Positions 1 through 64,000 of a DNA stretch of 64,000 bases are shown here, one piece after another. The first letter of the stretch is position 1. Each line of letters begins with the position of its first letter. This stretch comes from Flavobacterium pisciphilum (lineage in GTDB: Bacteria > Bacteroidota > Bacteroidia > Flavobacteriales > Flavobacteriaceae), in the NCBI RefSeq assembly GCF_020905345.1, contig NZ_JAJJMO010000001.1, positions 744,001 through 808,000 on the forward strand, in the 5' to 3' direction. The notes under the pieces are model-generated. The model searched no databases and was not told the DNA's origin. It was given only the letters and a program-made list of their open reading frames with translations. Made by a program: the position numbers and the translations under genes.

Positions 1-1355
1 TTTTCCTGAACGCTGTAATTCTGTATTTCTAAATCGTTTGGTGATTTTTTTCCTTTGTATTTGTTTATCGGAAAATTTCTAAAAACAAACAGAGTATCAA
101 AAAAACCATGCTGGATATTGTTATATCTTTTAATACTACTTAATGCCGTATGCTGAAACTCTCTTGCTTTTACATGCTGATCCTGTAATACCTGCAACCA
201 TGATGATACAGAATCATTTTCATCGATTCTGGCTCTAAAAGGAATTGTATTAATATACAGTCCTATTTTTTCTTCGTACTTAGTTTCTAGCGGTCTTCCT
301 GAAACTGTAACTCCAAATACGATATCATTGTTTGATGTATATCTTGCCAATAGCAAAGCCCAAATACCCTGCAACAAAGTACTTACCGTTATATTAACCT
401 GTTTCGTATATGCCGTAATTTTATCTGTAAACGGCTGATCAAAATCTAAATAAACATCTTTGTAATCTCCAATCGAATGCTGATGCTCTAATTGATTATT
501 GACAAAAGGAAATAATGATGGTTCACTAAAATTTTCTAAATAAGATGTCCAAAACAATTTTTCCTGTTCCGGATTAATGCTTTTTAAATATTTTATATAA
601 TCCTCAAATTTGTCTTCTTCACGTACTGGCGGAACTCCATTTTTTGTATAAATACTATAAGCCTCAACAAATTCTTTCATCAATATCTGTCCTGACCATC
701 CATCCCATAGAATATGATGTTTTGTCCAGATCATTCTGACTGCTTTATCATTAACCTGCACCAAGGTAATACGCATTAACGGAGGATTCTTAAAGTCAAA
801 CTCTTTAGATTGCTCATTTTGCAACAATGCCTCAAACTGATTTTCTAATTCCTCTTTCTCAAAATGTGTATAATCAACATGCTCATAATCAAAATTTATT
901 TTTTTATAGACACATTGTACAGGTATATTCAATTGGTCATGAATAAAAGCTGTTCTCAAAATCGTGTGGTTTTTTATCACATATCCCCATGCTTTTCTAA
1001 AAGCATTTAGATCCAGCCCATCCGGAAATTCCATATTAAACTGTGTCTTATATGTAGTACTTTTGGGATTGTACAAACTATGAAACAAAATGCCTTCCTG
1101 TAATGGGCTCAATTCGTATAAAGCAGAAATATCTTCTTTGTTAATTTTGTGATCATTGGTATCAATATCCTTTTTTAAAAAGGCTACTAATTCACTTTTA
1201 TTACTTTTAATAAAAGTCATGATTTCAGCATCTTTTTTAATTAATTCAATCTCATTCGAAGATAATTTTCCCTCCGATCCTTTTAATATTAAATCATTAC
1301 CTTGTACTTCAAGAGTCAGCCCAAGAGCTGCTATTTTATTTAAAAATGGATTCAT
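1..1355 (-). CDS. NRPS F, N-terminal part (docking domain plus D-accepting condensation domain), cut by window edge
   Basis: Last NRPS gene of the operon seen here; it runs off the window at base 1, so only about 451 residues are visible. Residues 1-62 resemble a TubC-type N-terminal docking domain. A condensation domain follows, opening with YELSPLQEGILFH, a signature I associate with domains that accept a D-configured donor, and with an intact HHxxxDG motif read as HHILWDGWS. This fits its position: the upstream protein (NRPS E) ends in an epimerization domain and a short acidic tail. The start is ATG at 1355, 46 bp after the NRPS E stop. Any adenylation, carrier or thioesterase domain lies outside the window. 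Very likely NRPS; what it adds to the peptide is unknown. Confidence 0.93.
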   Translation of the reverse strand, partial: MNPFLNKIAALGLTLEVQGNDLILKGSEGKLSSNEIELIKKDAEIMTFIKSNKSELVAFLKKDIDTNDHKINKEDISALYELSPLQEGILFHSLYNPKSTTYKTQFNMEFPDGLDLNAFRKAWGYVIKNHTILRTAFIHDQLNIPVQCVYKKINFDYEHVDYTHFEKEELENQFEALLQNEQSKEFDFKNPPLMRITLVQVNDKAVRMIWTKHHILWDGWSGQILMKEFVEAYSIYTKNGVPPVREEDKFEDYIKYLKSINPEQEKLFWTSYLENFSEPSLFPFVNNQLEHQHSIGDYKDVYLDFDQPFTDKITAYTKQVNITVSTLLQGIWALLLARYTSNNDIVFGVTVSGRPLETKYEEKIGLYINTIPFRARIDENDSVSSWLQVLQDQHVKAREFQHTALSSIKRYNNIQHGFFDTLFVFRNFPINKYKGKKSPNDLEIQNYSVQE

Positions 1356-1401
1356 ATCTTTAATCTAATGATGGGTTATGGTTAAAAAAGTAGTCAATAG
1401 G

Positions 1402-4400
1402 TTAGAATTTTATAACACCTTCTGTTTCAAAGTCATTATTTTCAAACAGGCTGTCAAGCTCTTCTATACTAATCTTTTCCTGTAGGTTAAAATCTGAAGG
1501 TGTAAAATCAGTAACTTCTTTGTTTACAGAATGATCTATTAGCCTAGTTAAATTTTTAACGAATTGCTGTGCCAGATTTTCTATTGTTTTTTGCTCATAT
1601 TGCTTATTTGAATAATCAAATGAAAAACCTAAAGTATTATTGACTATTGCCCCTTTTACTACCAATTTGTCACGTATTGGATAATTCTTATTGATATGCG
1701 AACCTGTATTTTCATCAGCGCCTAAGAACCAGTTGCTTTTATTGATTACATTGTCCATTTGTCCTAAATAATTAAATACCAGATCCCATGATTTTCCGGC
1801 TAACAGCCCATTGATTTCACTATCAGTATTAAGGTATTTTAGAGCCCCATAACCTAAGCCTTTATCAGGAACATTTCGTATTTTTTCTTTTACAGATTTG
1901 ATCAATTCTCCTTCTGTTTCAAAATCAGTTTGTAACAGTAAAGGGTATTTGTTTGTAAACCAACCTGTTGTATTTGTTATATCGATATCTTCTGAGAACA
2001 ATTCCCTACCGTGCATTTCTAAACCTACTATCACATCAGGCTCCCCTGTCCATTCACTGATTGTCTTTGTTAAGCCAGCCAGTAAAAGATCATTTATTTC
2101 AGTATTATAAGCTTTATTAGCCGACTTGAGCAGTAATGTTGTATGTTCTTCGCTGATATTAACAACATGTACCTGAAGTGTGTCTCTCTTTTGAGATGGA
2201 GCATCATAATCTGTACTAAAAGGAATGTATTTTTCTTTTACCTGAGTCCAATATTCTTTTTGATCTGTAGCTTTTTTTGAATTTGCATAAGTATGAAGTA
2301 GATTGCCCCAATCTCTGTAAGAAGAGGTTTTTAAACCTAATTCAACATTAACATTTTGTACCAATGCGTTCAGGATTACTTCTAACTCATCCAGAATAAT
2401 TCGCAATGAAACTCCGTCAACTCCTAAATGGTGAAGACTAATAAACAATCTGTTGTGCTCTTCAAAAACTGGTGTTTTAATAAATATAAACTGTGTTATA
2501 TGACCACTAACAATTACTTTGTTATTTTGTGCATTTTCACAAATCTCACTTATTTTATTTTTTATTCCTGATTCAACTTCCTCAGTCAGGTCAATACTTT
2601 CAAAATACCCGAAATTATCTGTATACGATTGAATATAAATGTCTCCATCCTGTTCAAATTTTAATCGTAACGTATCATGTCTTTCGGTTAAAATTTTTAA
2701 TGCTTTCTTTAAATGCCCTTCGTTAATCTGTTTATTGATTTTTAAAAATAAATTCATATTAAAATGTGACATATGATCATTTTGTTCTTCAAAAAACCAT
2801 TTCTGAATTGGTGTTAAAGGCAATGTTCCTTCAATAATTCCCTGTTCAGGAATTATTTTGTTTTTAGATTGATTTTCTAATGCAATTTTAAGTCCTGAAA
2901 TAGTTTTATAATCAAATAAATCCTGAACTTTAAAATCGTGCCCTTTTCTTTTTGCACGGCTCACAAATTGTATTACAGTAATAGAATCACCTCCCAAAGC
3001 AAAGAAATCATCATTGATTCCTATTCTTTCTACATTAAGTAAAGACAACCATATTTCGCATAAATCTTCCTCGAGTTCATTTCGGGGAGCTTCATAATCC
3101 TGATTACTTTCATAACCTTTAGGACTTGGAAGCGATTTCCTGTCTATTTTTCCATTGCTTGTTAACGGCATATGGTCCAATTCAATATAAATTCCTGGAA
3201 CCATATAATCAGGTAAACGGGACTGTAGGAAAGATTTTAATCCTTCTTCGCTGTAACCTGATTCTGGTACCAGATAACATACCAATCTTTTATAGCCGTT
3301 GCTGTCTTCATCTGCCAATACAATACTCTGATCTACAAAATCATAAGACAAGACTGTTGAAGCTATTTCATGCGGTTCTACTCTGTATCCTCGTATTTTT
3401 ACCTGATCGTCTATACGACCCAAAAAGATAATTTCTCCATCAGGACGCATACGGACTTTATCTCCAGTTTTATACAATACTCCTTCTCCAAACGGATTGG
3501 TTATAAAATGTTTTGCGGTTAATTCTGGATGATTCACATACCCTTTGGCAACTCCTAAACCTCCTATAAGCAACTCACCTGAAATTCCCAAAGGACATAA
3601 CTCAAGATCTTCATTAACGATGTAAACAGAAGTCGATGAAAAAGGTTTTCCAACAGGAACCTGCACATAAGAGTTATCTAGTGAAACACGATGAAGCAGT
3701 TTCCCGATGGTAGTTTCTGTCGGACCATAATGGTTTATGATTTCAATATGGCTTTGCTGGTCACGCAGGCGATCTAAAATATCTAAAGACAAAACTTCGC
3801 CCCCAAATATTATCATAGAAGCAGGTAATAGTAAATGATTCGGGCCTGATATCGCTTTCCAGTGCGAAGGCACTATTTTAATACAATCAATGGATTCTTT
3901 TTCGATATGCCCTTTAAGGGATTCCGCGTCCATTAATGTTTGCTTTGAGAAACCGTACAAAGTTCCTCCGCCTAGTAAAGAACCATATACTACTGTTTTT
4001 CCTAAATCGGCAGACAATGAAGACATCAGCCCAAAACGACTGAAACGGCTTAAGGATAATGTATGCTCCAGACCCTGATAATAATCAACTACATTAGAAT
4101 GGCTCACCATAACTCCTTTAGGTTTTCCTGTTGTGCCTGAAGTGTAAATTACATAAGCTGTATCGGATCCTGATATTGATGTAGTGCTTGTAGGATCTAA
4201 TTCTAAATCCATGAAATCACTATATTGAACATCTATTGAAAATACTGGAACTGTAAATGAAATAACATCAAATAAATCATCTGATAAAATAATTAAGGCT
4301 TTGATCGAAGCATCTTCGATGATATAGGCTTTTCTTTCTTCCGGAAGTTCCTTATCGATAAATACATATCCTGCTCCTGATTTTAAAATCCCTAAAAGAC

Positions 4401-7400
4401 AAAGCACTGACCACTCGTTTGTATCCATTAGGATTCCAACAAGATCATTGTTCTTTAGATTGTACGTTTTTCTTAAATAATAACCTAAACGATCTGACTG
4501 AACATCTAATTCTTGATAAGTATTTTTTTGTGAGTTAAAAGAATAAGCAATTGCATCTGGTTTTAAAGCAACACTCTTACTGAATAAATCTAAAATCGTT
4601 ACACCCGATTCTTCAAAAGAGTTTGACGGATAAATATCTAGTAAAGCAGTACGTTCCTCTTCAGATTGATATTCTAATTTATTAATTGCTATTTCCTTAT
4701 CTTCTACAAGATTATTTAACAAATTAGTAAAATGATTTCTCATTTGTTCCATCTTCCCTTTTGTGAAAAGATCTGTACAGTAATTTATATTAACAGACAA
4801 ACCATTTGTTTCTTCATGTATAAAGAAAGAGATATCAAATTTTGCAATATTATCTTCAGATGAAAATGGCTCACCTGTTATTTTGATATCATCAAACAAT
4901 TCTATTTCTGGTGCAGGATTATTGTTAAAAACAAGAGAGTGCTGAAATAATGATGTTCTGCTGCTGTCTCTTCCTGTTTCGAGTTTATCTACCACTTTTT
5001 CAAAAGGAACAGCTACATGCTCATAAGCTTCCAGAACTGTAGATTTTACTAATTTTAATAATTCGGTAAAAGAAGTCGTTTTGTCAAATTGGGTACGAAG
5101 TGTCAATGTGTTTACAAAGAAACCTATCAATGGTTCTAAATCTTTGTTTTCTCTGTTCGAAACTGTTGTTCCTATACAAATATCGGTTTGACCTGTATAA
5201 TGATAAAAAAGTACTTTATAAACTGAAATTAAAAGCATATAAAGTGTCGTTTTCTCACTTTGTGCAATTTCCTTAAGTTTGTTGGTCAGGTTTTCATCTA
5301 TAAAGAAACGTACATAAGATCCTTTTGTACTTTGCACAGCAGGTCTGTCAAAATCAGTTGGCAGATCCAGTACTTCTAATCCTTTTAGTTTATTTTCCCA
5401 GTATTTTATTTTATCTGCTACTTTTTCTTCTTCAAAATTATTTCTTTGCCATATCGAATAATCTGCATACTGAATTTTTAATTCAGGCAAAATAGGTTCT
5501 ACATTTTGAATTTTTGATTTATATATTTCTACAAATTCATTGATTAACAAAGACATAGACCATCCATCTGATGCAATATGATGTCTTACGTTTAAGAGCA
5601 AAAACTCTGTCTCAGATAATTTAATCAAACTTGCACGAAGCATAAAATCTGTCGTTAAATCAAATGGAGAAGATATTTTTTCCTCGATATATTTTTCTAC
5701 TTCAACAGGCTGATCTGCATTTTCAAATGCCGTAACATAATCCAATTTCCAACCCGAAGCATCATTGATTTTTTGATAAGGAATTCCATCCTCATTAAAA
5801 AAAACAGTTCTTAAAGATTCATGTCTGTCAATGATTTTTGAATAAACATATTCAATCGTTTTGGGATCAATTTTTCCTTTTATTCTAAATAATGCTGGCT
5901 GATGGTAAGGTAAACTTCCTTTCCAGTTATCAATAAACCACAAGCGTTCCTGAGCAAATGACAAAGGAATTTTTTCTGGTCTTACCTGCGGATGAATTGT
6001 AAGATCTTTTTCTTCCAGAGATTGATTTAGAATAAAATGAGAAAGTTTGCTTACAGTTGGGCTTTCAAACAAATCTGTAATTGAGATTTCAACATTTTGT
6101 TTGTTTTTTATTTCCGAAATTAATTGGATTGCCAAAATAGAATGTCCTCCCAAAGCAAAGAAATCATCATTGATTCCTACTCTTTCTATATTAAATAAAG
6201 ATGACCATATTTCGCATAAATCTTCCTCGAGTTCATTTCGGGGAGCTTCATAATCTTGATTACTTTCATAACCTTTAGGACTTGGAAGCGATTTCCTGTC
6301 TATTTTTCCATTGCTTGTTAACGGCATATGGTCCAATTCAATATAAATTCCTGGAACCATATAATCAGGTAATCGGGACTGCAGAAAAGATTTTAATCCT
6401 TCTTCGCTATAACCTGATTCTGGTACCAGATAACATACCAATCTTTTATAGCCGTTGCTGTCTTCATCTGCCAATACAATACTCTGATCTACAAAATCAT
6501 AAGACAAGACTGTTGAAGCTATTTCATGCGGTTCTACTCTGTATCCTCGTATTTTTACCTGATCGTCTATACGACCCAAAAAGATAATTTCTCCATCGGG
6601 ACGCATACGGACTTTATCTCCAGTTTTATACAATACTCCTTCTCCAAACGGATTGGTTATAAAATGTTTTGCAGTTAATTCTGGATGATTCACATACCCT
6701 TTGGCAACTCCTAAACCTCCTATAAGCAACTCACCTGAAATTCCCAAAGGACATAACTCAAGATCTTCATTAACGATGTAAACGGAAGTCGATGAAAAAG
6801 GTTTTCCAACAGGAACCTGCACATAAGAGTTATCTAGTGAAACACAATGAAGCAGTTTCCCGATGGTAGTTTCTGTCGGACCATAATGGTTTATGATTTC
6901 AATATGACTTTGCTGGTCACGCAGGCGATCTAAAATATCTAAAGACAAAACTTCGCCTCCAAATATTATCATAGAAGTAGGTAATAGTAAATGATTCGGG
7001 CCTGATATCGCTTTCCAGTGCGAAGGCACTATTTTAATACAATCAATGGATTCTTTTTCGATATGCCCTTTAAGGGATTCCGCGTCCATTAATGTTTGCT
7101 TTGAGAAACCGTACAAAGTTCCTCCGCCTAGTAAAGAACCATATACTACTGTTTTTCCTAAATCGGCAGACAATGAAGACATCAGTCCAAAACGACTGAA
7201 ACGGCTTAAGGATAATGTATGCTCCAGACCCTGATAATAATCAACTACATTAGAATGGCTCACCATAACTCCTTTAGGTTTTCCTGTTGTGCCTGAAGTG
7301 TAAATTACATAAGCTGTATCGGATCCTGATATTGATGTAGTGCTTGTAGGATCTAATTCTAAATCCATGAAATCACTATATTGAACATCTATTGAAAATA

Positions 7401-9366
7401 CTGGAACTGTAAATGAAATAACATCAAATAAATCATCTGATAAAATAATTAAGGCTTTGATCGAAGCATCTTCGATGATATAGGCTTTTCTTTCTTCCGG
7501 AAGTTCCTTATCGATAAATACATATCCTGCTCCTGATTTTAAAATCCCTAAAAGACAAAGCACTGACCACTCGTTTGTATCCATTAGGATTCCAACAAGA
7601 TCATTGTTCTTTAAATTGTACGTTTTTCTTAAATAATAACCTAAACGATCTGACTGAACATCTAATTCCTGATAAGTATTTTTTTGTGAGTTAAAAGAAT
7701 AAGCAATTGCATCTGGTTTTAAAGCAACACTCTTACTGAATAAATCTAAAATCGTTACTCCCGATTCTTCAAAAGAGTTTGACGGATAAATATCTAGTAA
7801 AGCAGTACGTTCTATTTTTGATAAATAATCGATAGCTTTTAGTGTTTGGCTCGGTTCATCCAGAATTTGTGCAGCCAATTGTTTGAAGTGAGCTATTAAC
7901 TTTTCTATCATTCCTCTTTCATACACATCTGTATTGAAGGTAATATCAAAAAACAAATGATTACCTACTTTACTAAAAATAATAGCCAAATCTACTTTTG
8001 ATACTATTTTACCCAAATCGAATATTCTGTCTATTTTATTAGGATCTACAACAAAATCTTCTGCATTAGCCTGTGTTTCTGGCAAGCCGATAATTACATC
8101 AAATATTGCACTTCTGGAAGGATTTCTAAGTAAGTTTAGATCTTCAGTTAATAAATCAAACGGGTATTGTTGAAAATTGAAGCTTTCTAATGTATTACCT
8201 TTAATCTGATTAAACAGCTCATCAAAACTAGCCGAAGGATCCAGTATATCTCTTAAAGGCAATGTGTTGATAAAAAAACCTACCTGATCGTCTAAATCAA
8301 GATGATTTCTACCCGCTATCGGGGCACCAATAACAATATCGTTTTGTCCGGTATATTTATAGAATAATGTTTTCCATAATGCCACAAGGCCTATATAAAG
8401 ACTTCCAGCATTGGCTTTACAATAAGATTCCAGTTTCATAGTCGTTTCTGCAGAAACATATGCACCCAACTTATAGCCATTATACGTTTTTGTTTTAGGT
8501 CTAATTTTTTCGCTTGGTAAATCTAGCAACGGAAGATCTCCTACAAATTTATTCTTCCAAAATTCCTTGTGCTTTTCAAAAGCTCCGTTTCGAATTTGTC
8601 CTTGCTGCCAAGCGGCATACTCTTTATAATGGATTCTTAGCTCAGGTAAACTATGAGCTGTTTCTTTTTGATAAGATTCATACAAGGCAAAAGTATCTCT
8701 AAACAAGATTTCCATAGACCAAGCATCTCCAATGATGTGATGTATGTTGAAATACAAGATAAATTTCTCATCAGATAATTTATAGATTGAGACTCTAAAC
8801 AAAGGTCCTTTTTGCAGGTCAAAAGGCTTATACTCATCACTTTCAATATACGACTTAGCCAAAGCAGCACCATTTTGATCCTGACTTAAATCTAAATAGT
8901 CAACACTGAAATTAATATCTTTTAGAGGTAAAACCCATTGTCTTATTTCTCCTTTTTCATCCTTTTTAAATATAGTTCTTAATATCTCATGCCTTTCTAT
9001 CAATGCATTAATAGCTTTTTTGAAATTATCAATATTGTAATTTCCATTGAGTTCAAAGTTGGAGGGAATATTATATGCAACTGCTCCTTTTTCAAAATGA
9101 TTAAGTATCCATAAACGGCGCTGAGAAGATGATAATTCGTAATTTTCATAATCTTCAAGTTTTGGAATATTTAGTTTTAAGTCATTACTAAAAGCATTTT
9201 TTTCTTGGGATAATAAATAATCCTCTAATGAAGACTTGTTGTTTCTAATCTCTTCCAGTAATTCTGGACTTATAGAACCTGCATCTTTTTTATACACCTT
9301 GAGTTTTCCATTCTCAAGCTTTAGTAGTAATTTATTCTCTATTATTTTTTTTATAATACTCTCCAT
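1402..9366 (-). CDS. NRPS E: docking-C-A-T-C-A-T-E, two near-identical Asp-type modules
   Basis: Dimodular synthetase of about 2654 residues. Order: TubC-like docking domain (1-55), C (motif HHIIGDAWS near 210, with Ala replacing the usual Gly of HHxxxDG), A (YTSGTTGKPKG near 690), T (LGGHS near 1070), C (HHIASDGWS near 1262), A (near 1740), T (LGGDS near 2123), E (HHLGVDG near 2310). The GGDS carrier motif before E and GGHS before C follow the usual pattern. Both A domains hand-align to the code DLTKIGHIG(K), one change from the classical Asp code DLTKVGHIGK, so the protein should add Asp then D-Asp. The A domains are a recent 1.67 kb duplication. The C-terminus is acidic (EELDSLFENNDFETEG), as expected for a tail that contacts the docking domain of NRPS F. 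The start is ATG at 9366; a TTG three codons upstream is less likely. Confidence 0.94.
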   Translation of the reverse strand: MESIIKKIIENKLLLKLENGKLKVYKKDAGSISPELLEEIRNNKSSLEDYLLSQEKNAFSNDLKLNIPKLEDYENYELSSSQRRLWILNHFEKGAVAYNIPSNFELNGNYNIDNFKKAINALIERHEILRTIFKKDEKGEIRQWVLPLKDINFSVDYLDLSQDQNGAALAKSYIESDEYKPFDLQKGPLFRVSIYKLSDEKFILYFNIHHIIGDAWSMEILFRDTFALYESYQKETAHSLPELRIHYKEYAAWQQGQIRNGAFEKHKEFWKNKFVGDLPLLDLPSEKIRPKTKTYNGYKLGAYVSAETTMKLESYCKANAGSLYIGLVALWKTLFYKYTGQNDIVIGAPIAGRNHLDLDDQVGFFINTLPLRDILDPSASFDELFNQIKGNTLESFNFQQYPFDLLTEDLNLLRNPSRSAIFDVIIGLPETQANAEDFVVDPNKIDRIFDLGKIVSKVDLAIIFSKVGNHLFFDITFNTDVYERGMIEKLIAHFKQLAAQILDEPSQTLKAIDYLSKIERTALLDIYPSNSFEESGVTILDLFSKSVALKPDAIAYSFNSQKNTYQELDVQSDRLGYYLRKTYNLKNNDLVGILMDTNEWSVLCLLGILKSGAGYVFIDKELPEERKAYIIEDASIKALIILSDDLFDVISFTVPVFSIDVQYSDFMDLELDPTSTTSISGSDTAYVIYTSGTTGKPKGVMVSHSNVVDYYQGLEHTLSLSRFSRFGLMSSLSADLGKTVVYGSLLGGGTLYGFSKQTLMDAESLKGHIEKESIDCIKIVPSHWKAISGPNHLLLPTSMIIFGGEVLSLDILDRLRDQQSHIEIINHYGPTETTIGKLLHCVSLDNSYVQVPVGKPFSSTSVYIVNEDLELCPLGISGELLIGGLGVAKGYVNHPELTAKHFITNPFGEGVLYKTGDKVRMRPDGEIIFLGRIDDQVKIRGYRVEPHEIASTVLSYDFVDQSIVLADEDSNGYKRLVCYLVPESGYSEEGLKSFLQSRLPDYMVPGIYIELDHMPLTSNGKIDRKSLPSPKGYESNQDYEAPRNELEEDLCEIWSSLFNIERVGINDDFFALGGHSILAIQLISEIKNKQNVEISITDLFESPTVSKLSHFILNQSLEEKDLTIHPQVRPEKIPLSFAQERLWFIDNWKGSLPYHQPALFRIKGKIDPKTIEYVYSKIIDRHESLRTVFFNEDGIPYQKINDASGWKLDYVTAFENADQPVEVEKYIEEKISSPFDLTTDFMLRASLIKLSETEFLLLNVRHHIASDGWSMSLLINEFVEIYKSKIQNVEPILPELKIQYADYSIWQRNNFEEEKVADKIKYWENKLKGLEVLDLPTDFDRPAVQSTKGSYVRFFIDENLTNKLKEIAQSEKTTLYMLLISVYKVLFYHYTGQTDICIGTTVSNRENKDLEPLIGFFVNTLTLRTQFDKTTSFTELLKLVKSTVLEAYEHVAVPFEKVVDKLETGRDSSRTSLFQHSLVFNNNPAPEIELFDDIKITGEPFSSEDNIAKFDISFFIHEETNGLSVNINYCTDLFTKGKMEQMRNHFTNLLNNLVEDKEIAINKLEYQSEEERTALLDIYPSNSFEESGVTILDLFSKSVALKPDAIAYSFNSQKNTYQELDVQSDRLGYYLRKTYNLKNNDLVGILMDTNEWSVLCLLGILKSGAGYVFIDKELPEERKAYIIEDASIKALIILSDDLFDVISFTVPVFSIDVQYSDFMDLELDPTSTTSISGSDTAYVIYTSGTTGKPKGVMVSHSNVVDYYQGLEHTLSLSRFSRFGLMSSLSADLGKTVVYGSLLGGGTLYGFSKQTLMDAESLKGHIEKESIDCIKIVPSHWKAISGPNHLLLPASMIIFGGEVLSLDILDRLRDQQSHIEIINHYGPTETTIGKLLHRVSLDNSYVQVPVGKPFSSTSVYIVNEDLELCPLGISGELLIGGLGVAKGYVNHPELTAKHFITNPFGEGVLYKTGDKVRMRPDGEIIFLGRIDDQVKIRGYRVEPHEIASTVLSYDFVDQSIVLADEDSNGYKRLVCYLVPESGYSEEGLKSFLQSRLPDYMVPGIYIELDHMPLTSNGKIDRKSLPSPKGYESNQDYEAPRNELEEDLCEIWLSLLNVERIGINDDFFALGGDSITVIQFVSRAKRKGHDFKVQDLFDYKTISGLKIALENQSKNKIIPEQGIIEGTLPLTPIQKWFFEEQNDHMSHFNMNLFLKINKQINEGHLKKALKILTERHDTLRLKFEQDGDIYIQSYTDNFGYFESIDLTEEVESGIKNKISEICENAQNNKVIVSGHITQFIFIKTPVFEEHNRLFISLHHLGVDGVSLRIILDELEVILNALVQNVNVELGLKTSSYRDWGNLLHTYANSKKATDQKEYWTQVKEKYIPFSTDYDAPSQKRDTLQVHVVNISEEHTTLLLKSANKAYNTEINDLLLAGLTKTISEWTGEPDVIVGLEMHGRELFSEDIDITNTTGWFTNKYPLLLQTDFETEGELIKSVKEKIRNVPDKGLGYGALKYLNTDSEINGLLAGKSWDLVFNYLGQMDNVINKSNWFLGADENTGSHINKNYPIRDKLVVKGAIVNNTLGFSFDYSNKQYEQKTIENLAQQFVKNLTRLIDHSVNKEVTDFTPSDFNLQEKISIEELDSLFENNDFETEGVIKF
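2990..4656. repeat. Direct repeat, copy 1 (second A domain of NRPS E)
   Basis: A stretch of 1667 bp almost identical to 6146-7812, with a constant offset of 3156 bp and only scattered single-base differences. It covers the second adenylation domain, from the end of the preceding C-A linker to the first residues of the carrier protein. Similarity stops abruptly at both ends (CCTCCCAAAGC at one side, AGCAGTACGTTC at the other), which points to recent gene conversion or intragenic duplication. Confidence 0.95.
6146..7812. repeat. Direct repeat, copy 2 (first A domain of NRPS E)
   Basis: Partner of 2990-4656. The encoded domains differ at very few residues (for example Thr/Ala before SMIIFGG and Cys/Arg after KLLH), none of them in the substrate-binding code positions. 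The flanking C and T domains of the two modules are clearly diverged, so the homogenised block is the A domain alone. Confidence 0.95.
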
Positions 9367-9386
9367 ACAATTCAATTATGTTTTTT

Positions 9387-11960
9387 TTAGATATCTAACT
9401 CAAATAAATTTTCTTCATTGATTGATTCCTGCTCAGTCAGAAACAATATTTCTAATGCTAAACTACTTATGGTAGGTTTGTTAAAGAAAGATTTAAAGTC
9501 CATTTTTATACCAAATTCATTACTGATTCTATTAAAAACCTTCATTACTAGAAGGCTATTACCTCCCAGCGCAAAAAAATCATCATGAATTCCTATTTTT
9601 TCTTTACTTAAAATCTCTTTCCAGATTTCGATTAGTTTTTCTTCTACTTCGTTACTAGGAGCAACATATTCATTTCTTATTAGATCACTTTCCTGAACAA
9701 TTGGCAGTGCATGTTTGTCTATTTTACCATTTCTTGTTAATGGAAAACTCTTCATCTGAATATAAGCTGATGGAAGCATATACTCTGGTAATGACTTCAA
9801 TAATTCATTCTCTATAATCGAAGAGTCTATTTCATGATCAGACACATAATACAATACAATAATTTGTTTATCAGTATGTGCTATCGCTTTTGCATTTTTT
9901 ATTTGTTCAAGATCTGTTGCAATATTTTCTATGGCATCTAATTCTATCCTGTACCCTAAAATTTTTACCTGATTGTCATTTCTTCCCAAAAATTCCATTG
10001 TTCCATCAGGCATGAACCTACCTAAATCGCCAGTTTTATAAATTCTTTTGGCTGCAGTTATGCCTTCTATCGGCCCCTTTAAAAATGCTTCTTCAGTTCT
10101 TTTAGCATCATTAAAATAACCACGCCCTACACAAGGTCCTGCCAGTAAAATTTCGCCTTTAACTCCTATAGGCAACCTTTGTTTATTTTGACCAACAATA
10201 TGAACCTCGCAATTTTGAATAGGATCTTTCAATACAGGAACAGAAAATTTATCTGGAACATCTTTCATAAAATAATGAGAGATATCATCTGAAACTTCTG
10301 TTGCTCCATATGTATTTATTATGGGTACTTCCGGATACAAATCAAGCCACCTTTTGACCATTGCTTTGGTAAGTGTTTCTGCGTTGAGTATTATAGTATC
10401 TAAAGACAGCTTTTTTTCATTATTACTACTCTCCATGTCATTGAGCATTTCCAATAAATAAGATGGCACAAGTTCCAGCAATGTAACTTCGTCCTCTATA
10501 AGCTTTGATACAAATAGGTTTACATCAATAATTACTTCTTCGTTGTAAATAACGCTTGTTGCACCTGCAACAAGAGGGGCAAAAAACTGCCAAACTGATA
10601 TATCAAAAGTGTGTGGTGCATTTTGAGCTACAATACTATTGCTATGTATAGACATTTCTGCAATTTTGGCTCCTATATGATTTAGCATACCAAAATGCTC
10701 AATCATTGCTCCTTTAGGCTTACCGGTTGAACCGCTGGTATAAATTACATAAGCTAAATCTTCAAAACCTATATTTATTGAAAGATTGGCATCAGATAGT
10801 TGACTTACTTCTGAATTTATGGTATTGAGATCTATTACTGCTATTGTAATCTCCAATCTCGATAACTGATCTAACACTGCCAGATCATCTGTTATAATAG
10901 CTTTTAGATTGGAATTCTGAATAATATGCAATAATGCTTCATCTGAAAGGTTTGTTGCAACCGGTACATAAGCACTTCCTGCTTTCCAGACTGACAAAAT
11001 CCCTTTTACCATGTTTATTGATCTGAACGACATAATGCCGAATAAATCGTCTGTATTAGCTTCGAAAACGTCCTGAAGATATCTTGATAACTGATTGGTT
11101 TGTTTCGATAACTGCTGATAGGTTATTGATTCAGAATCATGAATTATAGCAACTTTTTCTTTTTGTACCTCACATTGTTCGTTGATCAAATCAACAATAC
11201 TTTTGTCTAAAGAAAAATAAGATCTTGATTGGTTAATTTTTTCTAAAGTATTCTTTTCTAAAGCTCCTCTAAACTCTAAATTTTGCAAAGGACTATAGGT
11301 ATTATCCAGAATCTCATGAAATAATGTATTAAAGTTTTCACCAAATAACTTTAAGAGGTTTAAATCATAAATTTCTCCTTTTATGCTAATTTCCAGATAG
11401 GGTGATTCTTCTTCAAATTCAAAATCAAAAAGTGTTTTAACAATAGTATTCAGCTCGTTATTTTTACCATTTAGGATTAGCCCAAAAGGTTCATTCTTTA
11501 AAAGACTTTCAAAACTCAAAAAGGAATCTTTAAACATATCCAAATCAAAAGCATACTCAATCGCTTTTAAAAGTGCTTCTTTGTGAGCACTAAAAATAAT
11601 TTTAAAGGTCTGTTCCAGATTTGTGTCGGGCTGCAGTACAAAAAGGCTTTTACTGTCTTTTAAATTCTCAAATTGGTTTACTGGAGATAAAAAACAAAAA
11701 CTTTCCTCATATCTTGACAATAATGCACTTAATGCAGTATAATAAAAATTATAACGTAAGACATCTGAGCCGTTACAAAGTGTATCTGCTTTTTTGATGT
11801 CTTCTTTATCTAAAGCTATTTTTAGTTTTGTTATAGAATTTTCATTTTTCAGATGTGTTCCTCCAAAAAATAAAGCTGAGTTTGGCTGTATATTTTCAGA
11901 TATGAAGTTTTGCCAAAATTCTTCTGTTCTTGCCTTTTTAAGAATGATTTCTTTTTCCAT
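9387..11960 (-). CDS. NRPS D: half C domain-A-T, diaminobutyrate-like code
   Basis: Single-module synthetase of 857 residues. Residues 1-240 resemble only the C-terminal half of a condensation domain and contain no HHxxxDG. An adenylation domain follows (YTSGSTGKPKG near 410) and a carrier protein (LGGNS near 795). The hand-read code DIWEINTDD(K) resembles the 2,4-diaminobutyrate code DIWELTADDK known from pyoverdine-type synthetases. The class III aminotransferase gene ends 2 bp upstream, so substrate supply and activation are probably coupled. The protein ends in an acidic tail (TEQESINEENLFELDI) and the next protein starts with a TubC-like docking domain. With no catalytic C domain of its own, it must take its condensation activity from the D-accepting C domain at the end of NRPS C. 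NRPS identity is firm; the residue is inferred. Confidence 0.93.
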   Translation of the reverse strand: MEKEIILKKARTEEFWQNFISENIQPNSALFFGGTHLKNENSITKLKIALDKEDIKKADTLCNGSDVLRYNFYYTALSALLSRYEESFCFLSPVNQFENLKDSKSLFVLQPDTNLEQTFKIIFSAHKEALLKAIEYAFDLDMFKDSFLSFESLLKNEPFGLILNGKNNELNTIVKTLFDFEFEEESPYLEISIKGEIYDLNLLKLFGENFNTLFHEILDNTYSPLQNLEFRGALEKNTLEKINQSRSYFSLDKSIVDLINEQCEVQKEKVAIIHDSESITYQQLSKQTNQLSRYLQDVFEANTDDLFGIMSFRSINMVKGILSVWKAGSAYVPVATNLSDEALLHIIQNSNLKAIITDDLAVLDQLSRLEITIAVIDLNTINSEVSQLSDANLSINIGFEDLAYVIYTSGSTGKPKGAMIEHFGMLNHIGAKIAEMSIHSNSIVAQNAPHTFDISVWQFFAPLVAGATSVIYNEEVIIDVNLFVSKLIEDEVTLLELVPSYLLEMLNDMESSNNEKKLSLDTIILNAETLTKAMVKRWLDLYPEVPIINTYGATEVSDDISHYFMKDVPDKFSVPVLKDPIQNCEVHIVGQNKQRLPIGVKGEILLAGPCVGRGYFNDAKRTEEAFLKGPIEGITAAKRIYKTGDLGRFMPDGTMEFLGRNDNQVKILGYRIELDAIENIATDLEQIKNAKAIAHTDKQIIVLYYVSDHEIDSSIIENELLKSLPEYMLPSAYIQMKSFPLTRNGKIDKHALPIVQESDLIRNEYVAPSNEVEEKLIEIWKEILSKEKIGIHDDFFALGGNSLLVMKVFNRISNEFGIKMDFKSFFNKPTISSLALEILFLTEQESINEENLFELDI

Positions 11961-11962
11961 GA

Positions 11963-13321
11963 TTATACGGTCTCTCTTTTAAGTTCTACTGAAACCGCCT
12001 CTAAAGACAGTCTGATGGCTGTTACAATTTCGTCCAGCTGTTCTTCATTTACGATAAGCGGAGGGGTAAGTAAAATATGATCCCCTGAAACTCCATCTAC
12101 AGAACCTTTTCCGGGATAAAGAACTACGCCGTTTTCGATAGATTTTTCTCCAATTCTTTTAGAAATATTCAGAGCAGGAGAAAACGGCTGTTTGGTAATT
12201 TTATCCTGAACAAGTTCTATCCCACATTGCAACCCAACGCCACGTACATCTCCTACAATATCAAATTCGTATAAAGACTCTAATTTTTTAAGAAAAAGCG
12301 CTCCCATGTTTTTTGAGTTTTCCAATAAGCGTTCTCTTTCCAGTATATCCAGTGCTATATTCCCAGCTGCAGCGCCAACAGGATTACAGGCAAAAGTATG
12401 GCCTCCTAAAAATGCTGTTTTTGTTTCTACAAAAGGAGTGGTAACTTTTTCTGAAGCAAGTACGGCAGACAAAGGGAAATATCCTCCGCTGATTCCTTTT
12501 CCTGCTGCTATAATATCCGGAACAATACCATAATTGTTTATTCCGAAATTCTCTCCTGTTCTTCCAAATCCTGATAAGATTTCGTCTGAGATGAATAAAA
12601 TTCCATATTTATGACAAATATTGGCTACTCCAATAAAATAATCTTTTGGCGGAGGAACTGCTCCCATTGCTGCTGCGATTACAGGTTCTGCAATAAATGC
12701 AGCAATCGTTTCGGGTCCTGCCTCAACAATTGTAGTTTCAAGCTCTAAAAGAAGACTGTCAACATATTCTTTCTCATTAAGTTCACTTGGTCTCCTGTAA
12801 TTATATGCTGGAGATACATGTGGAAAATTATTCAGCCATTTGCTGTATAATTCCCTTCTTGCTTTCATACCACCTATATCCAGCATAAAAACTGAATTAC
12901 CGTGGTATGTATTCCATCTTGAAATAATTTTATATCGTTTAAAATCTCCTTTTAATTGGTGATACTGCAAAGCAAGTTTTACAGCATTTTCGACAGCTTC
13001 TGTACCGCTCATTACTGTCCAGGCTTTATTGTATCCTTTTGGTGCAAAATCTACAAGTCTTTGTAGATAGTTTTCTACGATTTCAGAATTAAAAGCATGA
13101 GTTGGTAATACCGAGATTTTAGAAATCTGTTCACTAATAGCTTCTACTACTTCTGATCGGCCATGACCAATATTAGAAACTGATGACGAACCTGATGACC
13201 CATCTAAATATCTTTTCCCATTTACATCAAAAAGATAAATTCCTTTTCCATATTGAATTTTTGGGTAATTTTTGTTCATATCAGGGCAAACTGCCATAGA
13301 TTGAATTAATGGTTGAATCAT
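11963..13321 (-). CDS. PLP-dependent class III aminotransferase in the NRPS operon
   Basis: 452-residue fold-type I aminotransferase of class III (omega-aminotransferases). Visible hallmarks are SGTEAVENAVKLA (105-117), the acidic pair in FISDEILSGFGRTG (246-247) and the PLP-binding lysine K275 in AAGKGISGG. It sits between NRPS C and NRPS D, 71 bp after the former and 2 bp before the latter, so it is co-transcribed. Class III enzymes amino-transfer to terminal aldehydes or ketones. Because the next adenylation domain has a diaminobutyrate-like code, the most economical role is making 2,4-diaminobutyrate from aspartate semialdehyde. This is inference: the sequence could equally fit a beta-amino-acid or other omega-aminotransferase, or one acting on a carrier-bound intermediate. 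Confidence 0.9.
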   Translation of the reverse strand: MIQPLIQSMAVCPDMNKNYPKIQYGKGIYLFDVNGKRYLDGSSGSSSVSNIGHGRSEVVEAISEQISKISVLPTHAFNSEIVENYLQRLVDFAPKGYNKAWTVMSGTEAVENAVKLALQYHQLKGDFKRYKIISRWNTYHGNSVFMLDIGGMKARRELYSKWLNNFPHVSPAYNYRRPSELNEKEYVDSLLLELETTIVEAGPETIAAFIAEPVIAAAMGAVPPPKDYFIGVANICHKYGILFISDEILSGFGRTGENFGINNYGIVPDIIAAGKGISGGYFPLSAVLASEKVTTPFVETKTAFLGGHTFACNPVGAAAGNIALDILERERLLENSKNMGALFLKKLESLYEFDIVGDVRGVGLQCGIELVQDKITKQPFSPALNISKRIGEKSIENGVVLYPGKGSVDGVSGDHILLTPPLIVNEEQLDEIVTAIRLSLEAVSVELKRETV

Positions 13322-13392
13322 AATTACTGTTTTTTGGTTTGGTTTATAATATGTTGCCTTTTACTACTTCGAAATGGTGAAAACAATTCTTT

Positions 13393-16300
13393 TTAAAAGT
13401 TCTCCTGATATACATCAGAAGTATTTTGCTCAACGCTTGCCTGATGATCAGCATCGAGACTAAGATCCCGAAGTTTTGTTAAAGCAAAAGAATCAAGATA
13501 ATCGGTCAATTGCTGCGCTAAAGCCAAGAGCCTTTCTGTAAAAAGTACAATGTGAACTGTATCAAACAATACACTATTGTAAAACAAATGACCTTTTATC
13601 TCTTGATTATGTTCATAAAACTTCAATACAAAATCTTCCGTATTGTGATGGTCTTCTTCTAAAATATTTTTTGTCTGATGATATTGAACTAAAATGTTAT
13701 ACAATCCTGAATCAGATGAATTTTGTTGGTTTACTATTTGTTCAATCTTCCTTGCGGCAAGGGCATTCTTTTTTCCCTTAAGGTTATTCTCTTTTATATT
13801 CTGGTAAAAATCTTTTAAAGAAGAATCACTTTCTACAGCTATAACCAAAGGCAAAATTTCTTCTGGAATTTCTCTTTCAGGAAAAAAAGACGTTCCTATT
13901 ATTATCCTTTGTTCACCAGTGTATTTATTAATTATCAGGTTTACCAGAAATAATAAAGTGGTATACAAGTCACCATTATTAACTGTTGCTATTTTCTCTA
14001 AACCAGCTTTCAGTTTTGTATCGATTACAAAAGGAAGACTGCCTATTGTGAATCCTGCAGTTTTTTGTTTAGACTTTTCAAATGGAAATTTTACTTTCGG
14101 TATTTCATCTTTAAACAATTCTTTCCAGTAAACTTCATGCAATAATTTTTGATGCTCACCTTCGGTTAAATATTCTGTCTCACCTAAAGTTAAATCTTCA
14201 ATTAAAGCAAACTGCGATGCTACTTTTAAAAAGTGATTTGAAATATTTTTAATTTCCTTATTATCAAATAATTCTGAATTGTATTTGAAAGCGATTTTTA
14301 AAGAAGAAGCTAAAGGCGTTACAATTACATTAAAATCATAATTTGTCTGCTCAAAAGCACTTATATCTTCAACAATTATATCAGAATTAAAATTACTTTC
14401 TGTACTTATATTTTCGGCTTCACTTACAATGTAGTTTTCGAATACGAGTATACTCTGAATCAATTCTGTTCCTAAAACACTTTGAGCCTGAACTTCAGCT
14501 AAGCTGCTATAATGGTGTGTACTGCTTTCTAAAGCTTCTGTATGTAGTCTTTTTAAGAATGATTTCGGAGAATCTTCCTTTGCATATCGGATTCTTACTG
14601 GTATGGTATTGGTAAACAATCCAATCATATTTTCGACTCCAGGCAATTCACCCGGACGTCCTGAAACTACTGCTCCAAAAACGATATCTGTAGTGTCATT
14701 GTATTTCGAAAGCAAATACCCCCAGATACCCTGCATTACTATATTTTGAGTGACTCCTAATTCCTGAGACATCTTTTTTATGTCCTGATATAAGCTTCCT
14801 TCAATGTGCACTATCTCATGTCCTTTTTCTGCTTCTAAAATCTTTTTATTTTCCTTAAATGGTAAAATTGTTGCAGAATTTGATCCTTTAAGATAATTTT
14901 TCCAATACGTTAATGACGCTTCTTTATCTACTTTAAAAAGCCATTTAATATAGTCTGAATATTTTGCAGGAACAGGAAGATCTATTTCCTGATTTGTTGT
15001 TATAGCATTTAAAATTGCATTAAATTCATTAATCAAAATACTAACACACCAGCCATCCATTAAAATATGGTGATGGCTCCAGATAAAAGCATATTTATTT
15101 TCTTCGGTTTCAACAACCGTTAATCGCATTAAAGATGGTTCTTCAAAATCAAATCCTTTTAATCTGTCCTGTTCTTTTATATTTTCTAAATAAACTTCTG
15201 AAACAAGATCGGTCTTATTTCTTTTTTCAAATGAAAAGTGTCCTTCTACTTTTTTGTAAACAATCTGTAAAGGTGTATCTCCTAATGTATTTGTAAATGA
15301 AGTTCTCAAGATCGAATATCTAGATACTAATTCATTATATGCTTTTTTAATTGCATCTAAAGACAGATTGTTTGTTTGAATAAGATATGTAGTCTGCTCA
15401 AAATACATGGGACTTGAATGATCAACAAGCCAATGAAAATACAATCCCTGCTGCAAAGGAGATAATTCGTAAATATCTTCTATGTTGTTGGTTTTATTCC
15501 ATTTTGATAATGCGTTAAATGAGAGATTTTTATATGTCAGATCCGATGGAGTTAAATAATTTTCTTTTATTTCTGAGACTGTTTCAATTAAATTCTGTAG
15601 GTGATTTTCATAAGATAAAACCAGTTTGTTAATTGTTTCTTCATGAAACTGTTTACCTGAATAACCAAAAGATAGTTTTAACTGACCTGAAACCATCATT
15701 CCTACTATATCCAGCAGAACTTCGCTTTTATTATTTTCATTACTTACGGATGACCCTGCATTTTCTGATGAAAATTCGAATAATCCTTCTTTCTGACTAG
15801 CACTAATACTGTTATCAAAATCACCCAAATAATTAAATTGGATATTTGGTAATACTGGATTTGTAAATGCTTTTTCCAGATAATTCAAGATACCATACCC
15901 TATTCCTTTGTTTGGTATTTTACGCAAAGCATCTTTAACTGAAATCAATTCTTGACCGACTGATTTTGAAATATCTAAAACAAACGGGTAAATACTGGTA
16001 AACCATCCTACTGTTCTTCCGACATCTACACCTTCATGTATTTCTTCCCTGCCGTGCCCTTCCATTTTTAAAACACTTTTCTCAATTCCAAAAACATCTT
16101 TCATTGCAAGTCCTAAGCCAGTTAACAGGATATCGTTGATTTCTGTATTGTAAACGCTGTTTACCTGAGTCTGTAGTTTTTTTGTTAACGTTGAACTAAG
16201 TATAAATGAAGCCGAAGTATCTTTTTTTGAAAACCGATCAATACTATTATTATCTGTTGGTAATTCAGGTACTATTTCTTTGTTTATTGCTTCCCAGTAT

Positions 16301-19300
16301 GCTCTTTGAGATTGTATTTCATGACTTTGAGCATAGGTTTGTAAAAGTGCCGACCAGCGCTGAAACGAATCTGTTTTAAGCGGTAATTCCTGGCGATTAT
16401 CGGATTGTAGAGATAGGTATAAGTGAGATAAATCTTCTAATACTATACGCCAAGAAACACCATCAATTACCAAATGATGAGCTATAAGTGCCAAACGATC
16501 ACCATCTGACATACGAAAATGACCTATATGAAACAGTATGCCTGAACTTATATCAAAACCGCCCTGCAGCTCTTCGCCTTTGCGCTGCAAAAGCTCTTGT
16601 TGGTTGAGCTCGTTTTGCAAATCATAAAAACTAATCTTAAAATGCTTACCCGAAGTATCCTGATTGTACTGAACCCAAGAGTTATTTTCGTAATAATAAG
16701 CCATTCTCAATGCATCATGATGAGAGACTAATGCTGAAATAGATTGTTCCAGAATAGAAGGATCTATCCTTTTACTGCTTTTTAGTAATACTGACTGATT
16801 GTAATGATTTTTATTGCTGATATACTCACTTTCAAAAAATTCATGTTGTACAGGTGTTAGTGCAACCTGTCCTTTTATCTCAAGCTGATCTGTAATAGTT
16901 GTAACTGACGCTACCAAACCGGCTAAGTTTTCAATAATTGGGTTTCTTAAAATCTGTTCTACCTTTAAGGCATAACCACGTTGCTTTAATCTGGAAACGA
17001 CCTGAATAGATTTTATAGAATCACCTCCTAAATTAAAAAAGTTGTCTTTTATCCCAATTTGATCGTGTTTTAACACTTCTGACCAGACTTCTACAAGAAG
17101 TTTTTCTTCTTTTGATCTTGGAGCTACATATTCAGTCTTGATTAAATCTTTTCCTTCAATATCTGCCAGTGCTTTTTTATCTACTTTTCCATTAGATGTC
17201 AATGGTATAACATCCAACTGTACATAATATACAGGAACCATATATTCTGGCAAAACCTGACTTAGGTTATTCTGCAAGATTTTTTTATCTATAATGCTTT
17301 CAGCAACATAATAAGCAACGAGATATTTTGCCTCATCTCTTTCTCTTACTATTACTACAGACTGACTAATTGATTCCTGTCTAGCTATTAGCTGCTCGAT
17401 TTCGCCAAGCTCTATACGATATCCTTTAATTTTTACCTGATCGTCTATTCTTCCAAAATATTCTATAGTACCATCTGGCAGCCAGCAAGCCAAATCACCC
17501 GATTTATATACTTTTTCGTCTTCTAAAAACGGACTGTTTATAATTTTTTCTTTTGTTAAATCATTTCTGTTCAAATACCCATTGGTTAAACCTTTTCCTG
17601 CAATATAAATTTCTCCTTTTACACCTATAGGACAAAGCAATTGAGATTTGTCAACAATATAAATAGTTGTATTAGCAATTGGTTTTCCTATTAAGATAGT
17701 GCCATCTGTTAAATTTATTTCTTTTACAATGCAGCCTACAGTAGTTTCTGTTGGTCCATATTCATTGTAAATTCGGATATCATTATGAATAGTTTTAAGA
17801 ATTTCAATATGATGCTTTAACAACTGCTCACCTCCACAAATAACATTTCTGATAGTTGTATTTTTTATCTCTAATTCCTTTAAAAGCGCAATATGAGAAG
17901 GAGTCAGCTTTAAAGTATCAATTTCCGCATTATGGAAAGCTTCGTATAATAATGTACTGATATTGGCTTCAAAATCTCCTAACCATAATTTTTTTCCTCT
18001 AGATAAACTTGTAAATATCGCCGTTACAGATAAATCAAAAGAAATAGAAGTAATAAGTCCCCAGTTTCCATGATCCGGATTTTCAAAATAATAGCTGTTT
18101 GACCATTGAATATAATTCAATAAACTTGAATGGGTTATGGTACATCCTTTTGGATTTCCTGTTGATCCTGATGTATAAATACAATAAACCAAATCTTGCG
18201 AATCAATACTAACCTGATAATTTTTTCTTTGAATACTAAAAATCTCTGCACTATTAGGGTCAACTAAATTAGTCTTCGTAAAACCTGACGCAATGCTATT
18301 TTCAAGATCACAGATTAAAACCTTACAATGAGATTCCTCAATTATATATTCAATTCTTTCTTTAGGATATTTACTGTCAATAGGAATATAATAAGCTCCT
18401 GCTTTTATAATTCCTAAAATGCTAATAATAAACCATGACGTACCATCTCCTACCACGCAAACGGCATCTCCTTTTTTTATTCCATGTTCTTCAATCAGAT
18501 AGTTTTTAAATTGATCTGATTTTGTTTCTAATTCATGATAACTGATTTTAAAATCAGCTGTAAATAATGCTGTTTGTTCCGGAAAAGCTTTACACTGTTC
18601 CTCAATTAATTCTATAATTGAGTTATAATTCGTAAAATCTTTTTTGGTATCATTAGAGTCTGCAAGGATATTTTTCTCCAGTTCGCTTAATTCAAATGTT
18701 TTTGTATGAAGTAAATCGCTGTAATTTTTGGAAATTTGATCTGAAATTACATCAATGGCCAATTCGTTTAAACAATTCCCATTATAATATAATTCAACAA
18801 AAACCTCATTTCCTGTATCTGTACAGCTTATTTTTAGATCAAACTTATCTTGTACCGAAAACGAATCAACAATTTCAAAAGTTTTTAGATATTCCTTACT
18901 AATATCATTCAAATCTGTAAACTCAAAACTATAATTCAAGTATCTATCCTCTGCAGATTGTACTGTTTCTTTTCTGTTTAATGTGAAAAAATCTGCCCAC
19001 TCTGCCGAAAGTTCTATTTGGGATTCAATTTCTTTTACTGCTTGTGCAATGATAACTTCGTTTTGTTTTTCTATAACAAGTGGAATCGTTTTAGATACGA
19101 GCCCTAAAGTACCTTCAAGTTCATCGTATTCTCTTTTAAAATCAGACAGACCAATGCTTATTTCATTTTCTGAAAATGATTGTAGATAGTGAACAAAATT
19201 TAATAACAGAACTGTTTTGATTGTGCAGTTATGAAGGCTGCAAAACTCTTTCACCTTTAAGTAACTCTCGCCTGTAATTTGGGTTAAATGTTTCTTTTTA

Positions 19301-19935
19301 GGATTGAATAATGTCGTTTTACTAGAAAAAGGAATTAAAGATTCTCCTGTTTGATAATTATAGTTTTTCCAGAAAACGATAGCTTCACGCTCTGGTTTGC
19401 TAATCATTTCGTTTTGCCATGCACTATAATTAACATAATCAATTTTTTCATTCTCTTCAGTTACGGAATCATTACTTTTTTCGATAATTCTTCCTATCTC
19501 ATTACATAAATAAAAACAGCTGTAGGCATCTCCAAAAAACGAATAAAGCCTTATGCCTAAATACTTTAAATTCCCTGATTGCTTTGCAAAACAAAAACGG
19601 ATAGGGTTATCTTTTACAGGATCGTAAACAGCATTTAAAGCATTTGAAACCTCATCTAAATTATGATGCAGTTCTATTTCACTCCAATCAATTTCGTTAC
19701 TGTCTGATTCGATCTGAAAAGGATAATAAAAATTAGTATCCTTTACCAAACGGTAGCTTAAAATAGTATTATTAGAAATCACTGTGCGTATTGCTTTTTG
19801 CAAAGAGCTTACAGACAAATCTATTTTAACTTCTAGTATCAATTGATTGTAATAACGTCCTGTATTATCCTTAGCGACGCTCCACAAGTTTTTTTGATTT
19901 TCAGATAATTCGTAACCTTCTATAGGGTTAATCAT
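13393..19935 (-). CDS. NRPS C: degenerate C-A-T-E-C(D-accepting)-half C, Asn-type module
   Basis: 2180-residue synthetase. Residues 1-430 form a full-length C-like domain whose catalytic motif is lost: HHxxxDG is replaced by a segment reading FFGDAYS near 128. Then come A (YTSGSTGNPKG near 590), T (LGGDS near 968), E (HHLVIDG near 1155) and a C domain with an intact HHHILMDGWC motif near 1622 and the opening YELSPLQQGLYFH typical of D-accepting domains. The last 260 residues are a second, C-terminal-half C fragment with no A domain after it. The A code DLTKIGEVG(K) is one change from Asn (DLTKLGEVGK). The inactive first C domain next to a dioxygenase gene and an Asn/Asp-type A domain fits an 'interface' domain that recruits a beta-hydroxylase. 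Expected product residue: D-configured Asn, probably beta-hydroxylated. Confidence 0.93.
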   Translation of the reverse strand: MINPIEGYELSENQKNLWSVAKDNTGRYYNQLILEVKIDLSVSSLQKAIRTVISNNTILSYRLVKDTNFYYPFQIESDSNEIDWSEIELHHNLDEVSNALNAVYDPVKDNPIRFCFAKQSGNLKYLGIRLYSFFGDAYSCFYLCNEIGRIIEKSNDSVTEENEKIDYVNYSAWQNEMISKPEREAIVFWKNYNYQTGESLIPFSSKTTLFNPKKKHLTQITGESYLKVKEFCSLHNCTIKTVLLLNFVHYLQSFSENEISIGLSDFKREYDELEGTLGLVSKTIPLVIEKQNEVIIAQAVKEIESQIELSAEWADFFTLNRKETVQSAEDRYLNYSFEFTDLNDISKEYLKTFEIVDSFSVQDKFDLKISCTDTGNEVFVELYYNGNCLNELAIDVISDQISKNYSDLLHTKTFELSELEKNILADSNDTKKDFTNYNSIIELIEEQCKAFPEQTALFTADFKISYHELETKSDQFKNYLIEEHGIKKGDAVCVVGDGTSWFIISILGIIKAGAYYIPIDSKYPKERIEYIIEESHCKVLICDLENSIASGFTKTNLVDPNSAEIFSIQRKNYQVSIDSQDLVYCIYTSGSTGNPKGCTITHSSLLNYIQWSNSYYFENPDHGNWGLITSISFDLSVTAIFTSLSRGKKLWLGDFEANISTLLYEAFHNAEIDTLKLTPSHIALLKELEIKNTTIRNVICGGEQLLKHHIEILKTIHNDIRIYNEYGPTETTVGCIVKEINLTDGTILIGKPIANTTIYIVDKSQLLCPIGVKGEIYIAGKGLTNGYLNRNDLTKEKIINSPFLEDEKVYKSGDLACWLPDGTIEYFGRIDDQVKIKGYRIELGEIEQLIARQESISQSVVIVRERDEAKYLVAYYVAESIIDKKILQNNLSQVLPEYMVPVYYVQLDVIPLTSNGKVDKKALADIEGKDLIKTEYVAPRSKEEKLLVEVWSEVLKHDQIGIKDNFFNLGGDSIKSIQVVSRLKQRGYALKVEQILRNPIIENLAGLVASVTTITDQLEIKGQVALTPVQHEFFESEYISNKNHYNQSVLLKSSKRIDPSILEQSISALVSHHDALRMAYYYENNSWVQYNQDTSGKHFKISFYDLQNELNQQELLQRKGEELQGGFDISSGILFHIGHFRMSDGDRLALIAHHLVIDGVSWRIVLEDLSHLYLSLQSDNRQELPLKTDSFQRWSALLQTYAQSHEIQSQRAYWEAINKEIVPELPTDNNSIDRFSKKDTSASFILSSTLTKKLQTQVNSVYNTEINDILLTGLGLAMKDVFGIEKSVLKMEGHGREEIHEGVDVGRTVGWFTSIYPFVLDISKSVGQELISVKDALRKIPNKGIGYGILNYLEKAFTNPVLPNIQFNYLGDFDNSISASQKEGLFEFSSENAGSSVSNENNKSEVLLDIVGMMVSGQLKLSFGYSGKQFHEETINKLVLSYENHLQNLIETVSEIKENYLTPSDLTYKNLSFNALSKWNKTNNIEDIYELSPLQQGLYFHWLVDHSSPMYFEQTTYLIQTNNLSLDAIKKAYNELVSRYSILRTSFTNTLGDTPLQIVYKKVEGHFSFEKRNKTDLVSEVYLENIKEQDRLKGFDFEEPSLMRLTVVETEENKYAFIWSHHHILMDGWCVSILINEFNAILNAITTNQEIDLPVPAKYSDYIKWLFKVDKEASLTYWKNYLKGSNSATILPFKENKKILEAEKGHEIVHIEGSLYQDIKKMSQELGVTQNIVMQGIWGYLLSKYNDTTDIVFGAVVSGRPGELPGVENMIGLFTNTIPVRIRYAKEDSPKSFLKRLHTEALESSTHHYSSLAEVQAQSVLGTELIQSILVFENYIVSEAENISTESNFNSDIIVEDISAFEQTNYDFNVIVTPLASSLKIAFKYNSELFDNKEIKNISNHFLKVASQFALIEDLTLGETEYLTEGEHQKLLHEVYWKELFKDEIPKVKFPFEKSKQKTAGFTIGSLPFVIDTKLKAGLEKIATVNNGDLYTTLLFLVNLIINKYTGEQRIIIGTSFFPEREIPEEILPLVIAVESDSSLKDFYQNIKENNLKGKKNALAARKIEQIVNQQNSSDSGLYNILVQYHQTKNILEEDHHNTEDFVLKFYEHNQEIKGHLFYNSVLFDTVHIVLFTERLLALAQQLTDYLDSFALTKLRDLSLDADHQASVEQNTSDVYQENF

Positions 19936-19985
19936 ACTACTGCTGTTTTACTTATTACTGTTTTATTTTTTTCGAAAAAAATCTC

Positions 19986-20975
19986 TTAAGAAATAGATAC
20001 GATAATTTTTCTGGCTCCTTTGTATGGGTTTCTTCCATGCGAAATCAGGAAATTGTCCAGGAATAATACATCACCGCTTATCCATTCAAACTCAATTGTT
20101 GCTTTTTTATATGCCAGTCTTAATTCTTCAATTTCTTCTTTTGATATTTCTGAACCATCTCCAAAAAAGGTATTATTAGGCAATTCATCATCAGAACTAA
20201 TCGATTTTAAGAATGCATCGTCGAGCATGTATTTATTGAAGAATAAACAATGGTTGAACCAAGTAAATTCTTTGGTTACTGGATGCTCCCAGATGGCATC
20301 TTTACGCCATTTTAAAACTAATTCGTCTTCGTTTACCCATTGAAAGTCAATTCCGTTAGAACGGCATTCTTCTTCTACCTGACTTTTATCTGAGGTTTGA
20401 AAAACTTCTTTCCATGCTAGACCTAGTATTCCATTAAGGTTTCTTCTGTATAACACTCCTTTCTCTTCAAACTTTTTTCGTAAAGATGTACTTATATGAT
20501 TCAAAACCTGTCTATTATCTGCTATTGGAGTTTCTCCTCTATATTCTGCAGCCGTAATACAGCAAAACACAATGCGATGTGGTGGATGTGCTGCATATGA
20601 GTTTTCACTATGCATATTAATTATCTCATCTTCAGGATATGTAGTAGACACATACACGTTTTCTACCAATTCAAACCTTGGCGAAGACCTGAACTTATAT
20701 TCTAAAAGTTCTTTAGGAAATATGGACATCAGATCCTGAAATTTTTCTACCGAATTGATATTAAAATCTCTGAAAAGAATGGCTCCGTATTCTGAAAGAT
20801 CTTTTTCGAATTTTTCATTGTTTTCAACAAACCAATTTTTCAAATTGTATCCGGAATGGATTGGAGTGATAACCAATGGAAAACTTTTTCCTTCGAAAAA
20901 AGAAGTTTTTACATTTTCTTCGAGGTTGATTTTTTTAGCAGATTGATTCTTTAATGTACTAATTCTACTCATCAT
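19986..20975 (-). CDS. TauD/SyrP-like Fe(II)/2-oxoglutarate-dependent hydroxylase
   Basis: 329-residue enzyme of the TauD superfamily. The iron-binding triad is visible: H122 and E124 in MHSENSY, and distal H313 in FLISHGRNPY; R322 is placed to bind 2-oxoglutarate. A Glu rather than Asp in the HxE motif and the block YRGETPIADNR resemble SyrP/AsnO-type amino acid beta-hydroxylases of NRPS clusters. The gene overlaps the stop of NRPS B by 4 bp (ATGA) and lies 50 bp before NRPS C, whose A domain reads as Asn-type and whose N-terminal C-like domain is inactive. The likely reaction is beta-hydroxylation of Asn (or Asp), free or on the NRPS C carrier. The family call is strong; the substrate is inferred from context. 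Confidence 0.9.
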   Translation of the reverse strand: MMSRISTLKNQSAKKINLEENVKTSFFEGKSFPLVITPIHSGYNLKNWFVENNEKFEKDLSEYGAILFRDFNINSVEKFQDLMSIFPKELLEYKFRSSPRFELVENVYVSTTYPEDEIINMHSENSYAAHPPHRIVFCCITAAEYRGETPIADNRQVLNHISTSLRKKFEEKGVLYRRNLNGILGLAWKEVFQTSDKSQVEEECRSNGIDFQWVNEDELVLKWRKDAIWEHPVTKEFTWFNHCLFFNKYMLDDAFLKSISSDDELPNNTFFGDGSEISKEEIEELRLAYKKATIEFEWISGDVLFLDNFLISHGRNPYKGARKIIVSIS

Positions 20976-23900
20976 GATTGCATTTTTAAAAAGTCAGACA
21001 TTCTGTTTGTATTTCTTTTTTTAATTTCTTTTTTTGATTCTAAGAACTCTTTCAATTGAATTTGAGGATTTGCAAGGGCAGTTTTCAATATCTTTTCGAA
21101 GTCCTGAAAAATTCTTTCTATTTCAAATACTTCAAAAAGATCTGTATTATATTCAATAGCCAGCCTTAAATGATCGTTCTCGTTAAACACAAAATTCAAA
21201 TCAAATTGTGCAGCATCCTTTTGTGTTTCAAAACGTTCAATCTCAAAGGCATAAATGCGATTGTAATCAATAATTTTGTTTTCGGTATTCAGACTCATCA
21301 TGACATCAAACAGTGGAGATCTAGTCACATCTCTTGGCAGATTCAATTGATCAATAAGATCTATTAAGGGATAGTTTTGATATTTAAATGCGTCTAGTAA
21401 ATTATTTTTTTGACTCTCAAGTAAATTATAAAAAGTACTTTCAGTATCTAACTTTGTTCGTATAGCAATCACGTTTAAGAACAATCCTATCAGATTTTCT
21501 GTGTCTGGATGATTTCTTCCTGAAAGTGGAGTTCCTATAATAATATCATCCTGGTTAGAATATTTATAGAGTAATATATTTATACCAGATAACAGTACCA
21601 TAAATAAGGTCACATCAGAACTTTTAGCATAGGCTCTTAGTTCATTTAAAAATTCATTTGAAAACTGATGTGATAATTTATTTCCGTTAAAAGTTTTAAC
21701 TAATGGTCTGCCTTTTATACTTGGAATACTTAGTTTTGGTACTTCTCCTTCAAACTGATTGAGCCAGTATTCCTGTGATTTTATATAATCTTCTTCTTGT
21801 TTATTTCTCCAGAAAACAAAATCCTTAAATTGAATTTTCAGTGCTTCGTTATAAATATTTTCCTGATTAATCAGCTTATTATAAAAATACATTACATCAT
21901 TAATAATAACTTCTAATGACCACCCGTCACCAATTATATGATGCATTGAAAAGAAAATGATATGTTCTTTAGTATCTGTTTTTATTAGACAGCTTTTTAA
22001 TAAAGGTGCCTTTTGAAGATCAAAAAACTCATGATCTTTATGATTGATATAATCCAGAACTTCACTTTTATCCTTATTGTTTTCTAAGAACTCCGCTCTT
22101 TCCATCTTATAATCTGTGAGATCCATATTTTGAATAAATTGCTCGATTGCTCCTTTATCGTTCAATTTAAAATTAGTGCGTAATATTTCATGACGCTGAA
22201 TCAATAAACGGAACGATTCTTCTAATTTATCTGCATCAACATCTCCCTTAATTTTTAAGGCTATAGAAATATTGTAAGCTGCTGTTCCTCCCTCAAACTG
22301 ACTTAAAATCCATAATTGCTTTTGTGTTGAAGAAATTGGATAGGATAATAATTCAGGGGCTTTTTCTATACTTTTTAAATGGCTGTCACTTAATTTTTTA
22401 CTAATTTCTTCTATTGTAGGATTAGAAAAGAAGTCTTTAAACTTGATCGTTTTGTTAAGTTGTTTTTGAATCTTATTAAGTACTTGTACCACAATAAGAC
22501 TATGCCCTCCTAATTCAAAGAAATTATCTGTTATTCCAATTCTATCAACTTTTAAAACTTCTTGCCAGATATTGGCAAGTTCTTGCTCTGTTGCATTTTG
22601 TGGGGACACATATTCTTTTCTAATCAGGTCTTCTCCACTTAAACTTGGTAATGCTTTACGATCTGTTTTTCCATTAGAAGTTAAGGGAAGATTCTCTAAT
22701 TCGATATAGAATTTAGGAACCATATATTCAGGTAACTTTCCTTGAAGATACGTGCGGATAACCGATTTGTCCTGCTCTACTGTGCTAACATAGTAGGCAA
22801 CCAATACTTTTTCGTCATTGATTTCTTTAACAGCAACAACCGTTTGTTTTAAATCAGTAGAATATTGCAGTAAGGCAGTTTCAATCTCACCAAGCTCTAT
22901 CCTAAAACCACGAATCTTAACCTGATGGTCGATTCTGCCCATGTACTCTATATTGCCATCAAAATGCCAATAGGCCAAGTCTCCTGTGCGATACATTTTT
23001 TCTCCTTCAACAAAAGGATTATTTGTAAATTTTTCTACCGTTAGTTCTGGTTGATTCAAATAACCTACTGACAGTCCTTTACCCGATATACAAAGCTCTC
23101 CCATAACTCCTATAGGAGCTAATTGGTTACCTTCTGGCTCTACAATATATACTTGTCTATTGGCAATAGGCTTTCCAATCGGAATCACAATTTCTTTTTC
23201 TGCTACTAGATGATAGGTCGCACATACAGTACTTTCTGTTGGCCCATAAGTATTGTATATAGAAATGCTATCCCGTATAGTACTTATATAATCTGATTGT
23301 AAAACATCACCTCCACTAATCAGGATTCTTATTTTAAGATTGTATTGTTCATGAGTTCCATTTAAGTATTGTAATGCATACGGATTTGTACTCAAAACTG
23401 TTATGTTAGTTCGTTCACAAAGACGGAATAATGTTTCGAAATCGCCCTTTGATTCGTATACTACTAAAGTTCCTCCACTAATAAGGATTGGAAATATTTC
23501 TTCTATCGAAGTATCGAAAGAAATACTAGCTTGTTGTACTATGCTGTCTTCAGATAATAATTGAAAATAATCTTTAAATGTTACTGCATAATCTACTAAA
23601 GAGGCGTGAGTTATCTGAACTCCTTTCGGATTTCCAGTAGATCCTGAAGTATATATCACGTAAGCTAAATCTGTTGGAGTTATGTTAGTTATATATTCTC
23701 CAATATAGCGATCAGAAGCACTTCTAAATTCTTCTAAAATAGTATTTGTTATTGTCCGTTTACAATTACTATCTTGTTTTATATAAGCTTTTCTTTCTTC
23801 AGGATAAGTAGGATCTATAGGTATATAAACAGCTCCTGTTTTTAATACAGCCAGAATTGTTATGATAGTCCATGAATTTCTTTCTAATTCTATTCCAATA

Positions 23901-25639
23901 AAATCACCTTTTTCCACATGAAGTTGTTGCTTAAGGTAGTTTGCCAGTTTATTACTGTATTTTTCTAAAAGCGCATAACTTATTTCTTCCTCTTGATAAA
24001 TTAATGCTGTCTGATTTGGATTTTCAGTAGCAGCTGATTTTATAAGATCTATAATTGTCGAAGACGTTTGAGTAGAAATAGATGGCTTGTTAAATTCAGT
24101 AAGTATCTTGTTTTTTTCTGCCAAAGTCAAAATCTCAATGCTGTTTAAAGATTGACTCGGTTTTTGCAGTCCCGATTTTATAAATCCTTCAAAATGATTC
24201 AAAAGACTAACAATAAAATTTTTATTATAAATGTCTGTATTGTATTCCACACTCAAAGACAAACCTTCTTCTTTTTCTACAAAGACAAAACTAATATCAA
24301 GCTGGCTAACCCCTCTTTCGATTTCATTATATTCAGAAGCAACGACTCCATTTATTCCTTTTTGATCGTTGATCTCCATCCCCTGATGATTTTGCAATAA
24401 AACCATAATGTCAAATAAAGCTGATCTACTTTGATCTTTAGGGAGTGTTAAGTGATTAACTAGTGCAGTAAAAGGATACTCTTTATTTTCATACGCTTTT
24501 ATAAGTGTCTGTTTTTGTTTTTGCATAAGAAGAAGAAAACTATCTTCTTTTTCAAACTGCGTACGTATAGGTAAAGCATTAGAGTATAGTCCTATTTGGT
24601 GCTCAAGATCAGCATGCTCTCTTCCAGCAACAGTAGTTCCCAATGTAATATCAGTTTGACCTGTATATTTAGAAAACAATCCGTTCAATCCTCCCATCAA
24701 CAGCATGAATAGTGTCATTTGCTGCTCTTTAGCAAAAACATTTAATCCATCTAAAAACTGTTTAGAAAATTCATGATTGTGTATACGACCATTATAGGTT
24801 TTAATCGCGGGGCGCTTCTCTTGAATTAAATCTAGTGCTGGAGATTTTGTTTGAAATTGTTGTTTCCAGTATTGCAATTTTGCAATATACTCAGGGCTTA
24901 TAAGCTTTTCATTAAGCCATTCGCTGTAGTCTTTGTATTGTATAGAAAGCTCCGGTAATTCTACTGCCTGCACACTAGCAAGAGCGTTATAAACAAACAT
25001 AACTTCTCTAGTAAGCAATTGCAATGACCAACCATCGCCAATAATATGATGCAGGACAAATAAAAGAATATGTTCTTCTTCACTACTCTTTAATAAAGTT
25101 GCACTTAACAAAAGATCTTTTTCTAAATCAAAAACTTTATGATATTCTTCTTTAATTTGATTTTGAAGTTGTTCAACAGAGAATTGTTGTAAGTCTACTG
25201 TCTGTAGTTTAAACTCCGTTTCTTCTTTTCTTAGGATATACTGTTGTATTTCTTCTTTTTGATTTTTTCTGAAAATAGTTCTAAGTGATTCATGTCGTGC
25301 TATAACCTGTTGAAATGCTTTTTCAAGAAGCGTTTCGTTAAGTTTTCCTTTTAACTTTAATGTCGAAGTAATATTATATGCTCTGTCTCCACCAAGATAT
25401 TCATGGGTAAACCACATAAAATATTGTGTTGGAGTTAATGTATAACTTTCCTTTATCTCAGCATTAGGAATACTTGAACCCGAGGAAATCAAATTCATTA
25501 AATATATCTTATGCTCTTTAATCTCTTCCAATAATTCTTTTGTCAATACACCTTTTGGTGCATTAATTTTAAGGTTACCATCAGTTATTTTTAACTGAAC
25601 TCCTAAAGAAAGAAGTTTATGTAGGATTTCGTTTTTCAT
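20972..25639 (-). CDS. NRPS B: docking-C-A-T-C, Lys-like code
   Basis: 1555-residue synthetase. Residues 1-52 are a good TubC-type docking domain (GVLTKELLEEIKEHKIYLMN is its helical core). Then C (HHIIGDGWS near 200), A (YTSGSTGNPKG near 668), T (LGGHS near 1042) and a second, intact C (HHIIGDGWS near 1236). The protein ends about 30 residues after this C domain with a basic tail, so the condensation domain serves the A domain of the next protein, NRPS C. The hand-read code DTESIGTVC(K) is two changes from the Lys code DAESIGSVCK; Orn or another basic residue is also possible. The gene begins 82 bp after NRPS A and overlaps the hydroxylase gene by 4 bp. Confidence 0.93.
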   Translation of the reverse strand: MKNEILHKLLSLGVQLKITDGNLKINAPKGVLTKELLEEIKEHKIYLMNLISSGSSIPNAEIKESYTLTPTQYFMWFTHEYLGGDRAYNITSTLKLKGKLNETLLEKAFQQVIARHESLRTIFRKNQKEEIQQYILRKEETEFKLQTVDLQQFSVEQLQNQIKEEYHKVFDLEKDLLLSATLLKSSEEEHILLFVLHHIIGDGWSLQLLTREVMFVYNALASVQAVELPELSIQYKDYSEWLNEKLISPEYIAKLQYWKQQFQTKSPALDLIQEKRPAIKTYNGRIHNHEFSKQFLDGLNVFAKEQQMTLFMLLMGGLNGLFSKYTGQTDITLGTTVAGREHADLEHQIGLYSNALPIRTQFEKEDSFLLLMQKQKQTLIKAYENKEYPFTALVNHLTLPKDQSRSALFDIMVLLQNHQGMEINDQKGINGVVASEYNEIERGVSQLDISFVFVEKEEGLSLSVEYNTDIYNKNFIVSLLNHFEGFIKSGLQKPSQSLNSIEILTLAEKNKILTEFNKPSISTQTSSTIIDLIKSAATENPNQTALIYQEEEISYALLEKYSNKLANYLKQQLHVEKGDFIGIELERNSWTIITILAVLKTGAVYIPIDPTYPEERKAYIKQDSNCKRTITNTILEEFRSASDRYIGEYITNITPTDLAYVIYTSGSTGNPKGVQITHASLVDYAVTFKDYFQLLSEDSIVQQASISFDTSIEEIFPILISGGTLVVYESKGDFETLFRLCERTNITVLSTNPYALQYLNGTHEQYNLKIRILISGGDVLQSDYISTIRDSISIYNTYGPTESTVCATYHLVAEKEIVIPIGKPIANRQVYIVEPEGNQLAPIGVMGELCISGKGLSVGYLNQPELTVEKFTNNPFVEGEKMYRTGDLAYWHFDGNIEYMGRIDHQVKIRGFRIELGEIETALLQYSTDLKQTVVAVKEINDEKVLVAYYVSTVEQDKSVIRTYLQGKLPEYMVPKFYIELENLPLTSNGKTDRKALPSLSGEDLIRKEYVSPQNATEQELANIWQEVLKVDRIGITDNFFELGGHSLIVVQVLNKIQKQLNKTIKFKDFFSNPTIEEISKKLSDSHLKSIEKAPELLSYPISSTQKQLWILSQFEGGTAAYNISIALKIKGDVDADKLEESFRLLIQRHEILRTNFKLNDKGAIEQFIQNMDLTDYKMERAEFLENNKDKSEVLDYINHKDHEFFDLQKAPLLKSCLIKTDTKEHIIFFSMHHIIGDGWSLEVIINDVMYFYNKLINQENIYNEALKIQFKDFVFWRNKQEEDYIKSQEYWLNQFEGEVPKLSIPSIKGRPLVKTFNGNKLSHQFSNEFLNELRAYAKSSDVTLFMVLLSGINILLYKYSNQDDIIIGTPLSGRNHPDTENLIGLFLNVIAIRTKLDTESTFYNLLESQKNNLLDAFKYQNYPLIDLIDQLNLPRDVTRSPLFDVMMSLNTENKIIDYNRIYAFEIERFETQKDAAQFDLNFVFNENDHLRLAIEYNTDLFEVFEIERIFQDFEKILKTALANPQIQLKEFLESKKEIKKRNTNRMSDFLKMQS

Positions 25640-25721
25640 AAAAAATTGTTTAAATCTGGTATTACCAGATTTGCATTTTTATTTTTCCTTTAATTATTGA
25701 ATTTTCTTTTTTGAAAGTTTT

Positions 25722-28700
25722 TTATAAGATAATTTCATCTTGATCTTCCTCCTGAAGTACAGTATCGAACTCTTGTTTTTGAACAACATAAAAATTCAAT
25801 AAAACTGACAAACCCTGTATATTTAGTGTTTCATATAAATTTGTTATAGAAAACATCGTATTGTATATTTTATTGATTTTATTAATTAGAACAACAGCTT
25901 GTAAACTATTCCCACCCAATTCAAAGAAATTATCCTCAGTTCCTATTACCTCTGGTTCGAGTTTAAGAACTTCGGCCCAAATTTTCACCAATTCATATTC
26001 TATATCATTTTTAGGAGCTACATAAGGCACCGTTTTCAAATCAGAAATAGTTGGATTGGGTAATGCCTTTCTTTCTATTTTCCCAGTTCGTGTCAACGGA
26101 AATTCATCCATAGCTATATAAATTGTCGGAATCATATATTTAGGTAATATTTGTCCTAAAAGCGTTTTGATATTGGTTACATCCAAAACCTCTGTTAATC
26201 TTATATATGCTGTTATGTAATTATTTCCTTGTAATTCTTTAAGTAAAACCACTGCCTCTTTTATAAACTCAATCTGCTCCAATTGATATTCAATTTCAGA
26301 TAGTTCTATTCGCAATCCATTTATTTTTACCTGAGAATCTTTTCGCTGCATAAATTCAATCTCACCAGTAGGAAGCATCTTTCCTATATCTCCAGATTTA
26401 TAAATCCTGCCCTCACCTGTTATCGGATCCGTTATAAAAACATTATCAGTTAACTCCTGTCTGTTTAAATAGCCTAATGAGAGATAATCACTTTTGAAAA
26501 CAATTTCACCAGTTTGATAAACACCTCTCGATTGATTGTTTTCATCTAATAAAAGAACATCTGTTTCTATTACTGCTTTACCCAGAGGTATATTATTTCT
26601 TGTTAGTAGTGAAGCGTGCGTTAGGAATTTTTGACTTACAATAGTCGATTCTGTAGGTCCATAATCGTTTACTAAAAAAGCGCCTTCAAGGAAATATTTT
26701 TTAAATAAATCCAAATCTGACTTATGACATGATTCTCCTCCTAAATCCACTAATCTTACTTTAGGTAACACCAACCCTTCTTCCAATCCTTTTAAGAAAT
26801 TTCTATAGATTGTTGGTACCATGTGTATAATTGTAATATTTTGAACAAGCAACCATGCTGAAAGTTGGTCAAGTCCATTTTCAACTATATCATAGAAGCT
26901 AACTTTACCACCGTTTAAAATGGCTCCATAAATGTCTTTTACAGAAGCATCAAACGTATAGGTTGAGAAAACACTTAAATTATCATTTTCTCCAATCTGA
27001 ACATTATTAGTATATATTCGTATAAAATGAAGTACATTTTTTTGATTTTGCAAAACTCCTTTTGGCATTCCTGTAGACCCTGATGTATACAAAACATAGG
27101 CTTCTGTTAAAGGATTTATGGCATTGTCAGGATTAGAAATTTCAGGAAGAATATAATCTTTAGACAACTTTATAATTGACAATTCTGGTAATACCTGTTC
27201 CAACTGTTGAGCCGTTTCTATAGTAGTATCATTACATATCAACTGGTTACATCCTGAGTCTTCAATGATATACTGAATTCTACTCAAAGGAGTATTAGGA
27301 TCTATAGGCACATAAGCATAGCCGGCTTTAAGCACTCCCAGCATTCCTATTACACACGTTTCATTGTGATTTAATAGTAGTGCTATTCGTTTTGTTTCGT
27401 TATTTGCTTTTTCATTGATTTGTCGTGCCAAATGATTAGCACAATTATTCAGCATTTTATAAGTAAGTTCAATTTTATTTGAAGCCACCGCCTGATGATC
27501 TGGAAAACGTTCAACTTGTTTTTCAAATCGTTGTGCTATACTTTGTTGAATTTCACTCGCTTCAAAAAATCTAAAATCATTAATTGGCATTAAGTCTTCT
27601 TCTTGATCAATAAATTCTTCAAATATTTTTATTGATTGTAGTGGTTTTTCTTCATTTACTGCCACCTGATCAATGATAGATAAATAAGCATTTATCCAAT
27701 ATTGAATCGTTTCTTTTTTAAAGAGTTCATGATCATACACACAGTTAATACTATATCCATTCGCAAAACTTTTTATATAACATTCCATATCAAATTTTGG
27801 TGTTGCTTCAAACACTTCATGACTTGGATTAAATTCAGTAATTGCTTCCTGTGCTTTTGCATCAAAGTCAACCATATTTAGAAAAACTGGACTTAGAGGG
27901 AAACGATTGTCATTTTTTGGAGCATTAATCAAATCCAGCAACTTTTCAAAAGGATAGTTTTGATGTGCTAAAGCATTTATCAATGTTTCATTAATCTGTT
28001 TCAAAAACATTTCAAAAGATATATTTCCATCTACTTGATCCCTCAACATCAGTGTATTTATAAAACAACCGACAAGATCTTTTAATTGGTAATGATTTCG
28101 ATTTGCTACAGGAATCCCAATAACAATATCTTCTTCTGAGGTAAGTCTGAACAACAATATCTTTAGAGTTGCCACAAATACTGCAAATGTACTAACGCCT
28201 TTTTTCCTAGACAGTTCTTCTATTTTAGCCTTCTTTTCTTCTGTAATATATACCGTATAGGAAGAAGAAGCATTTCCTTTCTTTAACTTCGAATTATAAT
28301 CTGATGGTAGCTGAAGATATGTTAGCGGTCCTTTAAGCTGTTCTTTCCAATAATTTTCCTGAACAGTAATTTCTGATGATTCCAGCAACCTATTTTGCCA
28401 TTGTGCATAATCTTTATACTGTATAGATAATTCTGGAAGTGTTACAGCATTACCAGCTAATATTGCTGTATAAATATCCATTAAATCTCTAGATATGATC
28501 CCCATAGACCAACCATCACCAATACTATGATGCATATTAAAATACAATCTATGAGTTTTATCTTCTTTTAAAATGGCAATTTTAAACAAAGGATAGGTTT
28601 CAAGATCAAATTCATAATCAAATACATCATTCTTAATCTCTGTTGCCGATTCAAAAAACGGAATAGAGACTGGCAAATGCGATATGATTCTTTGTTGAGG

Positions 28701-31700
28701 AATACCTGCTTTTTCGACAAATACACTTCTTAAAATCTCATGACGCTCCAAAAGGATATTAAACGCCGATTCGAAAGCCACAACATTTAAATTATCTGGT
28801 AATTCAAACGTACTGTAAATATTGAATTCTCTAGATTTCCCATTTATTTTATAAAGCAACCAGTATCTAATTTGCGAAGGAGATAAATCATAACACTCCC
28901 TATAGGCTAGTTTTTCAATCTCGTTCACTTCTTCTACAGAATCATTCAAAAGAAAAGCATGACTTTTTAAGCTCGTATTTGTATAAAGTGCTTTAAGATC
29001 AATTGTTATTTTAAATATTTTCTGGTATTCGTTTAAGAGTTTGGTTAACAACAAACTATGCCCTCCAAGTTCAAAGAAATCGTCTGTAATACCTATTTTA
29101 TTATGTCCCAAAAGTTCTTGCCAGATTATAGCAATCTTTGCTTCTGTTTCATTACTTGGGGCAACATATTCTTTTTTCAAGATATCTGCTTCCGAAATAG
29201 TAGGCAGTTTTGAAATATCTATCTTCCCATTTGCATTCAACAATAATGTTTCCAGTACAACATAATAACTAGGAACCATATAGTCTGCCAAATGTTCTTT
29301 TAAATAATTTCTAAGTGCTATTTTCTCAATATCTACTGTAGCTGTGTAATAAGCTATTATAGCTGGCTCATTATTTATTTCCTTAACCAATACCAAAGCA
29401 TTTGTAATTGCAGGCTCATATTCTCTAATGACATGTTCTATTTCGCCCAATTCAACCCTATTACCTCGTATTTTTACCTGATTGTCTTTTCTTCCTATAA
29501 ATTCAAGAGTACCATCAGGAAGCCATCGAGCTAAATCTCCTGTTTTATATAGTTTCTCTTCTGCTTTAAATGGGTTTTGAATAAACTTCTCTGCTGTAAG
29601 ATCTGGTTGGTGCAAATACCCTTTTGAAAGTCCTATTCCCGAAACACATAATTCCCCAGCGACTCCGATTGGTTGCAATTTTAAGTTTTCAGATAAGATG
29701 TAAACTTTTGTATTTGCTATTGGTTTTCCAATAGATACCTTTTCTTTTGAAGCTTGCTTACAATCATAATAAGTCGTTACAACCGTATTTTCTGTTGGTC
29801 CATAATTATTATATATCTGTAAAGAAGTATTTACAGAATAATTCAAACGTTCTCCACCAGTAACTATAATAGTCGATAATTCTAAGCTATCATCTGCCAT
29901 AATATCTTGGCAGATTTTTGAAGGCAAATAAGCATGGGTAATTTCGTTCTCATGTAAAAAAGACGCTAACATTTGTGTATTAAGACGGATTGCTTCTTTT
30001 TTAATTGGATAAAGCGCAGCTCCTGATATCAAATACGGATAGATTTCCCAAACTGAAGCATCAAATCCAATTCCAGAAAATAAGGTCCCTCTACTAGTTG
30101 CATCAACATTATAGGCTTCAATATGCCAAAGACACAAATTCACCAAACTTTGATGCGTAATCATCACTCCCTTTGGTTTTCCTGTAGAACCAGAAGTATA
30201 GATTACATAAGCCAAATCAGTACTTACAGTTTTTATTTCGGGTTGTAAAGGCGATGTTTCACTACAATAAAAATCATCTAAAAATGCATCGTCTATTACT
30301 ACTGTTGCATCAACATCTTCCAAAATATCCTTAATTCTATTTTCAGGATAATTCATATCAATAGGTACGTATGCGGCACCGGTTTTTAGAACACCTAATA
30401 AGGATATAATTAGACGTTCGCCTCGATCTAATTTAACGGCAACTAGACTTTTAGGAGCTAGTCTATATTTCTGAATAAGATAATTAGCTAGTCTATTAGA
30501 CAATTCATCTAATTCGATATAACTCAAAGTTTTATCATCCTCTATAACAACCAATTTTTGAGGTGTTCGCTGTACTTGAGATAAGAAATGATCTATTACA
30601 GTTACATCAGTATCAAAAACAGAATCTGTATTATTGAATGTATGGAGTAACGTTTCTTTTTCACTTTCAGAAACTAATTCAATTTCCTCCAACAGCATTT
30701 CTGGTTTTTGTACTACCTGCTGAAACAGATTCTCTAAGTGCCAAGATATACCCTCTATAAATTCAGTTGTATAAATAGCTGTATTGTAAAGAATTTCTAA
30801 GTGAAGTGATTCTTTTTCTGTAAAAGTGAAAACAATATCAAATGGGGAAACATTGCTACTGATTTCGAATTCTTCCATAATCATATCAGAAGAATTATTA
30901 TTTGCAAAATTGGATACCTGATGTTGATTTTGCAATACAACCATGATATCAAACAGAGGAGACCTCGAAGTATCTCTTGAGATTTTCAATTGTTCTACTA
31001 AAGCATCAAATGGAAAGCCCTGGTACTCATAAGCTTCTAAAAGCTGCTTCCCTTCTCGTTGCAATAATGATGAAAATCCTTCCTTTTGATCTAGTAATGT
31101 TCGTATTGCAAGCGTATTGATGTACAAACCAATCTGATGTTCCAAATCTGGATGCTCTCTCCCTGCTATTGGAGTTCCGATAACAATATCGTTCTGATTG
31201 CTGTATCTTGATAATAATGTTTTTATTCCAGTCATTAACACCGTAAAAAGTGTAACCTGAGAACTCTTAGAAAGTTCTTTTAATTCCGTAAGCAATTCTG
31301 TTGAAAAAGTACAACGAAACTGACTTCCTGTATATGTTTTTACAACAGGACGATTAGTGTAGCCTGGTAATTGAAGTACTGGTGCTAGTTCTTCAAATTG
31401 TTTAAGCCAATATTTTTCTGCAGTCTGAAAGGCATCTTTTTTCTGTTGATCCTCTAGCCATAGTGTGTAATCTTTAAACTGAACAGGATGCTCAGGCAAT
31501 GCAATAGAACCTCCAGCCTGTAAGGTTTCATAACATTCTAAAACTTGTGCGGTTAATACTTTCAACGACCATCCGTCACTGATAAGATGATGAATTGATA
31601 AATAAAACACATAATCATTAGCAGCTGTCTTTAATAATGAAGTTCTGAATAAAGGCGCTTCAGCAAGATTATAGCTTTGTTTTTCTTTTTCTTCTATATA

Positions 31701-34412
31701 TTCTTTTACATGCTCATATGGCAGCTCCTGATTAGAGAAATCATCCTTTTCTATCGTAAAATGAAATTCATCATTTGGAACAATATATTGTTTTACTTCC
31801 CCTTCTTCATCCTTCATGAAAAAGGTTCTCAGAATTTCATGATGTGCGACTACTTTAATAAATGCTTCAGTAAAATTATCAGCATTAACCTTTCCTTTTA
31901 ATGATACTGCACCTGAAATTTGGTATGCTTCATTCCCGCCATCTAACTGACTTAACAGCCACAATCTCTTTTGAGAATGAGTCAATGGATAGGACTCTGA
32001 ATAAGAAGCTAAAGGAATTGGTAAATATTCCTGTTTATTCAATGTCTTTTTTAATTCACTTATAGTTGGGTTAGTGTAGAAAACTTTATAAGAAACGCTT
32101 TTATTAAGTTCTTTATAAATTGCATTAATAATTTGTGAGATCATTAAACTATGTCCACCCAATTCAAAGAAATGATCATTCATTCCTATAGGCGAAATTC
32201 CTAAAGTTTGTTCCCAGATTTGAACCAGTGTTTTATCCAGATCATCAACAGGTGATACATATTCTTTTTTAACAATAATGCTTTCTGATATTTCAGCTAG
32301 AGCCTCTTTATTTATTTTCCCATTAGGCGTTAATGGTATCTTTTCTATTTTTATAAAAAAAGACGGAATCATATACACTGGAAGCTGTTTCTCCAAATGC
32401 TTTCTTAAATCTATTTTATCTACATTCTCATGTCCAGTGTAATATGCAACTAAAATGTCTTCGTTATTACTTTTTCTAACGGCAACAACCGTTTGTATTA
32501 TATTTTCAGAAAATGAAGATATACTATTCTCTATTTCTTCCAGTTCTATACGATAGCCCCTAAGTTTTATCTGATGATCTTTTCTCCCAAAAAAAGCAAG
32601 ATTCCCATCTGGCAACCATTTTACTAAGTCACCAGTATCATACATTTTTTGTCCTTCATTAAAAGGATTATCGATAAATTTTACTGAGCTTAGCTCCGAC
32701 TTATTTAGGTAACCTTTAGCAATTCCATCACCTGAAAGATATAATTTTCCAATAATTCCGGCAGGTACTAATTGCAGCTCTTCATCCAAAATATAGGCCT
32801 GAGTATTTGCAATAGGTTTTCCAATAGGAATGGTTTGATATATTTTTTCAGAAGATAACTGGTAAGAGGTGCTATAGGTTGTATCTTCTGACGGACCATA
32901 TAAATTCCTGATCTCGGCATTAGTTTGCAATAATTTTTTAGCAATATCTACTGTAAAAGGTTCACCTGCAAGATTGATAACACTAACGTTTTCTAGGCTA
33001 AAACCTTCACCTAAAATATTCCGAATACTTGATGGAACTGTATTCAATAAAATCTTACGGTCTTTTGTTAATTCTGCACCAATTTCTAAAGCATTTTGTA
33101 ATATTTTTATCTTTTTTCCAATTGAAAGTGGATAAAACATTTCATATACTGAGAGATCAAAACAATGTGATGTAGCAGCATAAACAATGTCAAAGTTTTC
33201 AGGATTAAATTCATCTTGAGCCCAATAAATTAAGGCTAAAGCATTTTGATGAGTGATCATTACTCCTTTAGGATTACCCGTAGTACCTGAAGTATAAATT
33301 ATGTAAGCTAAATCATCTTTTTTTACATTAGAAAGCGGATTTTCTTTGCTATAATTGATTTGATTCACTTGAAAATCATTATAAACTATATCATCAATGA
33401 CTAATTTACAATTACTGTCTTTTTCTATATAGGCAATTCTTTCTTCAGGGTAATTAACATCTATTGGAACGTATGTGGCTCCTGTTTTTAAAATTGCTAA
33501 AATAGAAATAAGTAGCTTTTCAGTCCTTTCCATTTTAACTCCTACAAAGTCTCTTGCAGAAATATCTTGTTTTAAAAGATAATCAGAAAGCTGATTGGCG
33601 TGCTCATTTAAAAGTTTATAAGTAAGCGTTGTTTCTTTATAAACAACAGCAATATTTTCAGGTGTTTTATTCGCTTGTTTTTCTACAATTTCAATTAACG
33701 ATAAAACATTGCCATAATCATGTTTTTCTTTATTCAGAGTATGTAGCAAAAACATTTCTTCTTTCTTAGAAATTAAAGAAATTTTACAGGCCTCTGCGTT
33801 AATACTTTCTTCAAGTTCTTCAAGCCATATTTCAAAGTTCTTTAAGAAATGCATAGCCATATTATTTTCTGCAAACTTTTCAGAACAATATAATGTAAGC
33901 TTTAAATCTTTATTTTTAAGCTTCTCTATTACAAATGAAAATTCATAATTCGATGCAGACAATTCATTCTCTTTTCCATAATTAAACTCAAAAGGAATAT
34001 AATCTACATTTGATATTTGTCCAGTAACAATATTATCATAATAAGGAGTATATTTATAAACCTCCTGAGCTTCTTTTTTGGTTTCTTGTAAAAATTCTTT
34101 TATTGTTTTTTGACCTAGTAACTGAAACTCGTAAAATAATGGTGCCTTGGTCGAAAATGATTGTGTTTTTAAATGCAAAACATTAGAGTCATTAAAATAT
34201 CGTTGTAGCAATATGTTATATAACGCAATTAGCACTGTAAATTCTGCAACTTTATTTTCTGATGTCAGCTTATAGAAATAAGAAAGCACATTAGCATCAA
34301 TTGTAATATAATTAACCGAATGATTTCCTGAAAAACTTTCTTCAGAGTACACGATTCTGCCATCCTTTTTCTGCCAATAGTCTTTAGCTATTTTTTCGTT
34401 AATGTGATCCAT
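25722..34412 (-). CDS. NRPS A: half C-A-T-C-A-T-C-A-T, first synthetase of the operon
   Basis: 2896-residue trimodular synthetase, first in the operon. Residues 1-215 are a C-terminal-half C domain without HHxxxDG, suiting an initiation module. Then A1 (YTSGTTGNPKG near 372), T (LGGHS near 750), C (HHLISDGWS near 942), A2 (near 1410), T (LGGHS near 1783), C (HHSIGDGWS near 1964), A3 (YTSGSTGMPKG near 2444) and T (LGGNS near 2832). Hand-read codes: A1 DLYNNALTY(K), one change from an Ala code; A2 DAWAVGNVV(K), two changes from Leu; A3 DAKHDGDIV(K), which I cannot assign. There is no starter C domain for lipoinitiation, so an N-acyl chain is not indicated. The acidic C-tail (LQEEDQDEIIL) matches the TubC-type docking domain opening NRPS B. 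Confidence 0.94.
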   Translation of the reverse strand: MDHINEKIAKDYWQKKDGRIVYSEESFSGNHSVNYITIDANVLSYFYKLTSENKVAEFTVLIALYNILLQRYFNDSNVLHLKTQSFSTKAPLFYEFQLLGQKTIKEFLQETKKEAQEVYKYTPYYDNIVTGQISNVDYIPFEFNYGKENELSASNYEFSFVIEKLKNKDLKLTLYCSEKFAENNMAMHFLKNFEIWLEELEESINAEACKISLISKKEEMFLLHTLNKEKHDYGNVLSLIEIVEKQANKTPENIAVVYKETTLTYKLLNEHANQLSDYLLKQDISARDFVGVKMERTEKLLISILAILKTGATYVPIDVNYPEERIAYIEKDSNCKLVIDDIVYNDFQVNQINYSKENPLSNVKKDDLAYIIYTSGTTGNPKGVMITHQNALALIYWAQDEFNPENFDIVYAATSHCFDLSVYEMFYPLSIGKKIKILQNALEIGAELTKDRKILLNTVPSSIRNILGEGFSLENVSVINLAGEPFTVDIAKKLLQTNAEIRNLYGPSEDTTYSTSYQLSSEKIYQTIPIGKPIANTQAYILDEELQLVPAGIIGKLYLSGDGIAKGYLNKSELSSVKFIDNPFNEGQKMYDTGDLVKWLPDGNLAFFGRKDHQIKLRGYRIELEEIENSISSFSENIIQTVVAVRKSNNEDILVAYYTGHENVDKIDLRKHLEKQLPVYMIPSFFIKIEKIPLTPNGKINKEALAEISESIIVKKEYVSPVDDLDKTLVQIWEQTLGISPIGMNDHFFELGGHSLMISQIINAIYKELNKSVSYKVFYTNPTISELKKTLNKQEYLPIPLASYSESYPLTHSQKRLWLLSQLDGGNEAYQISGAVSLKGKVNADNFTEAFIKVVAHHEILRTFFMKDEEGEVKQYIVPNDEFHFTIEKDDFSNQELPYEHVKEYIEEKEKQSYNLAEAPLFRTSLLKTAANDYVFYLSIHHLISDGWSLKVLTAQVLECYETLQAGGSIALPEHPVQFKDYTLWLEDQQKKDAFQTAEKYWLKQFEELAPVLQLPGYTNRPVVKTYTGSQFRCTFSTELLTELKELSKSSQVTLFTVLMTGIKTLLSRYSNQNDIVIGTPIAGREHPDLEHQIGLYINTLAIRTLLDQKEGFSSLLQREGKQLLEAYEYQGFPFDALVEQLKISRDTSRSPLFDIMVVLQNQHQVSNFANNNSSDMIMEEFEISSNVSPFDIVFTFTEKESLHLEILYNTAIYTTEFIEGISWHLENLFQQVVQKPEMLLEEIELVSESEKETLLHTFNNTDSVFDTDVTVIDHFLSQVQRTPQKLVVIEDDKTLSYIELDELSNRLANYLIQKYRLAPKSLVAVKLDRGERLIISLLGVLKTGAAYVPIDMNYPENRIKDILEDVDATVVIDDAFLDDFYCSETSPLQPEIKTVSTDLAYVIYTSGSTGKPKGVMITHQSLVNLCLWHIEAYNVDATSRGTLFSGIGFDASVWEIYPYLISGAALYPIKKEAIRLNTQMLASFLHENEITHAYLPSKICQDIMADDSLELSTIIVTGGERLNYSVNTSLQIYNNYGPTENTVVTTYYDCKQASKEKVSIGKPIANTKVYILSENLKLQPIGVAGELCVSGIGLSKGYLHQPDLTAEKFIQNPFKAEEKLYKTGDLARWLPDGTLEFIGRKDNQVKIRGNRVELGEIEHVIREYEPAITNALVLVKEINNEPAIIAYYTATVDIEKIALRNYLKEHLADYMVPSYYVVLETLLLNANGKIDISKLPTISEADILKKEYVAPSNETEAKIAIIWQELLGHNKIGITDDFFELGGHSLLLTKLLNEYQKIFKITIDLKALYTNTSLKSHAFLLNDSVEEVNEIEKLAYRECYDLSPSQIRYWLLYKINGKSREFNIYSTFELPDNLNVVAFESAFNILLERHEILRSVFVEKAGIPQQRIISHLPVSIPFFESATEIKNDVFDYEFDLETYPLFKIAILKEDKTHRLYFNMHHSIGDGWSMGIISRDLMDIYTAILAGNAVTLPELSIQYKDYAQWQNRLLESSEITVQENYWKEQLKGPLTYLQLPSDYNSKLKKGNASSSYTVYITEEKKAKIEELSRKKGVSTFAVFVATLKILLFRLTSEEDIVIGIPVANRNHYQLKDLVGCFINTLMLRDQVDGNISFEMFLKQINETLINALAHQNYPFEKLLDLINAPKNDNRFPLSPVFLNMVDFDAKAQEAITEFNPSHEVFEATPKFDMECYIKSFANGYSINCVYDHELFKKETIQYWINAYLSIIDQVAVNEEKPLQSIKIFEEFIDQEEDLMPINDFRFFEASEIQQSIAQRFEKQVERFPDHQAVASNKIELTYKMLNNCANHLARQINEKANNETKRIALLLNHNETCVIGMLGVLKAGYAYVPIDPNTPLSRIQYIIEDSGCNQLICNDTTIETAQQLEQVLPELSIIKLSKDYILPEISNPDNAINPLTEAYVLYTSGSTGMPKGVLQNQKNVLHFIRIYTNNVQIGENDNLSVFSTYTFDASVKDIYGAILNGGKVSFYDIVENGLDQLSAWLLVQNITIIHMVPTIYRNFLKGLEEGLVLPKVRLVDLGGESCHKSDLDLFKKYFLEGAFLVNDYGPTESTIVSQKFLTHASLLTRNNIPLGKAVIETDVLLLDENNQSRGVYQTGEIVFKSDYLSLGYLNRQELTDNVFITDPITGEGRIYKSGDIGKMLPTGEIEFMQRKDSQVKINGLRIELSEIEYQLEQIEFIKEAVVLLKELQGNNYITAYIRLTEVLDVTNIKTLLGQILPKYMIPTIYIAMDEFPLTRTGKIERKALPNPTISDLKTVPYVAPKNDIEYELVKIWAEVLKLEPEVIGTEDNFFELGGNSLQAVVLINKINKIYNTMFSITNLYETLNIQGLSVLLNFYVVQKQEFDTVLQEEDQDEIIL

Positions 34413-34544
34413 TTATTGTAATTCTTTTTATACCATTAGGCTTTAAACAATTTAGATATAGAAAATATCAGGCAATGATGTTTTACCACTTAATTGCTAA
34501 ATTTTGTATCTCAAATATTAATTTTCAAATGCAATAAGTTTCTG

Positions 34545-34601
34545 CTAAAGTAGTAGTAAGGTTCCTTTAGAAATTACGGATTTTTAACATAAAAATTACG
34601 G
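34545..34601 (-). promoter_or_regulatory. Predicted NRPS operon promoter with tandem CCGTA operator
   Basis: On the minus strand two half-sites, CCGTAAT and CCGTAAT (plus-strand TACGG at 34597-34601 and 34575-34579), lie exactly 22 bp apart, two helical turns. Downstream by 22 bp is TACTTTAG (34545-34552), close to the Bacteroidota -7 element. The same arrangement precedes the PPTase gene. This leaves a leader of about 125 nt before the NRPS A start. The rest of the 436-bp gap (34413-34848) is AT-rich; I see no gene in it. Confidence 0.6.
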
Positions 34602-34848
34602 ACTTAATTTCAATTGTATGAACACTTTACAACCATACAAATTGAGTACGAAACCTATCAAAATCCGATATTTATTGATATATCATAGTATTTCTATAAA
34701 TTAAATAGAATTTAATAGCTTATGACATATTAAAATCACTCTTGTTATGCAATTTATTTATTCATTATTTTAAGCAAATCTCATTAGTTATAAATGCATT
34801 TTCAAGATAGCATTTTGATTTTTAAAACTAAATAACACCCCTTATTTA

Positions 34849-35817
34849 CTATAATAATATCTGATTTTGAACAGTAGCTTCCAATTTTTCTAACATCTCT
34901 AAAGTCATGCTTGGCAAATCAAATTTATTTTGCCAATTCCAGTCTAACCTTGCACAGCTATCATCAATGCTGTCTGGCCAGCTATCTGCAATTATTTGGC
35001 GAAAATCATTCTCTTTGTATGTTATCTTAAAGTCAGGAATGTGCTTTTTAATTTCAGCAGCTATTTCATTAGGACTAAAACTCATCGCGGATAAATTATA
35101 AGAGGACCGAATTTTTACCAAATCATTCGGTGCACGCATTATATCGATTATGGCATCAATAGCATCATCAATATACATCATTGGTAATTTTGTTTCAGCA
35201 GATAAAAAGCATTCATATTTTTGTTGCTTAATAGCTGAGTGAAAAATATCTACAGCATAATCCGTTGTTCCTCCACCTGGCGGCGCTGACCAGCTTATTA
35301 TTCCCGGAAATCTCAGGCTTCTAACATCTACTCCAAAGGTTTTGTGATAATATTCACACCATCTCTCCCCTGTCTGTTTACTTATTCCATATACTGTAGA
35401 AGGTTCCATGATAGTATATTGTGTAGTTTTTTCACGTGGTGTATTACTTCCAAAAACAGCAATACTGGAAGGCCAAAATATTCTTTTTACTTTTTTTTCT
35501 TTTCCTAAATTAAGAATATTAAAAAGCGAATTCATATTTAAATCCCATGCAAGTGCATTTGCTTTCTCGGCTGATGCAGACAATAAAGCAGATAATAAAT
35601 AGATCTCTTCTATGGCATATTTATCAACATAATATTCAATCTGTTCAATATTGAGCGCATCGATAATTTCAAAATATCCATGATTAACAATATCATTATC
35701 TGGTCTTATAACATCTGAAGCAATAACATTTTCGATACCATAAATTTGTCTCAATCTTAAAGTGAGTTCAGTACCTATTTGACCACACGCACCTATAATT
35801 AAAATTCTCGTACTCAT
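34849..35817 (-). CDS. tdh: L-threonine 3-dehydrogenase, SDR (epimerase-like) type
   Basis: 322-residue extended short-chain dehydrogenase. It shows the NAD-binding GACGQIG (9-15), catalytic Ser around 117-118 in WPSSIAVFG and the YxxxK pair Y143/K147 in VYGISK. The overall sequence resembles the UDP-galactose-epimerase-like threonine dehydrogenases of Flavobacterium and other Bacteroidota, which oxidise L-Thr with NAD+ to 2-amino-3-ketobutyrate on the way to glycine. It lies between the PPTase gene (146 bp upstream) and the NRPS operon (437 bp downstream), same strand. It could be an ordinary catabolic gene or could adjust Thr/Gly supply for the peptide; no A domain here reads clearly as Thr or Gly, so the link is unproven. 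Confidence 0.85.
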   Translation of the reverse strand: MSTRILIIGACGQIGTELTLRLRQIYGIENVIASDVIRPDNDIVNHGYFEIIDALNIEQIEYYVDKYAIEEIYLLSALLSASAEKANALAWDLNMNSLFNILNLGKEKKVKRIFWPSSIAVFGSNTPREKTTQYTIMEPSTVYGISKQTGERWCEYYHKTFGVDVRSLRFPGIISWSAPPGGGTTDYAVDIFHSAIKQQKYECFLSAETKLPMMYIDDAIDAIIDIMRAPNDLVKIRSSYNLSAMSFSPNEIAAEIKKHIPDFKITYKENDFRQIIADSWPDSIDDSCARLDWNWQNKFDLPSMTLEMLEKLEATVQNQILL

Positions 35818-35962
35818 ACTTTTAATTTAAAATGATTAATACTCGGTAAAATTCTTCTGATTGTTGCTTTGTTTCTAAAATTTTAATAATGAAAATAAAT
35901 AGATGAATCACACTTTTTACAACTAATACTTCTAATCTGGTCTATTAAAAACAAAATACATT

Positions 35963-36604
35963 TTAACCATATTTTTTTATACAAAGCACTTCAATATCCT
36001 GATCTGAAGAAATGTAACATTTATACTTCTTATCAATTTCCGCTTCTTTTAGAAAAAAAGTCTTTTCATTAATTGTAGTTTTACTTTCTAAAATCTCAAA
36101 TGTTTGCAACGGTATTGATAATCCATGACCATGTGTTTTTATAACGGCTTCTTTTTGTGTCCAATAATCAAAAAATGTTTCCTTTATAGTATCAGACAAA
36201 ATAACTCTTAGCCATTCGTTTTCTGTCATCTGGCTTTTAAAATCTTCTATTTCAATATCTACTATCATTTCAATATCGATCCCTATCTGGTTTTCTTCAC
36301 ATAATGCGCAAACAACTATTTCTCCTGAATGTGAGATATTAAACTGAATTGAACTATCTTTAAAATAGGGCTTGTTAAATTTTGTTTCTAATATCTCTTT
36401 CTTATTAGGTTTGTATTTGTAAATCTCCTCAATTGCTTTAAATAATAGTAGCCTTCCTAAAAGTGATAATTGTGCATCTTGCCATCTTTTATATTTCTTT
36501 ATTTTATTTTGATACTTAGATGAAAATTTTGGCAATTCATTTTTAAATAAATTTTCAGAATTATCTTCAGATATATAAGAATAATAGATGTAAATCAAAC
36601 TCAT
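35963..36604 (-). CDS. Sfp-type 4'-phosphopantetheinyl transferase
   Basis: 213-residue enzyme that would transfer phosphopantetheine from CoA to the carrier-domain serines of the NRPS proteins. Family motifs are intact: NISHSG (89-94), the Mg-binding GIDIE (108-112) and FFDYWTQKEA (144-153) followed by a HGHGLS segment. The length is typical of Sfp-type enzymes. It is transcribed toward the NRPS operon, and its upstream region carries the same tandem 22-bp operator as the NRPS promoter, so synthesis and activation of the assembly line appear co-regulated. Confidence 0.93.
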   Translation of the reverse strand: MSLIYIYYSYISEDNSENLFKNELPKFSSKYQNKIKKYKRWQDAQLSLLGRLLLFKAIEEIYKYKPNKKEILETKFNKPYFKDSSIQFNISHSGEIVVCALCEENQIGIDIEMIVDIEIEDFKSQMTENEWLRVILSDTIKETFFDYWTQKEAVIKTHGHGLSIPLQTFEILESKTTINEKTFFLKEAEIDKKYKCYISSDQDIEVLCIKKYG

Positions 36605-36755
36605 AAAGCATTTTAAAAATCAAAATTATATTCATTGCTTTTTCAAACATTGTTTGCAACCTGCAATTTTGTTGACAATCAATTAATCGTAAAACACAAA
36701 AAACATGTTTAGATGATTGCATGTTTTAAAAGCCACAGACTTAATAAAACTGCGG

Positions 36756-36811
36756 CTAAAATAATAATGCTTTGAAAAAAAAAATACGGACTTTTGCTCT
36801 AATAATTACGG
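36756..36811 (-). promoter_or_regulatory. Predicted PPTase promoter with tandem CCGTA operator
   Basis: Minus-strand half-sites CCGTAAT (plus TACGG at 36807-36811) and CCGTATT (36785-36789) lie 22 bp apart, followed 21 bp later by TATTTTAG (36756-36763). This matches the NRPS promoter layout almost base for base in spacing. The remainder of the 476-bp gap 36605-37080 is AT-rich, and I see no gene in it. Confidence 0.55.
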
Positions 36812-37080
36812 GTTTATTTGATAAATCTCAAATATCGTAATCCATAGCCTCAGACAGTTTATTTCTAACTATTTACCTACTTTCAATTGGAAGGTTTTGA
36901 TAGCAATTTTAAGAAAATTTACAGCATAGTATATAAGTCATTAAAAAACTTATTTAAGAGAGAAAATACAAGATGAATATTTGTAAGCCTAGTGATTCAA
37001 ATTGCTATTAAGTAATAACAATATAAAGTATTCCGTTGGTTTAAAGAAGTTTATAATTCTTTATACAAAAGACAAAAAAA

Positions 37081-39120
37081 CTATTCTAAGGCATCTATTA
37101 CTATAGAATCTGGATTAAAAATAACTATTATTTTTGTTCCTTTTCCTTTTTTTGATTTGATTTTAAATTTTCCTTTTAATGAAATAGCTCGCTCTTTCAT
37201 ATTATTTAATCCAATACCCGTTTTAGAAGCTTCAACATAAAATCCGTCACCATCATCAATAATGCTTAATTTCAAAAAATTATTTTTAACTTTTTGAATT
37301 TTAATTTCGCAATTATTTGCTTTTGCATATTTATTAACATTCAAAATTGATTCCTGAATTATACGGTAAATATTTATTTTATAAATATTTTGAATAGTAC
37401 TCCAATCTATAGAATTATCAATAACGCAATTAAACTTTGTAGAACTAAAATCTTTCTGATTATCGACTAAATTCGTTAGCAACGTATTAAAATCATTTCC
37501 AGTAAAAAAAGCATTTTGGTTTAATTCGTGCGATATCATTCTGATTTCATTTTCCACATTTTGCAATTCTGCTATATAACTTTTGCGCTTTTCAATCGTT
37601 AGTTCATCAATTTTAGAATTAAAAAACCCCAGATTCATACGAATTCCATAAATCTTGTTCATTATCCCATCATGCAATTCTCTAGCGATTTTAGTTTTTT
37701 CATTTTCTCTTGCTATATTTATCTTTTCATTTTGTTCAATCAACAATAAGTAAATCTCTTCATTTGCTTTTTTCTGTTTAATCAAGAACTGTAACTCCTT
37801 ATTTTTATATTTTGAATATCTTAAAACAAGAATGATTAAAAATAAAAATAATAGCAAAAATGAAATGATTAATATGTATAGATTTTTTTTAGTTAAAACC
37901 TTATTTTCGTCTTCAATTATCGAAGTTTCATATTCGATTCTCGCATACTTATCGTGAGCATTTTTTTGTACTGTATTTATACTATCACTTACCTTGATAT
38001 AATAATTTGTATAAAATAAACTATTCTTTTTGTCTAAAGTAGAAAGTAATTTTAACGTCGTTAATACTTCATTACTATTCTTAATTCTAATTGCTAATTG
38101 ATTTGCTTCCTTAAGTATCTGAAATGCTTTTAAAGTATCTTTTTGAGTTAAAAAATATTCCCCAATATGAATTTTTTTATATAGAATATCAGATTCATCC
38201 CCATTCTTTTCTAAAATTTTTAATGATTTTGTAAACATTGAATAGACATTATGATATTGTCCATTCTTCATCTTAGAATAGGCTAGATTACTAAGTACAT
38301 TTGCATATAATCTTGGCCATTTTTCTTCTAAATCTTTTGATAATAAACCTTGCAACTTTTCAATAGATTTTGAATATTCACCTTTTAAATCATATAGATT
38401 ACAAATATTAATAGTAGACGCTACGTTATAGTTATTTAACTCATCTTTATCTATATCATTTGGTTTTATCTTTTCTAAATTATTTAAAGCCATTTGGTGA
38501 TACCACAACGCCTTATCATAATTAGTCAACTTCTCTAGGCAATTACCCATTAATGCATTACAAGAATAAAGTAATCGCTGATCTTTTGATTCTTTTAAAT
38601 ACTGCAAGGCTTTAGAAATTTCTACTTCACATTCTATATAATTTCCATCATAAAATAAAACACGCGCTTTATTAAATAACATCCTTGCCGCATTATCATA
38701 ATCTGATAATTTATAATATAATTTTTCTGCTTGTAAATAATAAAAATAAGCACTGTCTTTTTTTACATTACCATAACCATCTCCAATATAATACAATGCC
38801 TTCGCAATTCCTTCTTTATCATTAACCTCTTTCGATAATTTAAGTGCCCTCAAACTCGCTGCTAAAGATTTGTTCAGATTTTTATTATAGTAGTACTCTG
38901 TCGATAAACTGAAATACAGATTTCTAATGACAGAATCATTCTTTTTTACATTTAGCAAATTAAATATGGAATCTAAATGCTTTTCTTTTTTAGAACCTTC
39001 TAAATACCTGCTACTAAAAGATATAGATGTTTTTATTTCACTATTCGATGGTTCCGTATTTTTACATGAAAAAATTATCAGGACAAGAAATAAAGAAATT
39101 ATTTTTAAAGAAGTTCTCAA
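37081..39120 (-). CDS. TPR-containing sensor histidine kinase (HisKA_3/HATPase)
   Basis: 679-residue sensor kinase. It begins with a short positively charged, hydrophobic lipoprotein-like signal ending in the lipobox IIFSC. About 370 residues of TPR-like helical repeats follow, then one membrane helix (around 415-435), a HisKA_3 segment with the phospho-accepting His near 483 (IARELHDGIMNK) and a C-terminal HATPase domain (DDGDG and GIGLNNMKERA). This build is typical of Bacteroidota NarL-type two-component systems. A stop lies two codons upstream of the TTG at 39120, and no ATG keeps the signal sequence, so the start is read as TTG. Its partner is the divergent response regulator at 39803. 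The signal sensed is unknown. Confidence 0.88.
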   Translation of the reverse strand: MRTSLKIISLFLVLIIFSCKNTEPSNSEIKTSISFSSRYLEGSKKEKHLDSIFNLLNVKKNDSVIRNLYFSLSTEYYYNKNLNKSLAASLRALKLSKEVNDKEGIAKALYYIGDGYGNVKKDSAYFYYLQAEKLYYKLSDYDNAARMLFNKARVLFYDGNYIECEVEISKALQYLKESKDQRLLYSCNALMGNCLEKLTNYDKALWYHQMALNNLEKIKPNDIDKDELNNYNVASTINICNLYDLKGEYSKSIEKLQGLLSKDLEEKWPRLYANVLSNLAYSKMKNGQYHNVYSMFTKSLKILEKNGDESDILYKKIHIGEYFLTQKDTLKAFQILKEANQLAIRIKNSNEVLTTLKLLSTLDKKNSLFYTNYYIKVSDSINTVQKNAHDKYARIEYETSIIEDENKVLTKKNLYILIISFLLLFLFLIILVLRYSKYKNKELQFLIKQKKANEEIYLLLIEQNEKINIARENEKTKIARELHDGIMNKIYGIRMNLGFFNSKIDELTIEKRKSYIAELQNVENEIRMISHELNQNAFFTGNDFNTLLTNLVDNQKDFSSTKFNCVIDNSIDWSTIQNIYKINIYRIIQESILNVNKYAKANNCEIKIQKVKNNFLKLSIIDDGDGFYVEASKTGIGLNNMKERAISLKGKFKIKSKKGKGTKIIVIFNPDSIVIDALE

Positions 39121-39226
39121 AGTCTAAGTATTATTTTACAATTTCAAATATAACGTTTTGAAATAAAAACAATGTAAAATTTAAGAATAAATGAAATAAT
39201 CTATATTTCGGAAAATAATGAAAAAA

Positions 39227-39490
39227 TTAATTCTTTCTGGGTGGTATAACGATAATTGGATCACCTTCAGTCTCGACTGTAACATTACTTTTTGAAACAT
39301 TTGTCTCGTTTATAGAATCTTTTACTTTTGAATCCATTTTTTTATTCAGATTCATTTTCAATTCCTCCTTTGACATAACTTTTAACGAGCTATTATTGGT
39401 TTCTGGAATTTCGTAATCATCATTTGTACATGAAGTCGTTAATAAAGAAATAAAAAGTAGTAATCCAGAAATAAACAATTTGTTTTTCAT
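39227..39490 (-). CDS. Small predicted lipoprotein of unknown function
   Basis: 87 residues with a clear SPII signal: a Lys-rich start, a hydrophobic stretch and the lipobox LLTTSC. The mature part is short, polar and Lys/Glu/Asn-rich with no domain I recognise, ending IIVIPPRKN. It lies 106 bp upstream of the histidine kinase on the same strand and downstream of three palindromic operators, so it may be co-expressed with the kinase, possibly as an accessory or ligand-sensing partner. That role is only a guess from position. Confidence 0.7.
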   Translation of the reverse strand: MKNKLFISGLLLFISLLTTSCTNDDYEIPETNNSSLKVMSKEELKMNLNKKMDSKVKDSINETNVSKSNVTVETEGDPIIVIPPRKN

Positions 39491-39550
39491 AACATAAATT
39501 TTAGCTGATTATTATTACAGCAAAAAAACAGCTATATTGAAATTAAAATG

Positions 39551-39565
39551 TACGGTAAATCCGTA
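39551..39565. promoter_or_regulatory. Palindromic operator 1, TACGG-N5-CCGTA
   Basis: Perfect inverted repeat TACGGTAAATCCGTA followed by ATATTT, 61 bp upstream of the small lipoprotein gene. First of three copies in the 312-bp divergent region between that gene and the response regulator. Confidence 0.7.
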
Positions 39566-39653
39566 ATATTTCACTTGTTATGAATAAAAGATTAAAACAT
39601 AACCAATTGTTAATAAGCTCATAAGATCTCTTACAAAGCCTTTAAAACCAAAG

Positions 39654-39668
39654 TACGGTAAGTCCATA
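39654..39668. promoter_or_regulatory. Palindromic operator 2, TACGG-N5-CCATA
   Basis: Copy with one mismatch in the right arm (TACGGTAAGTCCATA), again followed by ATATTT. It lies midway between copies 1 and 3, spaced about 103 and 95 bp. Confidence 0.65.
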
Positions 39669-39748
39669 ATATTTCATTTTTATTTACATGAGTAAGGCTC
39701 TTTAAATTTTAATTAATAGTATAATAATAATATGATTTTATAAAATTG

Positions 39749-39763
39749 TACGGTAAGTCCGTA
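39749..39763. promoter_or_regulatory. Palindromic operator 3, TACGG-N5-CCGTA
   Basis: Perfect copy (TACGGTAAGTCCGTA plus ATATTT) lying just upstream of the -7 element of the response regulator gene, in the -33 to -7 spacer. That position suits autoregulation. Confidence 0.7.
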
Positions 39764-39771
39764 ATATTTAT

Positions 39772-39779
39772 TAGATTTG
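39772..39779 (+). promoter_or_regulatory. Response regulator promoter, -7 element TAGATTTG
   Basis: Exact match to the Bacteroidota -7 consensus TAnnTTTG, 23 bp upstream of the ATG at 39803. A TTG at 39746-39748 could serve as the -33 element with a 23-bp spacer that contains operator 3. Confidence 0.6.
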
Positions 39780-39802
39780 TTTTAACATAGAATTATAATT
39801 AT

Positions 39803-40471
39803 ATGAGTCTTAACATTTTGATTGTAGATGATCACCCAATGACTGTGGATGGTTATGTAAACCTTTTATCTGATAACGAGTTTCAAAAAGAAGTACCAGT
39901 CTTTATAAAAAGCCATAATTGCGAAGATGCGCACAATAAAATACTTCATGAATCAAGGCAAAACAAGAATATTGATTTTGCTCTATTGGATATTAATCTC
40001 CCCCCTTTCAAAAAACTTAATATTAATAATGGTATAGATTTGGCTCTACTAATTAGAGAAAAATTTAAAAACTGTAAAATAGTTCTTCTTACTATGCATA
40101 GTGAACCATTAACTGTTGATAAAATAATAAAAGGAGTAAAACCTGAAGGCTTGATATCAAAAAGCGATATTAATTTTGAATTGTTTCCTCTTATTTGCAA
40201 AAGAATTCTAGAAGGAGAAATAGTCCAAAGTGAAACTATAATAGAATCACAAAGAGATTTATTCAAAAAAAATATAAATTGGGATAATCATGATAATCAA
40301 ATATTACTTTTAATTTCTCAAGGTGTTAAAACAGTTAATCTTCCTAATTATATCCCTCTTTCTATGAGTGCCATAGAAAAGAGAAAAGCTAGTATTAAAG
40401 ACCAGCTTCTACATGGGAAAGGAAGTGATAAAGATCTAATTGAAAAAGCAAAAAATTTAGGTTTATTCTAA
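39803..40471 (+). CDS. Response regulator, receiver domain plus divergent LuxR-like HTH
   Basis: 222 residues. The receiver domain has the acidic pair D9/D10 (LIVDDHP), phospho-acceptor D63 (LLDINLP), T97 and K120, all intact. The C-terminal 70 residues are a short helix-turn-helix region that resembles LuxR/NarL HTH only loosely (ILLLISQGVK...MSAIEKRKASIKDQL). It is transcribed divergently from the TPR histidine kinase, its likely partner. The same half-site (CCGTA) occurs in front of this gene, the PPTase gene and the NRPS operon, so it is the prime candidate for the regulator of peptide synthesis. DNA binding is inferred, not shown. Confidence 0.87.
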   Translation: MSLNILIVDDHPMTVDGYVNLLSDNEFQKEVPVFIKSHNCEDAHNKILHESRQNKNIDFALLDINLPPFKKLNINNGIDLALLIREKFKNCKIVLLTMHSEPLTVDKIIKGVKPEGLISKSDINFELFPLICKRILEGEIVQSETIIESQRDLFKKNINWDNHDNQILLLISQGVKTVNLPNYIPLSMSAIEKRKASIKDQLLHGKGSDKDLIEKAKNLGLF

Positions 40472-40859
40472 AAATACCAATTCAAACCTTCAGGTAGCAA
40501 CATTAACAGCTAACTATAGAATTACAATGAAACCAAAAACAAAAGGTTTTGTTGTTTTAATTGCAATCTTTCATTTTGCTTAAGTGACTCTTTTAGAGTA
40601 CAAAATAATATTCTTCTGCTTTTATATCATTATAAAATAATACATGAGGTTTTCAAATTCATTTATGAACTGCAAGCCTCTACATCTTCATTAATCCACT
40701 TAAAGTAAAATACTGCTAGTATCTTATTATGATGAATAATCATTTAATAAATAGGCAAAGCCCATTTGTTATTCCCATTATGCTAAATTTTTGTGAAAAA
40801 TAATTTTAGGTTCGATTTTTGTTTTACAAATCATTATTAATCTAATAAAAATTGAAATC
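40472..40859. other. Intergenic gap with no recognised gene
   Basis: 388 bp of AT-rich sequence between the response regulator and the secreted protein gene. A weak A/T-rich hairpin near 40527-40558 could end the regulator transcript. I see no ORF with coding character and no RNA gene. Confidence 0.5.
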
Positions 40860-41342
40860 ATGAAATCATTAAAATATTTTTTTATAGGAATGGTTTTTAT
40901 TACAGCAAGTGCTTTACATGCTCAAGTTTCGGTCAATGTTAATATTGGTTCTCCACCATCATGGGGACCTGCAGGCTATACAGATGTACGCTATTATTAC
41001 TTACCAAACCTTGAAATGTATTATGACATCAATACATCCAATTACATTTATATTAATAATGGAAGATGGATAAGAACTAGAAATTTACCCCGAGCTTATC
41101 GAAATTATGATCTTTATAACGAATATAAAGTTGTTCTTACCGACTACCGAGGCAACTCACCTTATGATAATTATAAAATTCATAAAGGAAAATATGGTAA
41201 AGATTATAGAGGGAAACCACAAAAAACTATTGGTCAGAAGCCAGGTAAAGGGAATAACAAAGAATATTACAATAATGAAAATAAACGTGAACACGGAAAT
41301 GGAAATGGAAATGGACACGGGCGTGGACATGAGAAGCATTAG
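40860..41342 (+). CDS. Secreted Tyr/Gly/His-rich protein of unknown function
   Basis: 160 residues with a cleavable signal peptide (M1 to about A21, ending ASALHA). The mature part is rich in Tyr and Asn and includes YYYLPNLEMYYD and YIYINNGRWIRTRNLP, a pattern seen in uncharacterised Bacteroidota exported proteins. The C-terminal 40 residues are Lys/Gly/Asn/His-rich and end in a low-complexity GNGNGNGHGRGHEKH tail that could bind metal. It stands alone, followed by a terminator. Function unknown. Confidence 0.75.
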   Translation: MKSLKYFFIGMVFITASALHAQVSVNVNIGSPPSWGPAGYTDVRYYYLPNLEMYYDINTSNYIYINNGRWIRTRNLPRAYRNYDLYNEYKVVLTDYRGNSPYDNYKIHKGKYGKDYRGKPQKTIGQKPGKGNNKEYYNNENKREHGNGNGNGHGRGHEKH

Positions 41343-41354
41343 ATTATAATAAAG

Positions 41355-41382
41355 AAAGGGGTACTTGTAGTCCCCCTTTTTT
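41355..41382. terminator. Bidirectional Rho-independent terminator
   Basis: AAAGGGG and CCCCTTT arms around a 10-nt loop, with a T run on the plus strand and A-rich DNA on the other side. It sits between convergent genes ending at 41342 and 41422. Confidence 0.75.
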
Positions 41383-41421
41383 ATTTAAATATTTATCAGT
41401 CCAGAATTATAGTAAACTCTC

Positions 41422-42264
41422 TTAAATTTTTCTTTTCATTTCAAACTGTGACACCTTATTTAAGAGCCCTAAATTCTTTAAAAAAGCATTTGTTTCTAGC
41501 GAATTATCATCAACATTGTTCATAGATACTTCCTTAGAATTTATTGTTTCTAACATCTTATTTACCAATTGTGCCCCTACTCCATTACGTCTATGGTTAG
41601 CGGCTACAGCAATTTGTAAAATTCGTTGTGTCATACGATTGTAGACCATATAACCTACAGGCTCATTTTTTATATAAGCCTCCAAAATACAACAACGTTC
41701 CTTACTATTGTCTAAGCTCTTAATTGTATTTTGCCAAGTAGGTTCTATAGACCAAAAAGAAGTAAAAGTATTCCATTGAAAATCTTCTAACTCTTTAATT
41801 GTTGCAATACTTTTTTGATTTGTTATTTCAATAGGTCCTCCATAACAATTAACAGTTCTATGAATTTTATAGTTCATTTTTTCATAAGCTCGAATTGCAG
41901 CATTGTTGCCTACAATTACTTCTAGCACCATTTCTTTTACACCTAAGTCTTTTAATTTAGGTAGTAAATAATCATACATTTTAGTGACTAAACCTTGTCC
42001 TCTATAATCAGGAATAACTCCTGTTGCAGCGTTATAAGCAATTAATTGTCCATCAAACTCATTCACGGCATGCAGCATAAAGCCAACTAATTTATCTGAT
42101 GAGAAAACCCCTATTGATAAATCTAATTTTATGTTTTCGGCAACAATCTTGGCCTTTAATTGTTCTGAATTAAGTTGTAGAGGCACAATATAATCTGAAA
42201 ATGATGCATTTAACACCTCAACTATACTATCAATTTCAACTTTTTCTAAAGTATTAATTTCCAT
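41422..42264 (-). CDS. GNAT-family N-acetyltransferase with two GNAT-like halves
   Basis: 280 residues. The N-terminal half is a full GNAT domain with the acetyl-CoA loop in YRGQGLV and a typical NNAAIRAYEKMNY segment. The C-terminal half contains a second acetyl-CoA-binding motif, HRRNGVGAQLV, within a shorter GNAT-like region. Substrate unknown. It is downstream of the Gcr-family gene by 96 bp on the same strand; no functional link is evident. Confidence 0.82.
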   Translation of the reverse strand: MEINTLEKVEIDSIVEVLNASFSDYIVPLQLNSEQLKAKIVAENIKLDLSIGVFSSDKLVGFMLHAVNEFDGQLIAYNAATGVIPDYRGQGLVTKMYDYLLPKLKDLGVKEMVLEVIVGNNAAIRAYEKMNYKIHRTVNCYGGPIEITNQKSIATIKELEDFQWNTFTSFWSIEPTWQNTIKSLDNSKERCCILEAYIKNEPVGYMVYNRMTQRILQIAVAANHRRNGVGAQLVNKMLETINSKEVSMNNVDDNSLETNAFLKNLGLLNKVSQFEMKRKI

Positions 42265-42360
42265 TTTTATTTTTTAAGCTTTAATAAATTCTATTTTAAA
42301 ATTATGCAATTTGAATAACCTCTATAAAACAACTGTTGGTACGGCTGATTACTAATACTA

Positions 42361-44376
42361 TTATGAAATATTATTCTTTGGTGGAAAAAAGAAATGCGAA
42401 GGCTTACTTAGGAAATACCTAAAGATTGCACTTGTCACCTGTTTTAATTCTGAAATCGGAATGTTTCGAGAACGAAACGCAAGTCCTAATGACAAACTAA
42501 AACTAACAATGAAATTCACTAAACCAATAATTCCGATACCTAAAACTGACCAGAAAAACATCCATTCAGTAATATAAAAATCCGCACCATATAACCCCAT
42601 GGCAAAGTTTCCACTAGCAAAAGTAATGTGTCTGATATCAATATTTAATCCAAAGAATATTCCAACAAAAACTGTACTTCCCATAAAAATACCAAACCAG
42701 AAATTAGATATGATTCCTGCCCATTTTTTTTCATACAGTGAGGCCAACTTTTTAGTCATTTTTTTTCCTAAACTCAACTTAAGCAAGGGATGCTCTTGAA
42801 TACGATAGTAAATGTGATTGTGTTTGTCTCGATTGGCAATACTTCCAGCAATAATCCCAGATAAAAACAGAAAAACTCCTGCTATGGCAGCATGAAAAAT
42901 TGCTGCTGAATAAATCGGATTCAAATCATTAATCAAAACTGGCCATTTTTCTTTAGCAATATTATAATGAAATACTTCGTCAATAAGCCATATTCCAAGT
43001 AATGAAACTGGAAAAGCTACAAGAACATTCCCTACAAATGCAATAAACTGTGAACGGAATACTCGCGCAAAAAATATAGCAAACTCCTTGTACTTATATT
43101 CATTCTTGTCTTGATCTTTATGTTTGAATCCTTCCTGTAAAGCCCTTACCAGTGCAGAAGCGGTCATTGCAGGTTGTTTTGTTGCTAATGTAAATCCGAG
43201 GATATAAATTATAATAAATCCTATCGAATAGTTCATGCTATATAAAAATATATGCCCAAATCCACTAGCATTTACTTTTCCTAATAACAGTTTAATAATA
43301 CACAGTATCCCTACGATAAAACCTCCGCCTGCGGCTGAATAAAACATTTTATAATATTCCTTGCGGCTACTTGTAATATAATGTTCTCCCGTATTGGCAG
43401 TATGCTGCGTTATTTCGTATGATAGAAGTTGGGTACTCTCACTGATTAGTTTGTCTATATTATTTTTATCACAATTGTATTTAATCAATAAATAAGAAAG
43501 TGAAATAGTATTCTTGTCAGCATCTTCCTCTTCAGTCTGTACCAAAAGTGGTAATAGCGATTTAAGGCGAAGAAGTTGCTGACGGATTCGTAACAAGCTT
43601 TGATTAACTCGTAATGAAATTCCAAATTTATTACTGTTTTTAAAGGCTGTTTCTATATAATCAGTACACTGCTTGTGCAGGATAATCAATTGTTTGTAAC
43701 CTAAATCATCCGGATGTATAAAATTCTCACTAGATTCAATCAGCTTTTCACTTATTAGCAATAACTCTCGTTGAAAAGCAAGAAAGGGACTTTCAAAATT
43801 CTCATATTCAGGTACCATCTGAATTACATCTGATTCCATGGCACATCCACATATACGGTAGGTAATAACCTCCATCGCAAAGACGAGTTCGGTAAGTGCT
43901 GATTTCTCATCACTAGTTTCATAAATAGAACGAAACTCCAACAATGAGTACAACTCCCAAATTTGTTCCTGTGGTATTTTCTTAATCCATAACGGATCTG
44001 TCTTAACAAAGAATACTTGATTTAGTATAAATTGCAATGTGTCTTTTTCGGGTTGTTCCGGAATAAATTTGGCAAATAGTCGCTTACGTACCTCATAAAA
44101 GAAATTAGCATTCTGAAGAATCCCCGCATCAGAAAGAATTTTATTGAACTTCTTCTTTTCAAGATGCGCACTAACACAATCCATCAGTCCATCACGATAA
44201 TTTTGATTTTCCTTAAGAAGGTCAATCAATTCTGATAAATCAACAACAGTTGTTTTTTTTATTTTTTTTGGGCGAACCAAATTCACCAATTCTACCAGTA
44301 ACTCTACATTCTCTCTATTAAATTTCCATAATTTTTTATCCTTAAAGTTTTTTTCAAAATAAAGCTTTAAGGTCAT
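42361..44376 (-). CDS. Gcr-family membrane protein ('site-specific recombinase' family)
   Basis: About 671 residues. The N-terminal 320 residues are soluble and helical. The C-terminal half has several membrane helices, including the conserved segment around YILGFTLATKQPAMTASALV that marks the family annotated as site-specific recombinase Gcr. Despite that name, no tyrosine or serine recombinase motif is visible and a role in DNA recombination is doubtful. The ORF opens at a TTG (44415) with an ATG at 44406. A -7 box overlaps this point, and AGGAGA precedes the ATG at 44376, so 44376 is preferred as the start. Neighbours give no hint of function. Confidence 0.8.
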   Translation of the reverse strand: MTLKLYFEKNFKDKKLWKFNRENVELLVELVNLVRPKKIKKTTVVDLSELIDLLKENQNYRDGLMDCVSAHLEKKKFNKILSDAGILQNANFFYEVRKRLFAKFIPEQPEKDTLQFILNQVFFVKTDPLWIKKIPQEQIWELYSLLEFRSIYETSDEKSALTELVFAMEVITYRICGCAMESDVIQMVPEYENFESPFLAFQRELLLISEKLIESSENFIHPDDLGYKQLIILHKQCTDYIETAFKNSNKFGISLRVNQSLLRIRQQLLRLKSLLPLLVQTEEEDADKNTISLSYLLIKYNCDKNNIDKLISESTQLLSYEITQHTANTGEHYITSSRKEYYKMFYSAAGGGFIVGILCIIKLLLGKVNASGFGHIFLYSMNYSIGFIIIYILGFTLATKQPAMTASALVRALQEGFKHKDQDKNEYKYKEFAIFFARVFRSQFIAFVGNVLVAFPVSLLGIWLIDEVFHYNIAKEKWPVLINDLNPIYSAAIFHAAIAGVFLFLSGIIAGSIANRDKHNHIYYRIQEHPLLKLSLGKKMTKKLASLYEKKWAGIISNFWFGIFMGSTVFVGIFFGLNIDIRHITFASGNFAMGLYGADFYITEWMFFWSVLGIGIIGLVNFIVSFSLSLGLAFRSRNIPISELKQVTSAIFRYFLSKPSHFFFPPKNNIS

Positions 44377-44412
44377 TTTTGGTTTTCTCCTCAATCTCAA
44401 TCTCATTCTAGT

Positions 44413-44420
44413 CAAATTTA
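44413..44420 (-). promoter_or_regulatory. Predicted promoter -7 element TAAATTTG
   Basis: Minus-strand exact match to TAnnTTTG. A transcript from it would begin near 44406, which argues for the downstream ATG at 44376 as the translation start of the Gcr-family gene. Confidence 0.45.
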
Positions 44421-45129
44421 ATTATTACGAATTCTTTTGCATCTAATACAAAAAAACAGTTCGTTATCGTAATGCAATATACCATCTATAAATTACACTC
44501 TTTTTAATTTTTTCATAAAGAATTCCTACAATACATTATTTAGATAGAATTTTAATTCCATTACTACTCCCTAATTTTACCATAGAATCATTAAATAATA
44601 AAATATTATTTATTGTTTTGGTTCAGTTGCAACTGCTAAATTAAATTACAAATAAGCTAGAAAACAGAACACATTCCTTCAAAACACATTTTAAATAAAA
44701 CACTATAATTCAAATGTTTATTAATTACTTTTTAATTAATAAACAGTATTCTAAAAAGCATAGACCTAAGATAAAATCCCTCTTTTATATTAATAAAATT
44801 AAAGCGTTTTAAGTCTAAAGATATAATTATTAATAACCCTGACAATCCCTATTTCGATGCTGTTATGAATCTTTTTATTTTATTTTTTTTACGTAAGAAA
44901 AATCCAACTAAAACAACATTGATTTTAGTAGCTTAATAGAAGATTTAGGTGAACGCTCTTTAATTAAATAAATAATCTTAACTAAAAGGAATTACATCAT
45001 AAAATATAAAAAAAGGCTACCTCACAACTTGTGAAGTAACCTCTTTTTTTTGAATTCAATTATCTATTAACCAAATAGAACTCACTAATAACTCAACTTT
45101 ACGTATTCAACATGAAGGTTGACACACTC
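44421..45129. other. Long AT-rich intergenic region
   Basis: About 0.7 kb of very AT-rich DNA with short T and A tracts. Apart from the terminator at 45014-45051 I see no ORF of coding quality, RNA gene or repeat. Confidence 0.55.
45014..45051. terminator. Rho-independent terminator downstream of metal-binding lipoprotein gene
   Basis: Imperfect stem AGGCTACCTCACAA with TTGTGAAGTAACCT around a tight loop, with A-rich DNA on the left (T run for minus-strand transcripts) and eight T on the right. It lies about 80 bp beyond the stop of the lipoprotein gene at 45130. Confidence 0.6.
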
Positions 45130-46083
45130 TTAATGGTGGTCGTGACTATCATGGTTATCACTTGCTGACTTAGTTCCTTGTAATACATTTACAGTAAAAT
45201 CTGCCGTATGAATTACCCCATCAATTTTAAATTGTACCCACATTCTGTAAAGACCTGCTTTTTTAACTTGTGTCTCAGCATAAATAGGGAAATTTTTATC
45301 TGATATAGGGTGAATATGAAGAAAATCTTTTGTCTCTTTAGCAATCATTACAATATGAGCACTTGCTCCAAGATATTGTTGAATGTCTTTTTCATTGAGT
45401 TTCTTACCCTCTTTTTCAACAGTAAATTTTAATTTTTGTCCTCTATCCGTCTTAAAATCATTTCCATTAGTCAACGTAACAGTATAATTATCAACTTTAG
45501 AAACAAACTTTTCTGTTGTAATTTTTGGTACATTTAAAGGAGCGCCTTTTACATCAACTTCTAGTAATTTAACTTCATTTGAAGCCCCTATCGGTTTATA
45601 GTCAGTAAATAAAAGATATTTTCCACCAGCAGGAAATGTTTCAGAAATACTATAAGTACCATCCGCTTGTTCCTCTGGATGAACATGGTCAAACCAAGTC
45701 AGTTCTTCATTCACAACCAAAAGATGCATCTTCATTTCGTGTACAACATCCAATGTAGCATTTTTACTACCCTCAGTAATTGAAATAGAAAGTTTCGTTT
45801 CTTTACCTGCCTGAATGATTTCAGGATTACTAGATAATTTAACATCAAAACCTTCTGTTTTTTCTGTTGCTAACGGTTCTAATTCCATTCCACATTTAGA
45901 GCATTTTTCTTCTTTTTTTCCTGTTACTTCAGGATGCATCGGACAAGCATAATTGCTTTCTTCATTTTTATGTTGATGCGTACTCATATCTGTTGATTCT
46001 TGCTTCTTTCCTGAATTATTACAAGCAGTTAACATTGTAATACATACAGTTCCTCCAAGTAATAGTATCTTTAACTTATTCAT
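45130..46083 (-). CDS. Heavy-metal-binding lipoprotein (HMBD domain)
   Basis: 317 residues. Lipoprotein signal with lipobox TMLTAC. Next comes a heavy-metal-binding domain of the type found in CusB and P-type ATPases, recognised from YACPMHPEV and CSKCGMELEP (about 45-70). The remainder looks like beta-sandwich repeats with many His (FDHVHPEE, FLHIHPIS) and ends in a His/Asp-rich SHDHH tail. It probably binds copper or zinc in the periplasm or at the outer membrane. The gene lies 11 bp after the HMA protein gene at 46095, so both are likely transcribed from the boxed promoter at 46343-46407. Confidence 0.85.
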   Translation of the reverse strand: MNKLKILLLGGTVCITMLTACNNSGKKQESTDMSTHQHKNEESNYACPMHPEVTGKKEEKCSKCGMELEPLATEKTEGFDVKLSSNPEIIQAGKETKLSISITEGSKNATLDVVHEMKMHLLVVNEELTWFDHVHPEEQADGTYSISETFPAGGKYLLFTDYKPIGASNEVKLLEVDVKGAPLNVPKITTEKFVSKVDNYTVTLTNGNDFKTDRGQKLKFTVEKEGKKLNEKDIQQYLGASAHIVMIAKETKDFLHIHPISDKNFPIYAETQVKKAGLYRMWVQFKIDGVIHTADFTVNVLQGTKSASDNHDSHDHH

Positions 46084-46094
46084 ATATAACTCAA

Positions 46095-46313
46095 TTATTT
46101 TATAGGTTCAGCTTTGAAGCCTTTACTCTTTATGATTGCAACTATTTCATCTTCTGTAATACCTTCTGATTGAACTGTGAGGATTTTATCACTATTATCA
46201 GTGTCTACGTTCCATTCGCCAATGCCTTCCGTATTATCTAAATCAGATTTTACTTTTGCTACACAAGCACCACAATTTAAAGTTGTTTTGAATTGAATAT
46301 TTATCTTTTCCAT
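46095..46313 (-). CDS. HMA-domain metallochaperone, CopZ-like
   Basis: 72 residues, one heavy-metal-associated domain with the metal-binding CxxC in TLNCGACVAKV. The size and fold pattern match small copper chaperones. It heads an operon with the metal-binding lipoprotein. It is clearly related to the small HMA protein at 63433 (shared SEGITE block), so the two ends of the metal island carry paralogues under the same type of promoter. Confidence 0.88.
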   Translation of the reverse strand: MEKINIQFKTTLNCGACVAKVKSDLDNTEGIGEWNVDTDNSDKILTVQSEGITEDEIVAIIKSKGFKAEPIK

Positions 46314-46342
46314 TTTTATTGATATTAATGTTAATTATACTG

Positions 46343-46407
46343 CAAATTTAAGTTCATTAACTCTCAACTTTCTTATACTATTCCTTATTAGATTTGTGAC
46401 ATTTACT
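46343..46407 (-). promoter_or_regulatory. Promoter with 17-bp metal-regulon box, HMA operon
   Basis: Minus strand: box AGTAAATGTCACAAATC at 46407-46391, preceded by AATC, and exact -7 element TAAATTTG at 46350-46343. The box begins exactly 57 bp upstream of the -7 element. The other gene-free part of the gap to 46488 shows nothing else. Confidence 0.7.
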
Positions 46408-46487
46408 GATTGAATCACTAGGCTATTAATCTTCTTTAAGTTTTTAATGCTCTAAATCAATGTATGAACAACTGACAATCCTATCTT

Positions 46488-48638
46488 TTAAAATTTCATT
46501 CTTTGGATTCGAACTGCATTAAGTATTGCCAATAACGCCACTCCTACATCAGCAAACACTGCTTCCCACATAGTAGCAAGTCCACCTGCTCCAAGAATCA
46601 AAACGATAGCTTTTATAGAAAATGCTAAAATGATGTTTTGCCAAACTATTTTTTTGGTTTGCTTTCCTATATTTATTGCCATTGCAATTTTTGAAGGCAT
46701 ATCGTCTTGTATCACTACATCGGCAGTTTCGATAGCAGCATCACTTCCTAAACCTCCCATTGCAATCCCTGCATCACTTAAAGCAATTACTGGTGCATCG
46801 TTTACTCCATCACCCACAAATGCTACACTGCCAGCACGGTTCTTGATTTCTTTCACCTTATTCACCTTATCTTCTGGGAGTAAATCTCCGTATGCATTGT
46901 CAATTCCTAATTGTGTTGCAACATGCTCTACAACTGCACTTTTATCGCCACTAAGCATGGTGACTCTAATATTCATACTATGCAATTTATCAATTGCAAT
47001 TTTTGCATCCACTTTAATACTATCTGAAATTGTAAGGTAACCAACAAATTTTCTGTCATAAGAAATGGCAATTACTGTGTACACAATGCTTCCAGTATTA
47101 GCATCATGACTGACATTAAATTTATCAAGTAATTTAAAATTACCAACCAATAATTCTTTTCCGTTCACAGTAGATTTAAGCCCATATCCAGCTATTTCCT
47201 CAGTATCTAATAGTTTAATGCTATTATCTATTTCTCCAACATAGTTATGAATGGCTGAAGCGACTGGATGTGTACTCTGACTTTCCAAAGCATTTACCAT
47301 TTTAAGTATTTCGTCTTTATCAAATTCAGGTTTTATTAATACTTCTTGAACTTTAAAGACACCTTCTGTCATTGTTCCTGTTTTATCAATAACTACGTTC
47401 TGAACATTGGCAAGAATATCCAAGAAATTGGATCCTTTAAACAGTATTCCATTATGACTTGCTGCTCCAATACCTCCAAAATATCCCAAGGGAATAGAGA
47501 TTACCAACGCACAAGGACATGAAATAACTAGAAATACTAATGCTCTATATAACCACTCACTAAACACATAATTAGCAACAAAAAGAGCTGGCAACAATGT
47601 AATAGCAATTGAAAGAAACACTATTATAGGTGTATATACCTTGGCAAACTTACGAATGAACAATTCTGTAGGTGCTTTTTGAGCAGTTGCATCCTGTACC
47701 AGCTCTAATATCTTACTTAATTTACTATCTGAATAGGCTACGGTTACCCTTACCTGACTTACGGTATTTAGATTAATCATACCCGCCAATACCGTTTCTC
47801 CTTTTGATTTGGTATCTGGTTTGCTTTCTCCTGTGAGAGCTGCAGTATTATAAGAAGCACTTTCAGAGATGAGTTCCCCGTCAAGTCCTAATTTCTCTCC
47901 TGGCTTTAACTGGATAATATCTCCAATTTTTGCATCTTCTGCTTTTATAACCACCAATTTATCTCCTTGCAGTATGGTAACTTCATCTGGACGTTGGTCT
48001 AATAAAGCCTTAATGTTTCCTTTAGCTCGTGATACTGCAAGTGTTTGAAACACTTCTCCCACAGCATAAAATAACATAACAGCTACAGCTTCGGGATATT
48101 CTCCTATAGCAAAAGCTCCCATTGTAGCAATAACCATCAAAAAAAACTCTGAGAAAAAATCTTTGTAACGAATACTCTCAATAGCTTCTTTAATTACTGG
48201 TAATCCAACCGGAATATATGCCACTACATACCATCCCAATCTTACCCAGTTAGTGAACCAATCCTGCGGGAAATAATTATCTAATCCGATGCCCGTTAGT
48301 AATAAAACTAATGATATAACAGCTGGTAAAAATAACTGAAATACAGTTTTATCTTCAAGATCATGGCTGTGGTCGTGATCATGGTCGTGACTATGATCAT
48401 GATGACCTTCTTTTTTCTTATTTTTCCCATGATTGTGGTCATGGTCATGATGATCGTGGTCGTGTTTTTCTTCTGAGCAACTTTTTTCTTCCAAGAGTAC
48501 TTCAACTCCTGTTTTAGTATATTCTTTTTCCGTTTTTAAACAACACAACTGATTTCCTTGAGCATCATACTTATGTTGATGTCCCTCTTTTTTTTGAGGT
48601 TTTAAATAAACATCTGTACTACAACATTGCTTTGACAT
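46488..48638 (-). CDS. P1B-type ATPase, Zn2+/Cd2+/Pb2+ exporter (ZntA/CadA type)
   Basis: 716 residues. The N-terminus has Cys pairs (QCC, LCC) and a His/Asp-rich stretch (about 58-94) instead of a standard HMA domain. The core is complete: membrane motif SCPCALVIS near 374, phosphorylation loop DKTGTMTEG near 417, SHPVASAIH and GDGVNDAPVIALSDAG. CPCALVISIPLGYFGG and the C-terminal membrane segment with ADVGVALLAILNAVR point to the Zn/Cd/Pb class rather than copper. It would pump metal from the cytoplasm. It has its own promoter with an inverted repeat, unlike its neighbours' 17-bp box, and lies downstream of a Fur-family gene. Confidence 0.9.
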   Translation of the reverse strand: MSKQCCSTDVYLKPQKKEGHQHKYDAQGNQLCCLKTEKEYTKTGVEVLLEEKSCSEEKHDHDHHDHDHNHGKNKKKEGHHDHSHDHDHDHSHDLEDKTVFQLFLPAVISLVLLLTGIGLDNYFPQDWFTNWVRLGWYVVAYIPVGLPVIKEAIESIRYKDFFSEFFLMVIATMGAFAIGEYPEAVAVMLFYAVGEVFQTLAVSRAKGNIKALLDQRPDEVTILQGDKLVVIKAEDAKIGDIIQLKPGEKLGLDGELISESASYNTAALTGESKPDTKSKGETVLAGMINLNTVSQVRVTVAYSDSKLSKILELVQDATAQKAPTELFIRKFAKVYTPIIVFLSIAITLLPALFVANYVFSEWLYRALVFLVISCPCALVISIPLGYFGGIGAASHNGILFKGSNFLDILANVQNVVIDKTGTMTEGVFKVQEVLIKPEFDKDEILKMVNALESQSTHPVASAIHNYVGEIDNSIKLLDTEEIAGYGLKSTVNGKELLVGNFKLLDKFNVSHDANTGSIVYTVIAISYDRKFVGYLTISDSIKVDAKIAIDKLHSMNIRVTMLSGDKSAVVEHVATQLGIDNAYGDLLPEDKVNKVKEIKNRAGSVAFVGDGVNDAPVIALSDAGIAMGGLGSDAAIETADVVIQDDMPSKIAMAINIGKQTKKIVWQNIILAFSIKAIVLILGAGGLATMWEAVFADVGVALLAILNAVRIQRMKF

Positions 48639-48696
48639 ATCTAATTATTTTTTAATTCTATGACAAAGTTATTGGTCTGTTTTGGGAACTTGGTTG

Positions 48697-48749
48697 CAAA
48701 TGTAATACTGCAGTTTTATTTTGGATTTTAGTAATGAAACCAAAATAAA
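48697..48749 (-). promoter_or_regulatory. Promoter of Zn/Cd ATPase gene with long inverted repeat
   Basis: Minus-strand -7 element TACATTTG (48704-48697) matches the consensus exactly. Immediately upstream is a perfect 10-bp inverted repeat, TTTATTTTGG (48715-48724) and CCAAAATAAA (48740-48749), with a 15-bp spacer, covering the -33 region. It is probably a regulator site; it differs from the 17-bp box of the other metal promoters. Confidence 0.55.
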
Positions 48750-48776
48750 TCAAAGAATCTCATCATATTACGAATA

Positions 48777-49193
48777 TTAAAAAAACTTAGAACATTTTTC
48801 GCAAATCCCTTTCATTACAAAATTGACACTTTCTAATAAGAATTTTTCAGGAAGTTGCATGGGTGGTATAGAGATACTTTCGAGGCAATATGTATTATGA
48901 CAACGGTTACAATTAAAATGAACATGTAACTCGCCAAGCGTACACATACAAGACTCCATACAAATCGAATATTTCATCGAACCAGAACCATCGTCAATAC
49001 TATGAATAAGTAAATTTTCATGAAACAAGCTCAAAGTTCTAAAAATGGTTGATTTATTAACTGTAACTAATTCTGTCTCCAGATCAGTTAGACTAAATGC
49101 TTTTTCAAATTCAGTCATCGTCTTGAATATTAACAACCTTACTGATGTTGGTTTTATATTCCTATTCAATAATTTTTTTTCCAAACCTTCCAT
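48777..49193 (-). CDS. Fur-family transcriptional regulator
   Basis: 138 residues: an N-terminal winged helix (TSVRLLIFKTM...VNKSTIFRTLSLF) and a C-terminal metal-binding part with HVHFNCNRC and GICEKC, the two CxxC pairs of the structural zinc site, plus His residues for a regulatory metal. Close to Zur/PerR-like members; the sensed metal cannot be told. It lies 138 bp upstream of the Zn/Cd ATPase gene on the same strand and is a candidate for binding the inverted repeat there. Its own promoter carries the 17-bp metal-regulon box. Confidence 0.87.
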   Translation of the reverse strand: MEGLEKKLLNRNIKPTSVRLLIFKTMTEFEKAFSLTDLETELVTVNKSTIFRTLSLFHENLLIHSIDDGSGSMKYSICMESCMCTLGELHVHFNCNRCHNTYCLESISIPPMQLPEKFLLESVNFVMKGICEKCSKFF

Positions 49194-49242
49194 CTTTTAT
49201 ATTTTATTTAAACCTCTATATAATAAACTTAGAAAACAATTA

Positions 49243-49306
49243 TAAAATTAGGCAATTTGTTCAGTACCAGTTTTACAATATTCTGGTTTATTTTATGAGA
49301 TTTACT
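49243..49306 (-). promoter_or_regulatory. Promoter with 17-bp metal-regulon box, Fur-family gene
   Basis: Minus strand: box AGTAAATCTCATAAAAT (49306-49290), preceded by AATC as in the HMA promoter, and a near-consensus -7 TAATTTTA (49250-49243), 56 bp apart start to start. Confidence 0.55.
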
Positions 49307-49359
49307 GATTAACCATTTTACTAAATATTTCAACTAGTGTAAAAAAACTATAATACCAA

Positions 49360-49929
49360 TTACAAATAATGTATATAACCAATTTCTGGCAGGTACATAC
49401 AATTCTCGCAATTATCATATTCAAAAGTTGATTCAGCAGGTTGTTCAAAATTGATTTTTAAAAATGCATCTGAGAATAAAGCATACGGCGGAAATTTGGC
49501 AATATGATTTTTGAGCATTTTGTGAGCTTCCACAACTGGAGCTCCATAAAGTTTCTCAAACCTTCCAATTTTATATTTAGTAAAAGTACCATAGTGCACA
49601 ATAATTTTTAATGACAAAGGAATTTCCATTGCAAGTTGCAACGATAGCCTTGTTACTTCCTTTTTAAAGTTGTTATACATTACTACAATCTGAGCTATTG
49701 TATCGTCAAAAGAGGGAATCTGGCGGTATTTATAAAACAATACGGCATCACCTTCAATCTCAGAAACTTCAAGTGAAAGGTTGTTACTATCAACTATTGA
49801 TTTCAGGAGATTCTCAGTTATGTATTTTCCAATAAACATATTGGTACTTATAACAAAATCTGTAAAACCAGATATGTCCGGAATCATCAGCATGCCTGTT
49901 TTATCTTGGGGTATTTGAGTAGGAAACAT
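49360..49929 (-). CDS. DUF2652 protein (cyclase-homology-like)
   Basis: 189 residues. The blocks MIPDISGFTDFV, SLEVSEIEGDAVLFY and IIVHYG identify the DUF2652 family, which resembles the core of class III nucleotide cyclases (first Asp in PDISGFT, second in EGDAV). No cyclase activity can be claimed from this sequence. It stands alone, with a promoter carrying a copy of the metal-regulon box, so it may belong to the metal response. Function unknown. Confidence 0.75.
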   Translation of the reverse strand: MFPTQIPQDKTGMLMIPDISGFTDFVISTNMFIGKYITENLLKSIVDSNNLSLEVSEIEGDAVLFYKYRQIPSFDDTIAQIVVMYNNFKKEVTRLSLQLAMEIPLSLKIIVHYGTFTKYKIGRFEKLYGAPVVEAHKMLKNHIAKFPPYALFSDAFLKINFEQPAESTFEYDNCENCMYLPEIGYIHYL

Positions 49930-49960
49930 ATCGGTATTAAATATTTTTTGTTTTGTGATA

Positions 49961-50025
49961 CAAATTTTAGCATAGTAAAACTATATCGTATGGTCCTATT
50001 CCCTATTTGATTTATAACATTTACA
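49961..50025 (-). promoter_or_regulatory. Promoter with 17-bp metal-regulon box, DUF2652 gene
   Basis: Minus strand: box TGTAAATGTTATAAATC (50025-50009) and -7-like AAAATTTG (49968-49961), exactly 57 bp apart. The sequence after the box (GGGAATAGG) resembles that after the HMA-operon box (AGGAATAG). From here to 50258 I see only AT-rich DNA. Confidence 0.5.
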
Positions 50026-50258
50026 GATATCAAGAATCTAATAGGCAATCGATATAACATTTTTTCCCCCATAGCATTATATATTCTCTACAAATACAGC
50101 ATTGTTAGAAGATTTATTTAAGTTTTTCTTTATTCAAATTGATATATTGAAGGATAGTATTGCCTGAAAATTATGCTAATAATTTAAATTAAAATTGTGT
50201 GTATAGTCAATATTTTCTTATTTTTAGATGATAATTTTTAACTAGAAACCAATAGAAC

Positions 50259-50336
50259 ATGAAGTTTGAATATACAATACTGAGGAGTAATACAGTCGTT
50301 AATCTAATTAAATACGAATACCAACATGGATACTAA
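50259..50336 (+). CDS. Leader ORF 1, 25 codons, overlapping the next gene start
   Basis: Small ORF with core SNTVVNLIKYEYQHG that ends 11 bp inside the start of the 50326 gene in another frame. Two homologous ORFs precede the two paralogues. Amino-acid similarity, shared stop overlap and an in-frame 3-bp indel support translation; the peptide may act by translational coupling. Not a recognised family. Confidence 0.5.
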   Translation: MKFEYTILRSNTVVNLIKYEYQHGY

Positions 50337-51249
50337 AGATCCAAGATTTAACGGACTCAGCATTGCTACCGGAGTCGTTCGCCACTCAGACCTTTGTTAT
50401 TTGATTGCCACACACGACCAAGCTACCAGCGAAGGTTATAGCGATTCGATACTTTTTACTCTATATCGTGAAACTCTATATGCTGGCGTAGTGCCATGGC
50501 TTGCCTGTTCTGGAACAGTCTGTCATATACCTGCCGAACGTTACCTCATGTTGGGCAGTGATGGATCAGTCGAAGCCAGTGGCGGTGGTACTAAAAATGA
50601 AGAAGCAATTGCCAACTGCGGAGTAGACCCAAGAAAACGCGGTCCTCTTCGTGAAATCCGTGGTATTGCTAACGGTAGAGCCTATGCTGTAGGAACCTGT
50701 CGCCAAGCCTATATCCGTGAGGATGCAGATCAATGGAAATGCATTGACCAGAGTGCTCAAATTGGTGATACTCCAATTACTGACACCAGCTTTGAATCTA
50801 TCGATGGATTCAACGAACAAGAAATTTATACTGTTGGTTGGGAAGGTGAAATATGGAAATATGATGGTTCTCTTTTCACTCAACAAAATAGTCCAACAGA
50901 TCTAGCACTCTATAAAGTTCGCTGTGCACCAGATGGTTTTACTTATGCCTGCGGTCAGCTCGGAACCTTGCTTCGTGGACGTGATAATCAATGGGAAGTA
51001 ATCAAGCATGAAAGCACCACCGAAGATCTTTGGGGTATGGAGGTTTTCGATGGGAAATTGTATGTGTCGTCTGCTCATTTCGTCTATCAACTCGTAGATG
51101 GCAAACTCGAACCTATTGACTTTGGGGACGAGGTTCCACGGACTTGTTATCACCTAAGTGCAGCCAACGGAATCATGTGGTCCATAGGATCCAAAGATGT
51201 AATGGAGTTTGATGGGGTGAACTGGAAACGCTGCCTACAAATTGACTAA
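50326..51249 (+). CDS. Tandem paralogue 1, beta-propeller-like protein of unknown function
   Basis: 307 residues, no signal peptide or membrane segment, so probably cytoplasmic or exported without a Sec signal. From about residue 100 on there are repeated blades of the type GIANGRAYAVGTCRQAYIRE, EIYTVGWEGEIWKYDG, FTYACGQLGTLLRGRDNQWE and LWGMEVFDGKLYVSSAHFVY, typical of beta-propeller strands ending in W/Y-D-G turns. Residues about 25-100 vary among the three paralogues, while the rest is nearly identical. Base composition is visibly richer in G+C than the flanking metal genes, suggesting transfer. Each copy has a leader ORF overlapping its start. I do not recognise the family; a lectin-like, effector or immunity role is possible but unsupported. 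Confidence 0.8.
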   Translation: MDTKDPRFNGLSIATGVVRHSDLCYLIATHDQATSEGYSDSILFTLYRETLYAGVVPWLACSGTVCHIPAERYLMLGSDGSVEASGGGTKNEEAIANCGVDPRKRGPLREIRGIANGRAYAVGTCRQAYIREDADQWKCIDQSAQIGDTPITDTSFESIDGFNEQEIYTVGWEGEIWKYDGSLFTQQNSPTDLALYKVRCAPDGFTYACGQLGTLLRGRDNQWEVIKHESTTEDLWGMEVFDGKLYVSSAHFVYQLVDGKLEPIDFGDEVPRTCYHLSAANGIMWSIGSKDVMEFDGVNWKRCLQID

Positions 51250-51252
51250 TCG

Positions 51253-51274
51253 AATTATCTTTTAAAGGATAATT
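51253..51274. other. Palindrome between paralogues 1 and 2
   Basis: AATTATC and GATAATT arms around TTTTAAAG. A related perfect palindrome follows paralogue 2, so it is part of the duplicated unit. It could be a weak hairpin in the transcript. Confidence 0.45.
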
Positions 51275-51296
51275 TTAATTAAAAAGCCTATAAAAA

Positions 51297-51374
51297 ATGA
51301 AGCTTAAACATATAATAAAGAGTAATACAGTCGTTAATTTAATTAAATCTGAAAATCAACATGGACGACACTAG
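51297..51374 (+). CDS. Leader ORF 2, 25 codons, overlapping the next gene start
   Basis: Homologue of the leader at 50259 with the conserved core SNTVVNLIKSENQHG. It is one codon shorter before the core and one longer at the end, so reading frame is kept. It overlaps the 51361 gene by 14 bp in a different frame. Confidence 0.5.
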   Translation: MKLKHIIKSNTVVNLIKSENQHGRH

Positions 51375-52290
51375 AGATCCACGATTCAGCGGACTCAGCA
51401 TAGCTACTGGAGTCGTTCGCTACTCAGACTTGTCCTATTTGATTACTACACACGACGAAGCTACCAGCGAGGGATATATCGATTCAATAATGTACACTCT
51501 AGACCGTAAAACCTGGTATGCCGGCACAGTGCCGTGGCTTGGCTGCTCTGGAACGGTCTGCCATATACCTGCCGAACGCTACTTAGCACTGGGCACTGAT
51601 GGATCAGTAAGAGCCAGTGGTGGTGGCGTAGTAAAGGAAGAGGCACCTATCGCAAACTCCGGAATCGATCCAAAGAAGCGTGGTCCTCTTCGCGAAATCC
51701 GTGGCATTGCTAATGGTCGAGCCTATGCTGTAGGAACATGTCGCCAAGCCTATGTTCGTGAGGACGAAAATCTATGGAGATGCATTGACCAGAGTGCTCA
51801 AATTGGTGATACTCCAATTACTGACACCAGCTTTGAATCTATCGATGGATTCAACGAACAGGAAATTTATACTGTTGGTTGGGAAGGTGAAATATGGAAG
51901 TATGATGGTTCTCTTTTCACCCAACAGAATAGTCCAACTAACTTGGCACTCTATAAAGTTCGCTGTGCACCAGATGGTTTTGCTTATGCCTGTGGTCAGC
52001 TCGGAACCTTACTTCGTGGACGTGATAATCAATGGGAAATAATTAAGCATGAAAGTACCACAGAAGATCTTTGGGGTATGGAAATTTTCAATGGAAAATT
52101 ATATGTATCCTCCTCTCATTTCGTCTATCAACTCGTAGATGGCAAACTCGAACCTATTGACTTTGGAGACGAGGTTCCACGGACTTGTTATCACCTAAGT
52201 GCTGCCGACGGAATCATGTGGTCCATAGGCCCAAAAGATGTAATGGAGTTTGATGGTTTAAACTGGAAACGTTGTTTACAAATTGACTAA
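51361..52290 (+). CDS. Tandem paralogue 2, beta-propeller-like protein of unknown function
   Basis: 309 residues, nearly identical to the 50326 protein after about residue 100 and more diverged between 25 and 100 (for example SYLITTHDEATSEGYID). Same propeller-like repeats, no export signal. It starts 1035 bp after paralogue 1, with the intergenic leader and hairpin duplicated too, so the unit duplicated as a block including its leader ORF. Function unknown. Confidence 0.8.
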   Translation: MDDTRDPRFSGLSIATGVVRYSDLSYLITTHDEATSEGYIDSIMYTLDRKTWYAGTVPWLGCSGTVCHIPAERYLALGTDGSVRASGGGVVKEEAPIANSGIDPKKRGPLREIRGIANGRAYAVGTCRQAYVREDENLWRCIDQSAQIGDTPITDTSFESIDGFNEQEIYTVGWEGEIWKYDGSLFTQQNSPTNLALYKVRCAPDGFAYACGQLGTLLRGRDNQWEIIKHESTTEDLWGMEIFNGKLYVSSSHFVYQLVDGKLEPIDFGDEVPRTCYHLSAADGIMWSIGPKDVMEFDGLNWKRCLQID

Positions 52291-52295
52291 TCGAG

Positions 52296-52313
52296 TTATC
52301 TTTTAAAAGATAA
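52296..52313. other. Palindrome between paralogues 2 and 3
   Basis: Perfect palindrome TTATCTTTTAAAAGATAA, equivalent to the one at 51253-51274. Six bases after the preceding stop codon. Confidence 0.45.
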
Positions 52314-52338
52314 TTTTCAACTAAAAAACCAATAAAAC

Positions 52339-52416
52339 ATGAAACTTAAATATACAATACTGAAGAGTAACACAGTCACTAATCTAATTAAATCTGAATA
52401 CCAATATGGACACTAG
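52339..52416 (+). CDS. Leader ORF 3, 25 codons, overlapping the next gene start
   Basis: Third homologue, core SNTVTNLIKSEYQYG, ending in a TAG 11 bp inside the 52406 gene. Together the three leaders keep length, frame and overlap geometry. Confidence 0.5.
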   Translation: MKLKYTILKSNTVTNLIKSEYQYGH

Positions 52417-53329
52417 AGATCCACGATTCAGCGGACTCAGCATTGCTACTGGAACTGTTCGCTATTCAGACCTTTGTTATTTGATTGCCAGAAGCGATGA
52501 TGTTATCCGCGAAGGTTATAGCGATTCAATACTATTGGCTCTAGATTGTGGAACTTGGGGGGCTGATGCTGTACAGTGGCTTGCCTGTTCTGGAACAGTC
52601 TGTCATATACCAGCAGAACGTTACCTAACGTTGGGAATCGATGGATCAATAGACGCCAGTGGTGGTGGCTTTAGAACCCAAGAGACTATTGTTAACTCTG
52701 AAGTAGATCCAAAAAAACGCGGCCCACTTCGTGAAATCCGTGGTATTGCTAACGGTAGAGCCTATGCTGTAGGAACATGTCGCCAAGCCTATGTTCGTGA
52801 GGATGCAGATCAATGGAAATGCATAGACCAGAGTGCTCAAATTGGTGATACACCAATCACCGACACCAGCTTCGAATCTATTGATGGATTCAACGAACAG
52901 GAAATTTATACTGTCGGTTGGGAAGGTGAAATATGGAAGTATGATGGTTCTCTTTTCTCTCAGCAGAATAGTCCAACAAATCTAGCACTCTATAAAGTTC
53001 GCTGTGCACCAGATGGTTTTACTTATGCCTGTGGTCAGCTCGGAACCTTACTTCGTGGACGTGATAATCAATGGGAAATAATTAAGCATGAAAGTACCAC
53101 AGAAGATCTCTGGGGTATGGAAATTTTCAATGGAAAATTATATGTATCCTCCTCTCATTTCGTCTATCAACTCGTAGATGACAAGCTCAAACCTGTTGAC
53201 TTTGGAGATGAGATTCCACGGACTTGTTACCACCTAAGCGCAGCCGATGGAATCATGTGGTCCACAGGACCCAAGGATGTAATGGAGTTTGACGGTTCGA
53301 ATTGGAAACGCTGTCTACAAATTGACTAA
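52406..53329 (+). CDS. Tandem paralogue 3, beta-propeller-like protein of unknown function
   Basis: 307 residues, same architecture as the two preceding genes. The variable segment is the most different of the three (CYLIARSDDVIREGYSD, LALDCGTWGADAVQW), whereas residues after 100 match almost exactly. This mosaic of a variable N-terminal part and a homogenised C-terminal part suggests diversifying selection on a recognition surface with gene conversion elsewhere. A small hairpin (TCGGATT/AATCCGA, 53340-53360) follows the stop. Confidence 0.8.
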   Translation: MDTRDPRFSGLSIATGTVRYSDLCYLIARSDDVIREGYSDSILLALDCGTWGADAVQWLACSGTVCHIPAERYLTLGIDGSIDASGGGFRTQETIVNSEVDPKKRGPLREIRGIANGRAYAVGTCRQAYVREDADQWKCIDQSAQIGDTPITDTSFESIDGFNEQEIYTVGWEGEIWKYDGSLFSQQNSPTNLALYKVRCAPDGFTYACGQLGTLLRGRDNQWEIIKHESTTEDLWGMEIFNGKLYVSSSHFVYQLVDDKLKPVDFGDEIPRTCYHLSAADGIMWSTGPKDVMEFDGSNWKRCLQID

Positions 53330-53528
53330 CTCAGTCATCTCGGATTAACTCTGAATCCGAATTGACCTTCCTATCGAAGTAGAAATAATGAAGAATAAAA
53401 ACCGAGGTACATATATACTTGAATATGCCAAGAATAATTATTTTAAATTTGCATCTAAAATTTTCATTAAACCATAATTTATTTGATAATTTTTTATTCG
53501 TAAAACTTAAATTTGGTGTATTGAAGTA

Positions 53529-53536
53529 TATTTTTG
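53529..53536 (+). promoter_or_regulatory. Predicted promoter -7 element TATTTTTG
   Basis: Exact TAnnTTTG match 61 bp before the ATG of the HMA-AraC regulator at 53597. No good copy of the 17-bp box lies 57 bp upstream; a partial one (AATCAGTACACCACAAA, 53561-53577) sits downstream of it. Confidence 0.4.
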
Positions 53537-53596
53537 CCTTGAAATTTAATAACAAGTGTCAATCAGTACACCACAAAATTCTGATATACCAAGAAT

Positions 53597-54160
53597 ATGA
53601 GCATATTATTCATTAAAAATATGGTTTGTAACCGTTGTATAATGGTCGTTCAAAATGAACTTGAAAAACTCAATTTGGACTTTACAAATATTAAACTAGG
53701 AGAAGTTACCTTAAGTAAGGAACTTAGCTCAGACGAAAGAGATTCAGTTGAAAAAGTGCTGGTTCCTTTAGGTTTTGAGGTCATAGATGATAAAAAAAGT
53801 CGAATCATTGAAAAGATAAAAAATATCATCATCGATTTGGTACATCATCAAGATAATGATTCAAAAAATAATCTATCTGATATATTGAGTGAAAAACTGA
53901 ATCATGACTACAACTATCTTTCAAATCTATTTTCTGAAGTGGAAGGTACTACGATAGAAAAATATTTTATTGCTCAAAAAATTGAAAAAATAAAAGAGCT
54001 TTTGGTTTATGATGAATTATCGCTAAGCGAAATTGCTATTCGTTTAAACTATTCAAGCGTAGCCTACCTTAGCAATCAGTTTAAAAAAGTTACTGGACTA
54101 ACTCCAAGTTATTTCAAACAGATTCGTGAAGATAAAAGAAAACCACTGGATAAGGTATAA
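53597..54160 (+). CDS. HMA-like sensor fused to AraC HTH, regulator 1
   Basis: 187 residues. The N-terminal 65 residues look like a compact HMA-type fold with the metal-binding pair in NMVCNRCIMVVQNELEKL. A linker follows, and residues 105-180 form an AraC-type double helix-turn-helix (SLSEIAIRLNYSSVAYLSNQFKKVTGLTPSYFK). A regulator that binds metal directly through an HMA-like domain would sense cytoplasmic Cu(I) or a similar ion. It is upstream of the copper ATPase gene by 88 bp, and a paralogue lies on the other side of the ATPase gene. It is a candidate reader of the 17-bp box found in six promoters here. Confidence 0.85.
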   Translation: MSILFIKNMVCNRCIMVVQNELEKLNLDFTNIKLGEVTLSKELSSDERDSVEKVLVPLGFEVIDDKKSRIIEKIKNIIIDLVHHQDNDSKNNLSDILSEKLNHDYNYLSNLFSEVEGTTIEKYFIAQKIEKIKELLVYDELSLSEIAIRLNYSSVAYLSNQFKKVTGLTPSYFKQIREDKRKPLDKV

Positions 54161-54224
54161 GTAAATATTACAAATCAAACCCATAATTCCGCAATAGAAT
54201 TTAGAGTTCTTGTCGCCAACTTTG
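54160..54224 (+). promoter_or_regulatory. Promoter with 17-bp metal-regulon box, copper ATPase gene
   Basis: Box AGTAAATATTACAAATC (54160-54176) and near-consensus -7 CAACTTTG (54217-54224), 57 bp apart. The intervening sequence is strongly similar to that of the promoter at 63336. Confidence 0.65.
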
Positions 54225-54248
54225 CATGTAAAATACAACAAGCGAAAT

Positions 54249-56666
54249 ATGGCGACAATTAAAACTAAGGAAACAATTTACATTCCTCTAGAAAATGTAG
54301 ATAGCGAGCACTGTGCATTAATAGTAACAAAAGGATTAGCACAGGTTAAAGGTGTCGAAACCTACAATATAGAACTTAACAACCGTAGGGCTGCCATTAC
54401 TGTATCTGACAATGAAATAGTTGGCAATGCTGTTAAAACGATTAAAGACCTAGGGTATGGTGTTACAACTGTTAAAAACAGTTTTCCTGTTCTTGGGATG
54501 ACTTGTGCATCTTGTGCAGGCAGTGCAGAAAGCATCATAAAGTATGAATCTGGAGTTGTTGACGCTTCTGTCAACTTTGCAACGGGAAATCTAACTGTAG
54601 AATATCTTCCTAATATGACTGACGCTTCTAAATTACAGAAGGCTGCTCAGGCTGTTGGTTACGACTTACTTATTGTGGACGAAACCCAGCAACAAGAATC
54701 TCTGGAAGTTATCCATGCAGAGAAATTCAGAAAATTAAAAAATAAAACCATCTGGGCGGTTATACTCTCACTACCTGTAGTAGCTATTGGTATGTTCTTT
54801 ATGGATATGCCTTATGGCAATGAGATTATGTGGTTCTTTTCGACTCCTGTAGTACTTTGGCTCGGTAAAGATTTCTTCATTAATGCATGGAAGCAAACAA
54901 AGAACCGTTCTGCTAATATGGATACATTGGTAGCTTTGAGTACTGGAATCGCTTACCTCTTCAGTGTATTTAATATGTTGTTTATGGATTTCTGGCATCA
55001 ACGCGGATTACACGCCCACGTTTACTTTGAAGCGGCTGCCGTAGTTATAACATTCATCCTATTAGGTAAATTACTAGAAGAAAAGGCTAAAGGCAACACC
55101 TCAACTGCTATTAAAAAGTTAATGGGATTACAGCCAAAAACTGTCATAGTTATACAAGCTGATGGAACAGAAAAACAAATCGCTATTGAAGAAGTAACTG
55201 TTGGAGCTATCATCTTAGTAAAGCCAGGTGAAAAAATTGCCGTAGATGGAGTGGTTACTTCTGGAAATTCATACGTTGATGAAAGTATGTTGAGCGGTGA
55301 GCCTGTTCCTGTATTAAAAAAAGAGCACGAAAAGGTATTTGCTGGAACTATAAACCAAAAAGGAAGCTTTCAATTTAAAGCGGTTAAAGTTGGTAAAGAA
55401 ACCATGCTTGCTCAGATTATAAAAATGGTGCAAGAAGCTCAAGGAAGTAAAGCGCCTGTACAGAAATTGGTAGATAAGATTGCAGGTATTTTTGTCCCAA
55501 TTGTAATTGGTATTGCCATCCTTACCTTTGTTACATGGTTATTACTTGGAGGTGATAATGCTGTTGCACAAGCATTAATGGCTGCAGTTACTGTATTGGT
55601 TATTGCTTGTCCTTGTGCATTGGGTCTTGCTACACCTACAGCCATAATGGTTGGTGTAGGTAAAGGTGCTGAAAATGGTATACTGATTAAAGATGCTGAG
55701 AGTTTAGAACTAGCGAGAAAAGTTACTGCTATTGTCTTAGATAAAACTGGAACTATTACCGAAGGTAGACCTCAGGTTACTGGCGTTAAATGGTTAGATA
55801 ATATAGATACAACAAAAGATATCTTAATTAGCATTGAAAAACAATCAGAACATCCTCTAGCAGAAGCTGTAGTGAAAAATTTTGAGGGTGTACAAACCGT
55901 TGTTTTATCTGATTTTGATAGTATCACTGGTAAAGGGGCAAAAGCGGATTATATGGGGCAAACCTATTTTGTCGGTAATAAGAAATTATTAGAAGAAAAT
56001 AATATCTCTATTGACAATCAATTATTGAATCAAGCCGATAAATGGGGCAAAGAGTCAAAGACTGTAATATGGTTTACTGACAGCAAACAAACATTATCTG
56101 TAATTGCAATTTCTGATAAAATCAAAGAAACATCTGTTGAAGCTATCAAACAAATGCAAGATATGGGCATTGAACTGTATATGCTTACTGGTGATAACGA
56201 AGCAACTGCAAAAGCTATTGCTAGTCAAACAGGAATCAAACATTATAAGGCAGAAGTATTACCGCAACACAAAGCCGATTTTGTAAAAGAACTACAGCAA
56301 CAAGGTAAAACAGTAGCAATGGTGGGTGATGGTATAAATGATAGTACTGCACTAGCGACTGCTGATGTAAGTATTGCAATGGGTAAAGGAAGTGATATCG
56401 CAATGGACGTTGCAAAAATGACCATTATTTCATCTGACTTGACAAAAATACCACAAGCCATACGCCTATCTAAACAAACTGTATTAACAATCAAACAAAA
56501 TCTATTTTGGGCATTTATCTATAATCTAATCGGTATTCCTCTTGCAGCAGGTATATTGTATCCAATTAATGGCTTTTTGTTGAATCCGATGATAGCAGGT
56601 GCAGCAATGGCTTTGAGTAGCGTAAGTGTGGTAAGTAATAGCTTGCGATTGAAGTGGAAAAAATAA
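54249..56666 (+). CDS. copA: P1B-1 copper-exporting ATPase
   Basis: 805 residues from the ATG at 54249; a TTG 39 bp upstream opens the frame but overlaps the -7 box and is unlikely. Two N-terminal HMA-like domains: the first lost its CxxC (VDSEHCALIV), the second is intact (GMTCASC near 85). Then the membrane CPC motif (ACPCALGLATPTA near 453), DKTGTITEG near 497, EHPLAEAV and GDGINDSTALATADV. The copper class is indicated by CPCALGLATP and the C-terminal MALSSVSVVSNSLRL block. Exports Cu(I) from the cytoplasm. It is flanked on both sides by HMA-AraC regulators and driven by a boxed promoter. Confidence 0.93.
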   Translation: MATIKTKETIYIPLENVDSEHCALIVTKGLAQVKGVETYNIELNNRRAAITVSDNEIVGNAVKTIKDLGYGVTTVKNSFPVLGMTCASCAGSAESIIKYESGVVDASVNFATGNLTVEYLPNMTDASKLQKAAQAVGYDLLIVDETQQQESLEVIHAEKFRKLKNKTIWAVILSLPVVAIGMFFMDMPYGNEIMWFFSTPVVLWLGKDFFINAWKQTKNRSANMDTLVALSTGIAYLFSVFNMLFMDFWHQRGLHAHVYFEAAAVVITFILLGKLLEEKAKGNTSTAIKKLMGLQPKTVIVIQADGTEKQIAIEEVTVGAIILVKPGEKIAVDGVVTSGNSYVDESMLSGEPVPVLKKEHEKVFAGTINQKGSFQFKAVKVGKETMLAQIIKMVQEAQGSKAPVQKLVDKIAGIFVPIVIGIAILTFVTWLLLGGDNAVAQALMAAVTVLVIACPCALGLATPTAIMVGVGKGAENGILIKDAESLELARKVTAIVLDKTGTITEGRPQVTGVKWLDNIDTTKDILISIEKQSEHPLAEAVVKNFEGVQTVVLSDFDSITGKGAKADYMGQTYFVGNKKLLEENNISIDNQLLNQADKWGKESKTVIWFTDSKQTLSVIAISDKIKETSVEAIKQMQDMGIELYMLTGDNEATAKAIASQTGIKHYKAEVLPQHKADFVKELQQQGKTVAMVGDGINDSTALATADVSIAMGKGSDIAMDVAKMTIISSDLTKIPQAIRLSKQTVLTIKQNLFWAFIYNLIGIPLAAGILYPINGFLLNPMIAGAAMALSSVSVVSNSLRLKWKK

Positions 56667-56721
56667 TCTCCATTCAAAACGGTTTAATAATTCTATTTAT
56701 ATCATCAAAAAAACTAGCAAA

Positions 56722-56832
56722 ATGAAAAATCTAACAACCAATATTTCCAATATACAGAGTGATCACTGCCTATCAAAAATAAGCCATGCGACTTTAGACC
56801 TAAACAGTTGGATGCGATGGAAAAAACCTTAA
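56722..56832 (+). CDS. Short ORF overlapping HMA-AraC regulator 2, possible HMA remnant
   Basis: 36-codon ORF (begins MKNLTTNISNIQSDHC) overlapping the start of the 56817 gene by 16 bp in another frame. Its SDHC segment resembles the degenerate SEHC of the first CopA domain, so it may be a truncated HMA protein or a leader ORF. It spans a palindrome AGTGATCACT (56758-56767). Weak support. Confidence 0.3.
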   Translation: MKNLTTNISNIQSDHCLSKISHATLDLNSWMRWKKP

Positions 56833-57413
56833 AATTACTAATCAAAGGAATGGTATGCAACAGATGCATTTATGTCCTATCAGAAGAATTTGTAAAACTT
56901 GGTCTTGATGTTTCCGAAATACGTTTAGGTGAAATAATCTTAAAGGATACAGGCAAAAAAATTGAAGAACAGGTTATCAGAACGATGCTTAAAAAAAATG
57001 GATTCGATCTGTTATATAGTAAGAATCAAAAAATTATCAATCTGATTAAAGACACTGTTGAAAAGGGGATTCAAGAACAATTAGATACAGGAGAACCAAT
57101 TAAATTTTCAACACTCATAAGCAACGAATTACACAAAGACTACGATGCATTGAGTTTCTTGTTTTCAACTTCTGAGGGGTATACCTTAGAAAAATTCATC
57201 ATTTCGAAAAAGATAGAAAAAGTAAAAGAGCTTTTAGTATATACAGATCAATCGATGACAGAAATTACAAATTCTTTAGGTTATAATAGTCCGGCGCATC
57301 TGTCTAATCAATTAAAAAAATATACTGGTTTTACTTCTTCTTATTATAAACAAATAAGACGCGATAAAATGGCAATTGTACAAAATCAATTAAGTAAAAA
57401 TAATAGTTCATAA
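56817..57413 (+). CDS. HMA-like sensor fused to AraC HTH, regulator 2
   Basis: 198 residues from the ATG at 56817 (a TTG three codons earlier is the alternative). Same layout as regulator 1: an N-terminal HMA-like domain with KGMVCNRCIYVLSEEF and a C-terminal AraC HTH (SMTEITNSLGYNSPAHLSNQLKKYTGFTSSYYKQIRRDK). The two share the block LGE(V/I)xL after the metal motif and the whole HTH region. It follows the copper ATPase gene by 150 bp with no boxed promoter of its own, so it may be co-transcribed. A terminator follows. Confidence 0.85.
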   Translation: MEKTLKLLIKGMVCNRCIYVLSEEFVKLGLDVSEIRLGEIILKDTGKKIEEQVIRTMLKKNGFDLLYSKNQKIINLIKDTVEKGIQEQLDTGEPIKFSTLISNELHKDYDALSFLFSTSEGYTLEKFIISKKIEKVKELLVYTDQSMTEITNSLGYNSPAHLSNQLKKYTGFTSSYYKQIRRDKMAIVQNQLSKNNSS

Positions 57414-57475
57414 AAACTCTTGATGCAACTTTATTAACTAAAGTGTACAATACTATTTAAGTAAAATTAGCTTAT

Positions 57476-57510
57476 AAAACCCTGTTCATATTATATGAAC
57501 AGGGTTTTTC
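57476..57510 (+). terminator. Strong Rho-independent terminator
   Basis: Perfect stem AAAACCCTGTTCATA with its complement around a 3-nt loop TTA, followed by TTTTTC. It ends the copA to HMA-AraC 2 transcription unit. Confidence 0.85.
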
Positions 57511-57607
57511 TTTTTCATGCATTTAACTCAGCAATAAAAAACAACAACACACTAACATACAGTATTTTAACCCAGTATTTATCATTGTTTTTTTCTTTAT
57601 AATCAGA

Positions 57608-57672
57608 AGTAAATTTCACAACTCTTACCTGTAATTGTGCAGGAAGCCCGCTTGCATTAGTATGTAATTTTG
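57608..57672 (+). promoter_or_regulatory. Promoter with 17-bp metal-regulon box, RND operon
   Basis: Box AGTAAATTTCACAACTC (57608-57624) and exact -7 element TAATTTTG (57665-57672), again 57 bp apart start to start. It drives the three-gene efflux operon beginning at 57716. Confidence 0.65.
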
Positions 57673-57715
57673 CTTGTGAAATTTAATTTTTATTGAATAA
57701 TTAAAATATAAAACC

Positions 57716-58786
57716 ATGACATATAATAAATACACTACCAGAAGGTTTGGGGTTTTAATTCCTCTATTTAGCGTCCTATTGATTGCTTGCGAAAACAAAG
57801 AACAAAAAACGGCTCCTGCAAATTCAACTGCCAAAGTAGATGTCCCAAAATTACCTGTAGACATCATCATTGCGAATGAGCAGGAACTCAATCAAGAAGA
57901 AGCTATAGTGGGAACAATGCTCCCCTATCGTGAAGTCACTATTATGAGTGAATTATCTCAAAAAATCACTAAAGTGGCTTTTAAAGAAGGTAGCTACGTA
58001 AGTCAAGGAGCTATTCTTTACACATTAAACAATGCAGATATTAAGTCCCGACTAAAACAGATTGGTGCTGAATTAAAATTGGCTCGATTGGATAAAGACA
58101 GATTGGGCAATCTTTTAAAAACCGAAACTGTAAAACAGCAAGAATATGATGAGGGTTTAATGCGCTTACATTCCTTGGAGGCACAAAAAGAGTTTCTTGA
58201 TGTAGAATTGGCTAAGACTGTAATTAGAGCTCCATTTTCTGGAAAAATTGGTATTTCAAAAGTACACGAAGGTGCCTATGTATCTCCTAATATGCAACTT
58301 GTTACACTTCAAGATCAAAATAGAATTAAAATCAATTTCTCTGTCCCTGAAAGATACCTTTCATTAATAAAAACAGGAAATCAAATAAAGTTTAATACTG
58401 AACTATCTGACCAACAACATTCAGCTACTATCTCTGCTACTGAACCTGGACTTGATACAAGCAGAAGCCTACAAGTACAAGCCATATCTAATAATACCAA
58501 CGGACAATTCCGAGCTGGTTTATCTGCCAAAGTTTATTTCCCAATTACCTCCAAGGGTTCAAGTGGTGTGATGATACCTACGGAAGCTCTAATACCGGGT
58601 GAGAAAGGCTATACTGTTTTTGTTATAAAAAATGGTTTAGCAAAAGCTCTGGCTGTAACCATAAGCAACAGAACAGAAACAAACGCAATCATCACGTCTG
58701 GGGTAAAAACTGGTGACCGTATTATTATCTCAAATACGTTACGTCTTGGCGACGGCACTCCTGTAACAGCCGTTACGTCTAAATAA
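57716..58786 (+). CDS. RND efflux periplasmic adaptor (membrane fusion protein)
   Basis: 356 residues. Lipoprotein signal with lipobox LLIAC. It shows the adaptor layout: a lipoyl half (ILYTLNNADIKSRL), an alpha-helical hairpin around 105-155, the second lipoyl half (TVIRAPFSGKIGISKVHEGAYVSP) and a beta-barrel region. It links the inner-membrane pump to the outer-membrane channel. First gene of an operon with the pump (21 bp gap) and the channel. The promoter carries the metal-regulon box. Confidence 0.9.
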   Translation: MTYNKYTTRRFGVLIPLFSVLLIACENKEQKTAPANSTAKVDVPKLPVDIIIANEQELNQEEAIVGTMLPYREVTIMSELSQKITKVAFKEGSYVSQGAILYTLNNADIKSRLKQIGAELKLARLDKDRLGNLLKTETVKQQEYDEGLMRLHSLEAQKEFLDVELAKTVIRAPFSGKIGISKVHEGAYVSPNMQLVTLQDQNRIKINFSVPERYLSLIKTGNQIKFNTELSDQQHSATISATEPGLDTSRSLQVQAISNNTNGQFRAGLSAKVYFPITSKGSSGVMIPTEALIPGEKGYTVFVIKNGLAKALAVTISNRTETNAIITSGVKTGDRIIISNTLRLGDGTPVTAVTSK

Positions 58787-58807
58787 TCTATTTTAATTTG
58801 TAATGTT

Positions 58808-61800
58808 ATGAGTATATCATCTTTAAGTATAAAAAAACCAGTTTTGGCTGGAGTATTTTCCGTTCTTATTGTCATTTTAGGCATCATTGGATGGAAAGAA
58901 TTAGGTATTCGTGAATTTCCATTAACAGAACCACCTGTAATATCTGTGGTTACTTTCTATCCTGGTGCAAGTCCAGATGTAATAGCATCCAAGCTTACCA
59001 AACCGATGGAAGAGTCTATTGCTGAAGCTAACGGAATACGAACCATCTCTTCTGAATCTAGAGAGCAAGTAAGTGTAATCTCTATAGAGTTTAACCGAGA
59101 AATAGACATCGAAGATGCACTAAACGATGTTCGGGATAAGGTAGCTAAATCTCGAAATCAGCTTCCATCTGATGTTGACCCTCCAATTGTTGAAAAATCT
59201 TCTTCACCAGATAATCTTGTGGCTTTCCTTGAAGTAGAAAGCGATACCAAAGATATAAAAGAAGTAAGCCATCTGGCATCTACGATTATTAAAGACAGGA
59301 TGCAATCTATCCCCGGCATTAGCCAAGTAGCCGTTGTCGGTGAACATAAATATGCCATGCGTCTTCGGTTTGAGCCTGTAAAACTTGCTGCCTATCAACT
59401 TACTGCCGAAGACATTCGCAAGGCATTGCTAAGAGAAAACATCGATCTGCCTTCTGGACGAATAGAAGGTAATAACAGTGAACTAAGTATCCGAACATTG
59501 GGACGTCTTACGACGATAAAAGATTTTGAAGAAATGCCTATTAAGCAAGTCGGAAATACTGTAATTCGATTGAGAGATATAGGTTCTGCCGAATTGGGAG
59601 AAGTAAATGAACGAACTGCTATTATCAACGAAACAGGAAACCTAAATCGTATTGGAGTTGGAGTAGCAATTCAAATACAACGAGGTGCCAATGCCATTGC
59701 TGTCGTAGATGAATTTTATAAACGACTTGAAGTATTACGCAAAGAAGTACCAACTGATTATCGATTAATAGTGGGCTTTGATTATACACGTCCTGTACGG
59801 GAATCTATTAAAGAAGTAGAAGAAACCTTATTTATTGCTTTTGGTCTAGTGGTATTAATTATCTTTTTATTTTTAAGAGACTGGAGGTCTACAATTATTC
59901 CAGTGCTTGCTATTCCTGTATCAATTCTTTCTGCATTTTTTATTATGTACATAGCAGGGTTTTCTATAAATGTATTAACCCTTTTGGGATTGGTACTTGC
60001 GATAGGACTTGTAGTAGATGATGCCATCGTTGTGCTTGAAAACATTTATAAAAAAATTGAAGAAGGCATGACGCCTATACAAGCGGCATTCAAAGGTTCC
60101 AAAGAGATTTATTTTGCCGTTATTTCAACTACCATTACACTGGCTGCAGTATTCCTTCCAATTGTTTTTATGGGAGGTATCAGTGGACAGCTCTTTAAAG
60201 AATTTGCCATTGTAGTATCTGGCTCTGTGTTAGTATCAGCTTTTGTTGCCCTTACACTTACGCCAATGTTAGGTGCTTATTTTTTAAAGAAAAAAGAAAA
60301 ACCAGGATGGTTCTACGAAACTACTGAACCTTTCTTTCTTCGTTTGAACAATGGATATGCTCGTTTGCTTATTGCGTTCATGAAATTCAGATGGTTAGCT
60401 TGGATATTTTTAGCAGGTACAGCCTCTCTTATTTATTTTGTCGGCAAAGAACTTCCATCAGAACTTGCACCTGTAGAAGATCGTTCTAATATGAGCCTCA
60501 TAGCCGTTGCTCCCGAAGGAGTTTCTTTTGATTATATGAAAAAACATATGACTGAAGTGGGTAAATATGTAAATGACTCTACCGAAGGACTGTATCAAAC
60601 TTATTCTATGGTGGCCATTTCATTCATCCCTGCTCCTGCTGCCGTTAATGTGGCTGTACAAAGTATTTATCTCAAAGATCCTAAAGAAAGGAAAAAAACC
60701 ATACAGGATTTGTATAACCAATATGGTGCAGCTTCAGGAAAATTTAGAGGGTTTCTATTATTTCCGTATCTGCCTCCAACTATTGGTACTCGTTACGGTG
60801 GTGGTATGCCAGTGCAATATGTATTACAAGCACAAAACCTAGACAGTTTAACAGCAATACTTCCGAAATTTTTAGCAGCAGCTCGTCAAAGTAAGAAACT
60901 TATGTTTGTTGATGCTGACCTAAAAATTAATAAGCCTGAAGTAAAAATAAACATCGACAGACAAAAAGCAGCCTTAATGGGCGTATCAATACAAGAGGTT
61001 GCCCGCACATTACAGCTTTCATTTTCAGGACAACGCTATGGTTATTTTTTGCGTAATGATCGCCAGTATGAAGTAATTGGACAATTAGACAAAACAAATA
61101 GAAATGATATGAGTGACCTAAATGCCATTCATGTTCGCTCAGCAACAGGCCAGATGATTCCTTTAAGTAATTTGGTAACAACTGAGGAAGCAGTAAGCCC
61201 TGCAGCAATTTATCGTTACGATCAATACATATCTGCTACCATATCTGCGGCAACCGCTCCAGGAGTCAGTCTTGCAGAAGGAATAGAGGAAATCAAAAAA
61301 ATAAAAAGTGAAGTATTGAATGAAAGCTTCAAAACTTCTTTGGCTGGTCAATCTCGCGATTATCAAGAAAGCCAAGGTAATATTGGCTTCACCCTTATCC
61401 TTGCACTAGTACTTATTTACATGATTCTTGCCGCTCAGTTTGGAAGTCTTCGCGATCCATTAACTATTATGCTTACCGTACCAATGGCTATTACTGGAGC
61501 CTTACTTAGTCTGTACTGGTTTGGTCAGAGTTTAAATGTATTCAGTCAGATTGGTATTATTACTCTCGTAGGATTAATTACCAAAAACGGGATACTAATT
61601 GTTGAATTTGCCAACCACTTAAAAGAATCTGGACTATCAAGATACGATGCGGCTATACAGGCTGCCGAGCAACGTTTCCGTCCTATTTTAATGACATCAC
61701 TGGCAATGATATTCGGAGCATTACCGATTGCCCTTACAGTAAACAGTCGCCAGTCATTAGGGATTGTGATTGCAGGAGGATTAGTCTTTTCTGGAATACT

Positions 61801-61894
61801 TACCCTGTTTATCATACCAGCAGTTTACTCCTATCTATCAAGCACAAAACCTGAAAAGATTGTTGTAGAAGAAGATAATGAAGAGACAAATTAG
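58808..61894 (+). CDS. RND efflux pump, HAE-1 (AcrB/MexB-like) type
   Basis: 1028 residues with the two-fold RND layout: a first membrane helix, a large periplasmic loop, membrane bundle with the proton-relay acidic pair in GLVVDDAIVVLEN (near 402-412), a second loop and a second bundle ending in FGALPIALTV. The DD pair in this context is typical of hydrophobe/amphiphile exporters, not of the CusA/CzcA heavy-metal class. It is nevertheless placed in the metal island under the shared promoter box, so it may export metal-binding compounds or respond to envelope stress from metals. Substrate unknown. Confidence 0.92.
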   Translation: MSISSLSIKKPVLAGVFSVLIVILGIIGWKELGIREFPLTEPPVISVVTFYPGASPDVIASKLTKPMEESIAEANGIRTISSESREQVSVISIEFNREIDIEDALNDVRDKVAKSRNQLPSDVDPPIVEKSSSPDNLVAFLEVESDTKDIKEVSHLASTIIKDRMQSIPGISQVAVVGEHKYAMRLRFEPVKLAAYQLTAEDIRKALLRENIDLPSGRIEGNNSELSIRTLGRLTTIKDFEEMPIKQVGNTVIRLRDIGSAELGEVNERTAIINETGNLNRIGVGVAIQIQRGANAIAVVDEFYKRLEVLRKEVPTDYRLIVGFDYTRPVRESIKEVEETLFIAFGLVVLIIFLFLRDWRSTIIPVLAIPVSILSAFFIMYIAGFSINVLTLLGLVLAIGLVVDDAIVVLENIYKKIEEGMTPIQAAFKGSKEIYFAVISTTITLAAVFLPIVFMGGISGQLFKEFAIVVSGSVLVSAFVALTLTPMLGAYFLKKKEKPGWFYETTEPFFLRLNNGYARLLIAFMKFRWLAWIFLAGTASLIYFVGKELPSELAPVEDRSNMSLIAVAPEGVSFDYMKKHMTEVGKYVNDSTEGLYQTYSMVAISFIPAPAAVNVAVQSIYLKDPKERKKTIQDLYNQYGAASGKFRGFLLFPYLPPTIGTRYGGGMPVQYVLQAQNLDSLTAILPKFLAAARQSKKLMFVDADLKINKPEVKINIDRQKAALMGVSIQEVARTLQLSFSGQRYGYFLRNDRQYEVIGQLDKTNRNDMSDLNAIHVRSATGQMIPLSNLVTTEEAVSPAAIYRYDQYISATISAATAPGVSLAEGIEEIKKIKSEVLNESFKTSLAGQSRDYQESQGNIGFTLILALVLIYMILAAQFGSLRDPLTIMLTVPMAITGALLSLYWFGQSLNVFSQIGIITLVGLITKNGILIVEFANHLKESGLSRYDAAIQAAEQRFRPILMTSLAMIFGALPIALTVNSRQSLGIVIAGGLVFSGILTLFIIPAVYSYLSSTKPEKIVVEEDNEETN

Positions 61895-61939
61895 CTGATG
61901 AAATCACCACGGCGGACTAAATTCCAAAAAAAGATACAG

Positions 61940-63283
61940 ATGAAAAAGAATATTTTATATATAATTATGTTACTGTTGCTGATAGGCACCAGTAACCCAT
62001 TGCATGCCCAAAAAGCACTGTCTCTTACCGATGCATTAGAAATGGCTAAGCAAGGTAATAAAACGATACAGATACAGACGCTAGAAGAAATACATTCTCG
62101 CGAATTAACTCGCGAAACAAAGGGTGGTTTATTACCAAACATTTCAGCAAACGCAGCCTATTCTCACTACTTCGACAAGCAACAAATATTCCTACCCGGT
62201 TCATTTGCCGGTACCAATAAAGCAGTGCAGGATGTAGCTGTAGGCGGGAGAAATACCTATAACGGATTCCTTTCGTTAAACCAACCTATTTATGCACCAG
62301 GGCTACATCGCTTAACAAAAGCAGCATTAATCAATGAAAAGATCGAAAATGAAAAAACTGCTAAACTAAAAAGTCAAGTGGCGCTTCTGGTTTCTACTAA
62401 ATATTTTGATATACTGATGATGAATCAACAGCTTAATTTACTGAAACAAAGTCTACAGCGAAATATTAGGGCACTAAATGACTCCAGATCATTATTTGCA
62501 CAAGGGAGAGGTCTGAAAGCGGATACTTTAAGAAGTTTTATTGCTGTAGAAAATCTAAAATCTTCGGTTTCCTATTTAAATAACAACATAGACGTTTCTA
62601 GCATTGAGCTCAAAAGACTCATTGGAATGGAAGAACCTGAAGAAATAAAACTAAGTGACAATCTTGACTTTGATAGTAAAGCAAATCAAAGTGAATTTTA
62701 CAAAGTTGATGAAGCTTTGAAAATCGCTGAGACAAACCGTAATGACTTAAATATTCAAGAACTAACTATTGATTTTCAGCAAAAAAAGCTGCAAGCTGCC
62801 AAGGCTGAATTATTACCTCAGCTTTCATTAATAGGACAATATCAGTTACAAGCGCAGGCAGATAATATGAATTTAGATAATTATACATGGCCAAGAACCT
62901 CTTACTTAGGTTTACAGCTTTCGGTACCTATTTTTAATGGCAATCGCAGCAACTCTCAAATTAATCAAGAGAATATCAAGGTGCAACAAGAAAAAATACG
63001 TTTAATTGATTTAAAAGATGAAATCAAAACGGAACTGGCTATTATTATAAGCAAATGGAAAGAAGCACTTACGCAATTGGATATTCATCAAACAACGGTA
63101 AAATCAGCTGAATTAAACTACCAAATGATAGAAGACCGTTTCAAAAATGGTCTAAGTTCAAGACTTGAATTAACAGATGCTGAATTGGCATTGACACAAT
63201 CCAAGATAAACTACCTGAACGCAGTACATAACCTGCGAGTACTCCATGTTGAACTACAACACGCTCTTGGTCTTTTAAAATAA
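61940..63283 (+). CDS. TolC-type outer-membrane efflux channel
   Basis: 447 residues from the ATG at 61940, which gives a standard signal peptide (KKNILYIIMLLLLIG to LHAQ). An in-frame ATG at 61898 would add 14 basic residues and is unlikely. Two OEP-type repeats of long helices are visible, the second with PIFNGNRSNSQINQE and RFKNGLSSRLELTDAE, as in TolC/OprM relatives. It completes the tripartite RND system. Confidence 0.9.
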   Translation: MKKNILYIIMLLLLIGTSNPLHAQKALSLTDALEMAKQGNKTIQIQTLEEIHSRELTRETKGGLLPNISANAAYSHYFDKQQIFLPGSFAGTNKAVQDVAVGGRNTYNGFLSLNQPIYAPGLHRLTKAALINEKIENEKTAKLKSQVALLVSTKYFDILMMNQQLNLLKQSLQRNIRALNDSRSLFAQGRGLKADTLRSFIAVENLKSSVSYLNNNIDVSSIELKRLIGMEEPEEIKLSDNLDFDSKANQSEFYKVDEALKIAETNRNDLNIQELTIDFQQKKLQAAKAELLPQLSLIGQYQLQAQADNMNLDNYTWPRTSYLGLQLSVPIFNGNRSNSQINQENIKVQQEKIRLIDLKDEIKTELAIIISKWKEALTQLDIHQTTVKSAELNYQMIEDRFKNGLSSRLELTDAELALTQSKINYLNAVHNLRVLHVELQHALGLLK

Positions 63284-63335
63284 TACAGTCATCACAATCA
63301 GATAAAAACAAAGCTTGTACAGCTATTTTTTTTAC

Positions 63336-63399
63336 AGTAAATATTACAAATTAAACAAATAATAACGCAATAAAATGAAGTAGCGATTGCTCAATTTTG
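63336..63399 (+). promoter_or_regulatory. Promoter with 17-bp metal-regulon box, small HMA gene
   Basis: Box AGTAAATATTACAAATT (63336-63352) and -7-like CAATTTTG (63392-63399), 56 bp apart. The spacer (CGCAATA and neighbours) is nearly the same as in the copA promoter, so this may be a duplicated promoter. Confidence 0.65.
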
Positions 63400-63432
63400 C
63401 ATTGATCATTTAACAAATAAAATTATAAAAAG

Positions 63433-63669
63433 ATGGAAAACAATAATCAAAACCTACATTTCAAGACTAACATCAATTGCAGTTCATGTGTAACAAAAGT
63501 AACTCCTTTTCTTGATACTGCTGAAGGTATTTGCCATTGGGATGTTGATACTACTGTAAGAGAAAAAGTGCTTACTGTAAAATCAGAAGGAATTACTGAA
63601 CAGGAAATTATAGAAGCAGTACTGAAAGCAGGTTTTAAAATAGAGCCTTATGCCCTAAAAGTAGAATAA
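63433..63669 (+). CDS. HMA-domain metallochaperone, CopZ-like, second copy
   Basis: 78 residues, one HMA domain with CxxC in INCSSCVTKV and the block VKSEGITEQEI shared with the 46095 protein. Likely a cytoplasmic metal chaperone for the copper ATPase. Single-gene unit with its own boxed promoter and a strong terminator. Confidence 0.88.
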   Translation: MENNNQNLHFKTNINCSSCVTKVTPFLDTAEGICHWDVDTTVREKVLTVKSEGITEQEIIEAVLKAGFKIEPYALKVE

Positions 63670-63724
63670 ATTATTATTTAAAAAGAGTATAAAACTATTT
63701 CTAACAACTTCCAATTTAAACATA

Positions 63725-63750
63725 AAAACCCCAGTAGATACTGGGGTTTT
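63725..63750. terminator. Rho-independent terminator, bidirectional
   Basis: Perfect stem AAAACCCCAG with CTGGGGTTTT around TAGATA, followed by T-rich sequence, between the HMA gene and a convergent partial gene. Confidence 0.85.
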
Positions 63751-63810
63751 TATTCTTATCTATAATTATAACCTCTCTATATCAAGACGCTCTAATTCTT
63801 TCAAAAAATT

Positions 63811-64000
63811 CTATTCTTTATGATAAGGGCATTTTGAATCCAAGATAGAATATTCTGCTTTATCATTATCATTATGTCTTTTGATACCTTTAAATTGCTC
63901 TTCTATTAAAATTCTCTGTTCAGCAGGAACATCTTCGATTTTACGGAGCGTATTAACCTGTATGTGAGGCCAACTTGTAGTACCTCCATCATCTCCAAAA
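63811..64000 (-). CDS. 3' end of an unidentified gene, cut by window edge
   Basis: 62 codons open to the window edge on the minus strand, ending in KCPYHKE and TAG at 63811-63813. The visible part (WPHIQVNTLRKIEDVPAEQR and on) is polar and coding-like in composition but too short for a family call. It converges on the terminator at 63725-63750. Confidence 0.6.
   Translation of the reverse strand, partial: FGDDGGTTSWPHIQVNTLRKIEDVPAEQRILIEEQFKGIKRHNDNDKAEYSILDSKCPYHKE

Follow-up and report, generated by a model that had tools for sequence, protein, structure and literature searches.

The promoters of copper-handling genes in the stretch of Flavobacterium pisciphilum DNA that was analysed here (64,000 nucleotides, hereafter the window) carry tandem operators, and the 17-bp boxes that were previously noted in front of these genes are very likely the distal halves of operators for copper-responsive one-component activators in which a CopZ-like HMA domain is fused to an AraC DNA-binding domain (HMA-AraC). 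The first-pass annotation had listed six boxes as a metal regulon with a fixed promoter phase. Checked in the window, all six lie where they were placed and are oriented toward their genes, the distance from the box start to a TAnnTTTG-like -7 element is 57, 56, 57, 57, 57 and 56 bp (boxes at 46391, 49290, 50009, 54160, 57608 and 63336), and two of the six elements are exact while four have one mismatch. Sequence comparison bore out the reality of the regulon, its fixed phase and its activator-like geometry. Its targets are metal genes, as had been proposed, but what it responds to is most likely copper in particular, not any metal.

The positions were evaluated with R1, a 75-nt sequence model built from 61 sites in other genomes, with the window excluded from training. 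The features concerned are as follows.

54160..54176, + strand, distal half-site of the copA promoter (R1 57.2 bits, rank 1)
54181..54197, + strand, proximal half-site of the copA operator (21-bp repeat, 21 bp downstream of the distal half)
54217..54224, + strand, -7 element CAACTTTG of copA
54252..56666, + strand, copA, Cu(+)-type P-type ATPase (TIGR01511 618 bits, cut-off 397)
46391..46407, - strand, distal half-site of the copZ1-HMBD lipoprotein operon (R1 47 bits, rank 2)
46370..46386, - strand, proximal half-site of the copZ1 operator (placed from the 21-bp repeat)
46343..46350, - strand, -7 element TAAATTTG of copZ1
46095..46313, - strand, CopZ-like HMA protein 1 (Pfam HMA)
45130..46083, - strand, the operon's second gene, encoding a lipoprotein with a heavy-metal-binding domain (Pfam HMBD)
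57608..57624, + strand, distal half-site of the RND operon (R1 41.5 bits, rank 3)
57629..57645, + strand, proximal half-site of the RND operator (placed from the 21-bp repeat)
57665..57672, + strand, -7 element TAATTTTG of the RND operon
57716..63283, + strand, RND efflux operon (adaptor 57716-58786, permease 58808-61894, TolC-like protein 61898-63283)
50009..50025, - strand, distal half-site of the DUF2652 gene (R1 34.6 bits, rank 4)
49988..50004, - strand, proximal half-site of the DUF2652 operator (placed from the 21-bp repeat)
49961..49968, - strand, -7 element AAAATTTG of the DUF2652 gene
49360..49929, - strand, DUF2652 protein (Pfam 1.3e-25)
63336..63352, + strand, distal half-site of copZ2 (R1 34.5 bits, rank 5)
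63357..63373, + strand, proximal half-site of the copZ2 operator (placed from the 21-bp repeat)
63392..63399, + strand, -7 element CAATTTTG of copZ2, the 56-bp variant
63433..63669, + strand, CopZ-like HMA protein 2 (Pfam HMA 24.6 bits, just below the cut-off of 24.8)
49290..49306, - strand, sixth box of the first-pass annotation, at a Fur-family gene (unsupported as a member)

When the whole 5.46-Mb genome was scanned, as had been suggested with the first-pass annotation, five of its six boxes topped the R1 ranking in the order 54160, 46391, 57608, 50009 and 63336 (57.2 to 34.5 bits, E 1.2e-14 to 1.4e-7). Two further sites, which had been missed, lie outside the window, one upstream of an operon encoding HYC_CC_PP and outer-membrane-efflux proteins and the other between the genes for a third HMA-AraC protein and a second metal ATPase; the resulting seven metal-gene sites rank above everything else in the genome, and the regulon has at least two promoters beyond the window. 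A weak match in the same genome (L096, E 0.0023) precedes a SnoaL-like gene. The inclusion of the Fur-family gene (48777-49193) did not hold up and was rejected, since its box at 49290 ranks only 19th in the genome (14.4 bits, E 0.27) and no operator site was present in the one orthologous Fur promoter examined (L009, protein 94% identical). Within the window alone this box ranks sixth (16.5 bits, E 0.00068), and chance remains the best account of it.

The 17-bp box on its own is not rare genome-wide, because AGTAAATGTCACAAATC with at most three mismatches has 30 matches in the genome, compared with 49 for a backwards control, and the box alone was therefore dropped as genome-wide evidence. 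Five of the 30 matches fall within the 17-kb stretch that holds the boxes, while the box at 49290, with four mismatches, is not among them; of three other matches with two mismatches, two are within reading frames and the third (L006) has no closed ORF of at least 70 amino acids. The comparison with the control would favour a chance cluster of boxes in an AT-rich genome, but a model trained without the window, the fixed phase and the recurrence across the phylum refute such a cluster for five of the six boxes and leave it next to no probability.

Comparison of the sites showed that the box, although real, is only the distal part of a tandem operator of twice the extent, in which the half-site recurs as a direct repeat after 21 bp. 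Measured from the distal half-site, the TTTG of the -7 element follows at 60 or 59 bp; among 65 unique sites with a perfect core, the offset is 60 in 61 and 59 in the remaining four. When set on mapped flavobacterial promoters, the operator spans approximately -69 to -32, of which the proximal half takes up approximately -48 to -32. Bacteroidota sigma-A promoters have TAnnTTTG at -12 to -5, as described in a section of PMC9723704. The present sites resemble them in having A at offset 57 in 61/61 (TTTG is likewise found in all 61, but was the criterion by which these sites were selected), and differ from them in that the first T of TAnnTTTG is found in only 11/61 and a -33-like TTG in only 5/61. 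The -7 element of the first-pass annotation takes the form nAAnTTTG in the family.

This geometry bears on whether the HMA-AraC proteins might instead be repressors that copper releases. CopY and CsoR are copper sensors that act as repressors, and a protein bound beside RNA polymerase might also block it. However, the operator stops short of the -7 element on its upstream side, the phase is fixed within 1 bp, and with the -33 TTG missing from 56/61 sites and the first T from 50/61, a repressor would seem superfluous at so weak a core promoter; repression is accordingly a very improbable reading.

The activators proposed here are encoded in the same island, beside copA and the RND operon.

53597..54160, + strand, HMA-AraC regulator 1, 187 amino acids (CopZ-like domain containing MVCNRC at the N terminus, AraC DNA-binding domain at the C terminus)
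56808..57413, + strand, HMA-AraC regulator 2, a paralogue (Pfam HTH_18; ATG start probably at 56817)

Regulator 1 has the C-terminal, two-HTH DNA-binding domain of AraC/XylS proteins (Pfam HTH_18, 2.1e-15), and the 21-bp direct repeat is a tandem half-site operator beside a promoter, as is found for that family. No MerR-, CsoR- or CopY-type DNA-binding domain was present in regulators 1 and 2, which matched AraC-type families alone. In the AlphaFold2 model of regulator 1 (pLDDT 86), a beta-alpha-beta-beta-alpha-beta domain precedes the AraC helices; the predicted elements of this sensor domain (E2-7, H12-24, E29-33, E36-39, H45-58, E61-63), with the CxxC (Cys11, Cys14) after strand 1, are those of the HMA fold. 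Foldseek placed AraC DNA-binding domains on top, including 2k9s, and metallochaperones further down (E about 0.1, probability 0.95-1.00), and the family profile matched Cu-ATPase HMA chains at whole-sequence E values of 5.5e-5 to 9e-4. Pfam HMA gave no match at E<=0.001 in regulator 1 or 2, and this non-detection in the N-terminal domain counts against the sensor assignment. Regulator 2 is 44% identical to regulator 1 and keeps MVCNRC. Among 149 HMA-AraC members, 139 have MVCxRC and 10 have Ser for the first Cys; therefore, copper sensing in this way is not required of all of them.

Throughout Bacteroidota, the same tandem arrangement is found next to genes for AraC-type regulators whose N-terminal domain is CopZ-like and contains MVCxRC. 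Of 142 genomes that have an HMA-AraC gene, the F. pisciphilum genome among them, 25 have a site matching R1 at E<=1e-4, against none of 154 genomes without one (Fisher 3e-9; at 1e-3, 3/154). Even at 1e-3, 109 of the 142 genomes with the gene gave no match, and therefore the sequence of the operator, if not its geometry, diverges fast. Copies of regulator 1 in 80 loci are 76-92% identical, and in six of these close loci no box lay within 250 nt of the regulator. Since only eight of 60 loci with more diverged regulators (47-65% identity) had a position-weight score above 8, a test of geometry was needed. In this test 22 of the 60 had a downstream 21-bp repeat at 15 or more of 16 positions, whereas other lags from 12 to 33 gave at most one each and an upstream lag of 21 gave none. 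For all 149 HMA-AraC genes examined, the 21-bp repeat was found in 100, whereas none of eight other lags tried gave more than 6; in the remaining 49, the 200 nt downstream of the gene held no strong repeat of this kind. The enrichment of the motif before metal genes elsewhere, on which the first-pass annotation had staked its claim, was also found: 22 of 24 best R1 matches at E<=1e-4 in other genomes sit upstream of CopA, CopZ or another HMA-bearing gene, and azurin, multicopper oxidase and HMA proteins are among the targets there. With the window included, the site is present in 50/50 unique copA promoters, in 10/10 unique adaptor-gene promoters and in three of four unique DUF2652 promoters, the fourth being weaker with a spacer shorter by one.

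The copA distal half-site shares its first base with the end of the regulator 1 stop codon. This overlap was rejected as the cause of the conservation, because the copZ and RND sites lie elsewhere and because in five loci (L024, L060, L064, L069 and L088) the operator has moved away from the stop codon and can still be recognised. Autoregulation of regulator 1 through the operator was also rejected, since none of the promoters of its orthologues scored above 15; the single core match upstream of regulator 1 among the 128 promoters counted (L024) had a whole-operator score of -13.

Copper genes often travel together, so that co-occurrence with any gene of an island is expected, and another conserved regulator might bind the operator while HMA-AraC genes are mere passengers of copper islands. 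In keeping with this, the divergence of the operator follows that of the regulator (Mantel r 0.82), but the partial Mantel correlation is as strong for the sensor domain (0.44) as for the HTH part (0.38), so the correlation is uninformative on HTH specificity and covariation of recognition helix and operator was dropped as evidence. We consider this explanation improbable, because the operator has the tandem arrangement of AraC-type proteins, the 21-bp repeat adjoins even HMA-AraC genes that share only about 50% identity with regulator 1, and genomes without the regulator lack the site at 1e-4. Furthermore, two genomes with one HMA-AraC gene each (G297 and G309) have exactly two sites, at copA and at a CopZ-like gene, and the single HMA-AraC gene is directly upstream of one of them. 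Adjacency across the phylum, co-occurrence and these one-regulator genomes support the HMA-AraC proteins as the likely regulators, for which they had already been put forward.

It is likely that regulator 1 is the master regulator, and regulator 2 is probably a paralogue that acts at the RND promoter or overlaps with regulator 1. Alternatively, the two could have separate regulons with slightly different half-sites, copA and copZ on the one hand and the RND pump on the other. Adaptor-gene promoters have their own version of the site, ACAACTCTTACCTGTAATTGTG or close to it, and a regulator 2-type gene lies upstream of it in the window as well as in the eight other loci that have such a site (seven by the ORF list and L036 by tblastn), and a site precedes regulator 2-type genes in four unique promoters, which are the four that scored above 15 in the regulator list (genes 44-46% identical to regulator 1). 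One model detects all forms, however, and single-regulator genomes have both the copA and the copZ forms, which makes separate regulons rather unlikely; such a division is compatible with HMA-AraC copper activators.

The best reading of the system, judged from its sequences, is that of a Cu(I)-responsive one-component activator, for which we infer copper binding, DNA binding and activation by HMA-AraC. As the CxxC and the target genes suggest, Cu(I) would be bound by the two cysteines of MVCxRC, and HMA-AraC would occupy the two half-sites as a pair, each 17-bp half being contacted by the two HTHs of one AraC domain. At the proximal half, the bound protein may substitute for the absent -33 contact and, like AraC at araI2, recruit RNA polymerase with sigma-A. 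Copper would then switch on CopA, CopZ, the HMBD lipoprotein, the RND pump and the DUF2652 protein, and also the HYC_CC_PP/outer-membrane-efflux operon and the second ATPase elsewhere in the genome. The RND permease is nearer to multidrug than to CusA/CzcA models (NF033617 1043.8 bits, cut-off 1250, vs TIGR00914 381.8 bits, cut-off 701), and this likeness to drug pumps counts against the copper reading.

In E. coli, AraC operators have 17-bp halves at 21-bp spacing that overlap the -35 element. HMA-AraC resembles E. coli AraC in its adjacent two-site operator beside the promoter and in its match to the AraC DNA-binding domain 2k9s, but its sensor is CopZ-like, not sugar-binding, and it would work with the sigma-A of Bacteroidota and a -7 TTTG element. 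Excerpts of the literature describe AraC-type operators as tandem repeats (PMC7499043) and araI1-araI2 as two adjacent promoter-side sites, where binding of araI2 by AraC recruits RNA polymerase (PMC4760080). The sensor has the fold order and the CxxC of HMA metallochaperones and Cu-ATPase domains (CopZ, Atx1); unlike CopZ and Atx1, it is fused to a DNA-binding domain, has an MVCxRC loop and is below Pfam HMA detection. CueR, CsoR, CopY and CusRS-type two-component systems are not known to belong to the AraC family. As in those systems, copA/copZ-type genes would be under copper control, but HMA-AraC has an AraC DNA-binding domain and its own tandem operator.

Neither an HMA-AraC copper regulator nor a cytosolic copper sensor of Bacteroidota was found described in the open-licence PMC literature searched. 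Of 8000 scored candidate proteins, 7998 match at E<=1e-20, and among the 120 matches listed the names as shown mention neither copper nor HMA. A broader proposal, to which we give somewhat less than even credence, is that HMA-AraC proteins are the main cytosolic copper-sensor class of Bacteroidota, so far unnamed, whose own CopZ-like domain would be loaded with Cu(I), perhaps handed over from CopZ, itself a target, and which would use one phylum-wide 21-bp tandem promoter code (about -69 to -32) in place of the -33 element. If the copper-activator reading is right, thousands of generically named proteins would gain a predicted ligand, operator and target list, and the DUF2652 and HYC_CC_PP families would be given a copper-handling context. 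The operator code would then also provide a testable inducible promoter architecture for Bacteroidota, and would bear on how their sigma-A promoters can be switched on when the -33 element is missing.

All six of the 17-bp boxes that the first-pass annotation placed before a CopZ-like operon, a Fur-family gene, a DUF2652 gene, copA, an RND operon and a second CopZ-like gene were located in the window with the positions and orientations claimed for them, and the spacing of 56 or 57 bp from box to TAnnTTTG element was also as described. By itself the box has little statistical value, because its backwards pattern matches the F. pisciphilum genome more often (49 matches) than the box itself (30 matches at up to 3 mismatches, five of them inside the annotated 17-kb stretch). 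When the genome was scanned with R1, a sequence-only model built from 61 operator sites, seven matches were obtained at E <= 5.5e-6 and the next only at 0.0023. Five of the seven are boxes of the annotation, and its six-promoter regulon thus holds for five promoters; the box before the Fur-family gene, with rank 19, a genome-wide E of 0.27 and no counterpart in the orthologue at locus L009, is not supported as a member. The sixth site (L094) precedes a gene of the HYC_CC_PP family, with an outer-membrane efflux (OEP) gene next in line, and the seventh (L095) is flanked by a third HMA-AraC gene, of 186 aa, on one side and a P-type ATPase that carries HMA and HMBD domains on the other. A weak match (L096, E 0.0023), 3' of another AraC-type gene and 5' of a SnoaL-like gene, may be due to chance.

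The 61 sites (pairwise less than 80% identical, window excluded) were chosen by a core with at most 2 mismatches and a TTTG at offset 60, and the conservation of these two elements is therefore partly by choice; the remaining conservation was not selected. The operator consists of a distal half, the 17-bp box (AAT-n-T-Y-A-Y-A-A), and a proximal half (AAT-w-n-Y-R-Y-A-A) at a spacing of 21 bp, followed by some 20 poorly conserved bases and then A-A-n-TTTG. The self-similarity of the distal half to downstream sequence reached its maximum of 0.59 at 21 bp; no other lag between 14 and 29 exceeded 0.42. Of the 61 sites, 11 have the first T of TAnnTTTG and five have a TTG near -33. In F. psychrophilum promoters the -7 element spans -12 to -5 (PMC9723704), and by transfer from these promoters the distal half would run from about -69 to -53, and the proximal half from about -48 to -32.

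Close relatives of regulator 1, the HMA-AraC protein encoded at 53597-54160 (+), were 76-92% identical to it in the best 80 of 381 loci in genome contigs, whose genera include Flavobacterium, Chryseobacterium, Sphingobacterium, Pedobacter, Dysgonomonas and Dyadobacter. The core GTAAATNYYACAAATC was found, with up to 3 mismatches, within 30 nt of the regulator stop in 71 of these 80 loci; 74 have it within 250 nt, and the six without it at that distance are L039, L063, L070, L073, L080 and L081. With up to 2 mismatches it occurred 190 times in the 80 loci (901,917 bases), compared with 10 for its reversal and 8 to 45 for eight column shuffles. Among unique promoters, window included, TTTG stood at offset 60 or 59 in 61 and 4 of 65 perfect cores, in 44 and 3 of 53 one-mismatch cores, and in 13 and 3 of 32 two-mismatch cores; three-mismatch cores, mostly chance matches, had it at offset 60 in 9 of 160. 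The sequence after the regulator stop was identical or nearly so across genera in L029-L032, L034-L035 and L042-L045, which is consistent with horizontal transfer.

The association with HMA-AraC proteins was also seen across 296 Bacteroidota genomes, own genome included, of which 142 had an HMA-AraC match (cut-off 1e-12). An R1 match at 1e-3 was present in 36 genomes, 33 of which also have HMA-AraC; the other three (G009, G109 and G192) all had E >= 5e-4. At 1e-4, R1 matched 25 of the 142 genomes with HMA-AraC and none of the 154 without (Fisher 3e-9), and 16 of the 25 best matches lay, by coordinates, within 450 bp 3' of a co-oriented HMA-AraC gene among those listed. There were 109 HMA-AraC genomes without an R1 match, and therefore 60 diverged regulators (47-65% identity) were examined for operator geometry. 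A position-weight matrix score above 8 was found at eight of these loci, and a 21-bp half-site repeat (>=15/16) at 22; each of the remaining lags between 12 and 33 gave one at most, and on the upstream side of the same 60 regulators no repeat at lag 21 was detected. Overall, 100 of the 149 HMA-AraC genes examined had the 21-bp repeat; of eight other lags, the best gave 6. Diverged HMA-AraC genes were also found on 29 plasmid records, every one below 60% identity.

A single HMA-AraC match and exactly two R1 sites at E <= 0.01 were found in each of G297 (record of Sphingobacterium olei) and G309 (record of Tenacibaculum lutimaris), one site at the regulator end before copA and the other before a CopZ-like gene. 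In G296, all 13 R1 matches at 0.01 lay within one contig. Operators also precede genes of the type of regulator 2, the paralogue of regulator 1 at 56808-57413 (+), in four unique promoters (L012, L036, L037/L047 and L053), so that regulator 1 may act on regulator 2 in a cascade. Near such genes, frames of about 136-148 aa in the genomes of L013, L015, L019, L042, L050 and L056 match regulator 2 over residues 71-196 only, the AraC domain without the sensor; these could possibly be partners or antagonists.

The AlphaFold2 model of regulator 1 (45 sequences, mean pLDDT 86.0) has a ferredoxin-like beta-alpha-beta-beta-alpha-beta N-terminal domain, in which Cys11 and Cys14 follow strand 1; a helix links it to an AraC domain. 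In Foldseek searches AraC DNA-binding domains came top, and the predicted fold also resembled copper metallochaperones such as 2qif, Atx1, GolB and CsoZ lower down (E about 0.1, probability 0.95-1.00). A family profile matched Cu-ATPase chains at 5.5e-5 to 9e-4; a Pfam scan of regulators 1 and 2 did not call the sensor domain HMA. The MVCxRC motif is present in 139 of 149 HMA-AraC proteins. The other ten, all diverged (L184, L185, L188, L189, L199, L207, L212, L215, L216 and L228), have MVSxRC, with Ser for the first Cys, and may use another ligand or bind metal differently.

Unique promoters with a site (score >15) in loci around regulator 1, window included
copA: 50 of 50
RND adaptor: 10 of 10
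copZ: 27 of 35 (identical counts with CopZ1 and CopZ2 queries, mostly shared genes)
DUF2652 gene: 3 of 4 (the fourth scores 11)
Fur-family gene: 0 of 2
716-aa ATPase: 0 of 4
HMBD lipoprotein, own promoter: 0 of 5 (second gene of an operon in the window)

The first genes of 128 unique right-phase promoters, classed by best BLASTP match to window genes or by likeness, were CopA-type (62), CopZ-like (23), RND adaptor (9), another HMA protein (7), azurin-like (6), DUF2652 (4), TetR-like (4), HMA-AraC (3), multicopper oxidase (2), other ATPase (2) and a DUF326 Cys-rich protein (1), with one each for a cation-efflux protein, an HMBD lipoprotein, a Cys-rich lipoprotein, DUF5661 and an MFS-like protein, a tally that is biased because the loci were chosen by nearness to regulator 1. 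From the classes that lacked a BLASTP match, the MFS-like one apart, eight representatives were searched against Pfam; neither the protein labelled TetR-like by eye nor the Cys-rich lipoprotein gave a match. The phylum scan is less biased; some of its sites resemble training sites, as in G245, G002 and G095. The enrichment before metal genes in other genomes expected from the annotation was borne out in it, as a CopA, CopZ or other HMA-bearing gene lay 3' of 22 of 24 per-genome best R1 matches (E <= 1e-4, own genome excluded), the exceptions being L133 (a lipoprotein downstream) and L141 (no ORF found); among the next five loci (E 1.6e-4 to 5.1e-4) three preceded such a gene.

Within the island, a His-rich 716-aa P-type ATPase and the Fur-family gene (46488-49193) are without a supported operator and resemble a unit of their own, perhaps a zinc-type one. 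A run of three closely similar tandem genes of 307-309 aa (50326-53329) separates the DUF2652 gene from regulator 1; the first had no Pfam match, and the R1 scan of the window gave no operator there.

We propose that the sensor domain would take Cu(I), whereupon paired AraC domains would fill both half-sites, sitting on one face of the DNA because 21 bp are two turns. The proximal domain would be set against RNA polymerase, standing in for the -33 element, much as AraC at the araI1-araI2 pair recruits the polymerase from araI2 (PMC4760080). The comparisons show the geometry, the conservation, the target genes and the association with HMA-AraC genes, while the metal, DNA binding, pairing, direction of regulation and a division of labour between regulators 1 and 2 are inferred. 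The literature searched gave no account of a copper regulator of the HMA-AraC type, and the database names are generic among the matches listed. The best reading is that HMA-AraC proteins are AraC-family regulators, presumably activators, whose sensor and regulon are new. The RND permease (58808-61894), which lies downstream of a copper-type operator, scores closer to multidrug pumps than to CusA/CzcA, and such a drug-like permease would link copper stress to drug-type efflux.
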